Of a stretch of DNA of 49,109 nucleotides, positions 1 to 49,109 are shown in pieces; within the stretch, counting starts at the first letter, position 1, and every line of letters starts with the position of its first letter. This DNA is from Dokdonia sinensis (GTDB taxonomy: Bacteria; Bacteroidota; Bacteroidia; Flavobacteriales; Flavobacteriaceae). The stretch spans positions 1-49,109 of the forward strand of contig NZ_REFV01000020.1 in the NCBI RefSeq assembly GCF_003688895.1, in the 5' to 3' direction. A program made the position numbers and the translations under genes. Under the pieces are notes generated by a model. That model had not been told where the DNA came from and searched no databases. It was given only the letters and a program-made list of their open reading frames with translations.

Positions 1-258
1 TTGATCTAAATGATGCAAGCGGAGAGTACTTCAAAACTTTGATTTGCTAAATTCCCCAACCTCTCGATTGAGCCCTAATTTTCTTATTTTATGGAGCATT
101 GCGGCCGAAGGTAATTGACCATCAACGTGAGTATAAAGCTAAGTTACCATTTTTATTCCATTCACATCTCAAAAAAGGCGCGTTATCAAATGGTTTTGTA
201 AATTAGCCCGGAATCAATACATGGGTGCGTTATCGAAAGTTTTAAGGGTTTTCAACGT
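1..258. other. Non-coding left edge upstream of the recombinase
   Basis: I see no convincing gene here. The stretch holds two copies of an 8-mer GCGTTATC (about 179-186 and 227-234) just before the recombinase. They could be recombinase-related or chance. The reading frame of the recombinase runs back open to a TAA at 199-201 but offers no ATG or GTG in that interval. Confidence 0.4.
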
Positions 259-1068
259 TTGTTAATAATTAAACGGTATGCCGAGAGTACAGTTAGCTCT
301 TATATAGGTTTACTACAAAGATTTCAACAGCATATAGGTTTTCATAGATCCATAAATGACCTTACAAATAAGGAATTGTATAATGAAATTTTAAAATTTA
401 TAGAGCAAACTAAATATTCCTATTCTTCCCAAAAACAACTTTTAAGTGCCATACACCTTTTCCTGTCAGAGATTCATAAAAGAAGTTTAGACTTGACACC
501 AGTCTATCCCGTTAGAAGACCCAAATCACTTCCCTTGATTTTATCTGCTCAGCAAGTAAGGGCTATATTAGACGGTTTGTCTAATGAGAAGCACAAAGCA
601 ATGTTAGCCACAATTTATGCGTTGGGATTACGTAGCGGAGAACTTACAAATTTAAAATTAGACCATATTCTAAAAGACTCAAAGCTTATCCATATAAAAG
701 CTGCAAAGGGTAATAAAGACCGTATCCTGCCACTACCAGAAAGCTTACGAGAAATATGGAAGCCTTACTACAAAAAGTATAAACCTAAGGAATATCTCTT
801 TGAAGGTCAGAAAGGTGGGAAATATACATCAAATAGTCTTTTATTGGTCTTTAAGAAAGCGTGTAAAAATGCTGGGGTACCTTCAGGACATACGGTGCAT
901 AGTTTGAGACACGCCTATGCTACACACTTATTTGATAGGGGTACAGATATAAGAATGATCCAAAAGCTTTTGGGTCACGATAACATCAAGACAACCCTCA
1001 TTTACACCCAAGTCTCAAAACGTTCTATGACTGAGATAAAAAGTCCCCTAGACGATCTTGGTTTATAG
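259..1068 (+). CDS. Tyrosine-type site-specific recombinase (XerC/phage-integrase-like)
   Basis: This protein should cut and rejoin DNA through a 3'-phosphotyrosine intermediate. The 269 residues contain a SAM-like core-binding N-domain (about 3-84) and a catalytic domain (about 95-265). All six catalytic positions are visible: R125, K150, H214 and R217 (HSLRH), H240 (LLGH) and the nucleophile Y249. The only possible start after the upstream stop at 199-201 is TTG at 259. The frame before it encodes residues resembling the usual family N-terminus, so the 5' end may be eroded or may use a rare start. The end (SPLDDL) resembles stand-alone integrases often found with Bacteroidota mobile elements. 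No partner transposase or clear attachment site is present. It is convergent with the photolyase gene. Confidence 0.85.
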   Translation: MLIIKRYAESTVSSYIGLLQRFQQHIGFHRSINDLTNKELYNEILKFIEQTKYSYSSQKQLLSAIHLFLSEIHKRSLDLTPVYPVRRPKSLPLILSAQQVRAILDGLSNEKHKAMLATIYALGLRSGELTNLKLDHILKDSKLIHIKAAKGNKDRILPLPESLREIWKPYYKKYKPKEYLFEGQKGGKYTSNSLLLVFKKACKNAGVPSGHTVHSLRHAYATHLFDRGTDIRMIQKLLGHDNIKTTLIYTQVSKRSMTEIKSPLDDLGL

Positions 1069-1118
1069 GAAATAATAAATTAGTAGCCTGTCGTAATTGA
1101 TGGTATTCATTAGGAGAA

Positions 1119-2435
1119 TTAACTCACAGCCTCTTTATAGACTTTAAGACAACGCTCCCGCGCCTCTTTGTGGTCTACCATTTTTTCCACGTAGTCATCA
1201 GAGTCGTATTCTGGGACAAATTCCTTTATGTACTCGCGCTGTTTATCAAATTTATCTATCTGCGTCATAGGATTAAAAATCCTAAAGTAAGGCGCGGCAT
1301 CTACCCCAGAGCCTGCAGCCCATTGCCAGTTACCCACGTTAGAACTCATCTCATAATCCAGTAATTTTTCGGCAAAATAAGCTTCACCCCAGCGCCAGTC
1401 TATGAGTAAGTGTTTGCACAGGAAGCTAGCCACGAGCATACGTACACGGTTGTGCATAAAACCAGTAGTATTAAGTTCGCGCATTCCAGCATCTACAAAG
1501 GCGTAGCCCGTTTGTCCATTTTTCCACTTTTCAAATTCGTCCTCATTATTGCGCCATTCTATACGATCGTATTTCTTGCGAAAAGCCTCATCTACCGTAC
1601 GAGGATAATGATAGAGAATTTGCATAAAAAATTCCCGCCAGATGAGTTCGCTCCAAAAGACTTCGTTCGTTTCATTTATAGCCTTACGTACCATCTTACG
1701 CACGCTCACAGTGCCAAAACGGAGGTGAGGCCCTAATCGCGAGGTACCATTTTCCTTTGCAGGAAAATTTCGGGTATCTTCATAATTATCTATGAGGGTA
1801 GGAGTGACGGTATAATCAGGTACTTTTAACGACGAAGTTTTAAAACCCATATCGCTTAAGGTGACATTGGGCAAACGCGTATTCTTAATAAGGTTATCGA
1901 GGTATTGGGAAGTGTAGTGCATCTTAAGATGCTCATCTTCGTCAAAAATTTCCTTCCACTTATTTTTATACGGCGTGTATACTACATAGGCGTCTCCGTC
2001 ATTTTTTACGACTTCGTCTTTTTCAAAAATGACTTGGTCTTTATATGTCTTAAAATTGATTTCATTTTCAGAAAGTAATTGTTCTATTGCCCCGTCGCGC
2101 TCCTTAGCATATGGCTCATAGTCGCGATTTGTAAAAACAGTATCGATCTCATATTGACCTATTAAATCTTTGTAAATCGTCTCTGGTTTTCCATAAAACA
2201 TCGCAAGTGAACTGTCATGTTCTGCTTGTAGCTCGTCCCGCATTTTCTGAAGTGTGTCAAAAATGAAGGTCACTCTCGCATCATCTTCGGGTAGTTTATC
2301 TAAAATCTCTTTGTCAAAAATAAAAATAGGTAGCACAGGCAAATCTGCTTTAAGCGCTGCAAGAAACCCGACGTTATCATCGAGTCTTAAGTCTCTTCTA
2401 AACCAGAATATATTTACTTTTTTTTGTTTTGACAT
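1119..2435 (-). CDS. phrB: Deoxyribodipyrimidine photolyase (cryptochrome/photolyase family)
   Basis: This enzyme reverses cyclobutane pyrimidine dimers using blue light and FADH. The 438 residues carry the N-terminal alpha/beta antenna domain (FWFRRDLRLDDN near residue 10) and the C-terminal FAD domain. The latter shows SRLGPHLRFG, the WSELIWREFF stretch, NRVRM and the NWQWAAGSG segment typical of class I CPD photolyases. The C-terminus ends soon after VDHKEARERCL, so there is no cryptochrome tail. It is the last gene of a minus-strand group preceded by an SDR and an SRPBCC protein, but a 228-bp gap with a strong hairpin separates it from them. It may therefore have its own transcript. A 6-4 photolyase or CRY-DASH is less likely. 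Confidence 0.93.
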   Translation of the reverse strand: MSKQKKVNIFWFRRDLRLDDNVGFLAALKADLPVLPIFIFDKEILDKLPEDDARVTFIFDTLQKMRDELQAEHDSSLAMFYGKPETIYKDLIGQYEIDTVFTNRDYEPYAKERDGAIEQLLSENEINFKTYKDQVIFEKDEVVKNDGDAYVVYTPYKNKWKEIFDEDEHLKMHYTSQYLDNLIKNTRLPNVTLSDMGFKTSSLKVPDYTVTPTLIDNYEDTRNFPAKENGTSRLGPHLRFGTVSVRKMVRKAINETNEVFWSELIWREFFMQILYHYPRTVDEAFRKKYDRIEWRNNEDEFEKWKNGQTGYAFVDAGMRELNTTGFMHNRVRMLVASFLCKHLLIDWRWGEAYFAEKLLDYEMSSNVGNWQWAAGSGVDAAPYFRIFNPMTQIDKFDKQREYIKEFVPEYDSDDYVEKMVDHKEARERCLKVYKEAVS

Positions 2436-2465
2436 TTTGAATCTGTTTTTATTTTTAAAAATAAG

Positions 2466-2505
2466 AAATGCCTAATAATCTATGATCAGATGTTATTAGG
2501 CATTT
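2466..2505 (-). terminator. 13-bp perfect stem-loop in front of the photolyase gene
   Basis: AAATGCCTAATAA (2466-2478) pairs perfectly with TTATTAGGCATTT (2493-2505), leaving a 14-nt loop. On the minus strand it lies between the SDR stop and the photolyase start, ending 30 nt before the ATG, and is followed by CTTATTTTT. It could terminate the SDR transcript, act as an attenuator of the photolyase gene, or bind a regulator. Confidence 0.5.
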
Positions 2506-2589
2506 TGATAAAAGCGGATCTGTTTTAGCTTTGAGCTTTGAGCTGCGTAATGCTTGCCTATGCTTAAAGTTATTTAAAGGTCTTGAGTT

Positions 2590-2605
2590 CGCTTTCGCGA
2601 AAGCG
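2590..2605. repeat. Dispersed 16-bp palindrome, perfect copy
   Basis: Exact CGCTTTCGCGAAAGCG. It is intergenic, between the photolyase and SDR genes and 59 bp after the SDR stop. First of 16 related sites in the window. Confidence 0.95.
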
Positions 2606-2663
2606 AATACATAATCCTTCAAAGTTTAAAAACTGAAAACCACATCCGTAAAATTGTGAATTT

Positions 2664-3362
2664 TTAATTTACATTAAGGGTACTCATACCGCCATCTACG
2701 CCTAATACTTGTCCTGTAATCCAGCTACTCTCATCTCCTAAAAGGAAGGCAGCAACACTTGCAATATCTTCAGGTTGTCCCACGCGTTTCATAGGGTGGC
2801 GGGCATCCATCATATCCTTCTTTTTGTCATTGCTCAAGAGCCTTTCTGCTAGAGGTGTATCAGTAAGGGAAGGCGCGATAACATTTACTCTAATCTTTGG
2901 CGCATATTCGGCAGCCAGCGCTTTTGCAAATCCCTCGATGGCACCCTTAGCCGCCGCAACGCTAGTGTGGAAAGGCATCCCAACTTTTACAGCCACGGTA
3001 CTAAAGAACACCATACTCGCTTGGTCAGATTTTTTAAGATGAGCCATAACCTGATGCACTGTTTTTACAAGGCTTAAAAAGTTAAGCTCCATATCTTCCC
3101 TAAAGGTCTCCGTACTCAGCATCTTAAATGGTTTTAGATTTATAGAGCCAGGGCAATATACAAAGCCATCAATGCGCTCTGGTAGCTGACTCAGGTCAAG
3201 TTCATCATTTTCGGCATCATATTCTATATGGTCTACCTCCAGATTACCCAATTTTTCGTTAGTTCTTGAGGCGACATAAATATTATGTTTTTCGTTCAAG
3301 GTTCGGGCAATTTCAAATCCTATCCCGTGGCTTCCGCCTATTAAAAGTATATTCTTTCTCAT
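2664..3362 (-). CDS. Short-chain dehydrogenase/reductase-like protein lacking the catalytic Tyr
   Basis: The 232 residues form a Rossmann-fold SDR with the cofactor loop GGSHGIG (9-15), a PG pair in place of the usual NNAG (71-72), Ser121 and Lys139. In the canonical YxxxK motif the position four before Lys139 is Val135, so the catalytic tyrosine is absent. The surrounding sequence (SVAAAKGAIEGF) is otherwise well conserved, as are the NVIAPS loop after the motif and the C-terminal GQVLGVDGG. The protein probably still binds a dinucleotide, but standard SDR chemistry is doubtful. It starts 1 bp after the SRPBCC gene stops, so the two are surely co-transcribed. Its location by a photolyase suggests a role in light-stress physiology; the substrate is unknown. 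Confidence 0.85.
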   Translation of the reverse strand: MRKNILLIGGSHGIGFEIARTLNEKHNIYVASRTNEKLGNLEVDHIEYDAENDELDLSQLPERIDGFVYCPGSINLKPFKMLSTETFREDMELNFLSLVKTVHQVMAHLKKSDQASMVFFSTVAVKVGMPFHTSVAAAKGAIEGFAKALAAEYAPKIRVNVIAPSLTDTPLAERLLSNDKKKDMMDARHPMKRVGQPEDIASVAAFLLGDESSWITGQVLGVDGGMSTLNVN

Positions 3363-3363
3363 A

Positions 3364-3879
3364 TTATGCTAGTATTTCGTGTTTGTGTTTACCGCTATTT
3401 TCTTCTTCAGTATTATTATGATAAGTCCCAAAAAGTTCTACGAGTTTATGCTTTCGGTATTCAAAAATTTCGTCCAACTTAGGTTTTACTAAAAAGGGAT
3501 GTACCCATTGTCCCAAAATGCCTGCAGGGACCTTATAATCTACAATATCTTCCATCTCTACCCCGCCAGGAATTTCTTTTATAAAATGTTTATGATGCCA
3601 GAGTGCATATGGACCGTAACGTTGTTCGTCTACAAAGAATTTTTTATGTTCTACACTAGTGATTTCTGTAACCCATTTAGTTTTTATCCCCATAATAGGA
3701 GTGACAATATATTGTATGAGTTGTCCAGCATACATAGGTCGGTCTGCTCCAGAAAGGATTTTAAAACCCATGTAATCTGGGGTTATTGTTTTAAGATTTC
3801 TAGGGTCCGATAAAAAGTCCCAAGCTTCGTCTACAGATATAGGAAGATTCTGTTTGGAGTGTAGTGTGTAAATTTTCAT
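3364..3879 (-). CDS. SRPBCC-family ligand-binding protein
   Basis: This 171-residue protein has the START/Bet v1-like SRPBCC pattern: an initial strand (HSKQNLPISVDEAWDFLSDP), a central QYIVTPIMGIKTKWVTEI strand pair, a YGPYALWHHKHF segment and a long C-terminal helix (EIFEYRKHKLVELF). Relatives are often called cell-division inhibitor-like or cyclase/dehydrase proteins, but the ligand is unknown. It is cytoplasmic with no signal peptide. It heads the SRPBCC-SDR pair. A plausible promoter lies just upstream on the minus strand: TACTTTTA at 3885-3892, with TTG 16 bp further up. Confidence 0.8.
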   Translation of the reverse strand: MKIYTLHSKQNLPISVDEAWDFLSDPRNLKTITPDYMGFKILSGADRPMYAGQLIQYIVTPIMGIKTKWVTEITSVEHKKFFVDEQRYGPYALWHHKHFIKEIPGGVEMEDIVDYKVPAGILGQWVHPFLVKPKLDEIFEYRKHKLVELFGTYHNNTEEENSGKHKHEILA

Positions 3880-3884
3880 AAGTA

Positions 3885-3911
3885 TAAAAGTACAATCTAT
3901 TTGTTTAACAA
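3885..3911 (-). promoter_or_regulatory. Possible promoter of the SRPBCC-SDR(-photolyase) group
   Basis: On the minus strand TACTTTTA (3885-3892) matches the Bacteroidota -7 box TAnnTTTG at 7 of 8 positions. TTG (3909-3911) stands 16 bp upstream, slightly closer than the usual 19. The leader would be only a few nt. Confidence 0.35.
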
Positions 3912-3941
3912 TAAAGTGTGATTAGTTAAACAAAACAGAAA

Positions 3942-5057
3942 TTATGATAGTGTTAGCATAATTTCTTTTCCGCCCTGTGCGATAGATTCATAAATCGCCT
4001 CGCAGATAATCATATCCCGTTTTCCCATACTTCCAGGAGCTTTATTTACAGCACCTTTTAAAATGTGCAGGGCAAAATCATCCATTTGCAGTGCTTGCTG
4101 ACTTTGAGGACCGCTATCTATTACGGTTCCATCAGAGGTTTTTCCCCGGATCACTCCGTAAGAATGAGCTTTGTCCAGTTCTATCCAGCCATTCTCGCAA
4201 GATGCAAAAATACGGTCACCTTTAGCATTATGAGAGGTAATGATAGATCCTACGGTGCCGCTCGCAAATTTAAATTGTGCGGTAATTGTCTCATCGGTAT
4301 CATTATAATAACTCGGGTCCGTACTGAACTCCTGCGCAGTAACAGAGATTGGTAGCTCTTGCGCGGCATAAATAATCCCTTGTATCGCATAGACGCCCAT
4401 ATTAAGAAGGGCCCCGCCACCGGCTAGTGATTTGTCCAGTCTCCATTGGTCAGGATTTCCTCGTGACACATAGCCAGCATCTGCTGTTACCACGTGCGGT
4501 TTTCCATATTTCCTAGTAGCAATCATTTCCTTAAACCTGTCTGTCGAGGGTTCAGATTGCATTCTGTATCCTACGCCCAGAGCAACATTTGCATCTGCAC
4601 AGGCATTGATAATGGCATCACACTCTGCTACAGAGACAGCCATAGGCTTCTCACAAATCACGTGTTTGCCAGCTTTTGCAGCACGTATGCAAAAGTCTGC
4701 GTGCATTGCGTTGGGTAGTACGACATATACGATATCTATGTCCTTATTATCCTCTATAGTATCAAAGTCCTCGTAACTATAGCAATTCTTATCAGGGATA
4801 TTATATTTCTCTTTCCATTGTGGGACTTTCTCGGGACTTCCTGTTACAATACCTGCCAGGTGACAATGTTTTGTTTTAAGAAGACCAGGTCCCAGTTGTC
4901 CATTACTATAAGAGCCCAAACCGACTAAAGCAATGCCTAGACTTTTCTTGTTTTGAGGTGTGCAGGCATAGGCCATAGGAATATTACTTGTGAGGGCAAT
5001 GGCTGCGGCGCCCTTTGCAATATTGGAACTGAATTTACGGCGAGTGATGGGTTTCAT
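3942..5057 (-). CDS. Tat-exported Gfo/Idh/MocA-family oxidoreductase
   Basis: This is an NAD(P)-dependent sugar-type oxidoreductase with its cofactor bound before export. Read from the ATG at 5057 it has 371 residues and begins with a twin-arginine signal (TRRKF, then a hydrophobic stretch ending near AYA-C). An in-frame ATG at 5081 adds eight residues. The Rossmann fold follows (ALVGLGSYS), then the CEKPMAV motif with the conserved lysine, and the typical C-terminal sheet domain (GGALLNMGVYAIQGIIYA). It resembles glucose-fructose oxidoreductase-like proteins, but the substrate cannot be named. It stands alone between the light-stress group and aquaporin, both on the same strand. Confidence 0.87.
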   Translation of the reverse strand: MKPITRRKFSSNIAKGAAAIALTSNIPMAYACTPQNKKSLGIALVGLGSYSNGQLGPGLLKTKHCHLAGIVTGSPEKVPQWKEKYNIPDKNCYSYEDFDTIEDNKDIDIVYVVLPNAMHADFCIRAAKAGKHVICEKPMAVSVAECDAIINACADANVALGVGYRMQSEPSTDRFKEMIATRKYGKPHVVTADAGYVSRGNPDQWRLDKSLAGGGALLNMGVYAIQGIIYAAQELPISVTAQEFSTDPSYYNDTDETITAQFKFASGTVGSIITSHNAKGDRIFASCENGWIELDKAHSYGVIRGKTSDGTVIDSGPQSQQALQMDDFALHILKGAVNKAPGSMGKRDMIICEAIYESIAQGGKEIMLTLS

Positions 5058-5137
5058 AGGTAACAGTCTGTTAATTAGCATAGAAAGTTACAGAAAAACA
5101 AGTCTCGGTCGCTTGTTATAAATGTTAGAATTCACTT

Positions 5138-5157
5138 AAAATCACTTTAGTGATTTT
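5138..5157 (-). terminator. Hairpin overlapping the aquaporin stop
   Basis: AAAATCACT (5138-5146) pairs with AGTGATTTT (5149-5157) around a minimal loop. On the minus strand it begins in the aquaporin stop codon and ends in TTTT. Likely a terminator, though the U-run is short. Confidence 0.5.
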
Positions 5158-5825
5158 TAGCATCCCTCATCACAACATTGTTCGTCCTTTACTAGCTTAC
5201 AACTCACAACGGCGAGAAGCGCACCTATAAAAGGAGCGGTAAGATATAGCCATAAGTCCTGTAAATTTCCAGAAAGTAAGGCGGGTCCAAGTGAGCGCGC
5301 AGGATTCATAGAGGCTCTGGTCATAGGGCCTGCAAACATTGCTTCTAAGAGTACAACGCTACCTACGGCAATACCTGCTATAATTCCAATTTCCTTTGCT
5401 CCAGTAGAGACGTTTATGATAACAAGCATTAGAAAAAACGTGAGTAGCAATTCTAAAACAAATGCTCGATAGGGTTCAAAACCTTCGGCTACTAGCGTAG
5501 CGCCCAGCTCCTCACTTGCGGGAAACAGAAACAACAAGATGCTACTAGCGATTATCGCGCCTATACATTGTGCCATAACATACTTAGGTACCTCGCGCCA
5601 CGAGAATTTTTTTGCGTAAGCAAAGGCTACAGTTACCGCAGGATTAAAGTGCGCCCCAGAAATATCACCAAAGGCATAAATCATTGCCATCACAATAAGT
5701 CCCCACGTAATAGCAACTCCAGGATGAGTAACAGCACCTCCCGTAATTTCATTTATGGTCATTGCTCCTGTACCACAGAAAACCATTGCAAAGGTTCCGA
5801 TAACTTCGGCGATGTAGCGTTTCAT
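5157..5825 (-). CDS. MIP/aquaporin family channel with Cys-rich C-terminus
   Basis: This is an inner-membrane channel for water, glycerol or neutral metalloids. It has six hydrophobic segments and both half-helix signatures, HFNPAVT and SMNPARS. I chose the ATG at 5825 (start MKRYIAEV, 222 residues) rather than the in-frame ATG at 5843. A perfect -7 box (TATCTTTG on the minus strand, 5841-5848) overlaps that upstream codon. The C-terminus is DEQCCDEGC, three cysteines in the last six residues, which is unusual for an aquaporin and suggests metal or metalloid sensing. However, no arsR or other ars gene is nearby. Substrate is undecided between water/glycerol and metalloid. Confidence 0.9.
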   Translation of the reverse strand: MKRYIAEVIGTFAMVFCGTGAMTINEITGGAVTHPGVAITWGLIVMAMIYAFGDISGAHFNPAVTVAFAYAKKFSWREVPKYVMAQCIGAIIASSILLFLFPASEELGATLVAEGFEPYRAFVLELLLTFFLMLVIINVSTGAKEIGIIAGIAVGSVVLLEAMFAGPMTRASMNPARSLGPALLSGNLQDLWLYLTAPFIGALLAVVSCKLVKDEQCCDEGC

Positions 5826-5840
5826 TCGTTTAAATTTCAG

Positions 5841-5848
5841 CAAAGATA
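5841..5848 (-). promoter_or_regulatory. -7 box of the aquaporin gene
   Basis: On the minus strand this reads TATCTTTG, a full match to TAnnTTTG. It lies 15 bp before the ATG at 5825 and overlaps the alternative ATG at 5843, so it decides the start. No TTG is found at the usual distance. Confidence 0.45.
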
Positions 5849-5897
5849 CAAGCTGCTATATTAAGGTTTTGTTAACAATTAGCAGATTTGTTAATGC

Positions 5898-5905
5898 TAT
5901 TTTTG
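5898..5905 (+). promoter_or_regulatory. -7 box of the DUF2911 gene
   Basis: TATTTTTG is a full match to TAnnTTTG and faces away from the aquaporin promoter. Transcription would begin near 5912, putting the 5918-5933 palindrome at the very 5' end of the mRNA. No well-spaced TTG is seen. Confidence 0.4.
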
Positions 5906-5917
5906 TGGGTATGGGTG

Positions 5918-5933
5918 CGCTTTCGCGAAAGCG
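5918..5933. repeat. Dispersed 16-bp palindrome, perfect copy (5' leader)
   Basis: Exact CGCTTTCGCGAAAGCG, 38 bp before the DUF2911 start and 13 bp after its predicted -7 box, so it is probably transcribed and able to fold as a leader hairpin. Confidence 0.95.
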
Positions 5934-5971
5934 GAATAACATTCACCATCAAACCTTTAAAACACAATACA

Positions 5972-6817
5972 ATGAAAAAATTACTTTTAGTTGCTTTTGT
6001 AGCCCTATGTACTGTAGGTGCTCAAGCACAAATCAAAACACCAGCACCGTCTCCATTCCAGAAAATGGAACAGGTAGTTGGACTGACTGACGTTACTGTA
6101 GCGTATTCTCGCCCTGGGATGCGTGACAGGACCATTTTTGGCGATTTAGTTCCTTATGGTGCAATGTGGCGTACTGGAGCAAATGCAAACACAACTATCG
6201 AATTTTCTACTCCTGTAACAATAGGAGGTAAGGAAGTAAAAGCTGGAAAGTACGCTATTTTTACAAAGCCTATGGAAGATAGCTGGGAAGTTTACTTTTA
6301 CAGCGATTCTGATAACTGGGGAACTCCTAGTACATGGGATGACAGCAAAGTAGCTGCAGTAGTAAAGGCAGATGTTATTAATCTTCCTATGGGAGTAGAG
6401 ACTTTTACAATCTCTATAGATGACCTAACAACAGACTCGGCTAATCTTGGGATCATGTGGAGCGATACTTATGTAGCGGTACCATTTAAAACACCAGCAA
6501 ACGAGACTGTAATGGCACAGATCAAGAAAACAATGGCTGGACCAGCTGCTGGAGACTATTATGCAGCTGCAGTTTATCTAGGTTCTAATGATGTAGATGT
6601 AAAACTTGCAAAAGAATATATGGACAAGGCAATGGAAATGACTCCAGAACCTAAGTTCTGGCAACTACGCCAGCAATCATTAATTCTTGCAAAAAATGGA
6701 GATAAAAAAGGAGCAATAGAAGCTGCAAAAAAATCTCTTACAGGTGCAAAGGCCGCAGGAAATATGGATTATGTAAAAATGAACGAAGATTCTCTTAAGG
6801 AGTGGGGAGTTAAGTAA
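5972..6817 (+). CDS. Secreted DUF2911 protein
   Basis: This 281-residue protein starts at the ATG at 5972, which begins a clean signal peptide (MKKLLLVAFVALCTVGAQAQ). The open frame extends upstream to 5888, but that part crosses the promoter and the palindrome and is not protein-like. The DUF2911 core is clear: VAYSRPGMRDR, the VPYGAMWRTGANA motif, GKEVKAGKYAIFTKP, and a WEVYFY strand. The C-terminal third (from about residue 205) is helical and TPR-like. Proteins of this family are periplasmic or surface-exposed in Bacteroidota; no biochemical function is established. It is monocistronic, with a shared terminator after it. Confidence 0.9.
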   Translation: MKKLLLVAFVALCTVGAQAQIKTPAPSPFQKMEQVVGLTDVTVAYSRPGMRDRTIFGDLVPYGAMWRTGANANTTIEFSTPVTIGGKEVKAGKYAIFTKPMEDSWEVYFYSDSDNWGTPSTWDDSKVAAVVKADVINLPMGVETFTISIDDLTTDSANLGIMWSDTYVAVPFKTPANETVMAQIKKTMAGPAAGDYYAAAVYLGSNDVDVKLAKEYMDKAMEMTPEPKFWQLRQQSLILAKNGDKKGAIEAAKKSLTGAKAAGNMDYVKMNEDSLKEWGVK

Positions 6818-6840
6818 TCTGCTTACTTTTATAGCAACAA

Positions 6841-6870
6841 GAAACGCCTGCAATTAGTTGCGGGCGTTTC
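6841..6870. terminator. Bidirectional terminator between convergent genes
   Basis: GAAACGCCTGCAA (6841-6853) pairs with TTGCGGGCGTTTC (6858-6870) with one G-U type mismatch and a 4-nt loop. It sits between the DUF2911 gene and the minus-strand small membrane gene that ends at 6875, serving both. Confidence 0.8.
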
Positions 6871-6874
6871 CTAT

Positions 6875-7342
6875 TTATATCGTTTTTACTTGCTCAATGA
6901 CTTTGATAATTTCTGGCCCGTTTTTAGTACCTACAAAAAACTCATCGTATTTATTATGTGTTTTAATAAGTAGGGCGGGACCAGGTCTTGTATTTAAAAA
7001 TGTACCCTGTGAACCCCAACGATATCCTATACCAGCGTACCAAGGTAGCTTTACAATCTCGGCCGTACTAAGGTCTAAGTCTTTAATGAGGACTCGCTTC
7101 TTAATCCACCCTACACCAAAACTTGCTAGCGCGTAGTGCTCGGTAACTGTAATCGTTAATTTGTAAAAGGGCAAAGACAAAAGCCCGAAAAAAATGAAAA
7201 TAAAAAACCCCACCTCAATGGGCGCAGGTTTGCTTCCCCAGCCCATATAAGCTGCAAGTAATACCAACGCGGCAATTCCCATCATTAGTAAGGGGAACCA
7301 ATACATGGACTGTGTTTCTTTATATAAGATGCTTTCTTTCAA
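6875..7342 (-). CDS. Small membrane protein, possible bacterial PH-like domain
   Basis: The 155 residues begin with two membrane helices (about 14-34 and 42-60, separated by a short GWGSKPAPIE loop). A soluble beta-rich domain of about 95 residues follows, containing TVTEHYALASFGVGWIKKRV and ending in a helix (GPEIIKVIEQV). This order resembles bacterial PH-type membrane proteins of unknown function; I do not recognise a specific family. Its start overlaps the stop of the oxidoreductase gene by 4 bp, so it is the last gene of the PIG-L/symporter operon. The terminator at 6841-6870 follows it. Confidence 0.7.
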   Translation of the reverse strand: MKESILYKETQSMYWFPLLMMGIAALVLLAAYMGWGSKPAPIEVGFFIFIFFGLLSLPFYKLTITVTEHYALASFGVGWIKKRVLIKDLDLSTAEIVKLPWYAGIGYRWGSQGTFLNTRPGPALLIKTHNKYDEFFVGTKNGPEIIKVIEQVKTI

Positions 7343-8313
7343 TATTTAAGCCCTATTTGATTGCGTATTCCGTCCAGAAGCATCATAAGCTGCTTACTTT
7401 TTTCAAAAGTCATTATGCTGCTTTCAGTTTTTCCTTGAGCTAGCATCTCTTGACAATGTAGGATCTCATAGTGGTACCCATTCACATTTACAGGAAACTC
7501 CTTGAGCGTATTCCTACCTTCTGCGATTACAGTTACAGCAGATGGCTCGTGAAAACGGCTGTTAATGAGCACTTTTCCAAACTCAAGTTCAATAGTGCAA
7601 ATTGTATCCGTCTTTTCATCTATGGCGCAGTACAATTGAGCAGTTACGTCATTTCCGTAATCTAACACGATGGATACACTATGATCTACACCAGTAGGGC
7701 CCAGTTTTCCTTCGGCTTTAATGTTGTCCGTGTATCCTAGCATACTCAATGCGGCAAAAACGGGATATATGCCTACGTCCAGTAAGCTCCCGCCACCTAA
7801 ACCTTTATTAAATAATCGACCCTCTGGATTATATTCTGGGTCTATCCCGAAGTCTGCTTTAAGGGATTTTATTTTTCCCAAGTTTCCAGAGTGTACGGTT
7901 TCTAAGGCGTAATTGTAATGCGGTAAGAAATGTGTCCATAACGCTTCCATTAAAAAAAGTTTTTCCGCTTTCGCGAAAGCGCACATCTCGGCAACCTCCT
8001 CCAGATTCATCCCAAATGCCTTCTCGCAAAGCACTGCTTTCTTGTTCTTGAGACAAAGCAACGTATGCTCCTTATGAAACATATGTGGCGTAGCAACATA
8101 AATAATATCTACCGCCGAAGATTGCGCAAGCTCTTCATAAGAGCCAAAAGCCTCCAACGCCTCAAACTCCTCACCAAAAGCCTTCGCCTTTTCCAGACTC
8201 CGACTTCCTACCGCCTGCAGGATAGCACCTTCTGTCTGTTGTAAATCTTGGGCAAATTTTTCGGCTATGTGACCACAACCTAAAATACCCCAGCGTGTTT
8301 CTTTCATACTCAT
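7339..8313 (-). CDS. Gfo/Idh/MocA-family oxidoreductase (cytoplasmic)
   Basis: The 324 residues carry the Rossmann fold WGILGCGHIAEKFA, the catalytic CEKAFGMN variant of EKP (the proline is replaced by alanine), and the C-terminal domain opening GGGSLLDVGIYPVFAAL. No signal peptide is present, unlike the Tat-exported paralogue at 3942. The start (MSMKETRW) is 1 bp after the symporter stop; a second Met two residues on is equally possible. The operon suggests it oxidises a sugar or cyclitol imported by the symporter. A dispersed palindrome lies inside the gene, encoding CAFAKAEK near residue 115, in the helix leading to the KLFLMEALWTHFLP segment. Confidence 0.88.
   Translation of the reverse strand: MSMKETRWGILGCGHIAEKFAQDLQQTEGAILQAVGSRSLEKAKAFGEEFEALEAFGSYEELAQSSAVDIIYVATPHMFHKEHTLLCLKNKKAVLCEKAFGMNLEEVAEMCAFAKAEKLFLMEALWTHFLPHYNYALETVHSGNLGKIKSLKADFGIDPEYNPEGRLFNKGLGGGSLLDVGIYPVFAALSMLGYTDNIKAEGKLGPTGVDHSVSIVLDYGNDVTAQLYCAIDEKTDTICTIELEFGKVLINSRFHEPSAVTVIAEGRNTLKEFPVNVNGYHYEILHCQEMLAQGKTESSIMTFEKSKQLMMLLDGIRNQIGLKY
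7966..7981. repeat. Dispersed 16-bp palindrome, perfect copy (inside oxidoreductase gene)
   Basis: Exact CGCTTTCGCGAAAGCG, read in the minus-strand gene as AFAKA. Confidence 0.95.
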
Positions 8314-8314
8314 T

Positions 8315-10021
8315 TTATGTCAATTGTGGTTTTTTATCATTGCCTCGCATCCCTGTCTCAAGTAGTATTGCGATGCCCATCACTACCGCACAGCCAAATA
8401 GGTTAAGCCATAAGTACGGCATCCAGTCACCAAAATATCCTGCCAAAACAATAGCTTGAGTGATAAGCGCAGCGATAAAAACCGCATTACTACGTACATA
8501 TTTCACAAAGAAAGCAAGTAAAAAGATTCCAAGGATATTCCCATAAAATATGGATCCTATAATATTTACCAGCTGAATCAAATTCTCAAAAAGACTGGCT
8601 GTACAGGCAACTACTATGGCAAGAATTCCCCACATTAATGTGAAGCCTTTAGTCGCTTTTACATAGTGGTCTTCATCTTTATCACCACGCACGTTCCGCT
8701 TGTAGAGATCAATTGCTGTGGTAGAACCCAGTGCATTAAGCTCTGAGGCGGTAGATGACATTGCGGCACTTAGGATGACCGCGAGTAAAAGGCCTATCAA
8801 GCCATTAGGCAGGTTGTTGAGGATAAAGTGTATGAAAACATAATCCTTATCGTTGTTTTCTACCTCTGGACTTGCCCTTGCAATGATTTCTTTAGCTTTT
8901 TCGCGTAGTCTTCTGTCCTCTTGTTGGTAAGTGGTGACGTAGGATTTTGTTTCTCCATTCTCGATATAACTGTCATTATCAGGATTGTCTATGTATCCGA
9001 GGGCTGCGTATTTTTGAAGGTTTTGCACCTTCGATAATTCCTTCTGCACTGTTTGATATTCTGCCGAGTAGGAGGAGGATAGCACAGCCTCTTCAGCAGC
9101 AGGATTAAAGTGGAGTGGCGCACTATTAAATTGATAAAATACAAACACCATCACGCCAACTAAGAGAATAAAAAACTGCATTGGTATTTTAAGCGCTCCG
9201 TTAAAAAGGAGTCCCATTTGCATTTCGCGTACATTTTTTCCAGAAAGGTAGCGTTGCACCTGGCTCTGGTCTGTACCGAAGTAGGAAAGCATTAAGAAAG
9301 TTCCTCCTATGAGCCCGCTCCAGACCGTATATCGATTATTAAAGTCAAAAGAAAAATCCAGCAACTGCATCTTGTCTGCCGCACCTGCGATGCTCAAAGC
9401 ATTTGTAAAACTAATGTCATCCGGAAGTTTATCGAGAATGATATAAAAGGCTATAAACATCCCTAAGAAAATCACTGCCATTTGTTGTTTTTGTGTAGTG
9501 CTTACCGCTTTTGTACCTCCAGAAACAGTATATACAATAACCACTATCCCAATGATAATATTAAGCATAGTAAGATTCCATCCCAATACTGCAGAGAGTA
9601 TAATTGCGGGGGCATAAATGGTAATCCCCGCAGCCAGACTACGCTGTATTAAGAAGAGCGTCGCGGCAAGTGTACGTGTTTTGAGGTCAAATCTGCTTTC
9701 CAGGTATTCATAAGCAGTGTACACCTTGAGTCTATGGTAAATAGGAATAAAGACCATACAGATAATGACCATCGCAATAGGAAGCCCAAAATAAAACTGT
9801 ACAAACCCCATCCCGCTATAAAATCCTTGCCCTGTAGTAGAGAGAAACGTAATAGCACTAGCTTGCGTCGCCATTACTGAGAGTCCTACCGTCCACCATT
9901 TTGAAGTATTCCCGCCACGTATGTAATCTTCTACATTTTTACTCCCCTGCGTTTTATACACTCCGTAGAGTACAATAAATACTAAAGTCGCGCCTAGAAC
10001 AATCCAATCAATTAACTGCAT
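8315..10021 (-). CDS. Sodium:solute symporter (SSS family)
   Basis: This is a Na+-coupled importer of a sugar-like or organic solute at the inner membrane. The 568 residues contain about 13-14 hydrophobic helices. The SSS pattern is visible in the early GGNTSKWWTVGLSVMATQASAITFLS segment and in the later ATQKQQ-like loop (STTQKQQMAV) and FGTDQSQVQRYLSGK. A long charged loop sits at about residues 305-375. It starts 8 bp after a 35-residue membrane protein and ends 1 bp before a cytoplasmic oxidoreductase gene. The periplasmic deacetylase gene comes first in the operon, so the transporter probably imports a product of that enzyme. The substrate is not readable from sequence. Confidence 0.92.
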   Translation of the reverse strand: MQLIDWIVLGATLVFIVLYGVYKTQGSKNVEDYIRGGNTSKWWTVGLSVMATQASAITFLSTTGQGFYSGMGFVQFYFGLPIAMVIICMVFIPIYHRLKVYTAYEYLESRFDLKTRTLAATLFLIQRSLAAGITIYAPAIILSAVLGWNLTMLNIIIGIVVIVYTVSGGTKAVSTTQKQQMAVIFLGMFIAFYIILDKLPDDISFTNALSIAGAADKMQLLDFSFDFNNRYTVWSGLIGGTFLMLSYFGTDQSQVQRYLSGKNVREMQMGLLFNGALKIPMQFFILLVGVMVFVFYQFNSAPLHFNPAAEEAVLSSSYSAEYQTVQKELSKVQNLQKYAALGYIDNPDNDSYIENGETKSYVTTYQQEDRRLREKAKEIIARASPEVENNDKDYVFIHFILNNLPNGLIGLLLAVILSAAMSSTASELNALGSTTAIDLYKRNVRGDKDEDHYVKATKGFTLMWGILAIVVACTASLFENLIQLVNIIGSIFYGNILGIFLLAFFVKYVRSNAVFIAALITQAIVLAGYFGDWMPYLWLNLFGCAVVMGIAILLETGMRGNDKKPQLT

Positions 10022-10029
10022 AAACTAGA

Positions 10030-10137
10030 TTATCTAAAGGAGTTCATTAAAAAGTAGAAAATCACTAAATATGCCACGTTCACAAGAAGTATCACCGTGT
10101 AGCTCTTTTTCCAAATATATTTCTCTGGCTTCTCCAT
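10030..10137 (-). CDS. 35-residue single-span membrane protein, possible symporter accessory subunit
   Basis: A 35-codon gene reads MEKPEKYIWKK, then a hydrophobic span of about 20 residues (SYTVILLVNVAYLVIFYFLM), then NSFR. It starts 4 bp after the PIG-L stop and stops 8 bp before the symporter start, spacing that fits translational coupling. The shape (cytoplasmic charged end, one helix) matches small subunits that partner with sodium:solute symporters in other bacteria, though without sequence identity I can claim. I recall similar short proteins between PIG-L and SSS genes in other Bacteroidota. It is easily missed by gene callers. Confidence 0.75.
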   Translation of the reverse strand: MEKPEKYIWKKSYTVILLVNVAYLVIFYFLMNSFR

Positions 10138-10141
10138 AAAC

Positions 10142-12676
10142 CTATTGTTTGATTCTTTCCTGTTTCTCTTTACCAACAGAAAGCATATTTGCAAACAGTT
10201 TATAAGCTCCAGAAACCCCAGCAGGCAATTCTCTAAAGAAACTGATACCTGTATAGATATACTGCCCTTTTCCGTATGGTGCGATGAGGAGACTACCATC
10301 TTTTGCAGTTTCACCTTTATCGTTCATAGAGAGGATTGGGGTGTATTCGTCTGCCCATTCGTCTGGAAAATAAAGGCCGCGCTCTTGTGTCCAGCCTTCA
10401 AAGTCTTTTTCAGTCAATTTGTTTGGGAAATTTACAAGTGGATGGTCTTTAGCAAGAATCCGTACTTCGCTATTTTCATCAGTAACTCTGTCACGGGATA
10501 GGCTCAACTCGTAAGGTGCCCCGATTTTTGTATCGCCCCAGCGACCGCTAGTGTTGTATTGAGCGATGAGCGTCCCGCCGTTTTCTACATAGTCTAGAAG
10601 TAGCGGTTGTTTGGTTTGCATTTCTTCTACCACATTGTATGCACGAATTCCTACAACCACTGCGTCAAACTGAGACAGTAGCTCTGGCGTGATGGTTTTT
10701 GGGTCCAGCGTTGCAACTTGGTAACCTATTTGCTCCAGATTTTCTGGCACTGCATCGCCAGCACCCTGAATGTAGCCTATGTAGTTTCCTTCACGTTTGA
10801 TGTCTAGTCGCACTACCTTTGCCTTTGATGGTAAGAATAAGGTTTGTAATGGGATATGATCATAGTCTATTTGCACCATCTCGCGGTTAAAATCCTCGCC
10901 GTTGTACGTTACTCTTGGGATGATAAAACCTTCGTTCTCCCCAGCGGGCGGCGTTACTTCAAAAATAACTTCCTTGGATTCATTCTTATTTTCAATAGAA
11001 ATATCAAAACTTTCAGGTTGTATCGTCCATCCCGCCGAATGGTCCAAAAAGACCTTTCCTTTTAAGTTTGCAGTATGAGCGGTTATTGTTATGGGGATCT
11101 TTTTGGGTGCCGCTTTCGCGAAAATAAAAATCTTAGAGTCCACCTTTGCCGAAACAGCAGGCACAATTTCAAACGGTTCGTACACTTCGCCTTTTACGCG
11201 GTCGTTGTATTTGTAAACTATTGGCTTCTCAATTGAAATGGGGACTCCAGCGACAGTCAAATCAAAACGAACGGTATTTGTAACAGGAGTTTCTGGCTTT
11301 CCTATGAGTCTGCGGTCTTCCACATTATACATTCCTAGCGTTCCCTCTTCACGTAACCAATACGCCGAGGTCATTTTAAAATCTGAATCCACCACAAACT
11401 TCGCCGAAGTATTTTCGGCTTCATTATTTGAGAGTGAGGTGCTCCAGCTAATCGTTTGATTGTTAGGAGTGATTACCGCCTTATTTATAGCAATATTTGC
11501 ATCGCTGCGATTTATAGCTTCTATATTTAAAGTGATTTCGTCACCCTCGGTTGCCATTGCGATATCTGATGCTGCCTCGAGATATAATCCTGAACAAGCA
11601 ATGATGAGGTCCTGTATTTCTTGACTCTTAATCGCCTTCCAATGGGCATCTTCTATTTTTTGAACTGCAGTATATGCTTGCGCTAAAGCCGAAACACTTT
11701 TCGCTGGATTCTTAAAATCATAATTGGCGATGATGTTGTTCATAATTGTTTGAACCGTTGCACCACCTTTTACGCGATTCCAAGAAGTATCTATACCTTC
11801 AAAGATGTCGTTTGTTTTTGGCATCTCGCCACGAAGTAATTCGAAGTAGGTCTCATCGCTACCACGTCTTCCCGTATTTCCAAATCCTTGCGATTTATGC
11901 TGGCTCCGACTCAACGCCGAAATTTCTGTGTTGGACAATCCGTAAGCAGGGTAGTAGGTACCTACGTCTATATTTACGAGCTTAGACTTGTCTGCTTTTT
12001 CAAAGTTCTCTCTACTACCGTAAAACCACCAAGAGGTATTGAAGAACTGGCGACTGGGTTGCCACGTTTGAGTGTATTCTAATTGCTTTGGATATTTAGA
12101 AGCATCGCCTGCGAGGTCATAGGCTTCTACACTGAGCATTGCGCTTGAAGTATGGTGACCGTGTGTACTTCCCGGAGACCGATGGTCAAAACGGTTTATG
12201 ATGACATCTGGTTTAAATGTGCGTATGGCCCAAACAACATCTCCGAGAACTTCGTCTTTGTTCCAGATAGCGAGGGTCTCGTCAGGATGTTTGGAGTACC
12301 CAAAATCGTTTGCTCTTGTAAATCGTTGTTCTCCGCCGTCGGTGGCTCTCGCAGCAAGCAGCTCCTGTGTTCGAATGATACCAAGAAGTTCTCTTAGCTC
12401 TGGACCTATGATATTTTGTCCTCCATCGCCTCTTGTTAAAGAAAGATAAGCTGTTCTTGCTTTTACCGTATTTGCAAAATAGGAGATCGCCGTAGTGTTC
12501 TCATCATCTGGATGTGCCGCCACATATAAGACAGAGCCTAAGAAATTAAGCTTTTTGATGTCCTCATAGATTTTGGAAGCAGTAGGTTTTTTAGGTTTTA
12601 ATGTGATTCCCTGAGCGGAAATTTTCGCGAAAGCGAAACAAAGAAATAGAACAGTGAGTAGTGTGGATTTACGCAT
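10142..12676 (-). CDS. Secreted PIG-L family deacetylase with C-terminal GATase1-like domain
   Basis: This is a predicted Zn-dependent N-deacetylase acting in the periplasm or outside. The 844 residues have a signal peptide (cleavage near SAQG, 20-23), the LmbE/PIG-L motif AHPDDE (54-59) and the second metal motif HGHH (172-175). A long beta-sandwich middle follows (about 380-620), then a ThuA/GATase1-like alpha/beta domain (from about 640, with QFDAVVVGIRAYN and the GGTLIAQYN turn). A -7 box TATATTTG on the minus strand (12702-12709) gives a short leader. It opens the operon with the symporter and oxidoreductase. One eroded palindrome encodes part of the signal peptide and another falls in the middle region. 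Confidence 0.9.
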   Translation of the reverse strand: MRKSTLLTVLFLCFAFAKISAQGITLKPKKPTASKIYEDIKKLNFLGSVLYVAAHPDDENTTAISYFANTVKARTAYLSLTRGDGGQNIIGPELRELLGIIRTQELLAARATDGGEQRFTRANDFGYSKHPDETLAIWNKDEVLGDVVWAIRTFKPDVIINRFDHRSPGSTHGHHTSSAMLSVEAYDLAGDASKYPKQLEYTQTWQPSRQFFNTSWWFYGSRENFEKADKSKLVNIDVGTYYPAYGLSNTEISALSRSQHKSQGFGNTGRRGSDETYFELLRGEMPKTNDIFEGIDTSWNRVKGGATVQTIMNNIIANYDFKNPAKSVSALAQAYTAVQKIEDAHWKAIKSQEIQDLIIACSGLYLEAASDIAMATEGDEITLNIEAINRSDANIAINKAVITPNNQTISWSTSLSNNEAENTSAKFVVDSDFKMTSAYWLREEGTLGMYNVEDRRLIGKPETPVTNTVRFDLTVAGVPISIEKPIVYKYNDRVKGEVYEPFEIVPAVSAKVDSKIFIFAKAAPKKIPITITAHTANLKGKVFLDHSAGWTIQPESFDISIENKNESKEVIFEVTPPAGENEGFIIPRVTYNGEDFNREMVQIDYDHIPLQTLFLPSKAKVVRLDIKREGNYIGYIQGAGDAVPENLEQIGYQVATLDPKTITPELLSQFDAVVVGIRAYNVVEEMQTKQPLLLDYVENGGTLIAQYNTSGRWGDTKIGAPYELSLSRDRVTDENSEVRILAKDHPLVNFPNKLTEKDFEGWTQERGLYFPDEWADEYTPILSMNDKGETAKDGSLLIAPYGKGQYIYTGISFFRELPAGVSGAYKLFANMLSVGKEKQERIKQ
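11111..11126. repeat. Eroded copy of the dispersed palindrome (inside PIG-L gene)
   Basis: The left arm and core CGCTTTCGCGAAA are intact while the last three bases are changed. It encodes IFAKAA in the beta-rich middle region of the deacetylase. Confidence 0.8.
12620..12635. repeat. Eroded copy of the dispersed palindrome (PIG-L signal peptide)
   Basis: The core and right arm TTTTCGCGAAAGCG are intact, the left end is changed. It encodes FAFAK in the hydrophobic core and end of the signal peptide. Confidence 0.8.
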
Positions 12677-12728
12677 CGAATTTGAGTAAAATGAATCTTC
12701 TCAAATATACCCAAAATGGCTCCTAGCA

Positions 12729-13319
12729 TCATTCCTTTAGTGTTTCTTTAACATTTTCTGAGTTCTCCTGTTGGGCGTCGCTCAGGGTATCTTCTGTTTC
12801 TTCTATAAAGCTGGTGCGCACACCATCTTGTACTATGGTGACTCCTTTCTGGAGTAACAAACTATTAGGGTAAGTATGAAGTCCACCGTCTTCTGTAATG
12901 AGGTTCGTATGAAAGGCTTTGATGTCCTCAATAACTGCGATAATAGGGAAATCCTTATCGTGTATTTTGATCCTGTCGCCTATTTTGTAAGGTAGGGTAA
13001 AGAAAATAATTACACCACTAGTCATATTGCTAAGCACAGACCATTGTGCAAAAAAACCTACACCGATTATTGCAAAAACAGATGATGCTACCACCCCTAG
13101 GTCTCTGGCCTCAAGACTCCATATATAAAATGCAAACGGACTTGTGAGAAGAATTAGTGCAAAATCCACATATTTCATAATGAGGTTTGCGCGTTTTGCA
13201 ACTTTGTTTTTGCGTTCGGAAAATCGTTTTACAAAATAAGTGATTATAATCCTGATGACAATCAGAATCCCTATTAGAATCAGGGTCTGAACGATTTGGT
13301 GTTTATAATTGTCAAGCAT
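12729..13319 (-). CDS. Small MscS-type mechanosensitive channel
   Basis: The 196 residues have a first helix (12-30), a second (46-66) and the pore-lining helix followed by the beta domain. The pore region reads AIIGVGFFAQWSVLSNMTSGVIIF, the MscS TM3 pattern. The GDRIKIHD strand and TYPNSLLLQKG match the conserved MscS middle domain. The C-terminal alpha/beta cage domain of full MscS (about 286 residues) is missing, replaced by an acidic tail. It should act in osmotic relief at the inner membrane. It starts 9 bp after the lipoprotein gene, so the two form an operon. Confidence 0.87.
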   Translation of the reverse strand: MLDNYKHQIVQTLILIGILIVIRIIITYFVKRFSERKNKVAKRANLIMKYVDFALILLTSPFAFYIWSLEARDLGVVASSVFAIIGVGFFAQWSVLSNMTSGVIIFFTLPYKIGDRIKIHDKDFPIIAVIEDIKAFHTNLITEDGGLHTYPNSLLLQKGVTIVQDGVRTSFIEETEDTLSDAQQENSENVKETLKE

Positions 13320-13328
13320 ATATGAATG

Positions 13329-14294
13329 TTATTCTAATCCTAGTTCTTTACGTAGCGGTGCATCTGCATTGCTATTTTTGCCCCAGTAAGCACTTTTTAT
13401 GGTTTTGAAAGCTGTGGCGGTGGTCTTGAGCTGTTTTGCATTGTTCCCAAAACCGCTCTTAAATGTCTCTTCCCAACCCGTTATGGCGTAGGGAAATTCT
13501 GGAGTAAAGGTAATCGAAAGTGTACGTCCAAGCGTAGGAAATTGTAACGTATAGTTGCCTTCTGTCCGGGTTGCTTTTGCAGGGTATGCTTGTAAGGTAA
13601 CGTGTTTCATACGAACAAATGCCAAATCTGGAATGGCCTCAAACTCTCCAACAGGTAACTCCTGTGGATTGATACGTAACTGTGTCCAGACTTCATTTTC
13701 TAGTACTGCTTTGGGAAGGTTGAAATCTTGATCTGCCTCACCTTGAAAATAGGAGTGAGACATCACTTCAAAGTCATCTCGATTGTTGAGCTGAGCGTAT
13801 ACGTGACCGCACCATTCCTGCATACTCTGCGATACTTTTATGGCGTGGCGTTTTTCATTTACTGGATAGAAGGTGCTCGTCATTACTGAGTAGGGATAAA
13901 TACCCGTATTAAAATTTTTAGTGGCGTTAAGTTTGAGAACTGGTATATTGTTTTTGTTGTTTTGATCTGCTTTTACTTGTTCTTTAGGTAAAAAGTCTTC
14001 TGTTACATAGATTAGGGCAGCGGTGCCTTCTCTTAGCTCTCCGTAACGAGCCTGTGACAGTCTATAAGAGGTGATTTCTGCTTCACCCGCATACCAGTAG
14101 TCTTTAAATTCTTGGGAGAGGTTTCTAGGTTGAGCGGAGGACTCATCGTATGTTGCTTCATTGTTGTCATTTACGGCCATATCGTCCTTGACAACTTTTT
14201 CATTACAACTCATAGTAGCAATAAGAATAAACGCTAAGGGGAGGAACAGGGAAATAGAGCGACCTGTTTTCGGTTCTAATAGAGGAAATAACAT
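13329..14294 (-). CDS. Lipoprotein of unknown function
   Basis: The 321 residues begin with a positively charged stretch and a hydrophobic segment ending in TMSC, a probable lipobox with the acylated Cys at about residue 30. An Asn/Asp-rich linker follows. The mature part has a recognisable set of segments (FKDYWYAGEAEI, TSTFYPVN, MQEWCGHVYAQLNNR) shared by a conserved Flavobacteriaceae family. I recall some genomes naming such proteins septum formation inhibitor Maf, which nothing in the sequence supports. It is co-transcribed with the downstream MscS channel, so an envelope role is likely, but no function can be assigned. Confidence 0.75.
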   Translation of the reverse strand: MLFPLLEPKTGRSISLFLPLAFILIATMSCNEKVVKDDMAVNDNNEATYDESSAQPRNLSQEFKDYWYAGEAEITSYRLSQARYGELREGTAALIYVTEDFLPKEQVKADQNNKNNIPVLKLNATKNFNTGIYPYSVMTSTFYPVNEKRHAIKVSQSMQEWCGHVYAQLNNRDDFEVMSHSYFQGEADQDFNLPKAVLENEVWTQLRINPQELPVGEFEAIPDLAFVRMKHVTLQAYPAKATRTEGNYTLQFPTLGRTLSITFTPEFPYAITGWEETFKSGFGNNAKQLKTTATAFKTIKSAYWGKNSNADAPLRKELGLE

Positions 14295-14852
14295 AAGAGT
14301 AATTTTAATTTAAAATTAGAAAATTTAATGCGGAAGTACGTTAAAGCAATGCAAATCTTATGAATTCAAACCAATTCTAATAGGTGTAGTTTTAAGAGGA
14401 TGTGCGGGAGTCTTTAAATTACAAAAGCCATATCCCTGTACAAAGTACCTAGATATGGCTTTTTAGAAATTGTGTTACCGGTAAACCCTTGAAGTTTTAC
14501 AATGGGAATATTAGTACCCATACCGTGCAATTTCCAGTAAAATGAAGTAATCGTGTCTTAATAATCATCGATTTACCTCACATAGTGTTTGCTCCTACTT
14601 AAGGTTGTTTGAATACTGAGGTTTATAATTTCTCAAGATTCTAGCTTGTGCAGCGGGCCTTGTTAGTAGCTTGCAAACGTAAATTTTAAATGGATTACCC
14701 GAATTTAAAATTTTGATACGTTTACTTTGGTTAGTAATGATTTTGTTTATTACTACGTTAAAGATAGGAAAAAAAGAGATTCAAATTTGATAAATGTAAT
14801 AATTTAATAATCAACAGGTTATAAACTATAGTTATTAACTTTTGTTCATAAA
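14295..14852. other. Long intergenic region between lipoprotein gene and rplS terminator
   Basis: No gene or tRNA is evident in these 558 bp. The only clear structure is the 12-bp hairpin at 14423-14463. The AT-rich remainder presumably carries the promoter of the lipoprotein-mscS pair, but no box is convincing. Confidence 0.6.
14423..14463. terminator. 12-bp perfect stem-loop in the intergenic region
   Basis: AAAAGCCATATC (14423-14434) pairs perfectly with GATATGGCTTTT (14452-14463) around a 17-nt loop. T-tracts exist on both sides, so it could terminate either strand. No annotated gene ends here, so it may mark the end of an unseen small RNA. Confidence 0.45.
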
Positions 14853-14878
14853 AAAAGCCCCACGTGGGTGGAGCTTTT
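14853..14878 (-). terminator. Rho-independent terminator of rplS
   Basis: On the minus strand AAAAGCTCCAC pairs with GTGGGGCTTTT (one G-U) around CCAC and is followed by more T residues. It begins 17 bp after the rplS stop. Confidence 0.88.
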
Positions 14879-14894
14879 ATATAGTGACGGTCTG

Positions 14895-15245
14895 TTATTT
14901 ACGTACTTCCTTAATACGTGCTTTCTTACCAGTAAGCTCTCTAAAGTAGTAGATACGGGCTCTACGAACTTTACCACGCTTGTTCACTTCGATTTTTTGG
15001 ATCGTAGGAAGGTTGATCGGGAATACACGCTCAACACCTACGGTTCCAGACATTTTTCTAATGGTAAAAGTCTGAGTTTTTCCAGCACCTCTTCTTTGGA
15101 TTACTGTTCCTCTAAAGAACTGTGTACGGCTCTTTTCTCCTTCACGGATTTCGTAATACACCGTGATAGTATCTCCTGCGCTAAAAGCTGGGAAATCATT
15201 TTGCTTGATAAATTCGTCTTGTACAAATTTTACTAAATCTTCCAT
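14895..15245 (-). CDS. rplS: 50S ribosomal protein L19
   Basis: The 116-residue protein matches L19 along its whole length: FSAGDTITVYYEIREGEKSRTQFF, then FRGTVIQRRGAG, IRKMSGTVGVERVFPINLP and the basic C-terminal KRGKVRRARIYYFREL. L19 sits at the interface of the ribosomal subunits. Here it is monocistronic, with a clear promoter 71 bp upstream and a terminator right after it. The usual trmD partner is not adjacent. Confidence 0.97.
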   Translation of the reverse strand: MEDLVKFVQDEFIKQNDFPAFSAGDTITVYYEIREGEKSRTQFFRGTVIQRRGAGKTQTFTIRKMSGTVGVERVFPINLPTIQKIEVNKRGKVRRARIYYFRELTGKKARIKEVRK

Positions 15246-15316
15246 CGTTGTGGATTTTAATGTTTTTGGTTAGGACAACGTTCACGCATATCGTCAGAGG
15301 TTATCATAAGCGGATG

Positions 15317-15346
15317 CAAAAATAATGTTTTTTCTATTAACTACAA
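15317..15346 (-). promoter_or_regulatory. Consensus promoter of rplS
   Basis: On the minus strand TTG (15344-15346), then 19 bp, then TATTTTTG (15317-15324): a full match to the Bacteroidota TTG/TAnnTTTG promoter. Transcription would start near 15311, leaving a leader of about 65 nt. Confidence 0.7.
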
Positions 15347-15407
15347 TTGCTTCTCCATTAATTTTAAGAAAATATGCAATTGTTGCAATGCGTCTAAGTA
15401 CTGATAA

Positions 15408-16442
15408 TTAATTCATTTTTGCCTTTAGTGAATTCACTTCTTTTTGAAGTTCTTTAATTTTTTCGTTTTGTTCCTTCATAGCGTTAATCAAAACAGGAAT
15501 TAAGGCGGTATAGTCGACAGCATAAAATTCCGTATCTGGAATGGTTGTTACAACTTCGGGAATTATCTCTTTCATTTCTTGGGCAATAACTCCCAAATGT
15601 TCGGTGCCATCTGGACTATTCTTATAATTGTAACGGTACGTTGGTATTTTTAAAAGCTCATCAATACCATAATTTAAAAGTTTAAAATTCTCTTTTAGTC
15701 TTTGGTCTGAGGCCATTGATATAGAATTATAGTAGAATATGTCCTCCCCGTGAATATTATCCCAAATGTTTGTAGCGTCGCCAAGGTCAAGAAGTCTTGA
15801 TGCAGCTGGCAAGATGGCATCATTTGTCATATGAAACCTCTGTAAGGTTGCAAAACCAAAAGAGATACTACCCATAGCATCATTATTTTCAAAGTAAAAT
15901 CGGTTATTTGTACCATCACGGTACATAAACATCTCAGATGTGAAATTGTCTTGTTCAAAAAATATTCCAGAATATCCCTGATTATTCGTATCAATGGTCA
16001 ATGGGATGTTGGTGGTATTAGACAGGCTCATTCTTCCATCACCTAATATTCTTGAATAATTTAATGCGCTATTTGAGAACGTCAAACTCCGATTATTCAG
16101 TGTAACTGTTCTATTTGCGAGGAGGCTACCATCTTCGGTGTATATATTTCTTAGAAATGGAGTCCAAGTAGAAGTGCCATTGTCCCAATAATAGTATCCA
16201 ACAGGAAAACCTGCTATTGCTGTTGTGAGATACACCACCATCGAATTTTGATTCACTCCTGGAGCGGTGCCTGGAAATGCGTCTATACGAGGTATAAGAA
16301 GACCATCATTTAAGTCAGGACTAGCGGGATTTGATGCCACTACATCAAGTGTAGACTGTGGGTCAATGGTATTAATACCTACCTGTGAATAACAAGTGAT
16401 TGCCAGCATAGTGGTGGCAATCATTGTAAAGTAATATTTCAT
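15408..16442 (-). CDS. Secreted protein with C-terminal S74 (endosialidase-type) chaperone domain
   Basis: The 344 residues have a signal peptide ending near CYS-Q, then VGINTIDPQSTLDV, a common opening of Bacteroidota surface proteins. A repetitive beta-rich middle follows. The C-terminal 100 residues are an intramolecular chaperone domain: SDQRLKENFKLL, YRYNYKNSPDGTEHLGVIAQEM, then YTALIPVLINAMKEQ and a terminal coiled coil (about 320-343). In tail-fibre relatives this domain drives trimerisation and may then be cleaved off. A -7 box TATATTTG on the minus strand (16466-16473) lies 24 bp before the start. Likely a trimeric fibre-like surface protein rather than a phage remnant, as no phage genes are near. 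Confidence 0.85.
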   Translation of the reverse strand: MKYYFTMIATTMLAITCYSQVGINTIDPQSTLDVVASNPASPDLNDGLLIPRIDAFPGTAPGVNQNSMVVYLTTAIAGFPVGYYYWDNGTSTWTPFLRNIYTEDGSLLANRTVTLNNRSLTFSNSALNYSRILGDGRMSLSNTTNIPLTIDTNNQGYSGIFFEQDNFTSEMFMYRDGTNNRFYFENNDAMGSISFGFATLQRFHMTNDAILPAASRLLDLGDATNIWDNIHGEDIFYYNSISMASDQRLKENFKLLNYGIDELLKIPTYRYNYKNSPDGTEHLGVIAQEMKEIIPEVVTTIPDTEFYAVDYTALIPVLINAMKEQNEKIKELQKEVNSLKAKMN

Positions 16443-16599
16443 GATTTGGGATCTTTAACTAATCGCAAATATAATATAAATTGCTTTGATTTAAATTGCC
16501 ATATCGGATATAACGCGATTATAGTAAGTAAGTTATGGCTGTAAGTTCATTCGATTAGTGCAAGAGAAAATTCAAATTTAGATTTTTCTATCTCCACCC

Positions 16600-17307
16600 C
16601 TACTTCTTAAATATAGGAATCAAATAAGACAAAGAATATCCATAACCTACGGCAAAAGCACTCTCGTCTGTAGTCTTCCCAAATCCAGGAATGTGCAAGA
16701 CCTCAAACCCGTCTGGTTCTTTGATGGTAATACTTCGTTTAAGCTGCACATTTGCTCCAAGATAAAGATTGTGAAAAAGCTCGACCTGAACTCCCAAATG
16801 AAATTCGAGCCAAGTGGCATTGAGGTCATTAAATTCTCGGGAATCTGTACGAATGTCATCACCAAAAAGCGGATTGGTCGTATAAATCGTGTACGAGTTC
16901 AACTCTTGATTAAATGTAGAAAAACCACCGCGTACCCCAGCGTAAATAAGGTTGTTCATCCCAAACCAATTCTCGTAGGCATTATAATTAAATCCTGCTT
17001 TGATGTAACTACCACTTGCGGTACTGTTTAAATTAGGAAGGTCTGTTGTACGTTGTTCGTTACCTATTTCTGCGGCTAGATAATGTTTTTTTGTGATTCG
17101 GAAATCTCCAGCCACTTCAAAGCCCGTGTAGTCGTCATCTAGACCACTACGTACTAACTTTGAAAGGTCTATACCTACACGCAGCCCATAATAATCTGTT
17201 TTTGTAGGAATCGAGTCTTGAGGGCGCGCATCTTGTGCCTGTACAGCACAACTATACAACCCAAAATATAGACTAATGAAAAATACGAATATGTGCTGTG
17301 GTCTCAT
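16600..17307 (-). CDS. DUF6048-like outer-membrane beta-barrel protein
   Basis: The 235 residues begin with a signal peptide ending near VQAQ (22-25). The rest alternates amphipathic strands with short turns (YYGLRVGIDLSKL, YIKAGFNYNAY, LIYAGVRGGFS, WLEFHLGVQVEL) and ends in YLIPIFKK, in the manner of a small outer-membrane barrel. It matches my recollection of the DUF6048 family, which neighbours DUF6452 in Flavobacteriaceae. Its start codon lies 35 bp inside the end of the DUF6452 gene, implying coupled translation. Last gene of the rlmD operon. Function unknown. Confidence 0.75.
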   Translation of the reverse strand: MRPQHIFVFFISLYFGLYSCAVQAQDARPQDSIPTKTDYYGLRVGIDLSKLVRSGLDDDYTGFEVAGDFRITKKHYLAAEIGNEQRTTDLPNLNSTASGSYIKAGFNYNAYENWFGMNNLIYAGVRGGFSTFNQELNSYTIYTTNPLFGDDIRTDSREFNDLNATWLEFHLGVQVELFHNLYLGANVQLKRSITIKEPDGFEVLHIPGFGKTTDESAFAVGYGYSLSYLIPIFKK

Positions 17308-17770
17308 TGTCTATAGTAATATTATCAATAATAAGGTCTTGAATCCAAAACCCATCTGGCTGTGGACTAAGGGATTCGCCTAGGGCGTCGTAAGTTATCC
17401 TAAAACCACAGGCCTTACTCACGTAATCTTCCTCCCGTTCGTATATAAATGTAATAAGATCTTCATTTGAAATATCTTCAGTATCCGTTTCTCCAGTTGC
17501 GTTAAGCACAAAGCGAAAAGCCGTCTGGTCCACATCTGTACGCAACGGTATAGCAATACTATCCGAATTAAATAGCAAGCCACTTTCCTGATCACTTTCG
17601 GCGATGCCTAGGTTTGTTGGGACTTTGAATTCGCTGGGATTGTCAAAGTCGTAAAAGCGAATAATAAGCAACGGAGTAGTGGGCGTGCTTTCTGCACAAA
17701 TGTCATCACGCTCGCAGGAGGAGCTCAAAATGCTCAAACTAAAAATAACGCCATATAGAATCTTTCTCAT
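17273..17770 (-). CDS. DUF6452-like lipoprotein
   Basis: The start is the ATG at 17770, which gives MRKILYGVIFSLSILSSSC, a lipoprotein signal with the acylated Cys at residue 19; upstream in-frame sequence is not signal-like. The 165-residue product continues DDICAESTPTTPLLIIRFYD, characteristic of DUF6452. The mature domain looks beta-sandwich-like. It begins 1 bp after the TlpA-like gene stops, and its 3' end overlaps the DUF6048 gene by 35 bp. It probably works with the DUF6048 barrel at the outer membrane, but no function is known. Confidence 0.78.
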   Translation of the reverse strand: MRKILYGVIFSLSILSSSCERDDICAESTPTTPLLIIRFYDFDNPSEFKVPTNLGIAESDQESGLLFNSDSIAIPLRTDVDQTAFRFVLNATGETDTEDISNEDLITFIYEREEDYVSKACGFRITYDALGESLSPQPDGFWIQDLIIDNITIDNETTAHIRIFH

Positions 17771-17771
17771 A

Positions 17772-19286
17772 TTATTCCGCAACGAGTTTTGTGAGAATTT
17801 CTGTTGTAATAGATTCGCTGGGGCGATATTCAAATCCAGAGTTTACGATTTCTCCTTTTTTATTAATAATGGTGTATGTAGGAAAACCTTGGAGATTTAT
17901 TTGCTTGAAAATGGGTTTACTCTCTTCTTTGTTTAGAAAATAATGCTTCCCCTTTACTTTGTATTGAGCGATGGAAGGCTTCCAAAGTTTCTCATCAGAC
18001 TGATGGCATAAATAAACAAACTCCACATCATCTTCAAATTTTTCTTTTAACGCCGGAGTCGCTTCCTTAAACTCTTGTTTGCAAGGCCCACACCAAGTTG
18101 CCCAATTATCAATAAAAACGACCTTGCCATTTGCATTTGCAATAATTTCCTGAATGAAATCCTCAGAGTTTTCAGATTTGAAAGATAATAATTCCGAACC
18201 TTCAGGTAAAACTGGATTGTCTAAAAGATCTTTCACGCTACCGTACTTTCGTGCGAGGGATTTTTCAAAAATACTTTCTGAAAAAAGCGTGTCAAACTTA
18301 CCTCTATGCTTCTCATAATACGTTACACTATTATTCGATAACATTCCTTGCACATATTGATTTGCAACTAATTGAGCAAGCAGTTTATTTTTTGAAGCAA
18401 CGGCATCAATTTTTTTGAAATATACAGAATCTCTTTTTTCAGGACGCTTTAACTCTTCTGGTGATAGGGCGTTCTGTATGTCTGTATTTATCTGGTAGCC
18501 ATAATAACGTATATAGTCTGAAGATAAGGTGTTGTTAACTAGGTCTTTCTCAGTAAAAGATACAGGAGTCATTGCTTCTTTAAAAAAATTGTCATCCACT
18601 TTTACAAACTGTCGTGTAAACATATTGTGCAAAGGAATGTAGGCAAGGAGCTTTGCGTTTTTAGCAAATTTCTTTTCTGTTTCCAGCCAGTTTTTAAAGA
18701 AAGGACTAGGATTGTTTTCTTTAATAAAGGCATCAATTTTTGTATCCTTTACGATGTATAAAGAATCTAAATAGTTCTTATAGGCTTCAGGTTTTCCAGA
18801 TCTAATAATGGTTTCATTTCTCGTGTAATCTTCTGGAAACAGCGATTTGTAATTTAAAAGCATCCTGTTATCGGCTGCGTTTGCGCCTTTGAAGTCAATA
18901 TTTTCTTTAAAAACCTCTTCCTCATTAAAACTATTATCAAAGTTCACAGTCACAGTCTCCCCTGGTGTGATAAAAAGTTCGAACCCTTGGTTATGATATA
19001 CATATACTTGCTGCGGGACCGTTGTGTTTAACTCAAATGTAAATTGCCCTGTGAGTGAATCAATTACTGCAGTTTCCTCAACATAATCCCCCGCAATATA
19101 ATTTGGATAACTTAGGTGAATGGTTGTTCCGTATTCAGAAAACTTTCCATTTTTAATAGTGCCTTCAATAACGGTTTTTTGAGTTAGAGATGGCTCGTTT
19201 TCCATCTTATCGCTCTTACAGGAAAATAGCAGTAGTACTAAAACAGGTAAAAACAGATGTCTTAAATAGTTCATATACGTATTCAT
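17772..19286 (-). CDS. TlpA-like thioredoxin-domain lipoprotein
   Basis: The 504 residues start with a lipoprotein signal (lipobox LFSC, Cys at about 23; an internal ATG four codons in would also serve). A DUF4369-like beta domain (about 35-130, with GTIKNGKFSEYGTTI) and a helical middle follow. A C-terminal thioredoxin domain has the active site WCGPCK (Cys399, Cys402). This architecture is common among Bacteroidota periplasmic thiol-disulfide reductases. It lies 5 bp after rlmD and 1 bp before DUF6452. It may keep envelope proteins or cytochrome haem-binding thiols reduced. Confidence 0.87.
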   Translation of the reverse strand: MNTYMNYLRHLFLPVLVLLLFSCKSDKMENEPSLTQKTVIEGTIKNGKFSEYGTTIHLSYPNYIAGDYVEETAVIDSLTGQFTFELNTTVPQQVYVYHNQGFELFITPGETVTVNFDNSFNEEEVFKENIDFKGANAADNRMLLNYKSLFPEDYTRNETIIRSGKPEAYKNYLDSLYIVKDTKIDAFIKENNPSPFFKNWLETEKKFAKNAKLLAYIPLHNMFTRQFVKVDDNFFKEAMTPVSFTEKDLVNNTLSSDYIRYYGYQINTDIQNALSPEELKRPEKRDSVYFKKIDAVASKNKLLAQLVANQYVQGMLSNNSVTYYEKHRGKFDTLFSESIFEKSLARKYGSVKDLLDNPVLPEGSELLSFKSENSEDFIQEIIANANGKVVFIDNWATWCGPCKQEFKEATPALKEKFEDDVEFVYLCHQSDEKLWKPSIAQYKVKGKHYFLNKEESKPIFKQINLQGFPTYTIINKKGEIVNSGFEYRPSESITTEILTKLVAE

Positions 19287-19291
19287 TTATT

Positions 19292-20704
19292 TTATCTCTT
19301 CTCCAGCAACACTACATTTTCCACGTGATGCGTTTGCGGGAACATATCTACAGGTTGTACTCGGGTTACTTTGTATGTCTCATCTAGTAACGCTAGGTCC
19401 CTCGCTTGTGTTGCGCTGTTGCAACTTACGTAAACGACTTTTTGCGGTGCAATGTTTAAGATTTGTTTAACCACATCGCCGTGCATCCCGTCTCGCGGTG
19501 GGTCAGTAATGATTACATCTGGAATCCCGTGAGTATTTATAAATTCTGTATTGAAGACATTTTTCATATCTCCTACATAAAACTCTGTATTTGTAATTCC
19601 GTTGCGCTCTGCATTTTCCTTTGCGGCCGTGATGGCGTCTGGAACCGCTTCTACACCGATTACCTTTTTTGCATCTTTTGCCACAAACTGAGCAATGGTA
19701 CCCGTTCCTGTGTACAAATCGTACACAAGTTCGTCACCTGTGAGTCCTGCAAAATCACGAGTGATCTTATACAATTCATAAGCTTGCGCCGAGTTGGTTT
19801 GATAAAAAGACTTAGCGTTTATTTTAAACTTTAAGCCCTCCATTTCTTCAAAAATGTGGTCGCGACCGTGATACACTTCTATTTTCTGGTCATAGATGGT
19901 ATCGTTTCCTTTACTGTTTATGACATATAATAAGGAAGTGATTTCTGGGAAAGTATCTTTAATGTAATCCATTAACAAGGTGCGCAGGGCAACATCCTCT
20001 TTAAAAAATTGCACTAGCACCATTAATTCTCCCGTGCTCGAAGTCCTGATCATTAAAGTGCGCAGTAAGCCTTCTTGATTGCGAGCATTATAAAATGCAA
20101 GTCCATTTGTCGTAGCAAATTCTTTGATTCCATTGCGTATGGCGTTGCTGGGGTCACGTTGTAAGTGGCATTTCTCAATATCAAGAATTTTGTCCCACAT
20201 TCCCGCGATATGAAAACCTAGCGCATTGCGGTCCTCTATAACTTCGTCGCTACGTATCTGGTCCAGCGTAAGCCATTTTGAGTCTGAAAAGCCAAACTCC
20301 ATTTTGTTGCGATAAAAATACTGTTCGGCGCTACCGGCGATTGGGGTGATTTCTGGAAGCTCTATTTTTCCGAGACGTTTTAGGTTATTTTCAACTTCCT
20401 GCTGTTTGTATTCCAGCTGGTATTGATACTCCATATGTTGCCATTTACAGCCACCACAAGCTTCAAAATGCTGACATTGTGGGGTTGTACGCTTTCGCGA
20501 AAGCGTAACAACCTCCGTAGCCGTTGCTTCATAGTATGACTTGCGTTTTTTTGTGGTCTGTACGTGTACCACATCTCCAGGAACGGCATTGTTTATAAAG
20601 ATGACTTTCCCGTCTGGTGCGTGGCCTATGGCTTTACCCTTTGCTCCAGCATCTGTTACTTCAATATTTTCAAATACAACACGATTTTGTTTACGTCTTC
20701 CCAT
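19292..20704 (-). CDS. rlmD: 23S rRNA (uracil-C5)-methyltransferase RlmD-like
   Basis: This SAM-dependent enzyme adds C5-methyl to a 23S rRNA uracil (U1939 in E. coli). The 470 residues hold a TRAM domain (about 10-65), four [4Fe-4S] cysteines (Cys77, Cys83, Cys86 and Cys179), a Rossmann SAM-binding domain (YDLYTGTGTIAQF), the DPPRDGMH motif and the nucleophile Cys428 in VSCNS. Bacteroidota often carry two paralogues, so the exact target uracil is uncertain. A -7 box TATTTTTG on the minus strand (20709-20716) is only 5 bp from the ATG, implying an almost leaderless mRNA. The palindrome at 20490 encodes TLSRKR between TRAM and the cluster domain. Confidence 0.93.
   Translation of the reverse strand: MGRRKQNRVVFENIEVTDAGAKGKAIGHAPDGKVIFINNAVPGDVVHVQTTKKRKSYYEATATEVVTLSRKRTTPQCQHFEACGGCKWQHMEYQYQLEYKQQEVENNLKRLGKIELPEITPIAGSAEQYFYRNKMEFGFSDSKWLTLDQIRSDEVIEDRNALGFHIAGMWDKILDIEKCHLQRDPSNAIRNGIKEFATTNGLAFYNARNQEGLLRTLMIRTSSTGELMVLVQFFKEDVALRTLLMDYIKDTFPEITSLLYVINSKGNDTIYDQKIEVYHGRDHIFEEMEGLKFKINAKSFYQTNSAQAYELYKITRDFAGLTGDELVYDLYTGTGTIAQFVAKDAKKVIGVEAVPDAITAAKENAERNGITNTEFYVGDMKNVFNTEFINTHGIPDVIITDPPRDGMHGDVVKQILNIAPQKVVYVSCNSATQARDLALLDETYKVTRVQPVDMFPQTHHVENVVLLEKR
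20490..20505. repeat. Dispersed 16-bp palindrome, perfect copy (inside rlmD)
   Basis: Exact CGCTTTCGCGAAAGCG, read as LSRKR, a frame used only once among the genic copies. It falls in the linker between the TRAM domain and the Fe-S cysteines. Confidence 0.95.
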
Positions 20705-20856
20705 AGTGCAAAAATAGCTTCTTTGTATGACAATGGAAATGTAAAAAAACTATATGTAGCGAGGCTAGAACTTTTCAAGTCATTTATACCCATTACTGGG
20801 TATTTTATACTTGTTGATTATTTGTATTTTAGAACCTTTTAATACCCCCAACATCA

Positions 20857-23800
20857 TTGGTTCATTTTAAATATTACCTTTTCTTATTCCTTTTTGGCTT
20901 TTCTTGCCTTGTTGCGTCTGCTCAATCCAGCAATACGTTTACTTCAAGAATGATTTCTGAAAAAACTGTCGATACTCTTGAAGTCGTATCCATAGATCAA
21001 AATCAAGGGCTCAAACAACTCAATGTGCGTGCTGTAGTGCAAGATGATCTAGATTATATCTGGGTAGGAACAGAGGATGGAGTGCAGCGCTATGACGGTT
21101 ACGGATTTATATCAAAAAAGCTATCCCTTCCAGACGGTAGTGATGTTCAGGATAATTACATAGAAGACCTGCACTTTACTAAGGATACGTTATGGATAGG
21201 AACACTCAAAAGCGGAGTACTAGGGTACAAACTTTCTGAAGATCGTTTTTTTGATGTTGCTGGACTCCGCGATGACAGCGCGCTATTACTAAATCGAGGG
21301 ATTATTGCTATAGACGATGAAAATTTACTTTTTTCGTCTGAGAATCAATTTGGCATTTATAACCGAAAATCCAAAAGTTTTGAGCGGTTCACCCTCCCAG
21401 AAAGTAAAAATGGAGCTTATGTGACAGATGCTGTAGTTTGGGACGAGGACGAATATATTCTAGGGACTTCTACAGAGGGAGCATTTCGGTTTAACAAAAA
21501 AAAGAATGCATTTACACCATTTAATGAGATTCCTAAAATACCCGTAAATGCATTGCTATGGCTGGATAATCAACTCGCCATAGGAACAGCTAGCGGACTC
21601 TATCTTTATGACCGCACAACTGGTATTACACAAAAAACCAATATTACTGATCATATTATGTGTTTAGAACACATTGATAATATGTCCATATATATAGGCT
21701 CAAAAACGGGCTTGATGCGTCTAGAGAATAACGAAACGGCTCAGAAAATCATTCTTAAAGGAACTAACGGTAAAGTATATGATCCTGTTGAAATCTACGA
21801 GATTCATCAAGATGATAAGGGAAATACTTGGTTTGGATCAGAAGGAGAGGGAATGTTTTACCACAATGATTACAGGAAGAAATTTGTCACTCAGAAAATA
21901 AAATTAGAGGAGTATCCTTCGGCAATTAAAATTAGTTCGTTTCAGTTTGAAAAAGAGGCTGACAGTACGTTGTGGGTGGCGACAACTTTTGGTGTGGTAA
22001 AATACGATATGGTTGCCAAAACTAGTAAACTCTTTGCAACAGTTCCAGAGGAAGGTCCTGCATACATTTTACATAAAGATGATTATGGCAATTTTTGGTC
22101 AGGTGGTTATGGATATGGTGTGATGCTTTTTGATGAAAAGTCCCAAAAATTCAAACAATACTTACACGATCCAAATAACCCCAAAAGCCTCGCCGAAAAT
22201 GATGTTCCAGAAATCATACCAATAGATGAAAAGCGCGTTTGGGTCTCGAGTATTTCATCCGGAATACAGGAAATGAACATTGCCGAAGGGACATTTACTC
22301 CCATTCTCATTAACGGCGAAAAAATAAATAGGACGAGAACACACTTTTACGATAAAGAAGGCTACTTGTGGCTAGGAGGCGATAATGGTCTGTACCGATA
22401 TAAAGAAGGTGAGGAGCTTTCTCATTTTACCAGTGGAGATGAAGCAACCGGGGGGCTGAGTGGAAAAAGAATCTTTGGGATTCGTCAGGCTTCGGACAAC
22501 TCCTTTTGGGTCGCAACAAACCACGGTCTCACACACCTGATGTCAGATTTTGAAACTTCGGTGCAGTATACAATGAACGAAGGCTTGCCTAACAATTTAA
22601 TGTACACGCTGGAGATAGATGATAATGATAATGTATGGGTAAGTTCTAACGAAGGACTCTCTATGCTGGATGTGGCAACGGGTTTGTTTACAAATTACAC
22701 GGTAAAAGATGGGCTACAGAACAATGAGTTTAATGGGAAATGCTCTTATAAAGATGAATTTGGCAACCTCTATTTTGGTGGAGTAGATGGATTTAATATT
22801 TTTCATCCAGACAGACTCAAGGAAAATCCCCATACACCAGAGGTTCACATCGATAGAGTAGAGCTCTTTAACAGTCCGCTGGAGCGCAATGAGCTTTTTA
22901 AGGACACCTTGGTTTTTAAGAGTGATGAGAATGTTATCACCTTTGGGTACACCGCACTCAATTATCTAAACCCGAACAAGGTTAGCTATCAGTTTAAGAT
23001 GGAAGGTTTTGATGAGACGTGGCGTCCCGAAACTACAGATCGCACGACCACATACACAAACTTAAATCCAGGCACCTATCGCTTTTTAGTTAAAGCGAGT
23101 AATGACGTAGGCATCTGGAATAATGAACCAGATATGATGACTGTCATTGTCGTACCACCGTGGTACCAGCAATGGTGGTTCCGAGTGCTGGCAGTTGTAC
23201 TTTTCTTGCTTTCCGGTATTATGTACTATCTGTATAAAACAAACAAACTTAAGAAGGATAAACTCAAACTTACCCGCCTTGTCGAAGAGCGCACACAAGA
23301 AGTAAAGGAAAAGAACGAAGCGCTCACGACAGCTTACAATGAATCGGAATCCCAGCGAGAGCGCATTACGTTCCTGATGCAGGAGCTTAATCACCGAGTA
23401 AAGAATAATTTACAGATTATCTCGAGCCTGCTTAATATACAGGCGCATTCTCTCGAGGATACAGATGCTATTGAGGCGTTGCAAGTTGCCAAACAGCGTA
23501 TTCTGACTATTTCCCACATTCAGCAGGCATTTGCTCAGGATGATGATGCGATTCATCTTTCGGCGTTTATAAAAGAGTTAGTTTCGGCGGTGCTCAAGGT
23601 TTTGGGCAATGAGAGCACTCCATTATTTAAAGTAGAATATGACCTAGAAGATATTTCGGTTCCCAGCGGGCAAACTACCTTGATAGGCCTCGTTCTCAAT
23701 GAGCTCATTACAAATGTGTATAAATATGCTTTTGACCGCTTTCGCGAAAGCAATACCTTAAAAATTTCCACTTCCATTACCGAAGGTGACATCATTTTAA

Positions 23801-23967
23801 CACTAGAGGATAATGGTAAGGGATATGCGCCAAAGGATATGCGCCAAAATTCTCTCGGGCTGGAACTCGTAAATGAAATGGTGCGACAGCTCAAAGGAAC
23901 ACTTGAAACGCAATCTGAAGACGGTGTCAAAAACAGAATTGTCATACCAAAACCTCAAAATAAGTAA
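20857..23967 (+). CDS. Propeller/Y_Y_Y sensor histidine kinase (HisKA_2 type)
   Basis: This is a membrane sensor kinase for the adjacent response regulator. Read from a TTG at 20857 it has 1036 residues and a signal peptide (LFLFGFSCLVASAQ). A large periplasmic sensor of two-component propeller repeats (about 45-670, e.g. YIWVGTEDGVQRYDG, NTWFGSEGEGMF) precedes a Y_Y_Y domain (about 690-760) and one membrane helix (about 773-795). A coiled coil leads to a HisKA_2/HWE-like segment with phospho-acceptor His846 in NHRVKNN, then the ATPase domain (N-box NELITNVYKYAF, DNGKGY). An in-frame TAG precedes the TTG with no ATG between; without the TTG the signal peptide would be lost. A palindrome copy follows the N-box. 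Confidence 0.9.
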   Translation: MVHFKYYLFLFLFGFSCLVASAQSSNTFTSRMISEKTVDTLEVVSIDQNQGLKQLNVRAVVQDDLDYIWVGTEDGVQRYDGYGFISKKLSLPDGSDVQDNYIEDLHFTKDTLWIGTLKSGVLGYKLSEDRFFDVAGLRDDSALLLNRGIIAIDDENLLFSSENQFGIYNRKSKSFERFTLPESKNGAYVTDAVVWDEDEYILGTSTEGAFRFNKKKNAFTPFNEIPKIPVNALLWLDNQLAIGTASGLYLYDRTTGITQKTNITDHIMCLEHIDNMSIYIGSKTGLMRLENNETAQKIILKGTNGKVYDPVEIYEIHQDDKGNTWFGSEGEGMFYHNDYRKKFVTQKIKLEEYPSAIKISSFQFEKEADSTLWVATTFGVVKYDMVAKTSKLFATVPEEGPAYILHKDDYGNFWSGGYGYGVMLFDEKSQKFKQYLHDPNNPKSLAENDVPEIIPIDEKRVWVSSISSGIQEMNIAEGTFTPILINGEKINRTRTHFYDKEGYLWLGGDNGLYRYKEGEELSHFTSGDEATGGLSGKRIFGIRQASDNSFWVATNHGLTHLMSDFETSVQYTMNEGLPNNLMYTLEIDDNDNVWVSSNEGLSMLDVATGLFTNYTVKDGLQNNEFNGKCSYKDEFGNLYFGGVDGFNIFHPDRLKENPHTPEVHIDRVELFNSPLERNELFKDTLVFKSDENVITFGYTALNYLNPNKVSYQFKMEGFDETWRPETTDRTTTYTNLNPGTYRFLVKASNDVGIWNNEPDMMTVIVVPPWYQQWWFRVLAVVLFLLSGIMYYLYKTNKLKKDKLKLTRLVEERTQEVKEKNEALTTAYNESESQRERITFLMQELNHRVKNNLQIISSLLNIQAHSLEDTDAIEALQVAKQRILTISHIQQAFAQDDDAIHLSAFIKELVSAVLKVLGNESTPLFKVEYDLEDISVPSGQTTLIGLVLNELITNVYKYAFDRFRESNTLKISTSITEGDIILTLEDNGKGYAPKDMRQNSLGLELVNEMVRQLKGTLETQSEDGVKNRIVIPKPQNK
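23737..23752. repeat. Dispersed palindrome, 15 of 16 (inside sensor kinase)
   Basis: CGCTTTCGCGAAAGCA, one end mismatch. It is read in the RFRES frame, in the loop after the ATPase N-box. Confidence 0.9.
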
Positions 23968-23973
23968 TTATAG

Positions 23974-24582
23974 ATGTCACATAAAATTCTCCTTATAGAA
24001 GACGAATTTATTATCGCACGAGATATCGAAATGGAGCTCGGAAAAAACGGGTTTGCAAGAGTATTGCGTTGCAGTACCCCGGCCGAAGCTAAGATGGATT
24101 ATAAGGAGAATGAGTTTGACCTAATACTTTCTGATATTAATCTAGAAGCAGAGATAGATGGTATTGAGCTCGTCGCACAGCTTCAAGAAATACGTAAGAC
24201 ACCAGCCGTTTTTCTTACAGCATTTAGTAATCCTGAGATTGTCGCTCGAGCTGAGAAGATTATGCCATTTGCTTATGTCTTGAAGCCATTTCACGCAGAG
24301 CAACTTAAGATTACTATAAACCTTGCGCTTTCTAATTTTGAGAAGCGACAAAATGAGGCTGGTTCTGAAGAGACACAAGAAAAACTGACATTGCTCACAC
24401 AACGGGAGGTCGAGATACTCTCGGCATTTAGTTCTGGAAAAACCAGTAAAGAAGTAGGGGATGAGCTTCATATTTCCCACCAAACAGTAGAAAAGCACAA
24501 GAAAAACATCAAGAAAAAACTGGATATGAGTACTATAGGGGAGCTCATACGCTTTGCGGTGGATGCAAACCTGATTAAGTAA
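23974..24582 (+). CDS. Response regulator with LuxR-type HTH
   Basis: The 202 residues are a receiver domain (about 1-120) and a LuxR/GerE helix-turn-helix (about 138-200). Receiver residues are all present: the acidic pair ED (9-10), phospho-acceptor Asp54 in LSDINL, Thr82 and Lys104 in VLKPF. The HTH reads LTQREVEILSAFSSGKTSKEVGDEL and continues with SHQTVEKHKKNIKKKL. It begins 6 bp after the kinase stop and is certainly its partner. It should be a DNA-binding transcription factor; its targets are unknown. rocD follows on the same strand after 171 bp and is a possible but unproven target. Confidence 0.93.
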   Translation: MSHKILLIEDEFIIARDIEMELGKNGFARVLRCSTPAEAKMDYKENEFDLILSDINLEAEIDGIELVAQLQEIRKTPAVFLTAFSNPEIVARAEKIMPFAYVLKPFHAEQLKITINLALSNFEKRQNEAGSEETQEKLTLLTQREVEILSAFSSGKTSKEVGDELHISHQTVEKHKKNIKKKLDMSTIGELIRFAVDANLIK

Positions 24583-24679
24583 TTTTTACACCCTTCTTAA
24601 TCCTTTTAAGTCTCTGGCGATTTTTGTAATTTCGACGCTCTTGAATAAGAACTGGGGATGATTTCTCTCCCGCGCTGAA

Positions 24680-24737
24680 TTCTCGACTATATCGAGAAAA
24701 CAAAGGCTCAGCAGGAATTGTTATCTGTTTAACAATT
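24680..24737 (+). promoter_or_regulatory. Two hairpins in the rocD leader
   Basis: TTCTCGA (24680-24686) pairs with TCGAGAA (24692-24698) around 5 nt, and AATTGTTA (24716-24723) with TAACAATT (24730-24737) around 6 nt. Both lie within 75 bp of the rocD ATG. They may form a regulatory leader, an operator, or the end of the response-regulator transcript. Confidence 0.4.
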
Positions 24738-24753
24738 TTAAAAATTACACATT

Positions 24754-26037
24754 ATGGCAACTGTAAATCAACTCTCATCTAAAGAGGCAATTGCATTAGA
24801 AGACAAACACGGTGCGCACAACTATCACCCACTCCCAGTAGTATTGAGTAGGGGAGAAGGTGTATATGTGTGGGACGCCGAAGGTAAAAAGTATTATGAT
24901 TTCCTTTCTGCATACTCTGCAGTAAATCAGGGGCATTGTCACCCACGCATTGTAAACGCAATGACAGAACAGGCAAAGAGACTTACCCTTACATCACGTG
25001 CATTTTATAATGACACCTTAGGTCCTTACGAGAAGTATGCAACAGAGTATTTTGGCTTTGACAAACTGCTTCCTATGAATACTGGAGCAGAGGCTGTGGA
25101 GACCGCTATTAAAATTGCGCGTAAATGGGCGTATGAGAAAAAGGGCATAGATGAAAACGAAGCGCAAATCGTAGTTTGTGAAAACAACTTTCACGGGCGT
25201 ACCACAACGATTATTTCTTTTTCTAACGATGAAAATGCTCGTAAGAACTTTGGACCGTATACAGCTGGATTCATAAAAATAGAATACGATAATCTTCAAG
25301 CATTAGAAGAGACTTTAAAGTCCAATAAAAACATTGCTGGTTTTTTAGTAGAACCTATTCAGGGAGAGGCAGGAGTCTATACGCCGTCTGATGATTATAT
25401 GCGTAAAGCTCAGTCTCTATGTAACGAGCACAATGTACTTTTTATAGCAGACGAGATCCAAACAGGAATCGCACGTACAGGAGCTTTGCTCGCTGTTTGT
25501 GGGAAATGTTCTTGTGAAGGACATTGTGAGAAACAAGCCGATACTTACGCACAGCCTGATATCTTAATTCTAGGTAAAGCGCTCTCTGGAGGAGCCTACC
25601 CTGTAAGCGCAGTTCTTGCAAATAATGATATTATGAATGTCATCAAGCCTGGACAGCACGGAAGCACCTTTGGAGGAAACCCAGTAGCAGGAGCAGTAGC
25701 TACCGAAGCGCTGGAAGTTGTAAGGGATGAAAATCTAGCCCAAAACGCACGCCACCTTGGAAATCTTTTCCGTGAGAAAATGCAGGAATTTGTAGACAGT
25801 AGTAATATCGCAACTTTAGTAAGAGGTCGCGGATTATTAAATGCCGTAGTCATAAACGATACAGAAGATAGCTCAACAGCTTGGGATATCTGTATGGCAC
25901 TACGCGACAATGGCTTACTCGCAAAACCCACCCACGGTAATATCATACGATTTGCACCACCTCTCGTAATGACTGAGGAAGAATTGCTGGATTGTGTGTC
26001 TATCATTATCAAGACGCTCAAGCAGTTTGAGAAATAA
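24754..26037 (+). CDS. rocD: Ornithine aminotransferase
   Basis: This PLP enzyme transfers the delta-amino group of ornithine to 2-oxoglutarate, giving glutamate semialdehyde in arginine/ornithine catabolism and proline supply. The 427 residues match class-III aminotransferases: NTGAEAVETAIKIARKW, the ADEIQTGIARTG motif, PLP lysine Lys275 in LILGKALSGG, and STFGGNPVAGAVA. A Cys-rich insert (CGKCSCEGHC, residues 249-258) before the PLP lysine is typical of Bacteroidota versions and looks like a metal site. It is monocistronic with a strong terminator after it; the leader has two hairpins. Confidence 0.95.
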   Translation: MATVNQLSSKEAIALEDKHGAHNYHPLPVVLSRGEGVYVWDAEGKKYYDFLSAYSAVNQGHCHPRIVNAMTEQAKRLTLTSRAFYNDTLGPYEKYATEYFGFDKLLPMNTGAEAVETAIKIARKWAYEKKGIDENEAQIVVCENNFHGRTTTIISFSNDENARKNFGPYTAGFIKIEYDNLQALEETLKSNKNIAGFLVEPIQGEAGVYTPSDDYMRKAQSLCNEHNVLFIADEIQTGIARTGALLAVCGKCSCEGHCEKQADTYAQPDILILGKALSGGAYPVSAVLANNDIMNVIKPGQHGSTFGGNPVAGAVATEALEVVRDENLAQNARHLGNLFREKMQEFVDSSNIATLVRGRGLLNAVVINDTEDSSTAWDICMALRDNGLLAKPTHGNIIRFAPPLVMTEEELLDCVSIIIKTLKQFEK

Positions 26038-26059
26038 ATTAAATTCTAAGTGAATATAG

Positions 26060-26091
26060 AAACGGCTCATTGCAAAATAAGCCGTTTTTTT
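26060..26091 (+). terminator. Rho-independent terminator of rocD
   Basis: AAACGGCT (26060-26067) pairs with AGCCGTTT (26080-26087), followed by a T-run. It lies 23 bp after the rocD stop and may also serve the convergent ABC-F gene that ends at 26116. Confidence 0.88.
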
Positions 26092-26115
26092 GTTTCTTAA
26101 TATTCGATTTCGAGG

Positions 26116-28050
26116 TTACCCCTCCATCTTCTCCATAAGTTCCATCCAGCGCATTTCCTTTTCTTCTTTTTTATCGATTAGGGCTTGAAGCTCTTGGGAG
26201 TGGATCGCGATTTCTTCGGGAGTGAGGTCCGGGTTTAGGAAGACTTCTTGTTTTTTTGCCTTGTCACGTTCTAGTTGTGCCACCTCGCGTTCGAGTTTTT
26301 TGTACTCTTTTTGCTCATTGTAAGTGAGTGCCCCTGTGTGTTGTTTTTCTTTCCACGATTTAGAATCTGTGGATTCATTTTCAGTTTTTTGAGATGTAGT
26401 TTTTAAATGTTCCGCTTTCGCGAACCCGCCTGCTCGGCCGGCAGGAGCGTCCTCCTCATTACTGAAATTCAAATTCCCCTCATAAGCGCGATAATCCGAA
26501 TAGTTGCCAGGGAAATCACTTATCTGTGCATTACCTTTAAATACAAATAAATGATCCACAATCTTGTCCATAAAGTAGCGGTCGTGAGAGACCACCACGA
26601 GACATCCTGGAAAATCTAAAAGGAAGTTCTCCAGCACGTTTAGGGTAACTACATCAAGGTCATTTGTAGGCTCATCAAGAATTAAAAAGTTAGGATTCTG
26701 AATGAAAACAGTACAGAGATAGAGGCGTTTACGCTCCCCGCCGCTCAGTTTTTCTACAAAATCATATTGTTTTTTACGATCAAATAAAAACCGCTCCAGC
26801 AATTGCCCCGCCGAAATGGTGCGCCCTTTCTTAAGCGGAATGTGGTCTCCAAAAGATTTTATTACATCAATAACTTTCTGACCTTCTTTAATTTCTATAC
26901 CCTTCTGTGTGTAGTACCCAAACTTAACGGTATCACCCACGATAACTTTTCCAGCATCAGGCTGGAGTGCACCTGTCATAATATTAAGGAAGGTGGTTTT
27001 TCCCGTTCCGTTTTTTCCTATGATGCCTACACGCTCGCCAGTTTTGAATACGTAGTCAAATTTATCCAGCAATTTTAAGTCACCAAAAGACTTACCCACC
27101 TTATGAAACTCGAGAATCTTACTTCCCATACGTTCCATATTAATTTCGAGTTGTACTTCGTGATCGTTACGACGCTGGTGGGCACGTTCTTTAATCTCAT
27201 AAAAATCGTCTATTCGAGATTTAGATTTTGTGGTACGTGCTTTGGGCTGGCGACGCATCCAGTCGAGTTCTTTTTTATAGAGGATTTTTGCTTTGGCAGT
27301 TTCGGTAGCTTCATTTGCCATACGTGCCTCTTTGTTTTCTAGGTAGTAGGCATAGTTTCCTTTGTAGGAATATAATTTTCCGTGATCCAGCTCTACAATT
27401 TCATTACAAACGTTTTCTAGAAAATAACGATCGTGAGTGACCATAAAAATGGTCAAACTCTCTCGCTTAAAGTATTCTTCCAACCACTCAATCATTTCGA
27501 GATCCAGATGGTTAGTAGGCTCATCAAGAATTACGAGATCTGGTTTCTCTAAAAGCATCGCGGCAAGTGCAAGTCGCTTTTTTTGTCCACCACTTAGGAG
27601 ACCTACTTTTCTATCGAGCTGGTCCAATTTAAGTTTAGAAAGTATCTGCTTATACTGTGTTTCAAAATCCCAAGCTTGTGCGGCTTCCATTGCGTCAAAG
27701 GCTTGTTGATAGGCCTCTGTATCTTCCATATTTAGTAATGCTTTTTCGTAAGCATTTATGGTGTTCATAATAGGATTGTCACTTGCAAAAATGGTTTCCT
27801 CCACCGTAAGGTCAGGATTTAAATCTGGTTCTTGCTGTAGAAATGATATGGTCAGTCCTTTACGGGACACTACTTGCCCACTATCTGGAGTTTCAAGACC
27901 CGCCATAATATGGAGTAGAGAGGTTTTTCCGGTTCCATTTTTGGCCACAAAACCTATTTTCTGGTCCTGATTAATACCAAAGGAGATGTCTTCAAAAAGA
28001 ACGCGCTCGCCAAAAGATTTGGCAACATTTTCAACAGATACGTAGTTCAA
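26116..28050 (-). CDS. ABC-F family ATPase, Uup-like
   Basis: This is a soluble duplicated ABC ATPase acting on the ribosome or on DNA intermediates rather than a transporter. The 644 residues contain two ABC domains: Walker A KNGTGKT near 37 and 346, signatures LLSGGQKKR and KLSGGERKR, Walker B LVILDEPTNHLD and FLILDEPTNDLD. The linker includes the RQPKARTTKSKSRIDDFY stretch typical of Uup. The C-terminal coiled coil (about 575-640) is also Uup-like. Between domain two and that coiled coil lies an unusual low-complexity stretch, DAPAGRAGGFAKAEH (about 530-545), encoded by two fused repeat elements. A -7 box TACTTTTG on the minus strand is at 28068-28075. Confidence 0.92.
   Translation of the reverse strand: MNYVSVENVAKSFGERVLFEDISFGINQDQKIGFVAKNGTGKTSLLHIMAGLETPDSGQVVSRKGLTISFLQQEPDLNPDLTVEETIFASDNPIMNTINAYEKALLNMEDTEAYQQAFDAMEAAQAWDFETQYKQILSKLKLDQLDRKVGLLSGGQKKRLALAAMLLEKPDLVILDEPTNHLDLEMIEWLEEYFKRESLTIFMVTHDRYFLENVCNEIVELDHGKLYSYKGNYAYYLENKEARMANEATETAKAKILYKKELDWMRRQPKARTTKSKSRIDDFYEIKERAHQRRNDHEVQLEINMERMGSKILEFHKVGKSFGDLKLLDKFDYVFKTGERVGIIGKNGTGKTTFLNIMTGALQPDAGKVIVGDTVKFGYYTQKGIEIKEGQKVIDVIKSFGDHIPLKKGRTISAGQLLERFLFDRKKQYDFVEKLSGGERKRLYLCTVFIQNPNFLILDEPTNDLDVVTLNVLENFLLDFPGCLVVVSHDRYFMDKIVDHLFVFKGNAQISDFPGNYSDYRAYEGNLNFSNEEDAPAGRAGGFAKAEHLKTTSQKTENESTDSKSWKEKQHTGALTYNEQKEYKKLEREVAQLERDKAKKQEVFLNPDLTPEEIAIHSQELQALIDKKEEKEMRWMELMEKMEG
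26413..26445. repeat. Eroded dispersed palindrome fused to a second palindromic element (inside ABC-F gene)
   Basis: CGCTTTCGCGAA (26413-26424) is the left arm and core of the dispersed palindrome. Its right arm is replaced by a GC-rich near-palindrome, CCTGCTCGGCCGGCAGG (26429-26445). The frame is kept and the stretch encodes APAGRAGGFAKA in a linker. Confidence 0.75.
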
Positions 28051-28198
28051 GGCAAATTATTTTTTTGCAAAAGTAGACAATAGGAAGGTAGGAAGTTGAG
28101 AAAGGAAATACGAAAAATTTATAAATTGTGTCTCCCAGAGTGTAGAGGTTAGCCGCACTTCGTTATTGGTTAATGATTATGGTAAAATGAGTTTTTTA

Positions 28199-28214
28199 AG
28201 CTTTCGCGAAAGCG
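28199..28214. repeat. Dispersed palindrome, 15 of 16 (intergenic)
   Basis: AGCTTTCGCGAAAGCG, first base changed. It is intergenic, 45 bp after the GT2 stop in that gene's direction. Confidence 0.9.
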
Positions 28215-28258
28215 TACTCAAAACATCAATAAACACTTAAAGCAAACTTATCGAAGGG

Positions 28259-28981
28259 CTATTTCCTAGACCAAGTGTTGTATTTCAAAATACACCACAA
28301 AGCCCTCACACCATCTTGCCAATTTATTTTCTTTCCTTCATCGTATGTTCGTCCATAGTAGGAGATACCGACCTCATAAATGCGCACTTTAGGAATGCGG
28401 CTAATTTTTGCCGTAACCTCTGGCTCAAAGCCAAAACGCTTTTCTTTTAAATTTAGCCCCTTCACCATATCTGCTCTAAAGAGTTTGTAACAGGTTTCCA
28501 TATCTGTAAGATTCAAGTTGGTAAACATATTACTAAGGAAAGTCAGGAATTTATTTCCTAGCGTGTGCCAGAAGAAAAGAATACGGTGTGGATTACCACC
28601 CATAAAGCGGCTTCCGTAAACGACGTCTGCATTGCCGTTTAGGACAGGTTTAAGAAGGATTTTATATTCCTCAGGGTCGTATTCTAGGTCTGCGTCTTGT
28701 ATAATAATAAATTCACCTTTTGCCTCTGCAATACCACGATGAAGGGCAGCGCCTTTCCCCATATTCTTTGGCTGATGGTATAATTGCGTGTTCAAGTGCG
28801 GATTTGCTTTAATAAACGAAGCAATACGGTCTGCCGTATCGTCTGTAGAGCAATCGTTTACAATGACAAGCTCTTTTGTAATGCCATTAGGCAAAGTGAG
28901 TTGCTCAAGAACACTCAGTATCTCCAGAATCGTAGGAGCTTCATTATAGGCAGGAATGACAATGGAAAGGGTCTTGAACAT
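28259..28981 (-). CDS. Family 2 glycosyltransferase, polyprenol-phosphate type
   Basis: The 240 residues match GT-A enzymes of the dolichol/polyprenol-phosphate mannose synthase type: [17 protein letters not shown] at the N-terminus, [43 protein letters not shown] with the metal motif DAD (96-98), and [11 protein letters not shown]. There are no clear membrane helices beyond a hydrophobic stretch near 135-150. It probably charges a lipid carrier with a sugar for cell-surface glycosylation. A -7 box TATATTTG on the minus strand (28998-29005) precedes it. It is monocistronic. Confidence 0.88.
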
Positions 28982-29280
28982 AAGTCTATTTAAAGTGCAA
29001 ATATATTTATACCGCTTAAACTTTATAGTAACACTAAAAATTTGTTTCTAACACGATCATATTTTGCTATAAATATAAATCTAAGCTTAGGCTATTCTAG
29101 GATTTCCTCTCTCATCTATTCGATTGATAATTCGAATTATGATAGTGCCATTATAAGGTTTAACCAGTTTATTTTCGCTTTAAGCGAAATTATCCTTGTC
29201 ATATTTGTAACATATCTCACATTTGTTCTTCTAATGGTCAAAGAATTTCTTCTATCTTAGAAAATTGTTAGCACAGAAAT
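28982..29280. other. Divergent promoter region between GT2 and ABC ATPase genes
   Basis: This holds the GT2 -7 box (28998-29005) and, for the plus-strand gene, only a weak TATCTTAG (29253-29260). An 8-bp inverted repeat, TTTCGCTT-T-AAGCGAAA (29173-29189), lies between. It shares bases with the dispersed palindrome but is arranged differently, and could be an operator. Confidence 0.4.
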
Positions 29281-29967
29281 ATGGGTAACTTAATTGAAAT
29301 ACGTGATATACGCCGAGATTTCCCGCTGGGGAGCGAAATCGTAAAAGTGCTTAAAGGTATAGATCTCGATATAGATAAAGGAGAGTATATCGCGATTATG
29401 GGGCCTTCGGGTTCAGGAAAATCAACACTTATGAACCTTCTAGGATGTCTGGATACGCCTACTTCGGGTTCCTATATTCTCAACGGTAGAGATGTGAGCC
29501 AGATGTTAGACGATGAACTTGCTGATGTGCGTAACACAGAAATAGGTTTCGTTTTCCAAACCTTTAATCTTTTACCTAGAACAACCGCATTAGATAACGT
29601 AGCGCTTCCTATGGTTTATGCGGGAAAATCAAAATCTGTACGCCACGCTCGTGCCGCAGAGGTTCTAAAAGATGTAGGTCTGGCAGACCGTATGGATCAC
29701 AAACCTAATCAACTCTCAGGAGGGCAACGCCAGCGTGTTGCGGTAGGTCGTGCACTGGTAAACAAGCCATCTATCATCCTTGCAGATGAGCCTACAGGAA
29801 ACCTAGACTCTAAAACTGGAGTGGAGATTATGGCACTTTTTGATGAGATTCACGCCGCGGGGAATACAGTAATTCTTGTAACACACGAGGAAGAAATAGC
29901 AGATTATGCACACCGCGTAATACGATTACGTGACGGCATCATCGAGAGTGATGAACGAACAAAATAG
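29281..29967 (+). CDS. ABC transporter ATPase, MacB/LolD type
   Basis: The 228 residues are one ABC ATPase domain: Walker [10 protein letters not shown] (41-49), Q-loop FQTFNLLP, signature LSGGQ (145-149), Walker [11 protein letters not shown] and switch HEEE. The [13 protein letters not shown] stretch places it in the MacB/LolD/FtsE-like group that powers FtsX-type permeases in lipoprotein release or efflux. No permease gene is adjacent; the next gene encodes a 59-residue membrane protein and then purM. Its partner must be elsewhere or this is an orphan subunit. Confidence 0.9.
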
Positions 29968-30015
29968 ATTGAATTACTTGTAGAGAATCCTTAGCTTTGA
30001 GCAAAGACTTTTCGT

Positions 30016-30195
30016 ATGGATTTCCTTAGTAATCTTTCAGAAACTACACAGGCTATCCTTGCCGTGATCGTTATTGCCGTCCTTTATTTTATGATGCAGG
30101 CTAATAATAAACGCAATAGAGATAAGCGATACAATCGTCAAGGGCGCAACTTTAGAGAAAATTATCAGCGTCGTAAGGAGGAGGAAAAAGAGTGA
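30016..30195 (+). CDS. Small basic membrane protein of 59 residues
   Basis: A 59-codon gene starts at ATG 30016 and stops at TGA 30193-30195. It encodes MDFLSNLSETTQ, one membrane helix (AILAVIVIAVLYFMMQ, about 13-28), then a highly charged Arg/Lys/Asn-rich tail (NNKRNRDKRYNRQGRNF and on to KEEEKE). The codon use and the sensible helix-plus-basic-tail shape argue that it is real. It follows the ABC ATPase gene by 48 bp on the same strand and may be co-transcribed. The tail could bind nucleic acid or the ribosome, but the function is unknown. Confidence 0.65.
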   Translation: MDFLSNLSETTQAILAVIVIAVLYFMMQANNKRNRDKRYNRQGRNFRENYQRRKEEEKE

Positions 30196-30205
30196 AAAGT
30201 GTAAA

Positions 30206-30321
30206 GTATCTAGTGCGTCGCTCACGCTCCTTTTAGTTTATGTGAGCGCCTGCATTCCAGTAGTCAGTAATAAGTGTCTAGTACGTCGCTTTGGCTCCTT
30301 TCAGTTTTCGTGAACGCCTGC
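30206..30321. repeat. Two diverged 48-bp direct repeats
   Basis: Copy 1 (30206-30253) and copy 2 (30274-30321) share about four fifths of their bases, including CTAGTRCGTCGCT, GCTCCTTT and ACGCCTGC-type ends, with a period of 68 bp. A second pair of short repeats, GTGTCTTTGCGRGAT, follows near 30360 and 30410. Confidence 0.6.
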
Positions 30322-30527
30322 GGCGACTCATTTTTAGGATGATACTTTTTTGTGACTCTGTGTCTTTGCGGGATAATAACATGTTCGAGTAAGTAACCTT
30401 TGCGCATTCGTGTCTTTGCGAGATCCAAACGCGCAACACCATTTCTACTTTCTACTTTCGTTTTTCTACTTTACCGGGCCATTTTGCTACTTTTTTTCTC
30501 ACTATTTTTGTCTCTTAATAAATCACA
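30322..30527. other. Intergenic region before purM
   Basis: There is no gene here. It contains the paired GTGTCTTTGCGRGAT motifs and, at its end, the purM -7 box. Confidence 0.5.
30503..30510 (+). promoter_or_regulatory. -7 box of purM
   Basis: TATTTTTG is a full match to TAnnTTTG, 17 bp before the ATG. A TTG (30484-30486) stands 16 bp upstream. The leader would be about 11 nt. Confidence 0.45.
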
Positions 30528-31709
30528 ATGAGCCAAGAAATCTCAAAACGCTACGCACAACGTGGTGTATCTGCTGGAAAAGAAGACGTACATAATGCCA
30601 TCAAGAATGTGGATAAGGGATTGTTCCCTCAGGCATTCTGTAAGATTGTACCAGATGCCCTTACGGGTGATGATGACTATTGTCTCGTAATGCATGCAGA
30701 TGGTGCTGGTACAAAAAGTGCACTTGCCTACATGTACTGGAGAGAAACTGGAGACCTTTCTGTCTGGAAGGGAATCGCTCAAGACGCGCTCATAATGAAT
30801 ATAGATGATTTATTATGCGTTGGTGCAACAGATCGCATTATGCTATCCTCAACAATCGGGCGTAATAAGAATTTGATTCCTGGCGATGTACTTTCGGCCA
30901 TAATTAATGGGACAGAGGAGTTGCTGGAGGACTTAAAATCGTTTGGCGTTACCATTCATTCTACTGGTGGAGAAACGGCAGATGTAGGAGATCTTGTACG
31001 TACGATTATTGTAGACTCTACGGTGACCGCCAGAATGAAGCGTAGCGATGTCATAGACAATGCAAACATTAAGGATGGCGATGTGATCGTAGGATTGTCT
31101 TCTTCAGGACAAGCAACCTATGAGAAGGAGTATAACGGGGGTATGGGAAGTAATGGACTTACCTCGGCAAGGCACGACGTGTTCAACAATTACCTCGCTC
31201 AGAAATTTCCAGAAAGTTATGATGCCGCGGTTCCTGTAGATTTAGTATACAGCGGTTCAAAAAAACTAACAGACAAGGTTGAAGGAAGTCCACTAGACGC
31301 AGGAAAATTGGTGCTTTCACCCACGAGAACGTATGCACCGATCGTAAAAGCCATTTTAGAAAAGTACTCAAGTACCGAAATTCACGGTATGGTACATTGT
31401 AGTGGTGGTGCCCAGACTAAGATTCTTCATTTTGTTAATGACCTTCATATTATAAAAGATAATATGTTCCCAGTCCCACCGCTCTTTAAATTGATTCAAG
31501 AAGAGAGTAAAACTGATTGGAAAGAGATGTACCAAGTGTTTAATATGGGACATCGTATGGAGATATATTGCGATGAGGCAACAGCTCAAGATATTATTTC
31601 CATTTCTAATTCTTTTAATGTAGATGCTCAGATCGTGGGTAGAGTACAAGCCTCAGATTCTGGGAAACGACTCACAATTACCAGCGATAAAGGAGTATTT
31701 AAGTATTAG
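30528..31709 (+). CDS. purM: Phosphoribosylformylglycinamidine cyclo-ligase (AIR synthase)
   Basis: The 393-residue enzyme closes the imidazole ring to give AIR, using ATP, in purine synthesis. Visible motifs are KRYAQRGVSAGKEDVHNAI at the start, the HADGAGTKSALAY substrate loop, and MNIDDLLCVGATDRIMLSSTIGRNK. GGETADVGDLVRTIIVDST and the SSSGQATYEKEYNGGMGSNG segment follow. This is the longer Bacteroidota form rather than the roughly 345-residue enterobacterial type. It is a single gene in the purine pathway here; purU lies 5 kb away and supplies formate for the same pathway. Confidence 0.94.
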   Translation: MSQEISKRYAQRGVSAGKEDVHNAIKNVDKGLFPQAFCKIVPDALTGDDDYCLVMHADGAGTKSALAYMYWRETGDLSVWKGIAQDALIMNIDDLLCVGATDRIMLSSTIGRNKNLIPGDVLSAIINGTEELLEDLKSFGVTIHSTGGETADVGDLVRTIIVDSTVTARMKRSDVIDNANIKDGDVIVGLSSSGQATYEKEYNGGMGSNGLTSARHDVFNNYLAQKFPESYDAAVPVDLVYSGSKKLTDKVEGSPLDAGKLVLSPTRTYAPIVKAILEKYSSTEIHGMVHCSGGAQTKILHFVNDLHIIKDNMFPVPPLFKLIQEESKTDWKEMYQVFNMGHRMEIYCDEATAQDIISISNSFNVDAQIVGRVQASDSGKRLTITSDKGVFKY

Positions 31710-31899
31710 TTTGGTACAAAAATATATAGATATTTCGACTCACTAGGTCGTTTATCTATGCTAGAGCTCTTTTAGTAGAATAGCGTGTTAATTTTTTAAC
31801 AATACTTTGACAAGATAGCACAAAACCGTTGGGTGGTCTTTTTTCGTTTATATGATAAGTAAAACAAAGCCTATTATATAACATTACACCACTTCACCA

Positions 31900-32757
31900 A
31901 TGGATTATCTAAACCTATTCTGGAAGAGAAAACAGCTTCTCATAGTATTCTCTATATTAATATTACTGAATAGTCTTACACTTTTGTTTAGTGATATGAC
32001 TAATAGCAGATATGTTAGGCTAATAAGTACAGCATTCTTCGTGCTTTTTTATCTAGTTATGAGCAAGAGGCGCAACAATTATGTACTAGCGGTCTTATTT
32101 TTCTTTCTCCTTAAGGATATTTTTATACAGAGCTATGAAGAAGGAGTGGGGTATATTATGTATTTAGCGTTCGGTATATTGGCGTATACAACCCTTGTTA
32201 TAGAACGTCTCCCTAAATTAAAGGAGATTACTCTTAATAAAACACTTGTTTTTGTCTCAATATTGCTCATCACGGCAAACACGTATACACTTCACGTAAT
32301 TATGAATATGATAGGTTTTGTGTTTGAAAGCACAACTCAGGTCGCGATGTTCTATATGTACGGCGCCTTTATGATGATACTTTCGGTTTCCGCTGTGGCA
32401 TATAATAATCAAGCAAACAGTAATAGGTCGCTACTTTTTACTTTTATGGTTTTTGCTTTTATTCTTTCAGATGTTACTTCCCTGTTTGCCTACTATTTTG
32501 GCATAGAATTCTGCTACTACATAGACCGTGTGAGCTATCTTCTAGGGTTTGCATTTTTGATAAATTATGGACTTAATTTCAGTCTTATTAGAGAAGAAAA
32601 ACAGCAGTTAGAGCAACTGATAGGTAATGAATATGCAGAGATTGAGGATTTTGACTATTCCGCTTTCGCGAAAGCGTATTCAGAAGAATTTGAAATAGCA
32701 GACTCAAAAGCCTCCCTGTACACATTTTTAGAGAACCGCAATGCCAAAGATGGTTAA
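31900..32757 (+). CDS. Integral membrane protein of unknown function, about eight helices
   Basis: The 285 residues have seven or eight hydrophobic helices (about 10-30, 38-55, 60-75, 83-102, 113-132, 144-165, 174-196, 207-228) and a C-terminal cytoplasmic tail of about 55 residues. The layout recalls YhhN-like or sensor-type membrane domains, but no conserved motif settles it. The tail carries a palindrome-encoded SAFAKAYSEEF, so here too the repeat sits in a likely disordered part. It stands alone between purM and prfA. No promoter box is convincing. I do not recognise the family. Confidence 0.75.
   Translation: MDYLNLFWKRKQLLIVFSILILLNSLTLLFSDMTNSRYVRLISTAFFVLFYLVMSKRRNNYVLAVLFFFLLKDIFIQSYEEGVGYIMYLAFGILAYTTLVIERLPKLKEITLNKTLVFVSILLITANTYTLHVIMNMIGFVFESTTQVAMFYMYGAFMMILSVSAVAYNNQANSNRSLLFTFMVFAFILSDVTSLFAYYFGIEFCYYIDRVSYLLGFAFLINYGLNFSLIREEKQQLEQLIGNEYAEIEDFDYSAFAKAYSEEFEIADSKASLYTFLENRNAKDG
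32661..32676. repeat. Dispersed 16-bp palindrome, perfect copy (inside membrane protein gene)
   Basis: Exact CGCTTTCGCGAAAGCG, read as AFAKA in the cytoplasmic C-terminal tail. Confidence 0.95.
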
Positions 32758-32836
32758 ATAAAAGCTTTTCTCGCGTGATACTCTAATCGATTTCCAGCTT
32801 AAAATTTGTAAATTCGCTCTTACTTAGAAGATACAA

Positions 32837-33916
32837 ATGTTAGAAAAATTACAGATTGTAAAGCAGCGTTTTGATGAGGTAAGTGACCTCATTATCCAGC
32901 CCGATATAATTACAGACCAGAAACGCTACGTACAACTCAATAAAGAATATAAAGACCTGAGAGCGCTTATGAATAAGCGCGAACTTTATATCGAACTCAA
33001 CGATAACCTAAACGAAGCTGAAGAGATTATTGCAAATGGCACTGATCCAGAAATGATCGAAATGGCAAAAATGCAATACGAAGAGGCAAAATCAGGCATT
33101 CCAGACTTAGAAGAAGAGATCCGGATGATGCTCATTCCCAAGGACCCAGAAGACGCTAAGAATGTCGTGGTAGAGATACGTGCAGGGACCGGTGGAGATG
33201 AAGCAAGTATTTTTGCTGGAGACCTCTACCGTATGTACACAAAATATGTCGAGAGTATTAGTGGCTGGAGTCATAGCACAGTAGATTATAGTGAGGGAAC
33301 TTCTGGTGGATTTAAAGAAATCCAGTTTGAAATTACAGGTGAAGATGTATATGGTACAATGAAGTTTGAAGCCGGTGTACACCGTGTACAGCGTGTTCCT
33401 CAAACCGAAACGCAAGGTCGTGTGCATACTAGTGCCGCAACCGTTATGGTGCTCCCAGAAGCAGAAGAGTTTGATGTCACCATCGAGGCAAAAGATGTTC
33501 GTGTAGATTTTTTCTGTTCTTCAGGACCAGGAGGGCAATCTGTAAACACTACATACTCAGCAGTACGATTAACACACATTCCTACGGGACTTGTAGCGCA
33601 GTGTCAAGATCAAAAGTCTCAGCATAAGAATAAGGAGAAAGCCTTTAAAGTTTTGCGCTCACGTCTGTACGACCTAGAACTTGCCAAAAAGCAAGAAGAA
33701 GACGCTGCAAAACGTAATTCCCAAGTGAGTAGCGGTGACCGTAGTGCAAAAATTAGAACGTACAACTATCCACAAGGACGTGTGACAGATCACAGAATAG
33801 GCCTCACGCTTTATGATTTACAAAACATTGTAAACGGAGATATACAAAGAATTCTCGACGAATTGAGACTTGTTGAAAATACAGAGAAATTGAAGTTTAC
33901 AGAGGGAGAACTATAA
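32837..33916 (+). CDS. prfA: Peptide chain release factor 1
   Basis: This factor recognises UAA and UAG and triggers peptide release. The 359 residues match RF1: an N-terminal helical domain, the [19 protein letters not shown] stretch, [20 protein letters not shown] containing the codon-reading region, the catalytic GGQ (232-234) in [10 protein letters not shown], and the C-terminal [15 protein letters not shown]. It heads a three-gene run with pyrF (22 bp later) and the binding-protein gene. Confidence 0.96.
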
Positions 33917-33938
33917 TTTAGAATTCTGAAATTACAGA

Positions 33939-34760
33939 ATGAAAACAACCGACTTAATTGCCCAAATCAAAAAGAAACAATCTTTCCTTATTGTAGGATT
34001 AGATACCGATTTGGATAAAATTCCCAAGCATCTCTTAAAAGAAGAAGATCCTATTTTTGCGTTTAATAAAGCGATTATAGACGCAACGCAGGATTTATGT
34101 GTGGGTTATAAGCCCAATACTGCTTTTTACGAGGCGTATGGTATGAAAGGTTGGAAAGCACTTGAAAAAACGATCAATTATATTAACGAGAAGTATCCAG
34201 AGCAATTCACAATAGCAGATGCTAAGCGCGGAGATATAGGAAATACGTCTTCTCGCTATGCAAAAGCTTTTTTTGAAGACCTTAACTTTGACTCAGTAAC
34301 CGTAGCTCCGTATATGGGAAAAGATAGCGTAGAGCCTTTTTTAGAGTTTGAAGAAAAACACACAATACTACTTGCACTTACGTCAAACAAGGGTGCATAT
34401 GATTTTCAGACAAAAATCATAGACGGACAGGAAGTTTATAAACACGTACTTCAAACTTCAAAGTCCTATAAGGGCTCAGAAAATCTGATGTACGTAGTAG
34501 GAGCAACAAAAGCACAATTTTTATCTGATATCCGTAAGATTATCCCAGAAGCATTTCTTCTTGTACCTGGAGTTGGAGCACAGGGCGGTAGTCTACGCGA
34601 CGTTTGCACCTACGGAATGACAGAGAACATAGGACTTCTTATAAATTCGTCTAGAGGGATTTTGTATAATTCCAGCGGTCAGGATTTTGCCATTGCCGCC
34701 CGTAATGTTGCCCAGCAACTGCAAGAAGATATGCAGGACATCCTTGTAAATCGCACATAA
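33939..34760 (+). CDS. pyrF: Orotidine 5'-phosphate decarboxylase (long type)
   Basis: This enzyme makes UMP from OMP, the last step of pyrimidine synthesis. The 273 residues are the longer OMP decarboxylase type: [28 protein letters not shown], the catalytic cluster [17 protein letters not shown] (with the DxKxxD-like residues), [13 protein letters not shown] and the phosphate loop [11 protein letters not shown]. It sits between prfA and a metal-receptor-like gene. pyrD lies near the right end of the window, so the pathway is scattered. Confidence 0.95.
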
Positions 34761-34761
34761 T

Positions 34762-35553
34762 TTGATTACAGTTATAGACCAAATGAACCGTACGCTTGTG
34801 TTTGATAAGGCACCACAGCGCATCGTCTCATTGGTTCCTAGTCAGACAGAACTATTAGCTGAATTACGCTTGCGCGAAAATATCCTAGGCATCACAAAAT
34901 TCTGTATTCATCCAGAAGATCTAAAACAAACCACAACAATCGTAGGCGGAACTAAGCAAGTCCATTTTGATAAAATCAGTAGTTTAAAACCTGATATTAT
35001 TCTCTGTAATAAAGAAGAAAACACGAAGGAAATGGTTGCTGAACTGGAAAAAATTGCTCCGGTTCATATTTCTGATATTAAAACGGTTGAGGATAATCTT
35101 GAACTTATTGAGCAATATGGATTGTTGTTTAATCGCAAAAAGGAATCAGAACAACTAGTTTCAAAAATTGTAAAGCGCTACAAAGCCTTTCAAACCGAAA
35201 TGCAATCGTATGAGTGGAAAAGCGTGGGTTATTTTATTTGGCGTAAGCCCTATATGGTTGCCAGTTCAGACACATTTATAGACGAATTGGTAAACATCTG
35301 TCGCTTTAAAAATGTTTTTATTAATGAGGCTGGACGTTATCCAGAAATAGATATTGAAAAATTACCAGCTATGGATGTACTTTTACTTTCTTCTGAGCCG
35401 TACCCATTTTCAGAAAAACATATAAAAGAATTAAAACAGTACACGAGGGCAAAAATTATGCTTGTAGACGGGGAATATTTTTCTTGGTATGGTAGTAGGC
35501 TACTAAAGGCGTTTGACTATTTTGTGCGTCTACGCAAAGACCTTAATATTTAA
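34762..35553 (+). CDS. Helical-backbone metal/cofactor-binding protein (BtuF/FhuD-like)
   Basis: The 263 residues have the periplasmic-binding type III fold: MNRTLVFDKAPQRIVSLVPSQTELLAEL, GITKFCIHPE, then the long inter-domain helix (NLELIEQYGLLFNRKKESEQLVSKI) and the second lobe. Relatives bind vitamin B12, siderophores or metals. No signal peptide or lipobox is present. The frame opens with TTG at 34762, 1 bp after the pyrF stop; the first ATG seven codons in (34783) is the alternative. Without a signal it may be cytoplasmic or misfolded for export, as in several flavobacterial relatives I recall. Its 3' end overlaps the antisense small gene by 11 bp. Confidence 0.85.
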   Translation: MITVIDQMNRTLVFDKAPQRIVSLVPSQTELLAELRLRENILGITKFCIHPEDLKQTTTIVGGTKQVHFDKISSLKPDIILCNKEENTKEMVAELEKIAPVHISDIKTVEDNLELIEQYGLLFNRKKESEQLVSKIVKRYKAFQTEMQSYEWKSVGYFIWRKPYMVASSDTFIDELVNICRFKNVFINEAGRYPEIDIEKLPAMDVLLLSSEPYPFSEKHIKELKQYTRAKIMLVDGEYFSWYGSRLLKAFDYFVRLRKDLNI

Positions 35554-35710
35554 GAAACTTTATTTTCTGATCTAATTGAAGTGCTTCAAAGGTACAGACA
35601 TCACTTAGGCTGTGATCTGTATATTCATAGTTGTAAGCTTCTTCTACGAGTCTTTTATACTTACGCTCCATAAAGGACTTTAATCTTTTGTGTTTACTGG
35701 CTGCAGTCAT
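35543..35710 (-). CDS. Lacal_2735-like small protein
   Basis: A 55-codon gene starts at ATG 35710 and stops at 35543. The product begins MTAASKHKRLKSFMERKYKR and continues LVEEAYNYEYTDHSLSDVCT, ending LDQKIKFLKY. The pattern of basic helix, YKRLVEEAYNY, then LDQKI-LKY matches my recollection of the Lacal_2735 family of short flavobacterial proteins. It is soluble, helical and positively charged. Its 3' end overlaps the binding-protein gene by 11 bp in antisense. Upstream on the minus strand TTG-N19-TATATTTA (35746-35775) is a fair promoter. Function unknown. Confidence 0.72.
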   Translation of the reverse strand: MTAASKHKRLKSFMERKYKRLVEEAYNYEYTDHSLSDVCTFEALQLDQKIKFLKY

Positions 35711-35745
35711 TGTAATAAGGGGGCATCATTAGTTTTTGTGTCGAC

Positions 35746-35775
35746 TAAATATAAATATAAAAAATTGATAAACAA
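35746..35775 (-). promoter_or_regulatory. Possible promoter of the Lacal_2735-like gene
   Basis: On the minus strand TTG (35773-35775), 19 bp, TATATTTA (35746-35753). This has the same spacing as the rplS promoter and a -7 box matching at 7 of 8 positions. Confidence 0.4.
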
Positions 35776-35920
35776 GTAGTTGGGTGTTTTAAATTTTATG
35801 CTTGTATTTTGTTTCAATACTTTATGCTATAATGTCTGAAATGGGTCTTCCTATTAAAAGTTAGCTTATTTAGTTCATTAGATATTGTTTAGGAATAAAC
35901 ATATTTAATTACAAAAGATT

Positions 35921-36622
35921 TTAATCTTGCAGCGCAAATACTCTTCTTAGTAAATCCGTAGTACGACTAGCCGTCTTCGTACGGATTTCCTTTTCCTCAA
36001 CAGCAATCATTGTGTAGACACCTTTGAGGGCTTCCTGAGTTACGTAATCAGTAAGGTCTGGGTTGACATCAGAAACGAGAGGAAGAGAATTATATTTAGT
36101 AATAAGATTGGTCCAGATTTGGTCTGCGCCTACTTTGGCAAAAGAATTTTGAATCACGGGGTTAAACTTATTATAAAGCGCCTGGTTCGTTTTGCCTTCC
36201 AGATATTGTGTTGCAGAGTTATCTGCACCTAAGAGGATGTTGCGTACGTCTGTAAAAGTTATCTCCTTTACAGCATTAACAAAAATGGGTGTAGCTTCCT
36301 TTACAGCATCTTCAGCGGCTCGGTTTAGGGCTTTAATCCCTTCGTCTGCTAGATTGCCTAGACCTATGGCACGTAGTGTATTATCTACTTTTTGTAGTTC
36401 AGCTGGTAGTAATATTTTTACTAACTCGTTTCTGTAAAATCCATCCGTTGCGGTAAGTTTAGTTACCTGCTTGTCGATCCCGAAATCAAGCGCTTGTCGC
36501 AATCCATTACCTATCATTGCGTTGTCCATACCTGGTTGTCCCGGAAGTCCGCCTACAACATTTTGAAGTTCGGCACAAGAAAATAAGGTGAATATAAGAC
36601 AGAGAGAGAGTAGGCGTTTCAT
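35921..36622 (-). CDS. DUF4197 lipoprotein
   Basis: The 233 residues start with a lipoprotein signal (MKRLLSLCLIFTLFSC, Cys16). The mature protein is helical and matches the DUF4197 family: GLRQALDFGIDKQVTKLTATDGFYRN, VKILLPAELQKV, RAAEDAVKEATPIFVNAVKEITFTDVRNIL and YVTQEALKGVYTMIAVEEKEIR. Family members are envelope lipoproteins of unknown function. It is monocistronic; a near-consensus -7 box (TATCTTTA on the minus strand, 36646-36653) lies 24 bp upstream, and a palindrome copy lies between this promoter and purU. Confidence 0.88.
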   Translation of the reverse strand: MKRLLSLCLIFTLFSCAELQNVVGGLPGQPGMDNAMIGNGLRQALDFGIDKQVTKLTATDGFYRNELVKILLPAELQKVDNTLRAIGLGNLADEGIKALNRAAEDAVKEATPIFVNAVKEITFTDVRNILLGADNSATQYLEGKTNQALYNKFNPVIQNSFAKVGADQIWTNLITKYNSLPLVSDVNPDLTDYVTQEALKGVYTMIAVEEKEIRTKTASRTTDLLRRVFALQD

Positions 36623-36707
36623 ATTTTGATTTTTTCGTTAGGCTCTAAAGATACTATTTTGAGAAATTAAATAATGGTAAATTATTCTTGGGCTTTTAGA
36701 GGATGTC

Positions 36708-36723
36708 CGCTTTCGCGAAAGCG
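36708..36723. repeat. Dispersed 16-bp palindrome, perfect copy (intergenic)
   Basis: Exact CGCTTTCGCGAAAGCG, 14 bp after the purU stop in that gene's direction, where it could fold as a 3' hairpin. Confidence 0.95.
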
Positions 36724-36737
36724 TATGCATACAAAAT

Positions 36738-37592
36738 CTACGTAAAAACCACCGTCTTATTATTGTACACAAAAGCTTTGTGTTGCGCGTGCAACTTTAC
36801 CGCTCGGGAGAGTACAATTTTCTCGAGATCGCGACCTTTGGCTATAAGATCTTTTACAGTGTGGCTGTGGGTAACGCGTATGGTATCTTGCTCTATGATA
36901 GGACCTGCGTCGAGTTCTTCGGTGACGTAATGGCTCGTTGTACCTATGATTTTAACCCCACGCTCAAAAGCTGCGTGATAGGGTTTTGCTCCCACAAAAG
37001 CGGGTAAAAAAGAGTGGTGTATGTTTATAATCTTGTTAGGATACTCGCGTATGATAGTTTCTGTGACAATTTGCATATAGCGCGCGAGCACGATAAAATC
37101 TACCTTATGTTCCTCAAGTAGTTGGAGCTGTTGTTGTTCAGCCGCCGCTTTGGTGTCCTTTGTCACAGGGATGTGATAAAAAGGGATGTCAAAGTTTTTT
37201 GCGATGTGCTCTAGATCCTTGTGGTTACTTATAATAAAGGGAATATGTACGTGCAATTCGCCTGCATTGTAGCGTCCTAAAATATCGTACAAACAGTGAT
37301 CATATTTAGAAACAAAAAGCGCCATATTACTTTTGGTTTCTGAGCGGTGCAACTGCCACTGCATCTCAAAGGGTTGTGCAATTTTTTTAGCAAAAGCCTG
37401 CTCAAAGTCTGGTACGCGGAACGAAGCAGACTCAAAAACGCACTCCAGACGCATAAAAAATACATTCTCCTGCGCATCTACGTGTTGGTCTATGTAAGTC
37501 GTGTTTCCCGAATTTTGAAGAATAAAATTAGTCACCGAAGCGATAATTCCTTTCTGATCTTCACAATGTATAAGAAGTGTGATTTTTACCAT
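36738..37592 (-). CDS. purU: Formyltetrahydrofolate deformylase
   Basis: This enzyme hydrolyses 10-formyl-THF to formate and THF, supplying formate for purine synthesis and balancing one-carbon pools. The 284 residues have an N-terminal ACT domain (about 5-85, opening with LIHCEDQKGIIASVTNFI) and a C-terminal formyltransferase-fold domain. The latter shows FIISNHKDLEHIA, the PVTKDTKAAAE loop, VLARYMQIV, the NIHHSFLPAFVGAKPYHAAF stretch and GTTSHYVTEELDAGPIIEQD. Catalytic Asn, His and Asp are present. It is a single gene, on the opposite strand to icmF. Confidence 0.94.
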   Translation of the reverse strand: MVKITLLIHCEDQKGIIASVTNFILQNSGNTTYIDQHVDAQENVFFMRLECVFESASFRVPDFEQAFAKKIAQPFEMQWQLHRSETKSNMALFVSKYDHCLYDILGRYNAGELHVHIPFIISNHKDLEHIAKNFDIPFYHIPVTKDTKAAAEQQQLQLLEEHKVDFIVLARYMQIVTETIIREYPNKIINIHHSFLPAFVGAKPYHAAFERGVKIIGTTSHYVTEELDAGPIIEQDTIRVTHSHTVKDLIAKGRDLEKIVLSRAVKLHAQHKAFVYNNKTVVFT

Positions 37593-37736
37593 AATAATTA
37601 GATTTGCTACCTCTAAAATGCAAATATTATAACGGAATACCCATAAGAAGATATACTATTACAGATTTCAGATTCTTTATGCGATATCATTGAATATTAC
37701 GTAAATTTACAGGGTAAAAATTATTGATACTTACAG

Positions 37737-40700
37737 ATGGAACAAGCCACTCCTTATACACCTAAGCATAAAGTTAGAATCGTCACTGCCGCCTCATTAT
37801 TTGACGGCCACGATGCAGCGATCAATATTATGCGTCGTATCATTCAGAGCACAGGGGTTGAGGTCATTCATTTAGGTCACGATCGCTCGGTAGAGGAAGT
37901 GGTAAATACCGCTATTCAAGAAGATGCAAATGCCATTGCGATGACCTCCTATCAAGGCGGGCATAACGAGTATTTTAAATATATGTACGACCTGCTCCAA
38001 GAGAAAGGTGCGGGTCATATTAAGATTTTTGGTGGCGGCGGCGGTGTGATTTTACCAGAAGAAATCGAGGAATTGATGGATTACGGCATCACGCGTATTT
38101 ATTCCCCAGACGACGGTCGTGCGATGGGCTTGCAGGGAATGATAAATGATCTCGTACAGCAGTCTGATTATGCAATAGGAGATAAGCTTACCGTAGAAGT
38201 ATCCCGCTTAGGCGAAAAAAATCCCACGGCTATCGCTAGAGTTATTTCTGCCGCCGAAAACTTTCCCGAAGTTGCTAAAGATGCCCTAGCTCAAATCCAT
38301 AAGAAAAACGAAAAATCACTCACCCCAGTTCTAGGAATTACAGGAACAGGTGGCGCTGGAAAATCATCGCTGGTTGACGAACTCGTACGTAGGTTTCTTA
38401 TCGACTTTCCAGAAAAGACCATAGGATTAATTTCTGTTGATCCTTCTAAGCGTAAAACAGGCGGTGCACTACTGGGCGACCGTATCCGCATGAACGCGAT
38501 TAACAATGAGCGTGTGTATATGCGTTCCCTTGCGACAAGACAAAGCAATCTGGCGTTATCCAAATATGTAGGCGAAGCCATACAAGTCTTAAAAGCAGCC
38601 CAATTTGATTTGATCATTCTAGAAACCTCAGGTATAGGGCAGTCAGATACTGAGATACTTGAGCATAGTGACGTTTCCTTATATGTAATGACACCAGAAT
38701 TTGGTGCAGCAACTCAGCTTGAAAAAATAGATATGCTAGATTTTGCAGATCTTGTTGCTATTAACAAGTTTGATAAACGCGGCTCGTTAGACGCACTACG
38801 TGATGTGAAAAAACAATATATGCGCAATAATAACTTGTGGGATATCCCGCAAGATGAGCTGCCTGTTTTTGGTACGATTGCCAGTCAGTTTAACGATCCA
38901 GGAATGAATACGCTCTACAAGCGTATTATGGAAAAGGTAAATACGGTAAACGAAGCAGACCTACAGAGTACTTTTGAGATTAGCCAAGAGATGAGTGAAA
39001 AGATTTTTGTCATTCCACCGGCACGCACAAGATATCTGAGTGAAATTGCAGAGAGTAATCGAGCGTACGACGCTTTCGCGAAAGCGCAACAAGAAACAGC
39101 ACAACGCCTCTACGGAATTTATAAAACTATAGAAACCATTGCTGGGGATTCACCAAAATTGGATAAAGCCGGATTGGAATTAGCGGACACTGAGCGTAGC
39201 CGAAGTGTAAGCGACGAGGACAAAGATTTAATTAAACTGCTCCTTGCCCAATTTGACCGAGTAAAAATGGATCTCGATCCTTACAATTGGGAAATTATAA
39301 CCAGTTGGGAAGAAAAGGTAAATAGATATAGACAACCTGTATACACCTTCAAAGTAAGAGATAAGGAAATTAATTTACCAACGCATAGTGAGTCCCTCTC
39401 GCATACTCAAATCCCAAAGGTAGCTTTGCCAAAATACCAAGCCTGGGGAGACATATTGATCTGGTGCTTGCAAGAAAATGTGCCTGGGGAATTTCCATAC
39501 ACGGCTGGATTGTATCCATTTAAACGAACGGGAGAAGACCCTACGAGGATGTTTGCAGGAGAAGGAGGGCCAGAGCGTACCAATAAACGTTTTCACTATG
39601 TGAGTTTAGGATTGCCAGCAAAGCGACTGAGTACGGCCTTTGACAGTGTAACCTTATATGGAAATGATCCAGGACTACGACCAGATATTTACGGAAAAAT
39701 AGGAAATGCAGGAGTAAGTATATGCTGTCTGGATGATGCAAAGAAACTGTATTCTGGATTTGATTTAAGTCACGCAATGACATCGGTAAGTATGACCATA
39801 AATGGACCAGCACCTATGTTGCTAGGGTTCTTTATGAACGCTGCCATCGACCAGAATTGTGAGAAATATATAAAAGAAAACGATTTAGAAGACGAGGTAG
39901 AAGCAAAAATCGCCGAAATCTATAAGGATAAAACCCGGCCAGCCTATCAAGGCGATTTACCAGAAGGGAATGATGGTTTAGGTCTAATGTTACTTGGCGT
40001 TACAGGAGATCAAGTATTACCAGCAGAGGTGTACAACCGCATAAAAGTAGAAACCCTCACACAAGTACGAGGAACCGTACAAGCAGACATTCTCAAGGAA
40101 GATCAAGCGCAGAATACCTGTATTTTTTCTACAGAGTTTGCACTGCGACTAATGGGTGATGTACAAGAATATTTTATTGAGCAAAAGGTGCGTAATTTCT
40201 ATTCAGTCTCGATTTCTGGATATCACATTGCAGAGGCAGGTGCAAACCCTATTACGCAACTTGCATTGACCCTTTCTAACGGATTTACGTATGTTGAGTA
40301 TTACCTAAGCCGTGGGATGGACATTAACAAGTTTGGACCCAACTTGTCATTTTTCTTTTCAAATGGAATCGACCCAGAGTATGCGGTCATAGGTCGCGTA
40401 GCTCGTAAGATTTGGGCAAAAGCGATGAAAGAAAAGTACAAAGCAAATCCACGTGCCCAAATGCTCAAGTACCACATCCAGACCTCTGGACGCAGCTTGC
40501 ACGCGCAGGAAATAGATTTTAACGATATACGTACCACATTACAAGCATTATATGCGATTTATGATAACTGTAACTCACTTCATACAAATGCATATGATGA
40601 GGCTATCACCACACCTACGGAAGAAAGTGTACGCCGTGCGATGGCCATACAATTGATTATCAACAAGGAGCTTGGACTTGCTAAAAACGAAAACCCTATC

Positions 40701-41168
40701 CAAGGAGCATTCATTATCGAGGAGCTTACAGCATTGGTAGAAGAGGCCGTATTATTAGAATTTGACCGTATCACAGAGCGTGGCGGAGTTCTTGGAGCAA
40801 TGGAAACAATGTATCAGCGTTCAAAAATACAGGAAGAAAGTCTGTATTATGAAACCTTAAAACACAACGGCGAGTTCCCAATCATAGGAGTAAACACGTT
40901 CTTAAGTTCAAAAGGAAGCCCGACCGTTCGCCCAGCAGAAGTCATAAGAGCAACGGAAGAAGAAAAGCAATATCAAATCGATATGCTTAACAACCTGCAC
41001 GAAGCTAAAGCAGATAAGATAGAAGCAGAGCTTGCAAAAATTCAAGACGCCGCAATAAACAACCGCAATATTTTTGAAGAATTGATGGAAGCCACAAAGG
41101 TTTGTTCTCTTGGTCAAATCACAAATGCACTCTTCGAAGTAGGAGGGCAGTATAGACGGAATATGTAA
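37737..41168 (+). CDS. icmF: Fused isobutyryl/methylmalonyl-CoA mutase with G-protein chaperone (IcmF)
   Basis: This B12 radical enzyme isomerises branched acyl-CoA such as isobutyryl-CoA to n-butyryl-CoA and carries its own GTPase chaperone. The 1143 residues hold a cobalamin domain (1-140, DGHDAA with lower ligand His25), a MeaB-like GTPase (about 195-430, Walker [10 protein letters not shown]) and the mutase (about 530-1143, with [27 protein letters not shown] typical of IcmF rather than methylmalonyl mutase). The GTPase-mutase linker contains a palindrome-encoded DAFAKA (445-450) and a second repeat-encoded DTERSRSV (484-490). Single gene with a long hairpin after it. Confidence 0.93.
39071..39086. 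repeat. Dispersed 16-bp palindrome, perfect copy (inside icmF)
   Basis: Exact CGCTTTCGCGAAAGCG, read as AFAKA in the linker between the GTPase and mutase parts. Confidence 0.95.
39188..39207. repeat. Second near-palindromic element inside icmF
   Basis: CACTGAGCGTAGCCGAAGTG, ends complementary (CACT/AGTG). It encodes TERSRSV, 101 bp after the main palindrome in the same linker. I recall similar TTCGGCTACGCTCAGTG strings scattered in flavobacterial genomes. Confidence 0.55.
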
Positions 41169-41186
41169 GTAAAGGAAACACATTAT

Positions 41187-41223
41187 AAACACGTAAGGCG
41201 ACCGCAGGTCGCCTTACGTGTTT
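41187..41223. terminator. 17-bp perfect hairpin after icmF
   Basis: AAACACGTAAGGCGACC (41187-41203) pairs perfectly with GGTCGCCTTACGTGTTT (41207-41223) across a 3-nt loop, 18 bp after the icmF stop. It is much longer than normal terminators and lacks a long T-run, so it may be a palindromic repeat doing terminator duty. Confidence 0.65.
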
Positions 41224-41360
41224 AGAAGTTTGCTTATGAGGAATTTATTTGGGTTGTAATGGGAAAAGAATTGCTATTGAAACTTTTTCTGGTTTATTGG
41301 TCTATTAAATCACATCGCTAAGAGTTATCGTAGTATTCTGAAATTCACGTTTTCTACTTA

Positions 41361-41376
41361 CGCTTTCGCGAAAGCG
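41361..41376. repeat. Dispersed 16-bp palindrome, perfect copy (intergenic)
   Basis: Exact CGCTTTCGCGAAAGCG, ending 5 bp after the stop of the minus-strand hybrid kinase gene in its direction. Confidence 0.95.
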
Positions 41377-41381
41377 TCATT

Positions 41382-43601
41382 CTAAACCTCAGTCGTTACA
41401 GCATCAAGTCTATTTACCTTTTTTGTAAGAGCTTCCAGTATGCGATCTATTTGTATAGGTTTGAGCAGGAAACCGTCAAAATAATCTTGGAACTCCTTTT
41501 GGGTACTTGCAGTGACATCTGCCGTTAGGGCAAAAATCTTGGTGTGCTGATTTGGATTTTCAGTCTCACGAATGGCCTTAGTAGCATCATAGCCATTCAT
41601 TTCTGGCATATGAATGTCCATAAGAATATAGTCGACTTTTTCTTGAGAAGCCATTTGTACGGCCTCGAGACCATTTTTTACTCTCTTAATTGTAACGCCC
41701 CATTTTTGGAGTAGTTGACGCATCACAAGGGCATTAATTTCATTATCCTCAGCTAGGATAGCTGTTTTGTTAGTTAAACGCTCTTGTCTGTTTTTAGTTG
41801 CTGTTTTGTCTATTTCGGTTCTTGTGAGTTCAAGATCAAAATAAAAGTTAGAACCAAATTTCACATTACTTTCTATCTGAATCTTACCGCCGTGTAGATC
41901 GACTAACTTTTTAACTATTGCCAGTCCAAGACCCGTCCCGCCATAATTTCTAGTTGTGACGGACGGTGGCATGTAAAAGCTTTCGAACAGTCTCTTTTGC
42001 TCGTCAAGTGGTATACCTATGCCAGAATCGATAACTTCAAAACGAACTATATCTTTTAGGTCCTGTTTCTTGAGTTTTGAAATTTTGACGAATACAGTTC
42101 CTTCTTCTGTATACTTTATAGCATTACTTACAAGGTTTCCTAAAATTTGAAATACCTTAGTTTCATCTATGGCATAAGAGGTGGAGAGCTTTTCATCCAG
42201 TTGCACTGACAATTGTAAACCTTTATCTCGAGCTAGGCTGTAGTATGTTTCTAAACTATTTTCGATGACTTCGTTGAATACGACAGGCCTAGTTTCCAAT
42301 CGCATATTATTTGTATCCAGCTTGGAATAGTCCAGAATGTCGTTAATTATACGCAAGAGATTTTTTGAAGAATAGCGCAGTGCAGTAAGTAATTTACGCT
42401 CACTTGCGGTTGACCGATCTTCTAATAAGGAAATGATGCTTGTAACCGCATTAAGTGGTGTTCTTATCTCGTGACTCATTGCACTTAAAAACTCTTGTTT
42501 CATCTGTGCAGATTGCTCTAAACGCTCTTGCTCCAATATCATTTGAGCTTTTTCTCGAGCGAGTTGTGCCTCTTTCTCTCTAGAGTCCATTTGTGAGATG
42601 ACCTCATAATTCTCAATAATACGGAGTGTTTGAGAATTTGCAGATTTTGCCTTATTAAGAGTGTATTTTTCTAAGTATTCAAGTGCCTTTGAATCATTAT
42701 TTTCATTGCGGTAAATTTGATAAAGAGAATAGGTACACTTAAAATTAATAAGATTCATATTGTGCTTTTCACTCAGTGCAATAGACTTAAGCAAGATATC
42801 CTTTGCGGTATCAGGCTCATTCATTGCGATATAGAGTAAGGCCATTTTATTGTATGCCATCCCGGTACCAAAATGCTCTCCTGCCTCAACGTGTATTTTT
42901 AAAGCCGCTTTAAAATCTTTTTCTGCTTTTTTATAGTTTTCAAGTTTGAGATGGATTTTTCCTCTCCCATAAATAGCAAATGCCAGTCCTCTTATATCGC
43001 CAGTCTCCTCTTTCATTGCAATCGATCGTTCAATCATTGCAACTGCCTCTTCAATTCTATTTTCTTTTAAGAAGATTCCAGATAGTGGATTATAGGCATT
43101 AGACTCAAGATTTTTGTTTTGTGCTCTCTGTCCGGCTTTTATAGCTTTCTCATAAGATGTTATAGCATTTGCCCAGTCACCCAGCAATTCATAAATGGTT
43201 CCTAAGGATTTATGGGTTTTGGACTGATTATGATAATCCTTTTGCGCGCTATATATTTTAAGACAGTCTATAAGATTAACCATACCTAAGTGATAGTTAT
43301 CTGTCTTGTAGTAGATACCTGCGATATTATATTTTGCATCTGCCACCCCTTTATCATCGCCCAAGTCTTTGAAATGGCATATAGCTTCTTCAGACATAGT
43401 GAGCGCTAGTTGATGCTCACTCCGTATCATCATAAAGAGCGCAAGTTTATTTAAACTCTGCGCAATAAGTTCTTTGTCCTTTATGATTCTACTTTGCTGT
43501 AGTGCTTCTTGGGCAAGGTCTATGCTCTTTGAAAGATTGTTCCCACGGATTTCATAGGACTCTTCTAAGAGCTCAAGTATAGTGGTCTTATTTTCTTTCA
43601 A
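41382..43601 (-). CDS. Soluble TPR hybrid histidine kinase/response regulator
   Basis: The 739 residues contain about eight TPR units (1-330), a coiled coil (335-365), a HisKA domain with His377 in SHEIRTPLN, an ATPase domain (NLVSNAIKYTEEG, DSGIGIPLDEQ, GGTGLGLAIVKKL) and a C-terminal receiver with Asp662 in LMDIHMPEMNG. There is no signal peptide or membrane helix, so it senses something in the cytoplasm, perhaps through protein partners of the TPRs. The start is TTG at 43601; a stop codon lies 6 bp before it and the next in-frame Met is residue 57, which would cut the first TPR. No separate regulator gene is adjacent; output may be via phosphorelay. Confidence 0.9.
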   Translation of the reverse strand: MKENKTTILELLEESYEIRGNNLSKSIDLAQEALQQSRIIKDKELIAQSLNKLALFMMIRSEHQLALTMSEEAICHFKDLGDDKGVADAKYNIAGIYYKTDNYHLGMVNLIDCLKIYSAQKDYHNQSKTHKSLGTIYELLGDWANAITSYEKAIKAGQRAQNKNLESNAYNPLSGIFLKENRIEEAVAMIERSIAMKEETGDIRGLAFAIYGRGKIHLKLENYKKAEKDFKAALKIHVEAGEHFGTGMAYNKMALLYIAMNEPDTAKDILLKSIALSEKHNMNLINFKCTYSLYQIYRNENNDSKALEYLEKYTLNKAKSANSQTLRIIENYEVISQMDSREKEAQLAREKAQMILEQERLEQSAQMKQEFLSAMSHEIRTPLNAVTSIISLLEDRSTASERKLLTALRYSSKNLLRIINDILDYSKLDTNNMRLETRPVVFNEVIENSLETYYSLARDKGLQLSVQLDEKLSTSYAIDETKVFQILGNLVSNAIKYTEEGTVFVKISKLKKQDLKDIVRFEVIDSGIGIPLDEQKRLFESFYMPPSVTTRNYGGTGLGLAIVKKLVDLHGGKIQIESNVKFGSNFYFDLELTRTEIDKTATKNRQERLTNKTAILAEDNEINALVMRQLLQKWGVTIKRVKNGLEAVQMASQEKVDYILMDIHMPEMNGYDATKAIRETENPNQHTKIFALTADVTASTQKEFQDYFDGFLLKPIQIDRILEALTKKVNRLDAVTTEV

Positions 43602-43714
43602 CGGTTAATTGGGGGGAATTAAAAAGCGGTTAAAAGTAACGTTTCTGCAATGGCATTGTATTCTAATTGATGCGAATATAGTTTAATTTTAATAATAGGT
43701 TGGGGTAATTTATA

Positions 43715-43781
43715 ATGTCCATCGTAAAACAAGTACTAGACAGCACTCCAAGGAGTTGCTACCCTATATAACCGTGGACAT
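43715..43781 (-). other. Nested inverted repeats after the GH13 gene
   Basis: An outer stem ATGTCCA (43715-43721) / TGGACAT (43775-43781) encloses an inner hairpin near 43742-43760 (AGCACTCC / GGAGTTGCT with a bulge). It starts right at the GH13 stop on the minus strand. It may be a structured 3' end or weak terminator. Confidence 0.4.
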
Positions 43782-43782
43782 A

Positions 43783-45477
43783 CTAATGCTCTAACTTATA
43801 AACTACCGCTTGCCATGGTCTGAGCGCAAATTCCTTAAACGTTTTATCATCTAGAATTTTGTCATTTGAAATGAGCTTGATCTTACGGTTATAGGTGATG
43901 TTTACTGGGAGTGTAAATCTTTCGATTTCATCAGAGAAGTTTAGAAGAATTAAAAATCGCTCTGCCTCCAGAGTTCGTGTATAAGCATACACTTTATCGT
44001 GTTCCGGATAAATGCAATGATAATCTCCGTAAACTAAAACTTTATTTTTCTTACGTAATTCTGTGATTTTTCTAAAGTAGTTTAAAATAGAGTATTTGTC
44101 TTTTTCTTGACTTTTGACATTTACCCCATCCTTGTAATCAGGATTTAGTTTTATCCAAGGCTCTGAGTTAGTAAATCCCGCATTTATAGTGTCATCCCAT
44201 TGCATCGGGGTACGGGCATTTTCTCGAGCGGCGTGTTGCTCACTTTCCATAAAAGCGTTGAGGTCTCCACCTCGTTGTTTTACAGTTTCATAACGGTTTA
44301 TTGTGTTAATATCTCTATAATCTTCTATATCTGTAAACTTGACATTGGTCATTCCTATTTCATCGCCTTGATAAAAGTAAGGGGTGCCTCGCATTGTAAG
44401 AAGAAATGTTTGGAGTAGGGTAGCGCTATTATGCCAATGCTCCGGGCTGTCATTTCCCCAGCGACTTACCGAACGTGGGAAATCGTGGTTTGCAAGGAAT
44501 AAAGAGCCCCATCCCGCTTTCGCGAAAGCGGTATCCCAATCATTAAAAATCTTTTTAAATTCTGTGAGTTTCCAGCCACCTTGTCTCATTTTAAATACTT
44601 CACCAGGCGCCCGATCTAAACTCATTAGGTCAAAATGGAAAAACATATCCATCTCCTTACGATCCTCGTGTACAAAATCAAGTGCATCCTCACGAGCTAT
44701 TCCTGGCCCTTCTCCCACGGTAAATGCATCATATTTTGAGATTACCTCGCGGTTGAGCTCATTTAGATACTCGTGTACTTTAGGACCATTTGCGTAGTAG
44801 GAAATAAATTCGTGAGGTTCTTGGGCATCAATTTCTGGATAAGTCGTGTCTTTGCTAATAAACGGTATCACATCCATCCGGAAGCCGTCCACACCTTTCT
44901 TGAACCAAAAATGCATCATATCATAAACCTCCTGCCGAACTTTTGGGTTTTCCCATTTTAGATCGGGTTGCTTAACCGCAAAATAGTGAAGGTAATAGGC
45001 GTCAGTCTTCTCATCATATTGCCAAGCATTTTCTTCTACATCAAAATAGCTCCAGCGCTTGGGTGGTGTTCCTTTCTCTGCTGGCCACCAGTGAAAATAG
45101 TCCCTGTATGGATTCTCCCGAGACTTGCGACTTTCCTGAAACCACTTGTGTTCATCACTGCAGTGGTTCACTACAAGATCCATAACCAATCTAAGATTTC
45201 GGGATTTCATTCCTGCCAGCAATTCGTCAAAATCTTCCATGGTTCCGAACTCAGACATAATCTTTCTGTAGTCTCGAATGTCATAACCATTATCATCATT
45301 GGGCGAATCATAAATAGGATTCAGCCAAATAATATCTACTCCCAAACTCGAAATGTAGTCCAGTTTCTCAATGATACCGCGCAAATCACCTATGCCATTT
45401 CCACTTGTGTCTTTGAATGATCGAGGATATATTTGATAAACGATTCCTTCTTTCCACCAGATCTCTTCTACTGCCAT
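43783..45477 (-). CDS. GH13 alpha-glucosidase (oligo-1,6-glucosidase type)
   Basis: This enzyme hydrolyses terminal alpha-linked glucose from maltose/isomaltose-type oligosaccharides in the cytoplasm. The 564 residues form the (beta/alpha)8 barrel, B domain and C-terminal sheet. Conserved GH13 regions are visible: DLVVNHCSDEH, GFRMDVIPFI (nucleophile Asp near 200), TVGEGPG (acid/base Glu near 255) and LANHDFPRSVSRWG (transition-state Asp near 329). The start region WWKEGIVYQIYPRSFKD is typical of oligo-1,6-glucosidases. A palindrome encodes TAFAKAGWG about 10 residues before the last catalytic motif. There is no signal peptide and no other sugar genes nearby. Confidence 0.92.
   Translation of the reverse strand: MAVEEIWWKEGIVYQIYPRSFKDTSGNGIGDLRGIIEKLDYISSLGVDIIWLNPIYDSPNDDNGYDIRDYRKIMSEFGTMEDFDELLAGMKSRNLRLVMDLVVNHCSDEHKWFQESRKSRENPYRDYFHWWPAEKGTPPKRWSYFDVEENAWQYDEKTDAYYLHYFAVKQPDLKWENPKVRQEVYDMMHFWFKKGVDGFRMDVIPFISKDTTYPEIDAQEPHEFISYYANGPKVHEYLNELNREVISKYDAFTVGEGPGIAREDALDFVHEDRKEMDMFFHFDLMSLDRAPGEVFKMRQGGWKLTEFKKIFNDWDTAFAKAGWGSLFLANHDFPRSVSRWGNDSPEHWHNSATLLQTFLLTMRGTPYFYQGDEIGMTNVKFTDIEDYRDINTINRYETVKQRGGDLNAFMESEQHAARENARTPMQWDDTINAGFTNSEPWIKLNPDYKDGVNVKSQEKDKYSILNYFRKITELRKKNKVLVYGDYHCIYPEHDKVYAYTRTLEAERFLILLNFSDEIERFTLPVNITYNRKIKLISNDKILDDKTFKEFALRPWQAVVYKLEH
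44515..44530. repeat. Dispersed 16-bp palindrome, perfect copy (inside GH13 gene)
   Basis: Exact CGCTTTCGCGAAAGCG, read as AFAKA in the loop before the LANHDF catalytic segment. Confidence 0.95.
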
Positions 45478-45511
45478 ATTTTCTTATTGAATTAAAAAAC
45501 AGGAATATATA

Positions 45512-45527
45512 CGCTTTCGCGAAAGCG
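45512..45527. repeat. Dispersed 16-bp palindrome, perfect copy (intergenic)
   Basis: Exact CGCTTTCGCGAAAGCG, 14 bp after the pepT stop on the minus strand and 35 bp before the GH13 start. Confidence 0.95.
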
Positions 45528-45541
45528 TAATAAATCTAAAG

Positions 45542-46777
45542 TTATTGTCTCGCCGTTATCTCTGCAATCTTAACAATCACTTCTACAGCTTTCATCATGC
45601 TCTCCACAGGGACGTACTCATAACGACCGTGAAAATTGTGTCCTCCTGCAAAAATATTAGGGCAGGGGAGCCCCATAAATGAGAGTTGAGAACCGTCAGT
45701 TCCGCCACGTATAGGTTTAATGAGTGGTGTAATTCCCAATTCCTTCATTGCCTCTTCTGCTATGTCTACAATATGCATCACAGGTTCCACCTTCTCACGC
45801 ATATTGAAGTATTGGTCTTTGATTTCTACAGTTACAAGTTCTTTTTCAAACTGCTCATTGAGCTCATCTGCCAGTTGCACCATCATCGCTTTACGGGCTT
45901 CAAAATGTCCCTTATCGTGATCGCGTATGATATATTCTAGCTTTGTGTTGTCCACACCACCATCTAGACGATACAAATGGAAGAAGCCCTCACGGTCAGA
46001 GGTGTGCTCTGGAGTTTCCAATCTAGGTAAGGAGTTTATGTAATCTGTAGCGATGTACATACTATTTACCATCTTACCTTTTGCATAACCGGGATGTACA
46101 ATTTTTCCTTCTATTGAGACAATGGCTCCAGCCGCGTTAAAATTTTCGTACTCCAATTCGCCTATTTGGCTCCCGTCCATAGTATAAGCCCATTGCGCAC
46201 CAAACTTCTCCACGTCAAACTTATGCGCACCACGCCCTATCTCCTCATCAGGAGTAAATCCAACACGTATTTTTCCGTGCTTGATTTCCGGATGCGCGAT
46301 GAGGTACTGCATCGCCTCCATAATCTCGGTGATTCCCGCTTTGTCATCTGCACCCAGCAGGGTGGTGCCATCCGTCGTGATAATTGTTTGCCCTTTGTAC
46401 TGCTTTAAATCCTCAAAATATTCTGGAGATAAAATAATATTCTTATCAGCATTAAGGACAATGTCTTGACCGTCATAATCTCGTATAATTTGCGGTTGTA
46501 CATTTGCACCTGTAAAATCTGGTGTAGTGTCAAAATGAGAGATAAATCCTATCACAGGCACCTCGTGAGGTACATTAGACGGTAGCGTTGCCATAACATA
46601 GGCATTCTCGTCTATGGTGACCTCAGTCATTCCCATAAGCTCCAACTCATTCTTAAGTTTACGGGCGAGATCCCATTGCTTTTCCGTACTTGGCGTCGTG
46701 TCGCTATTCGGGTCACTTTCTGTGTCTATAGTAACGTAACTTATAAATCTATTTATCAGTGTTTCTTTATCTATCAT
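45542..46777 (-). CDS. pepT: Peptidase T (tripeptide aminopeptidase)
   Basis: This Zn-dependent M20 enzyme removes N-terminal residues from tripeptides in the cytoplasm. The chosen start is ATG 46777 (MIDKETLINRFISYVTIDTESD, 411 residues). The longer frame from 46810 runs through an intergenic palindromic repeat and adds 11 unlikely residues. The metal and catalytic motifs are present: FISHFDTTPDF, LLGADDKAGITEIME, GFTPDEEIGRGAHKFD and the C-terminal HNFHGRYEYVP, along with RGGTDGSQLSFMGLPCPN. It is monocistronic. Confidence 0.94.
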   Translation of the reverse strand: MIDKETLINRFISYVTIDTESDPNSDTTPSTEKQWDLARKLKNELELMGMTEVTIDENAYVMATLPSNVPHEVPVIGFISHFDTTPDFTGANVQPQIIRDYDGQDIVLNADKNIILSPEYFEDLKQYKGQTIITTDGTTLLGADDKAGITEIMEAMQYLIAHPEIKHGKIRVGFTPDEEIGRGAHKFDVEKFGAQWAYTMDGSQIGELEYENFNAAGAIVSIEGKIVHPGYAKGKMVNSMYIATDYINSLPRLETPEHTSDREGFFHLYRLDGGVDNTKLEYIIRDHDKGHFEARKAMMVQLADELNEQFEKELVTVEIKDQYFNMREKVEPVMHIVDIAEEAMKELGITPLIKPIRGGTDGSQLSFMGLPCPNIFAGGHNFHGRYEYVPVESMMKAVEVIVKIAEITARQ

Positions 46778-46780
46778 ATA

Positions 46781-46851
46781 GTTCCCGCGACGGTGGGAAT
46801 CTACCCCCACAATCGACTTTTTTAAAATTTCATTCCCGCGAAGGCGGGAAT
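46781..46851. repeat. Pair of ATTCCCGC-type hairpin repeats
   Basis: GTTCCCGC-GACG-GTGGGAAT (46781-46800) and ATTCCCGC-GAAG-GCGGGAAT (46832-46851) are two copies of one hairpin, 51 bp apart, between the esterase stop and the pepT start. The second has a perfect 8-bp stem, the first has two G-U-type changes. A REP-like intergenic element; the one near 46851 could end the esterase transcript. Confidence 0.75.
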
Positions 46852-46855
46852 CCTA

Positions 46856-47677
46856 TCAATCTTTAGTAACATCCTTCTTGTAAATCGCCTTAAATCCTTC
46901 ATACACTGCAATGTGTAATGTATTGGAATGGTCTAAGTCTTCGAGATACTTAAAAGAAGTTTGTATTAGTCTGTCTTGTTTAAGTTGAGCTGTGAGAGCC
47001 ATAGCACCACTTTCCATAATGGGCCCTTCTTCTCCCACAGCAACAAATACTTTTTTCGGATTGTCTAGAGGCGCCCGTTTTAAAGGTAGTAATGAATTAT
47101 CATCCCACCACAAGCTCGGACTTATAATGATATAATTAGAGAATAATTCTGGCTTTTTCCAAAGAATCTCAGTCGCGAGCAAGCCTCCTAAAGATTGCCC
47201 GATGATTGTACGTTCCATAGTAGTACGATATTGCCTATTTATAAGCGGTTGCAACTCGTTTTCCAGAAATGCAATAAATTTTTCCGACCCACCCGTAGTT
47301 GGGAAATCTGCTTTGTCCTTCGCATTGGTCGTTGGATATGTAAAATCTCGTTTGCGATCTACATTTGCGATGCCCACCACAATGGACTCAGGTATGAGTT
47401 GCGCCCACGGAAATGTTGAGAATTGTACGAGTCCTGCGATATGGATAAAATCCTCGTCTGCACTTCCGTCTAAAAGATAAATTACTGGATATGCCTTCTT
47501 GTTTTCCGACTCGTAGGAAGGAGGAAGATAAATATTTACAACTCGTTTTTCTTTAAGAACATCAGATTGAAAAGTAAGCGTTTCCCCTATAACAAAAGGT
47601 TCTTTTTCGGCAAATTGATTTTGTGAGAAACACGTAACCGTCCAGAAAGCAAACAGTAAAAAGAAGATTTGTTTCAT
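46856..47677 (-). CDS. Secreted esterase-D/enterochelin-esterase-like hydrolase
   Basis: The 273 residues begin with a signal peptide (FFLLFAFWTVTCFSQ-N). The alpha/beta hydrolase fold shows VNIYLPPSYESENKKAYPVIYLLDGS, the nucleophile elbow GQSLGG (Ser162), and a C-terminal DLDHSNTLH with the likely catalytic His. This matches the PF00756 group, which includes siderophore esterases, S-formylglutathione hydrolases and feruloyl esterases. Being secreted, it most likely cleaves an ester in the periplasm, but no siderophore genes are near. Monocistronic, possible hairpin terminator at 46832-46851. Confidence 0.87.
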   Translation of the reverse strand: MKQIFFLLFAFWTVTCFSQNQFAEKEPFVIGETLTFQSDVLKEKRVVNIYLPPSYESENKKAYPVIYLLDGSADEDFIHIAGLVQFSTFPWAQLIPESIVVGIANVDRKRDFTYPTTNAKDKADFPTTGGSEKFIAFLENELQPLINRQYRTTMERTIIGQSLGGLLATEILWKKPELFSNYIIISPSLWWDDNSLLPLKRAPLDNPKKVFVAVGEEGPIMESGAMALTAQLKQDRLIQTSFKYLEDLDHSNTLHIAVYEGFKAIYKKDVTKD

Positions 47678-47700
47678 ACTCAGACATTTGTCATTTTTAA

Positions 47701-47716
47701 CGCTTTCGCGAAAACT
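47701..47716. repeat. Eroded copy of the dispersed palindrome (intergenic)
   Basis: CGCTTTCGCGAAAACT: left arm and core intact, right end changed. It lies in the divergent region between the esterase and pyrD. Confidence 0.8.
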
Positions 47717-47760
47717 TGTCCAGAATTCATTTCAGGAGCATAAAATTACCCATTTTCATT

Positions 47761-47768
47761 TACTTTTG
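47761..47768 (+). promoter_or_regulatory. -7 box of pyrD
   Basis: TACTTTTG is a full match to TAnnTTTG, 19 bp before the pyrD ATG. No TTG at the expected distance. It supports the 47788 start. Confidence 0.45.
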
Positions 47769-47787
47769 CAGCTACAAAACCACCAAA

Positions 47788-48804
47788 ATGTACAAAACCC
47801 TAGTTCGTCCCCTTCTATTCAAATTTGACCCAGAAAAAGTACATTATTTCACATTTTCCCTCATCCGAAAGTTGTCAAAATTAGGTTTTGGTGGATTAAT
47901 GAAATCTATGGGAACGGTCGAAGATAAGCGGTTAGAACGTGAAGTTTTCGGACTCAAATTTAAAAATCCAGTGGGGCTGGCCGCGGGGTTCGATAAAGAT
48001 GCAAAACTGTATAAAGAGCTATCAAACGTGGGTTTCGGATTTATAGAGATAGGAACAGTTACCCCAAAACCCCAACCTGGAAATCCTAAAAAACGCCTTT
48101 TCCGCTTAAAAAGCGATAGTGCGATCATTAACCGAATGGGATTTAATAATGGGGGAGTAGAAGAAGCTGTGGAACGTCTCAAGTCAAATAAGGATGTTCT
48201 CATTGGCGGAAACATAGGGAAAAACAAAGTTACCCCAAATGACCAAGCCGTTGAGGATTACAAAATTTGCTTTGATGCTCTATTTCCTTACGTAGACTAT
48301 TTTGTGGTAAACGTAAGTTCGCCCAACACACCTGGACTACGGGAGCTACAGGACAAGAAGCCATTAATGGAATTGCTCGATACGTTGCAAAAGAAAAACG
48401 AGCAAATGCCATCGTCCAAACCTATCCTGCTTAAAATCGCTCCAGACCTAACAGATGACCAGCTACTAGACATCATCGACATTGTACGAGAAACCAAAAT
48501 AGCCGGAGTAATCGCTACAAACACGACCATCTCAAGAGAAGGACTAACCTCAGAAAACAAAACAGAAATGGGAGGTTTAAGCGGAAAACCACTAACAAAC
48601 CGCTCCACAGAAGTGATCCGTTTCCTCTCAGAAAAAAGCAACAAAGCATTCCCTATCATTGGAGTAGGAGGGATCCATACCGCTCAGGATGCGCTAGATA
48701 AGCTGGATGCTGGCGCAAGCTTGGTGCAATTGTACACCGGTTTCATTTACGAAGGCCCTAAACTGATTAAGGATATCAATAAGGCTATTTTGAAGCGGGG
48801 ATAA
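47788..48804 (+). CDS. pyrD: Dihydroorotate dehydrogenase (quinone), class 2
   Basis: This membrane-associated FMN enzyme oxidises dihydroorotate to orotate, passing electrons to quinone. The start is ATG 47788 ([21 protein letters not shown], 338 residues). An in-frame ATG at 47716 would lie upstream of the -7 box and adds residues unlike the family. The N-terminal amphipathic extension is the class 2 quinone-tunnel helix pair. Further motifs: [37 protein letters not shown] with the catalytic Ser, and [28 protein letters not shown] strong terminator lies 186 bp downstream. Confidence 0.95.
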
Positions 48805-48990
48805 AACTTCTCCCGCTTCCTCGAAAGTTCTCCCTCCTCCTCAGTAATTCATCGCATTAGAGATAATTCTCGATCAAAAGTATAGGACTTAGAATTATTG
48901 AAATTATCGTTTAAGTTTCGTTTTTTTTATATCTACATCAGGCAAGCTGGGCGATCAATTTCTATTTTTTTTCTTCTCTTTAAAACCAAA
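48805..48990. other. 3' region after pyrD
   Basis: No gene seen. This 186-bp stretch lies between the pyrD stop and a strong terminator; it may be a long 3' UTR or hold a small RNA. Confidence 0.4.
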
Positions 48991-49027
48991 AACTCTCCCA
49001 GATTACAAACCTGAGAGAGTTTTTTTT
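48991..49027 (+). terminator. Strong Rho-independent terminator
   Basis: AACTCTCCCAG (48991-49001) pairs with CTGAGAGAGTT (49011-49021) with one mismatch, followed by seven more T residues. On the plus strand it ends either the pyrD transcript or an unseen small RNA. Confidence 0.85.
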
Positions 49028-49109
49028 AGTTCTAGATTATAAATAATCCAGGAGATTTAGATTTTTTAGCTTCCAACGTCTACCTTTTTAGCGCAAAGTG
49101 CCCCGAGAA

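What the first reader, a model, noticed from the sequence alone, without database searches (positions are those of the whole stretch)
2590..47716. A 16-bp palindrome, CGCTTTCGCGAAAGCG, dispersed about every 3 kb
I count ten exact copies (2590, 5918, 7966, 20490, 32661, 36708, 39071, 41361, 44515, 45512), two with a single end mismatch (23737, 28199) and four with one arm eroded (11111, 12620, 26413, 47701). Chance expectation for a given 16-mer in 49 kb is about 1e-5. Seven of 16 sites are intergenic although intergenic DNA is only about a tenth of the window. The sequence is GC-rich against an AT-rich background. It is not next to any transposase. Candidates: binding site for an abundant nucleoid or segregation protein, a REP-like mobile palindrome moved by a distant RAYT-type transposase, or an mRNA hairpin.
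Basis: seen in the sequence. Interest (0 to 1): 0.85.

Follow-up and report, generated by a model that had tools for sequence, protein, structure and literature searches.

The report
Evenly spaced palindromic genome mark, Dokdonia
Marine bacteria of the genus Dokdonia, and two other genera of the same family, carry hundreds of exact copies of one 16-letter palindrome, kept against mutation and set at regular intervals of about 3 kb, which looks like a genome-wide self-recognition mark such as a DNA-uptake signal, although the protein that reads it is not known.

Summary
The 16-mer occurs 630 times in the window's genome (Dokdonia, Flavobacteriaceae), 138-711 times in 18 of 18 genomes searched of the genus, and 153-579 times in four genomes of two other genera; the other family and phylum genomes sampled have 0-13 copies.
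It is not a mobile palindrome: in the two genes with usable orthologues the copies arose by substitution; positions are conserved (44 of 47 identical between two species); 11 of 15 palindrome-rich genomes have no RAYT-type gene. It is not part of a longer hairpin.
New: about 18 C-poor letters on each side, read toward the core; gaps under 1 kb are 4-6 times rarer than chance; some phages carry it, one with an integrase, a Nonlabens phage does not.
In the window's genome a second, 20-bp palindrome sits inside the 16-mer at one fixed junction; site 26413 is such a case.
Best reading: a DNA-uptake-signal-like self-mark (0.45). Close rival: site of an abundant chromosome protein (0.38).

The parts
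2590..2605 (.). exact 16-mer palindrome, intergenic
5918..5933 (.). exact 16-mer, upstream of the likely ATG of the 5888-6817 ORF (counted as intergenic)
7966..7981 (.). exact 16-mer inside a GFO/IDH/MocA oxidoreductase gene (AFAKA frame)
11111..11126 (.). site with three mismatches (right arm), inside a PIG-L deacetylase gene (10142-12676)
12620..12635 (.). site with three mismatches (left arm), near the 5' end of the same gene
20490..20505 (.). exact 16-mer inside a tRNA (uracil-5-)-methyltransferase family gene (LSRKR frame)
23737..23752 (.). one-mismatch site inside a histidine-kinase gene (RFRES frame)
26413..26449 (.). 16-mer interrupted by a second palindrome: CGCTTTCGCGAA (26413-26424), 21-bp insert (26425-26445), AGCG (26446-26449), in the linker of a twin-ATPase ABC (ABC-F type) gene
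   Evidence: orthologous linkers in 7 of 13 sister genomes read AFAK without the insert
28199..28214 (.). one-mismatch site, intergenic
32661..32676 (.). exact 16-mer near the 3' end of a gene without a Pfam match (AFAKA frame)
36708..36723 (.). exact 16-mer, intergenic
39071..39086 (.). exact 16-mer inside the fused methylmalonyl-CoA mutase gene; arose by substitution (13 orthologues span it, 0 with a gap)
41361..41376 (.). exact 16-mer, intergenic
44515..44530 (.). exact 16-mer inside an alpha-amylase family gene (AFAKA frame)
45512..45527 (.). exact 16-mer, intergenic
47701..47716 (.). two-mismatch site, counted as intergenic

Best explanation
A genome-wide self-recognition mark that works like the DNA-uptake signals of Haemophilus and Neisseria. 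Shown: one dyad-symmetric motif (16-bp core, TA on each side in most intergenic sites, and about 18 C-poor letters on each side), kept against mutation, evenly spaced, built by substitution where this could be tested, concentrated outside genes, and mostly at different places in different genera. Inferred: a symmetric (probably dimeric) DNA receptor of the natural-transformation apparatus prefers fragments that carry the site; recombination of such fragments creates and repairs sites (molecular drive); because one site per fragment is enough, sites settle at roughly fragment-length spacing (about 3 kb). The receptor is not identified, and competence of these bacteria is not shown.
For: Excess over the Markov expectation of about a million-fold. 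Spacing of the inner 10-mer: coefficient of variation 0.42-0.68 in ten Dokdonia stretches and 0.47 in g23; gaps under 1 kb 13 of 327 against 83.9 expected in six Dokdonia stretches and one of g23; in 1.25 Mb of the own genome 22 of 376 against 100.8 (summed; the two sets overlap); six other 6-bp palindromes there give 0.83-1.28. Conservation: core substitution 0.4% against 5.4% background, and 3.0% against 21.6%. Intergenic 57 of 133 sites on about 10% of the bases; 48 of 75 in-gene sites in one frame. Origin by substitution in two genes. Haemophilus phage HP1, which has an integrase, carries 17 uptake 9-mers (reversed-word control 3) with spacing CV 0.51; likewise some phage contigs here carry the palindrome, one of them with an integrase, while Nonlabens phage P12024S, with no annotated integrase, has none within 3 mismatches in 35.7 kb. 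ComEC is present in 15 of 15 palindrome-rich genomes tested. Riemerella columbina, placed in Flavobacteriaceae by its authors, is competent, and of three DNAs only its own competed at equal amount (PMC7965970, section read). Evenness, scarcity in constrained genes and high conservation are described for uptake signals (PMC7811141, PMC2397512, passages).
Against: Known uptake signals are not palindromes (PMC1939737 passage). I know of no report of competence in Dokdonia or Nonlabens (not searched for by name). ComEC is also in 14 of 14 comparison genomes without the grid, so it does not explain the distribution. No receptor candidate was found. Copies in phages could equally mean a use inside the cell. 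One author argues that uptake signals are less even than compaction sites should be; this grid is very even. The R. columbina authors found no clear uptake motif there.
Confidence: 0.45

Rival explanations
1. Binding site of an abundant intracellular protein that organises, segregates, repairs or marks the chromosome at about 3-kb intervals. A dimer reads the palindrome and contacts the C-poor flanks (about 52 bp in all); even spacing is selected for loop size or coverage.
For: Dyad symmetry and a long symmetric footprint fit a dimer. Very even spacing. Some phages keep copies.
Against: No second ParB-family gene: 14 of 15 palindrome-rich genomes have exactly one, G011 has two. 85 of 93 TTA-flanked sites of the G016 chromosome (the rest were not listed) show no large-scale bias over 3.0 Mb (chi-square P 0.36), unlike sites that avoid or favour the terminus. 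The protein would have to be gained or lost between genera of one family.
Confidence: 0.38
2. A HIP-type palindrome created by a methyltransferase and a methyl-directed repair bias, as proposed for cyanobacterial HIP1.
For: Highly iterated palindrome whose deviations fall on the outer letters, as for HIP1 (PMC4390886, abstract and passages).
Against: m5C methyltransferases (PF00145) are found in 6 of 15 palindrome-rich genomes and in 8 of 14 without the grid. 16-20 bp plus flanks exceeds any methyltransferase site I know. m6A and m4C enzymes were not tested.
Confidence: 0.07
3. A REP-like mobile palindrome moved by a RAYT-type transposase.
For: The own genome has one Y1_Tnp gene just over the cut-off and 3 of 3 g23 genomes have some; the own genome carries a second, apparently mobile palindrome.
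Against: Gapless in-gene origin: 13 of 13 spanning orthologues at 39071, 35 of 36 in pyrF. Conserved positions. Y1_Tnp absent in 10 of 11 Dokdonia and in G219. No shared flank sequence, only a compositional bias with TA at the edges.
Confidence: 0.03
4. RNA hairpin or bidirectional terminator.
For: The 16-mer folds as a hairpin (z -3.4, -0.4 and -2.0 for three sites).
Against: About equal density in convergent, divergent and tandem gaps; 75 of 133 sites lie inside genes. The flanks are T-rich before and A-rich after, the reverse of a bidirectional terminator (recalled). The inner letters are the most constant. Left and right flank letters match no more than chance (745 against 724 +/- 19 over 15 positions; only position -1 is somewhat higher, 67 against 54).
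Confidence: 0.03

Closest known systems
DNA uptake signals: USS of Pasteurellaceae, DUS of Neisseriaceae
   Same: Hundreds to thousands of exact copies, flanks that matter, relatively even spacing, permissive locations, strong conservation (passages), present in a phage of the host (HP1: 17 copies).
   Different: Palindromic; core 16-20 bp against 9-10; flanks marked by lack of C on the inward strand; phylum Bacteroidota; no receptor or uptake experiment.
HIP1 of cyanobacteria (GCGATCGC)
   Same: Highly iterated palindrome, outer letters most variable.
   Different: Twice as long; sparser (173 exact per Mb here against 300-2700 per Mb in most cyanobacteria, passage); no shared m5C methyltransferase; long directional flanks.
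Chromosome-organising palindromes: parS/ParB, Noc sites, matS/MatP (recalled)
   Same: 14-16-bp dyad recognised by a dimer (recalled).
   Different: Hundreds of copies over the whole chromosome; no extra ParB-family gene in 14 of 15 carriers.
Chi sites
   Same: Similar density (E. coli: 1008 in 4.64 Mb, table).
   Different: Chi is short, one-stranded and oriented (recalled); this site has dyad symmetry and cannot be oriented.
REP/BIME palindromes with RAYT (recalled)
   Same: Dispersed palindrome with intergenic excess.
   Different: Not inserted where testable; no Y1_Tnp gene in 11 of 15 carriers.

Membership tests
DNA uptake signal (USS/DUS) | Preferential uptake of DNA that carries the motif | not testable with these tools
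   needs an uptake assay
DNA uptake signal (USS/DUS) | Genome-wide excess of one exact motif | tested here: met
DNA uptake signal (USS/DUS) | More even spacing than chance | tested here: met
   for the inner 10-mer; exact 16-mers alone fail in some stretches; HP1 as yardstick
DNA uptake signal (USS/DUS) | Conserved sites in permissive DNA | tested here: met
DNA uptake signal (USS/DUS) | Scarce in newly acquired DNA | tested here: inconclusive
   the one large gap looked into in G016 holds two giant genes in a duplicated unit, not shown to be acquired; phage results mixed
DNA uptake signal (USS/DUS) | Host has a transformation apparatus | tested here: inconclusive
   ComEC in 29 of 29 genomes, with and without the grid; other parts not searched
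DNA uptake signal (USS/DUS) | Non-palindromic motif | tested here: not met
   perfect 16-bp dyad; a property of the known signals, not a logical requirement
HIP1-type palindrome | Cognate methyltransferase in carriers | tested here: inconclusive
   m5C family in only 6 of 15 carriers; m6A and m4C families not tested
REP/BIME with RAYT | RAYT (Y1_Tnp) in the genome | tested here: not met
   none in 11 of 15 carriers
REP/BIME with RAYT | Copies arise by insertion | tested here: not met
   (two genes)
Noc/ParB-type site | Dedicated second ParB-family reader | tested here: not met
   one ParB_N gene in 14 of 15 carriers
Bidirectional terminator hairpin | Excess between convergent genes over other gaps | tested here: not met
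   0.95, 0.78 and 0.84 per kb in convergent, divergent and tandem gaps

The most novel reading that the evidence does not exclude
A palindromic self-mark of a kind not described in Bacteroidota as far as I know: a 16-bp dyad with two 18-nt directional C-poor arms, read by an unidentified and possibly transferable protein that has imposed the same evenly spaced grid (an estimated 1,100 cores per genome, from 382 in 1.25 Mb) on at least two lineages separately, is carried by some phages, and serves as the landing pad of a second mobile palindrome that sits at one fixed position inside it.
Probability: 0.4. Interest if true: 0.86.

Novelty: new variant of a known kind. Interest (0 to 1): 0.76.

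Why it matters
If it is an uptake signal, it would be the first one known to me outside Pasteurellaceae and Neisseriaceae with a clear genomic grid, and the only palindromic one; it would make self-preference in transformation directly testable in marine Flavobacteriaceae. If it is a chromosome-protein site, it is among the densest exact sites of that length known to me and points to an unknown organiser. Either way, amplification of one motif at different places in different genera is a natural experiment in how a reader protein rewrites a genome, and the motif may tag DNA that came from these genera.

Tried and rejected
Mobile element, RNA hairpin or terminator, m5C HIP model and second-ParB reader: see rivals and membership tests. 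A longer cruciform: flank letters left and right are uncorrelated. Three-letter periodicity of T in the flanks was suspected to be a codon effect; it is also present in intergenic sites, so coding does not explain it all. C-to-T deamination of the flanks: G rises as well as T, so a pure deamination footprint does not fit. Rfam: only the L19 leader at 15276-15303. Named plasmids and phages searched with a 30-nt consensus: 8 and 4 weak records, none convincing. A comEC link: the site lies at the same codons in comEC in 10 of 10 Dokdonia fetched (9 exact, one with a mismatch) and in G219, but not in 3 of 3 g23 genomes nor in 6 of 6 genomes without the grid; taken as curious, not as evidence of function, since sites are everywhere.

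Evidence limits. Two of the in-gene comparisons were not used: L026 14494 lies in a variable protein end (26 of 28 orthologues with gaps) and L080 11418 had a single, doubtful orthologue; one pyrF orthologue of 36 had a gap. 31 of 50 sites did not align in the G016-G006 comparison, and of 26 G006 sites 10 did not align, 11 were exact, 2 had 1-2 substitutions and 3 were further off or gapped. Exact 16-mers alone are not significantly even in some stretches (G006, C1 first 240 kb, C23, the window, G219), and with its 38-kb gap the first 100 sites of G016 have CV 0.90. By the reversed-sequence control most sites with 4 mismatches (29 against 23) and some with 3 (27 against 7) are chance. G219 is weaker in every respect: more mismatches, little flank bias, spacing P 0.04, and its place on the tree is unresolved. 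Flank counts include orthologous pairs (G016 and G003); and the pooled gaps leave G003 out but still mix Dokdonia species whose stretches partly correspond. The comparison genomes mostly hold a few copies themselves (up to 13).

Literature: no paper in the held library contains the 16-mer; ten contain the 10-mer core, none on this subject by title (listing only); no paper holds 'highly iterated palindrome' with Flavobacteria; five contain Dokdonia and palindrom (one opened, passages, CRISPR wording only); nine contain 'highly iterated palindromic' (listing; one seen in abstract and passages); wider term searches gave nothing on this by title (listings); none contains a 15-mer of the second palindrome. 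Subscription journals are mostly not held.
Full report
OBSERVATION. In 449 kb of the same genome 83 exact copies stand against 7.8e-5 expected by an order-3 Markov model, and the seven most over-represented 10-mers (of those with at least 15 copies) are all pieces of the palindrome. The genome holds 630 exact copies.

WHERE IT OCCURS. The window is G000:C13. The genus is Dokdonia: G003 contig C1 has the same length, 850,193 bp, as NZ_CANMDS010000001.1, 'Uncultured Dokdonia sp. isolate 3-709'. The 18 genomes searched of the genus, the own one included, have 138-711 copies; 0 of 12 genomes from other families of the order have any. In 397 genomes of the family (237 genera) 48 have a match, but only three genera are iterated: g1 (Dokdonia), g23 (three genomes: 495, 579, 448) and g203 (one genome, G219: 153); all the others have 0-13 copies. 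In 178 genomes of the phylum 6 have a match, five of them with 1-2 copies. Among 80 named loci only two Dokdonia and one Nonlabens dokdonensis carry the 16-mer; g23 is therefore probably Nonlabens, which is not proven. On an icmF protein tree g23 is placed with Salegentibacter and Gillisia, apart from Dokdonia, on a long branch; the place of G219 is unresolved. Of 10 in-gene sites of G219 with a Dokdonia orthologue in hand, 2 lie at the same place; the one g23 site that could be compared does not. Most sites therefore arose separately, at least between Dokdonia and g23 and largely in G219.

ANATOMY. The inner TTTCGCGAAA is most constant; mismatches by position in 102 imperfect sites (1-4 mismatches) are 45, 31, 22, 5, 3, 11, 14, 4 | 5, 11, 12, 4, 2, 25, 27, 47 (most of the 4-mismatch sites are chance by the reversed control). 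In intergenic sites (116 half-flanks) position -2 is T in 95%, -1 is A in 78%, -6 is T in 68%, and C stays at 1-11% from -2 to -18, with 17% at -19 and 6-18% beyond; the genome average is 20%. The bias is symmetric: each strand is C-poor on its 5' side of the core. It holds in genes on both sides and in g23, and is weak in G219. Left and right letters are independent beyond position -1, so the flanks look like two separate half-contacts and not a stem. Flank letters change at the background rate while the core does not: composition, not exact sequence, is kept there.

EVOLUTION. Between G016 and G003 (94.4% identical), 47 of 50 sites align: 44 identical, 3 with one substitution, 0 gaps. Core substitution is 3 of 752 (0.4%) against 5.4% background; between G016 and G006 (77% identical) 9 of 302 (3.0%) against 21.6%. 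In the second pair 19 of 50 G016 sites align: 11 exact, 5 with 1-2 substitutions, 2 with an alignment gap at the edge of the core, 1 with more; of 26 G006 sites 16 align: 11 exact, 2 with 1-2 substitutions, 3 further off or gapped. Inside genes the palindrome replaced existing codons: in the mutase gene at 39071, 13 orthologues of other genera span the place and none has a gap; in pyrF of Nonlabens 36 span it and 1 has a gap (family names).

PLACEMENT. Of 133 sites in four stretches 75 are in genes (117.7 expected), 9 convergent, 12 divergent, 36 tandem, 1 unlabelled; densities 0.95, 0.78 and 0.84 per kb in the three kinds of gap against 0.13 in genes (genes predicted by a simple script). In genes 48 of 75 read AFAKA. 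Spacing is too regular. The first 100 sites of G016: no gap under 500 bp (10 expected), 2 of 99 under 1 kb (20% expected), CV 0.61 without one 38-kb gap and 0.90 with it; that gap holds two giant genes in a duplicated unit. For the inner 10-mer, 13 of 327 gaps under 1 kb against 83.9 expected; over the own-genome stretches, 22 of 376 against 100.8 (sum), and six control palindromes are close to random. The mean spacing of the inner 10-mer is 2.8-3.8 kb in all ten Dokdonia stretches computed, even where exact copies are sparse. A flank-selected subset, 85 of 93 sites, over 3.0 Mb of the G016 chromosome shows no large-scale bias (P 0.36).

MOBILE DNA. 41 viral stretches hold the 16-mer; single copies in GC-rich contigs are probably chance. 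Several contigs hold 2-6 copies, for example 6 in 27.9 kb held of a 37-kb contig with terminase, portal and tail-sheath genes, and one contig of a recurring phage type has an integrase. Phage P12024S, isolated on Persicivirga (now Nonlabens), has no site within 3 mismatches. Haemophilus phage HP1 has 17 uptake 9-mers, 3 in the reversed-word control. In genera with few copies, the one place read (G107) lies in an RND-efflux operon (ACR_tran) with four copies within 11 kb, and the same spacings recur in several genera, which suggests transferred DNA.

A SECOND PALINDROME INSIDE THE FIRST. In 1.25 Mb of the own genome, 10 gapless copies (up to 4 mismatches) of CCTGCCTGCCGGCAGGCAGG were found; for 8 of 10 the flanks join to the 16-mer within 5 mismatches at CGCT^TTCGCGAA^AGCG, and the other two (one decayed, one shortened) lie at the same junction by eye. 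Two further 21-bp copies, one of them at window 26413, lie at that junction too. None was found in 480 kb of G016, 180 kb of G006, 120 kb of G039 or 80 named loci; G219 has 3 in 180 kb, none at the 16-mer. In 7 of 13 sister genomes the ABC-F linker reads AFAK without the insert (variable linker, alignment loose). The own genome is the only one of 11 Dokdonia with a Y1_Tnp gene, but no copy of the 20-mer lies within the 4.5 kb fetched around it; what moves it is unknown.

WHO READS IT. RAYT-type, m5C-methyltransferase and second-ParB readers are not shared by the carriers. ComEC is present in all 29 genomes tested, which the uptake reading needs but which does not discriminate. Relatively even spacing, permissive placement, strong conservation and drive-like accumulation are what papers describe for uptake signals (passages), and a competent species placed in Flavobacteriaceae prefers its own DNA. 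The dyad symmetry and the very regular grid fit an intracellular dimer nearly as well. I put 0.45 on an uptake-like self-mark and 0.38 on an intracellular chromosome mark.

Noticed in passing
window 26425-26445; own genome contigs C1, C23, C39, C40: A second, 20-21-bp GC-rich palindrome that sits at one fixed junction inside the 16-mer; 12 copies in 1.25 Mb of the own genome, none in the other Dokdonia stretches sampled.
   Followed up: partly
own genome contig C1, listing; L324 near 3588: A half 16-mer preceded by a different GC-rich sequence (...CGACTACGCTCAGCGCAGGT): perhaps a third dispersed element at or near the same target.
   Followed up: no
L186 and L190 (G107), listing: Genera without the grid carry a few copies in one cluster with recurring spacings (933, 2446, 3460 bp), read in one case inside an RND-efflux operon: a possible tag of DNA transferred from palindrome-rich genera.
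   Followed up: partly
comEC, L264-L283: A site at the same RFRES codons of comEC in 10 of 10 Dokdonia fetched (9 exact) and in G219, absent in 3 of 3 g23 genomes and 6 of 6 genomes without the grid.
   Followed up: partly
G016:C1:285378-320307: Two giant genes of 4431 and 5060 codons, each next to a copy of the same pair of genes (653 and 318 codons): a tandem duplication with no exact palindrome over 38 kb and three imperfect ones.
   Followed up: no
G219 stretch, positions 116850 and 116962 of the fetched 180 kb: Two copies of the 20-bp palindrome 112 bp apart in identical context that looks like tRNA by eye.
   Followed up: no
window 15276-15303 (-): L19 ribosomal-protein leader of Flavobacteria (Rfam RF03130).
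   Followed up: no
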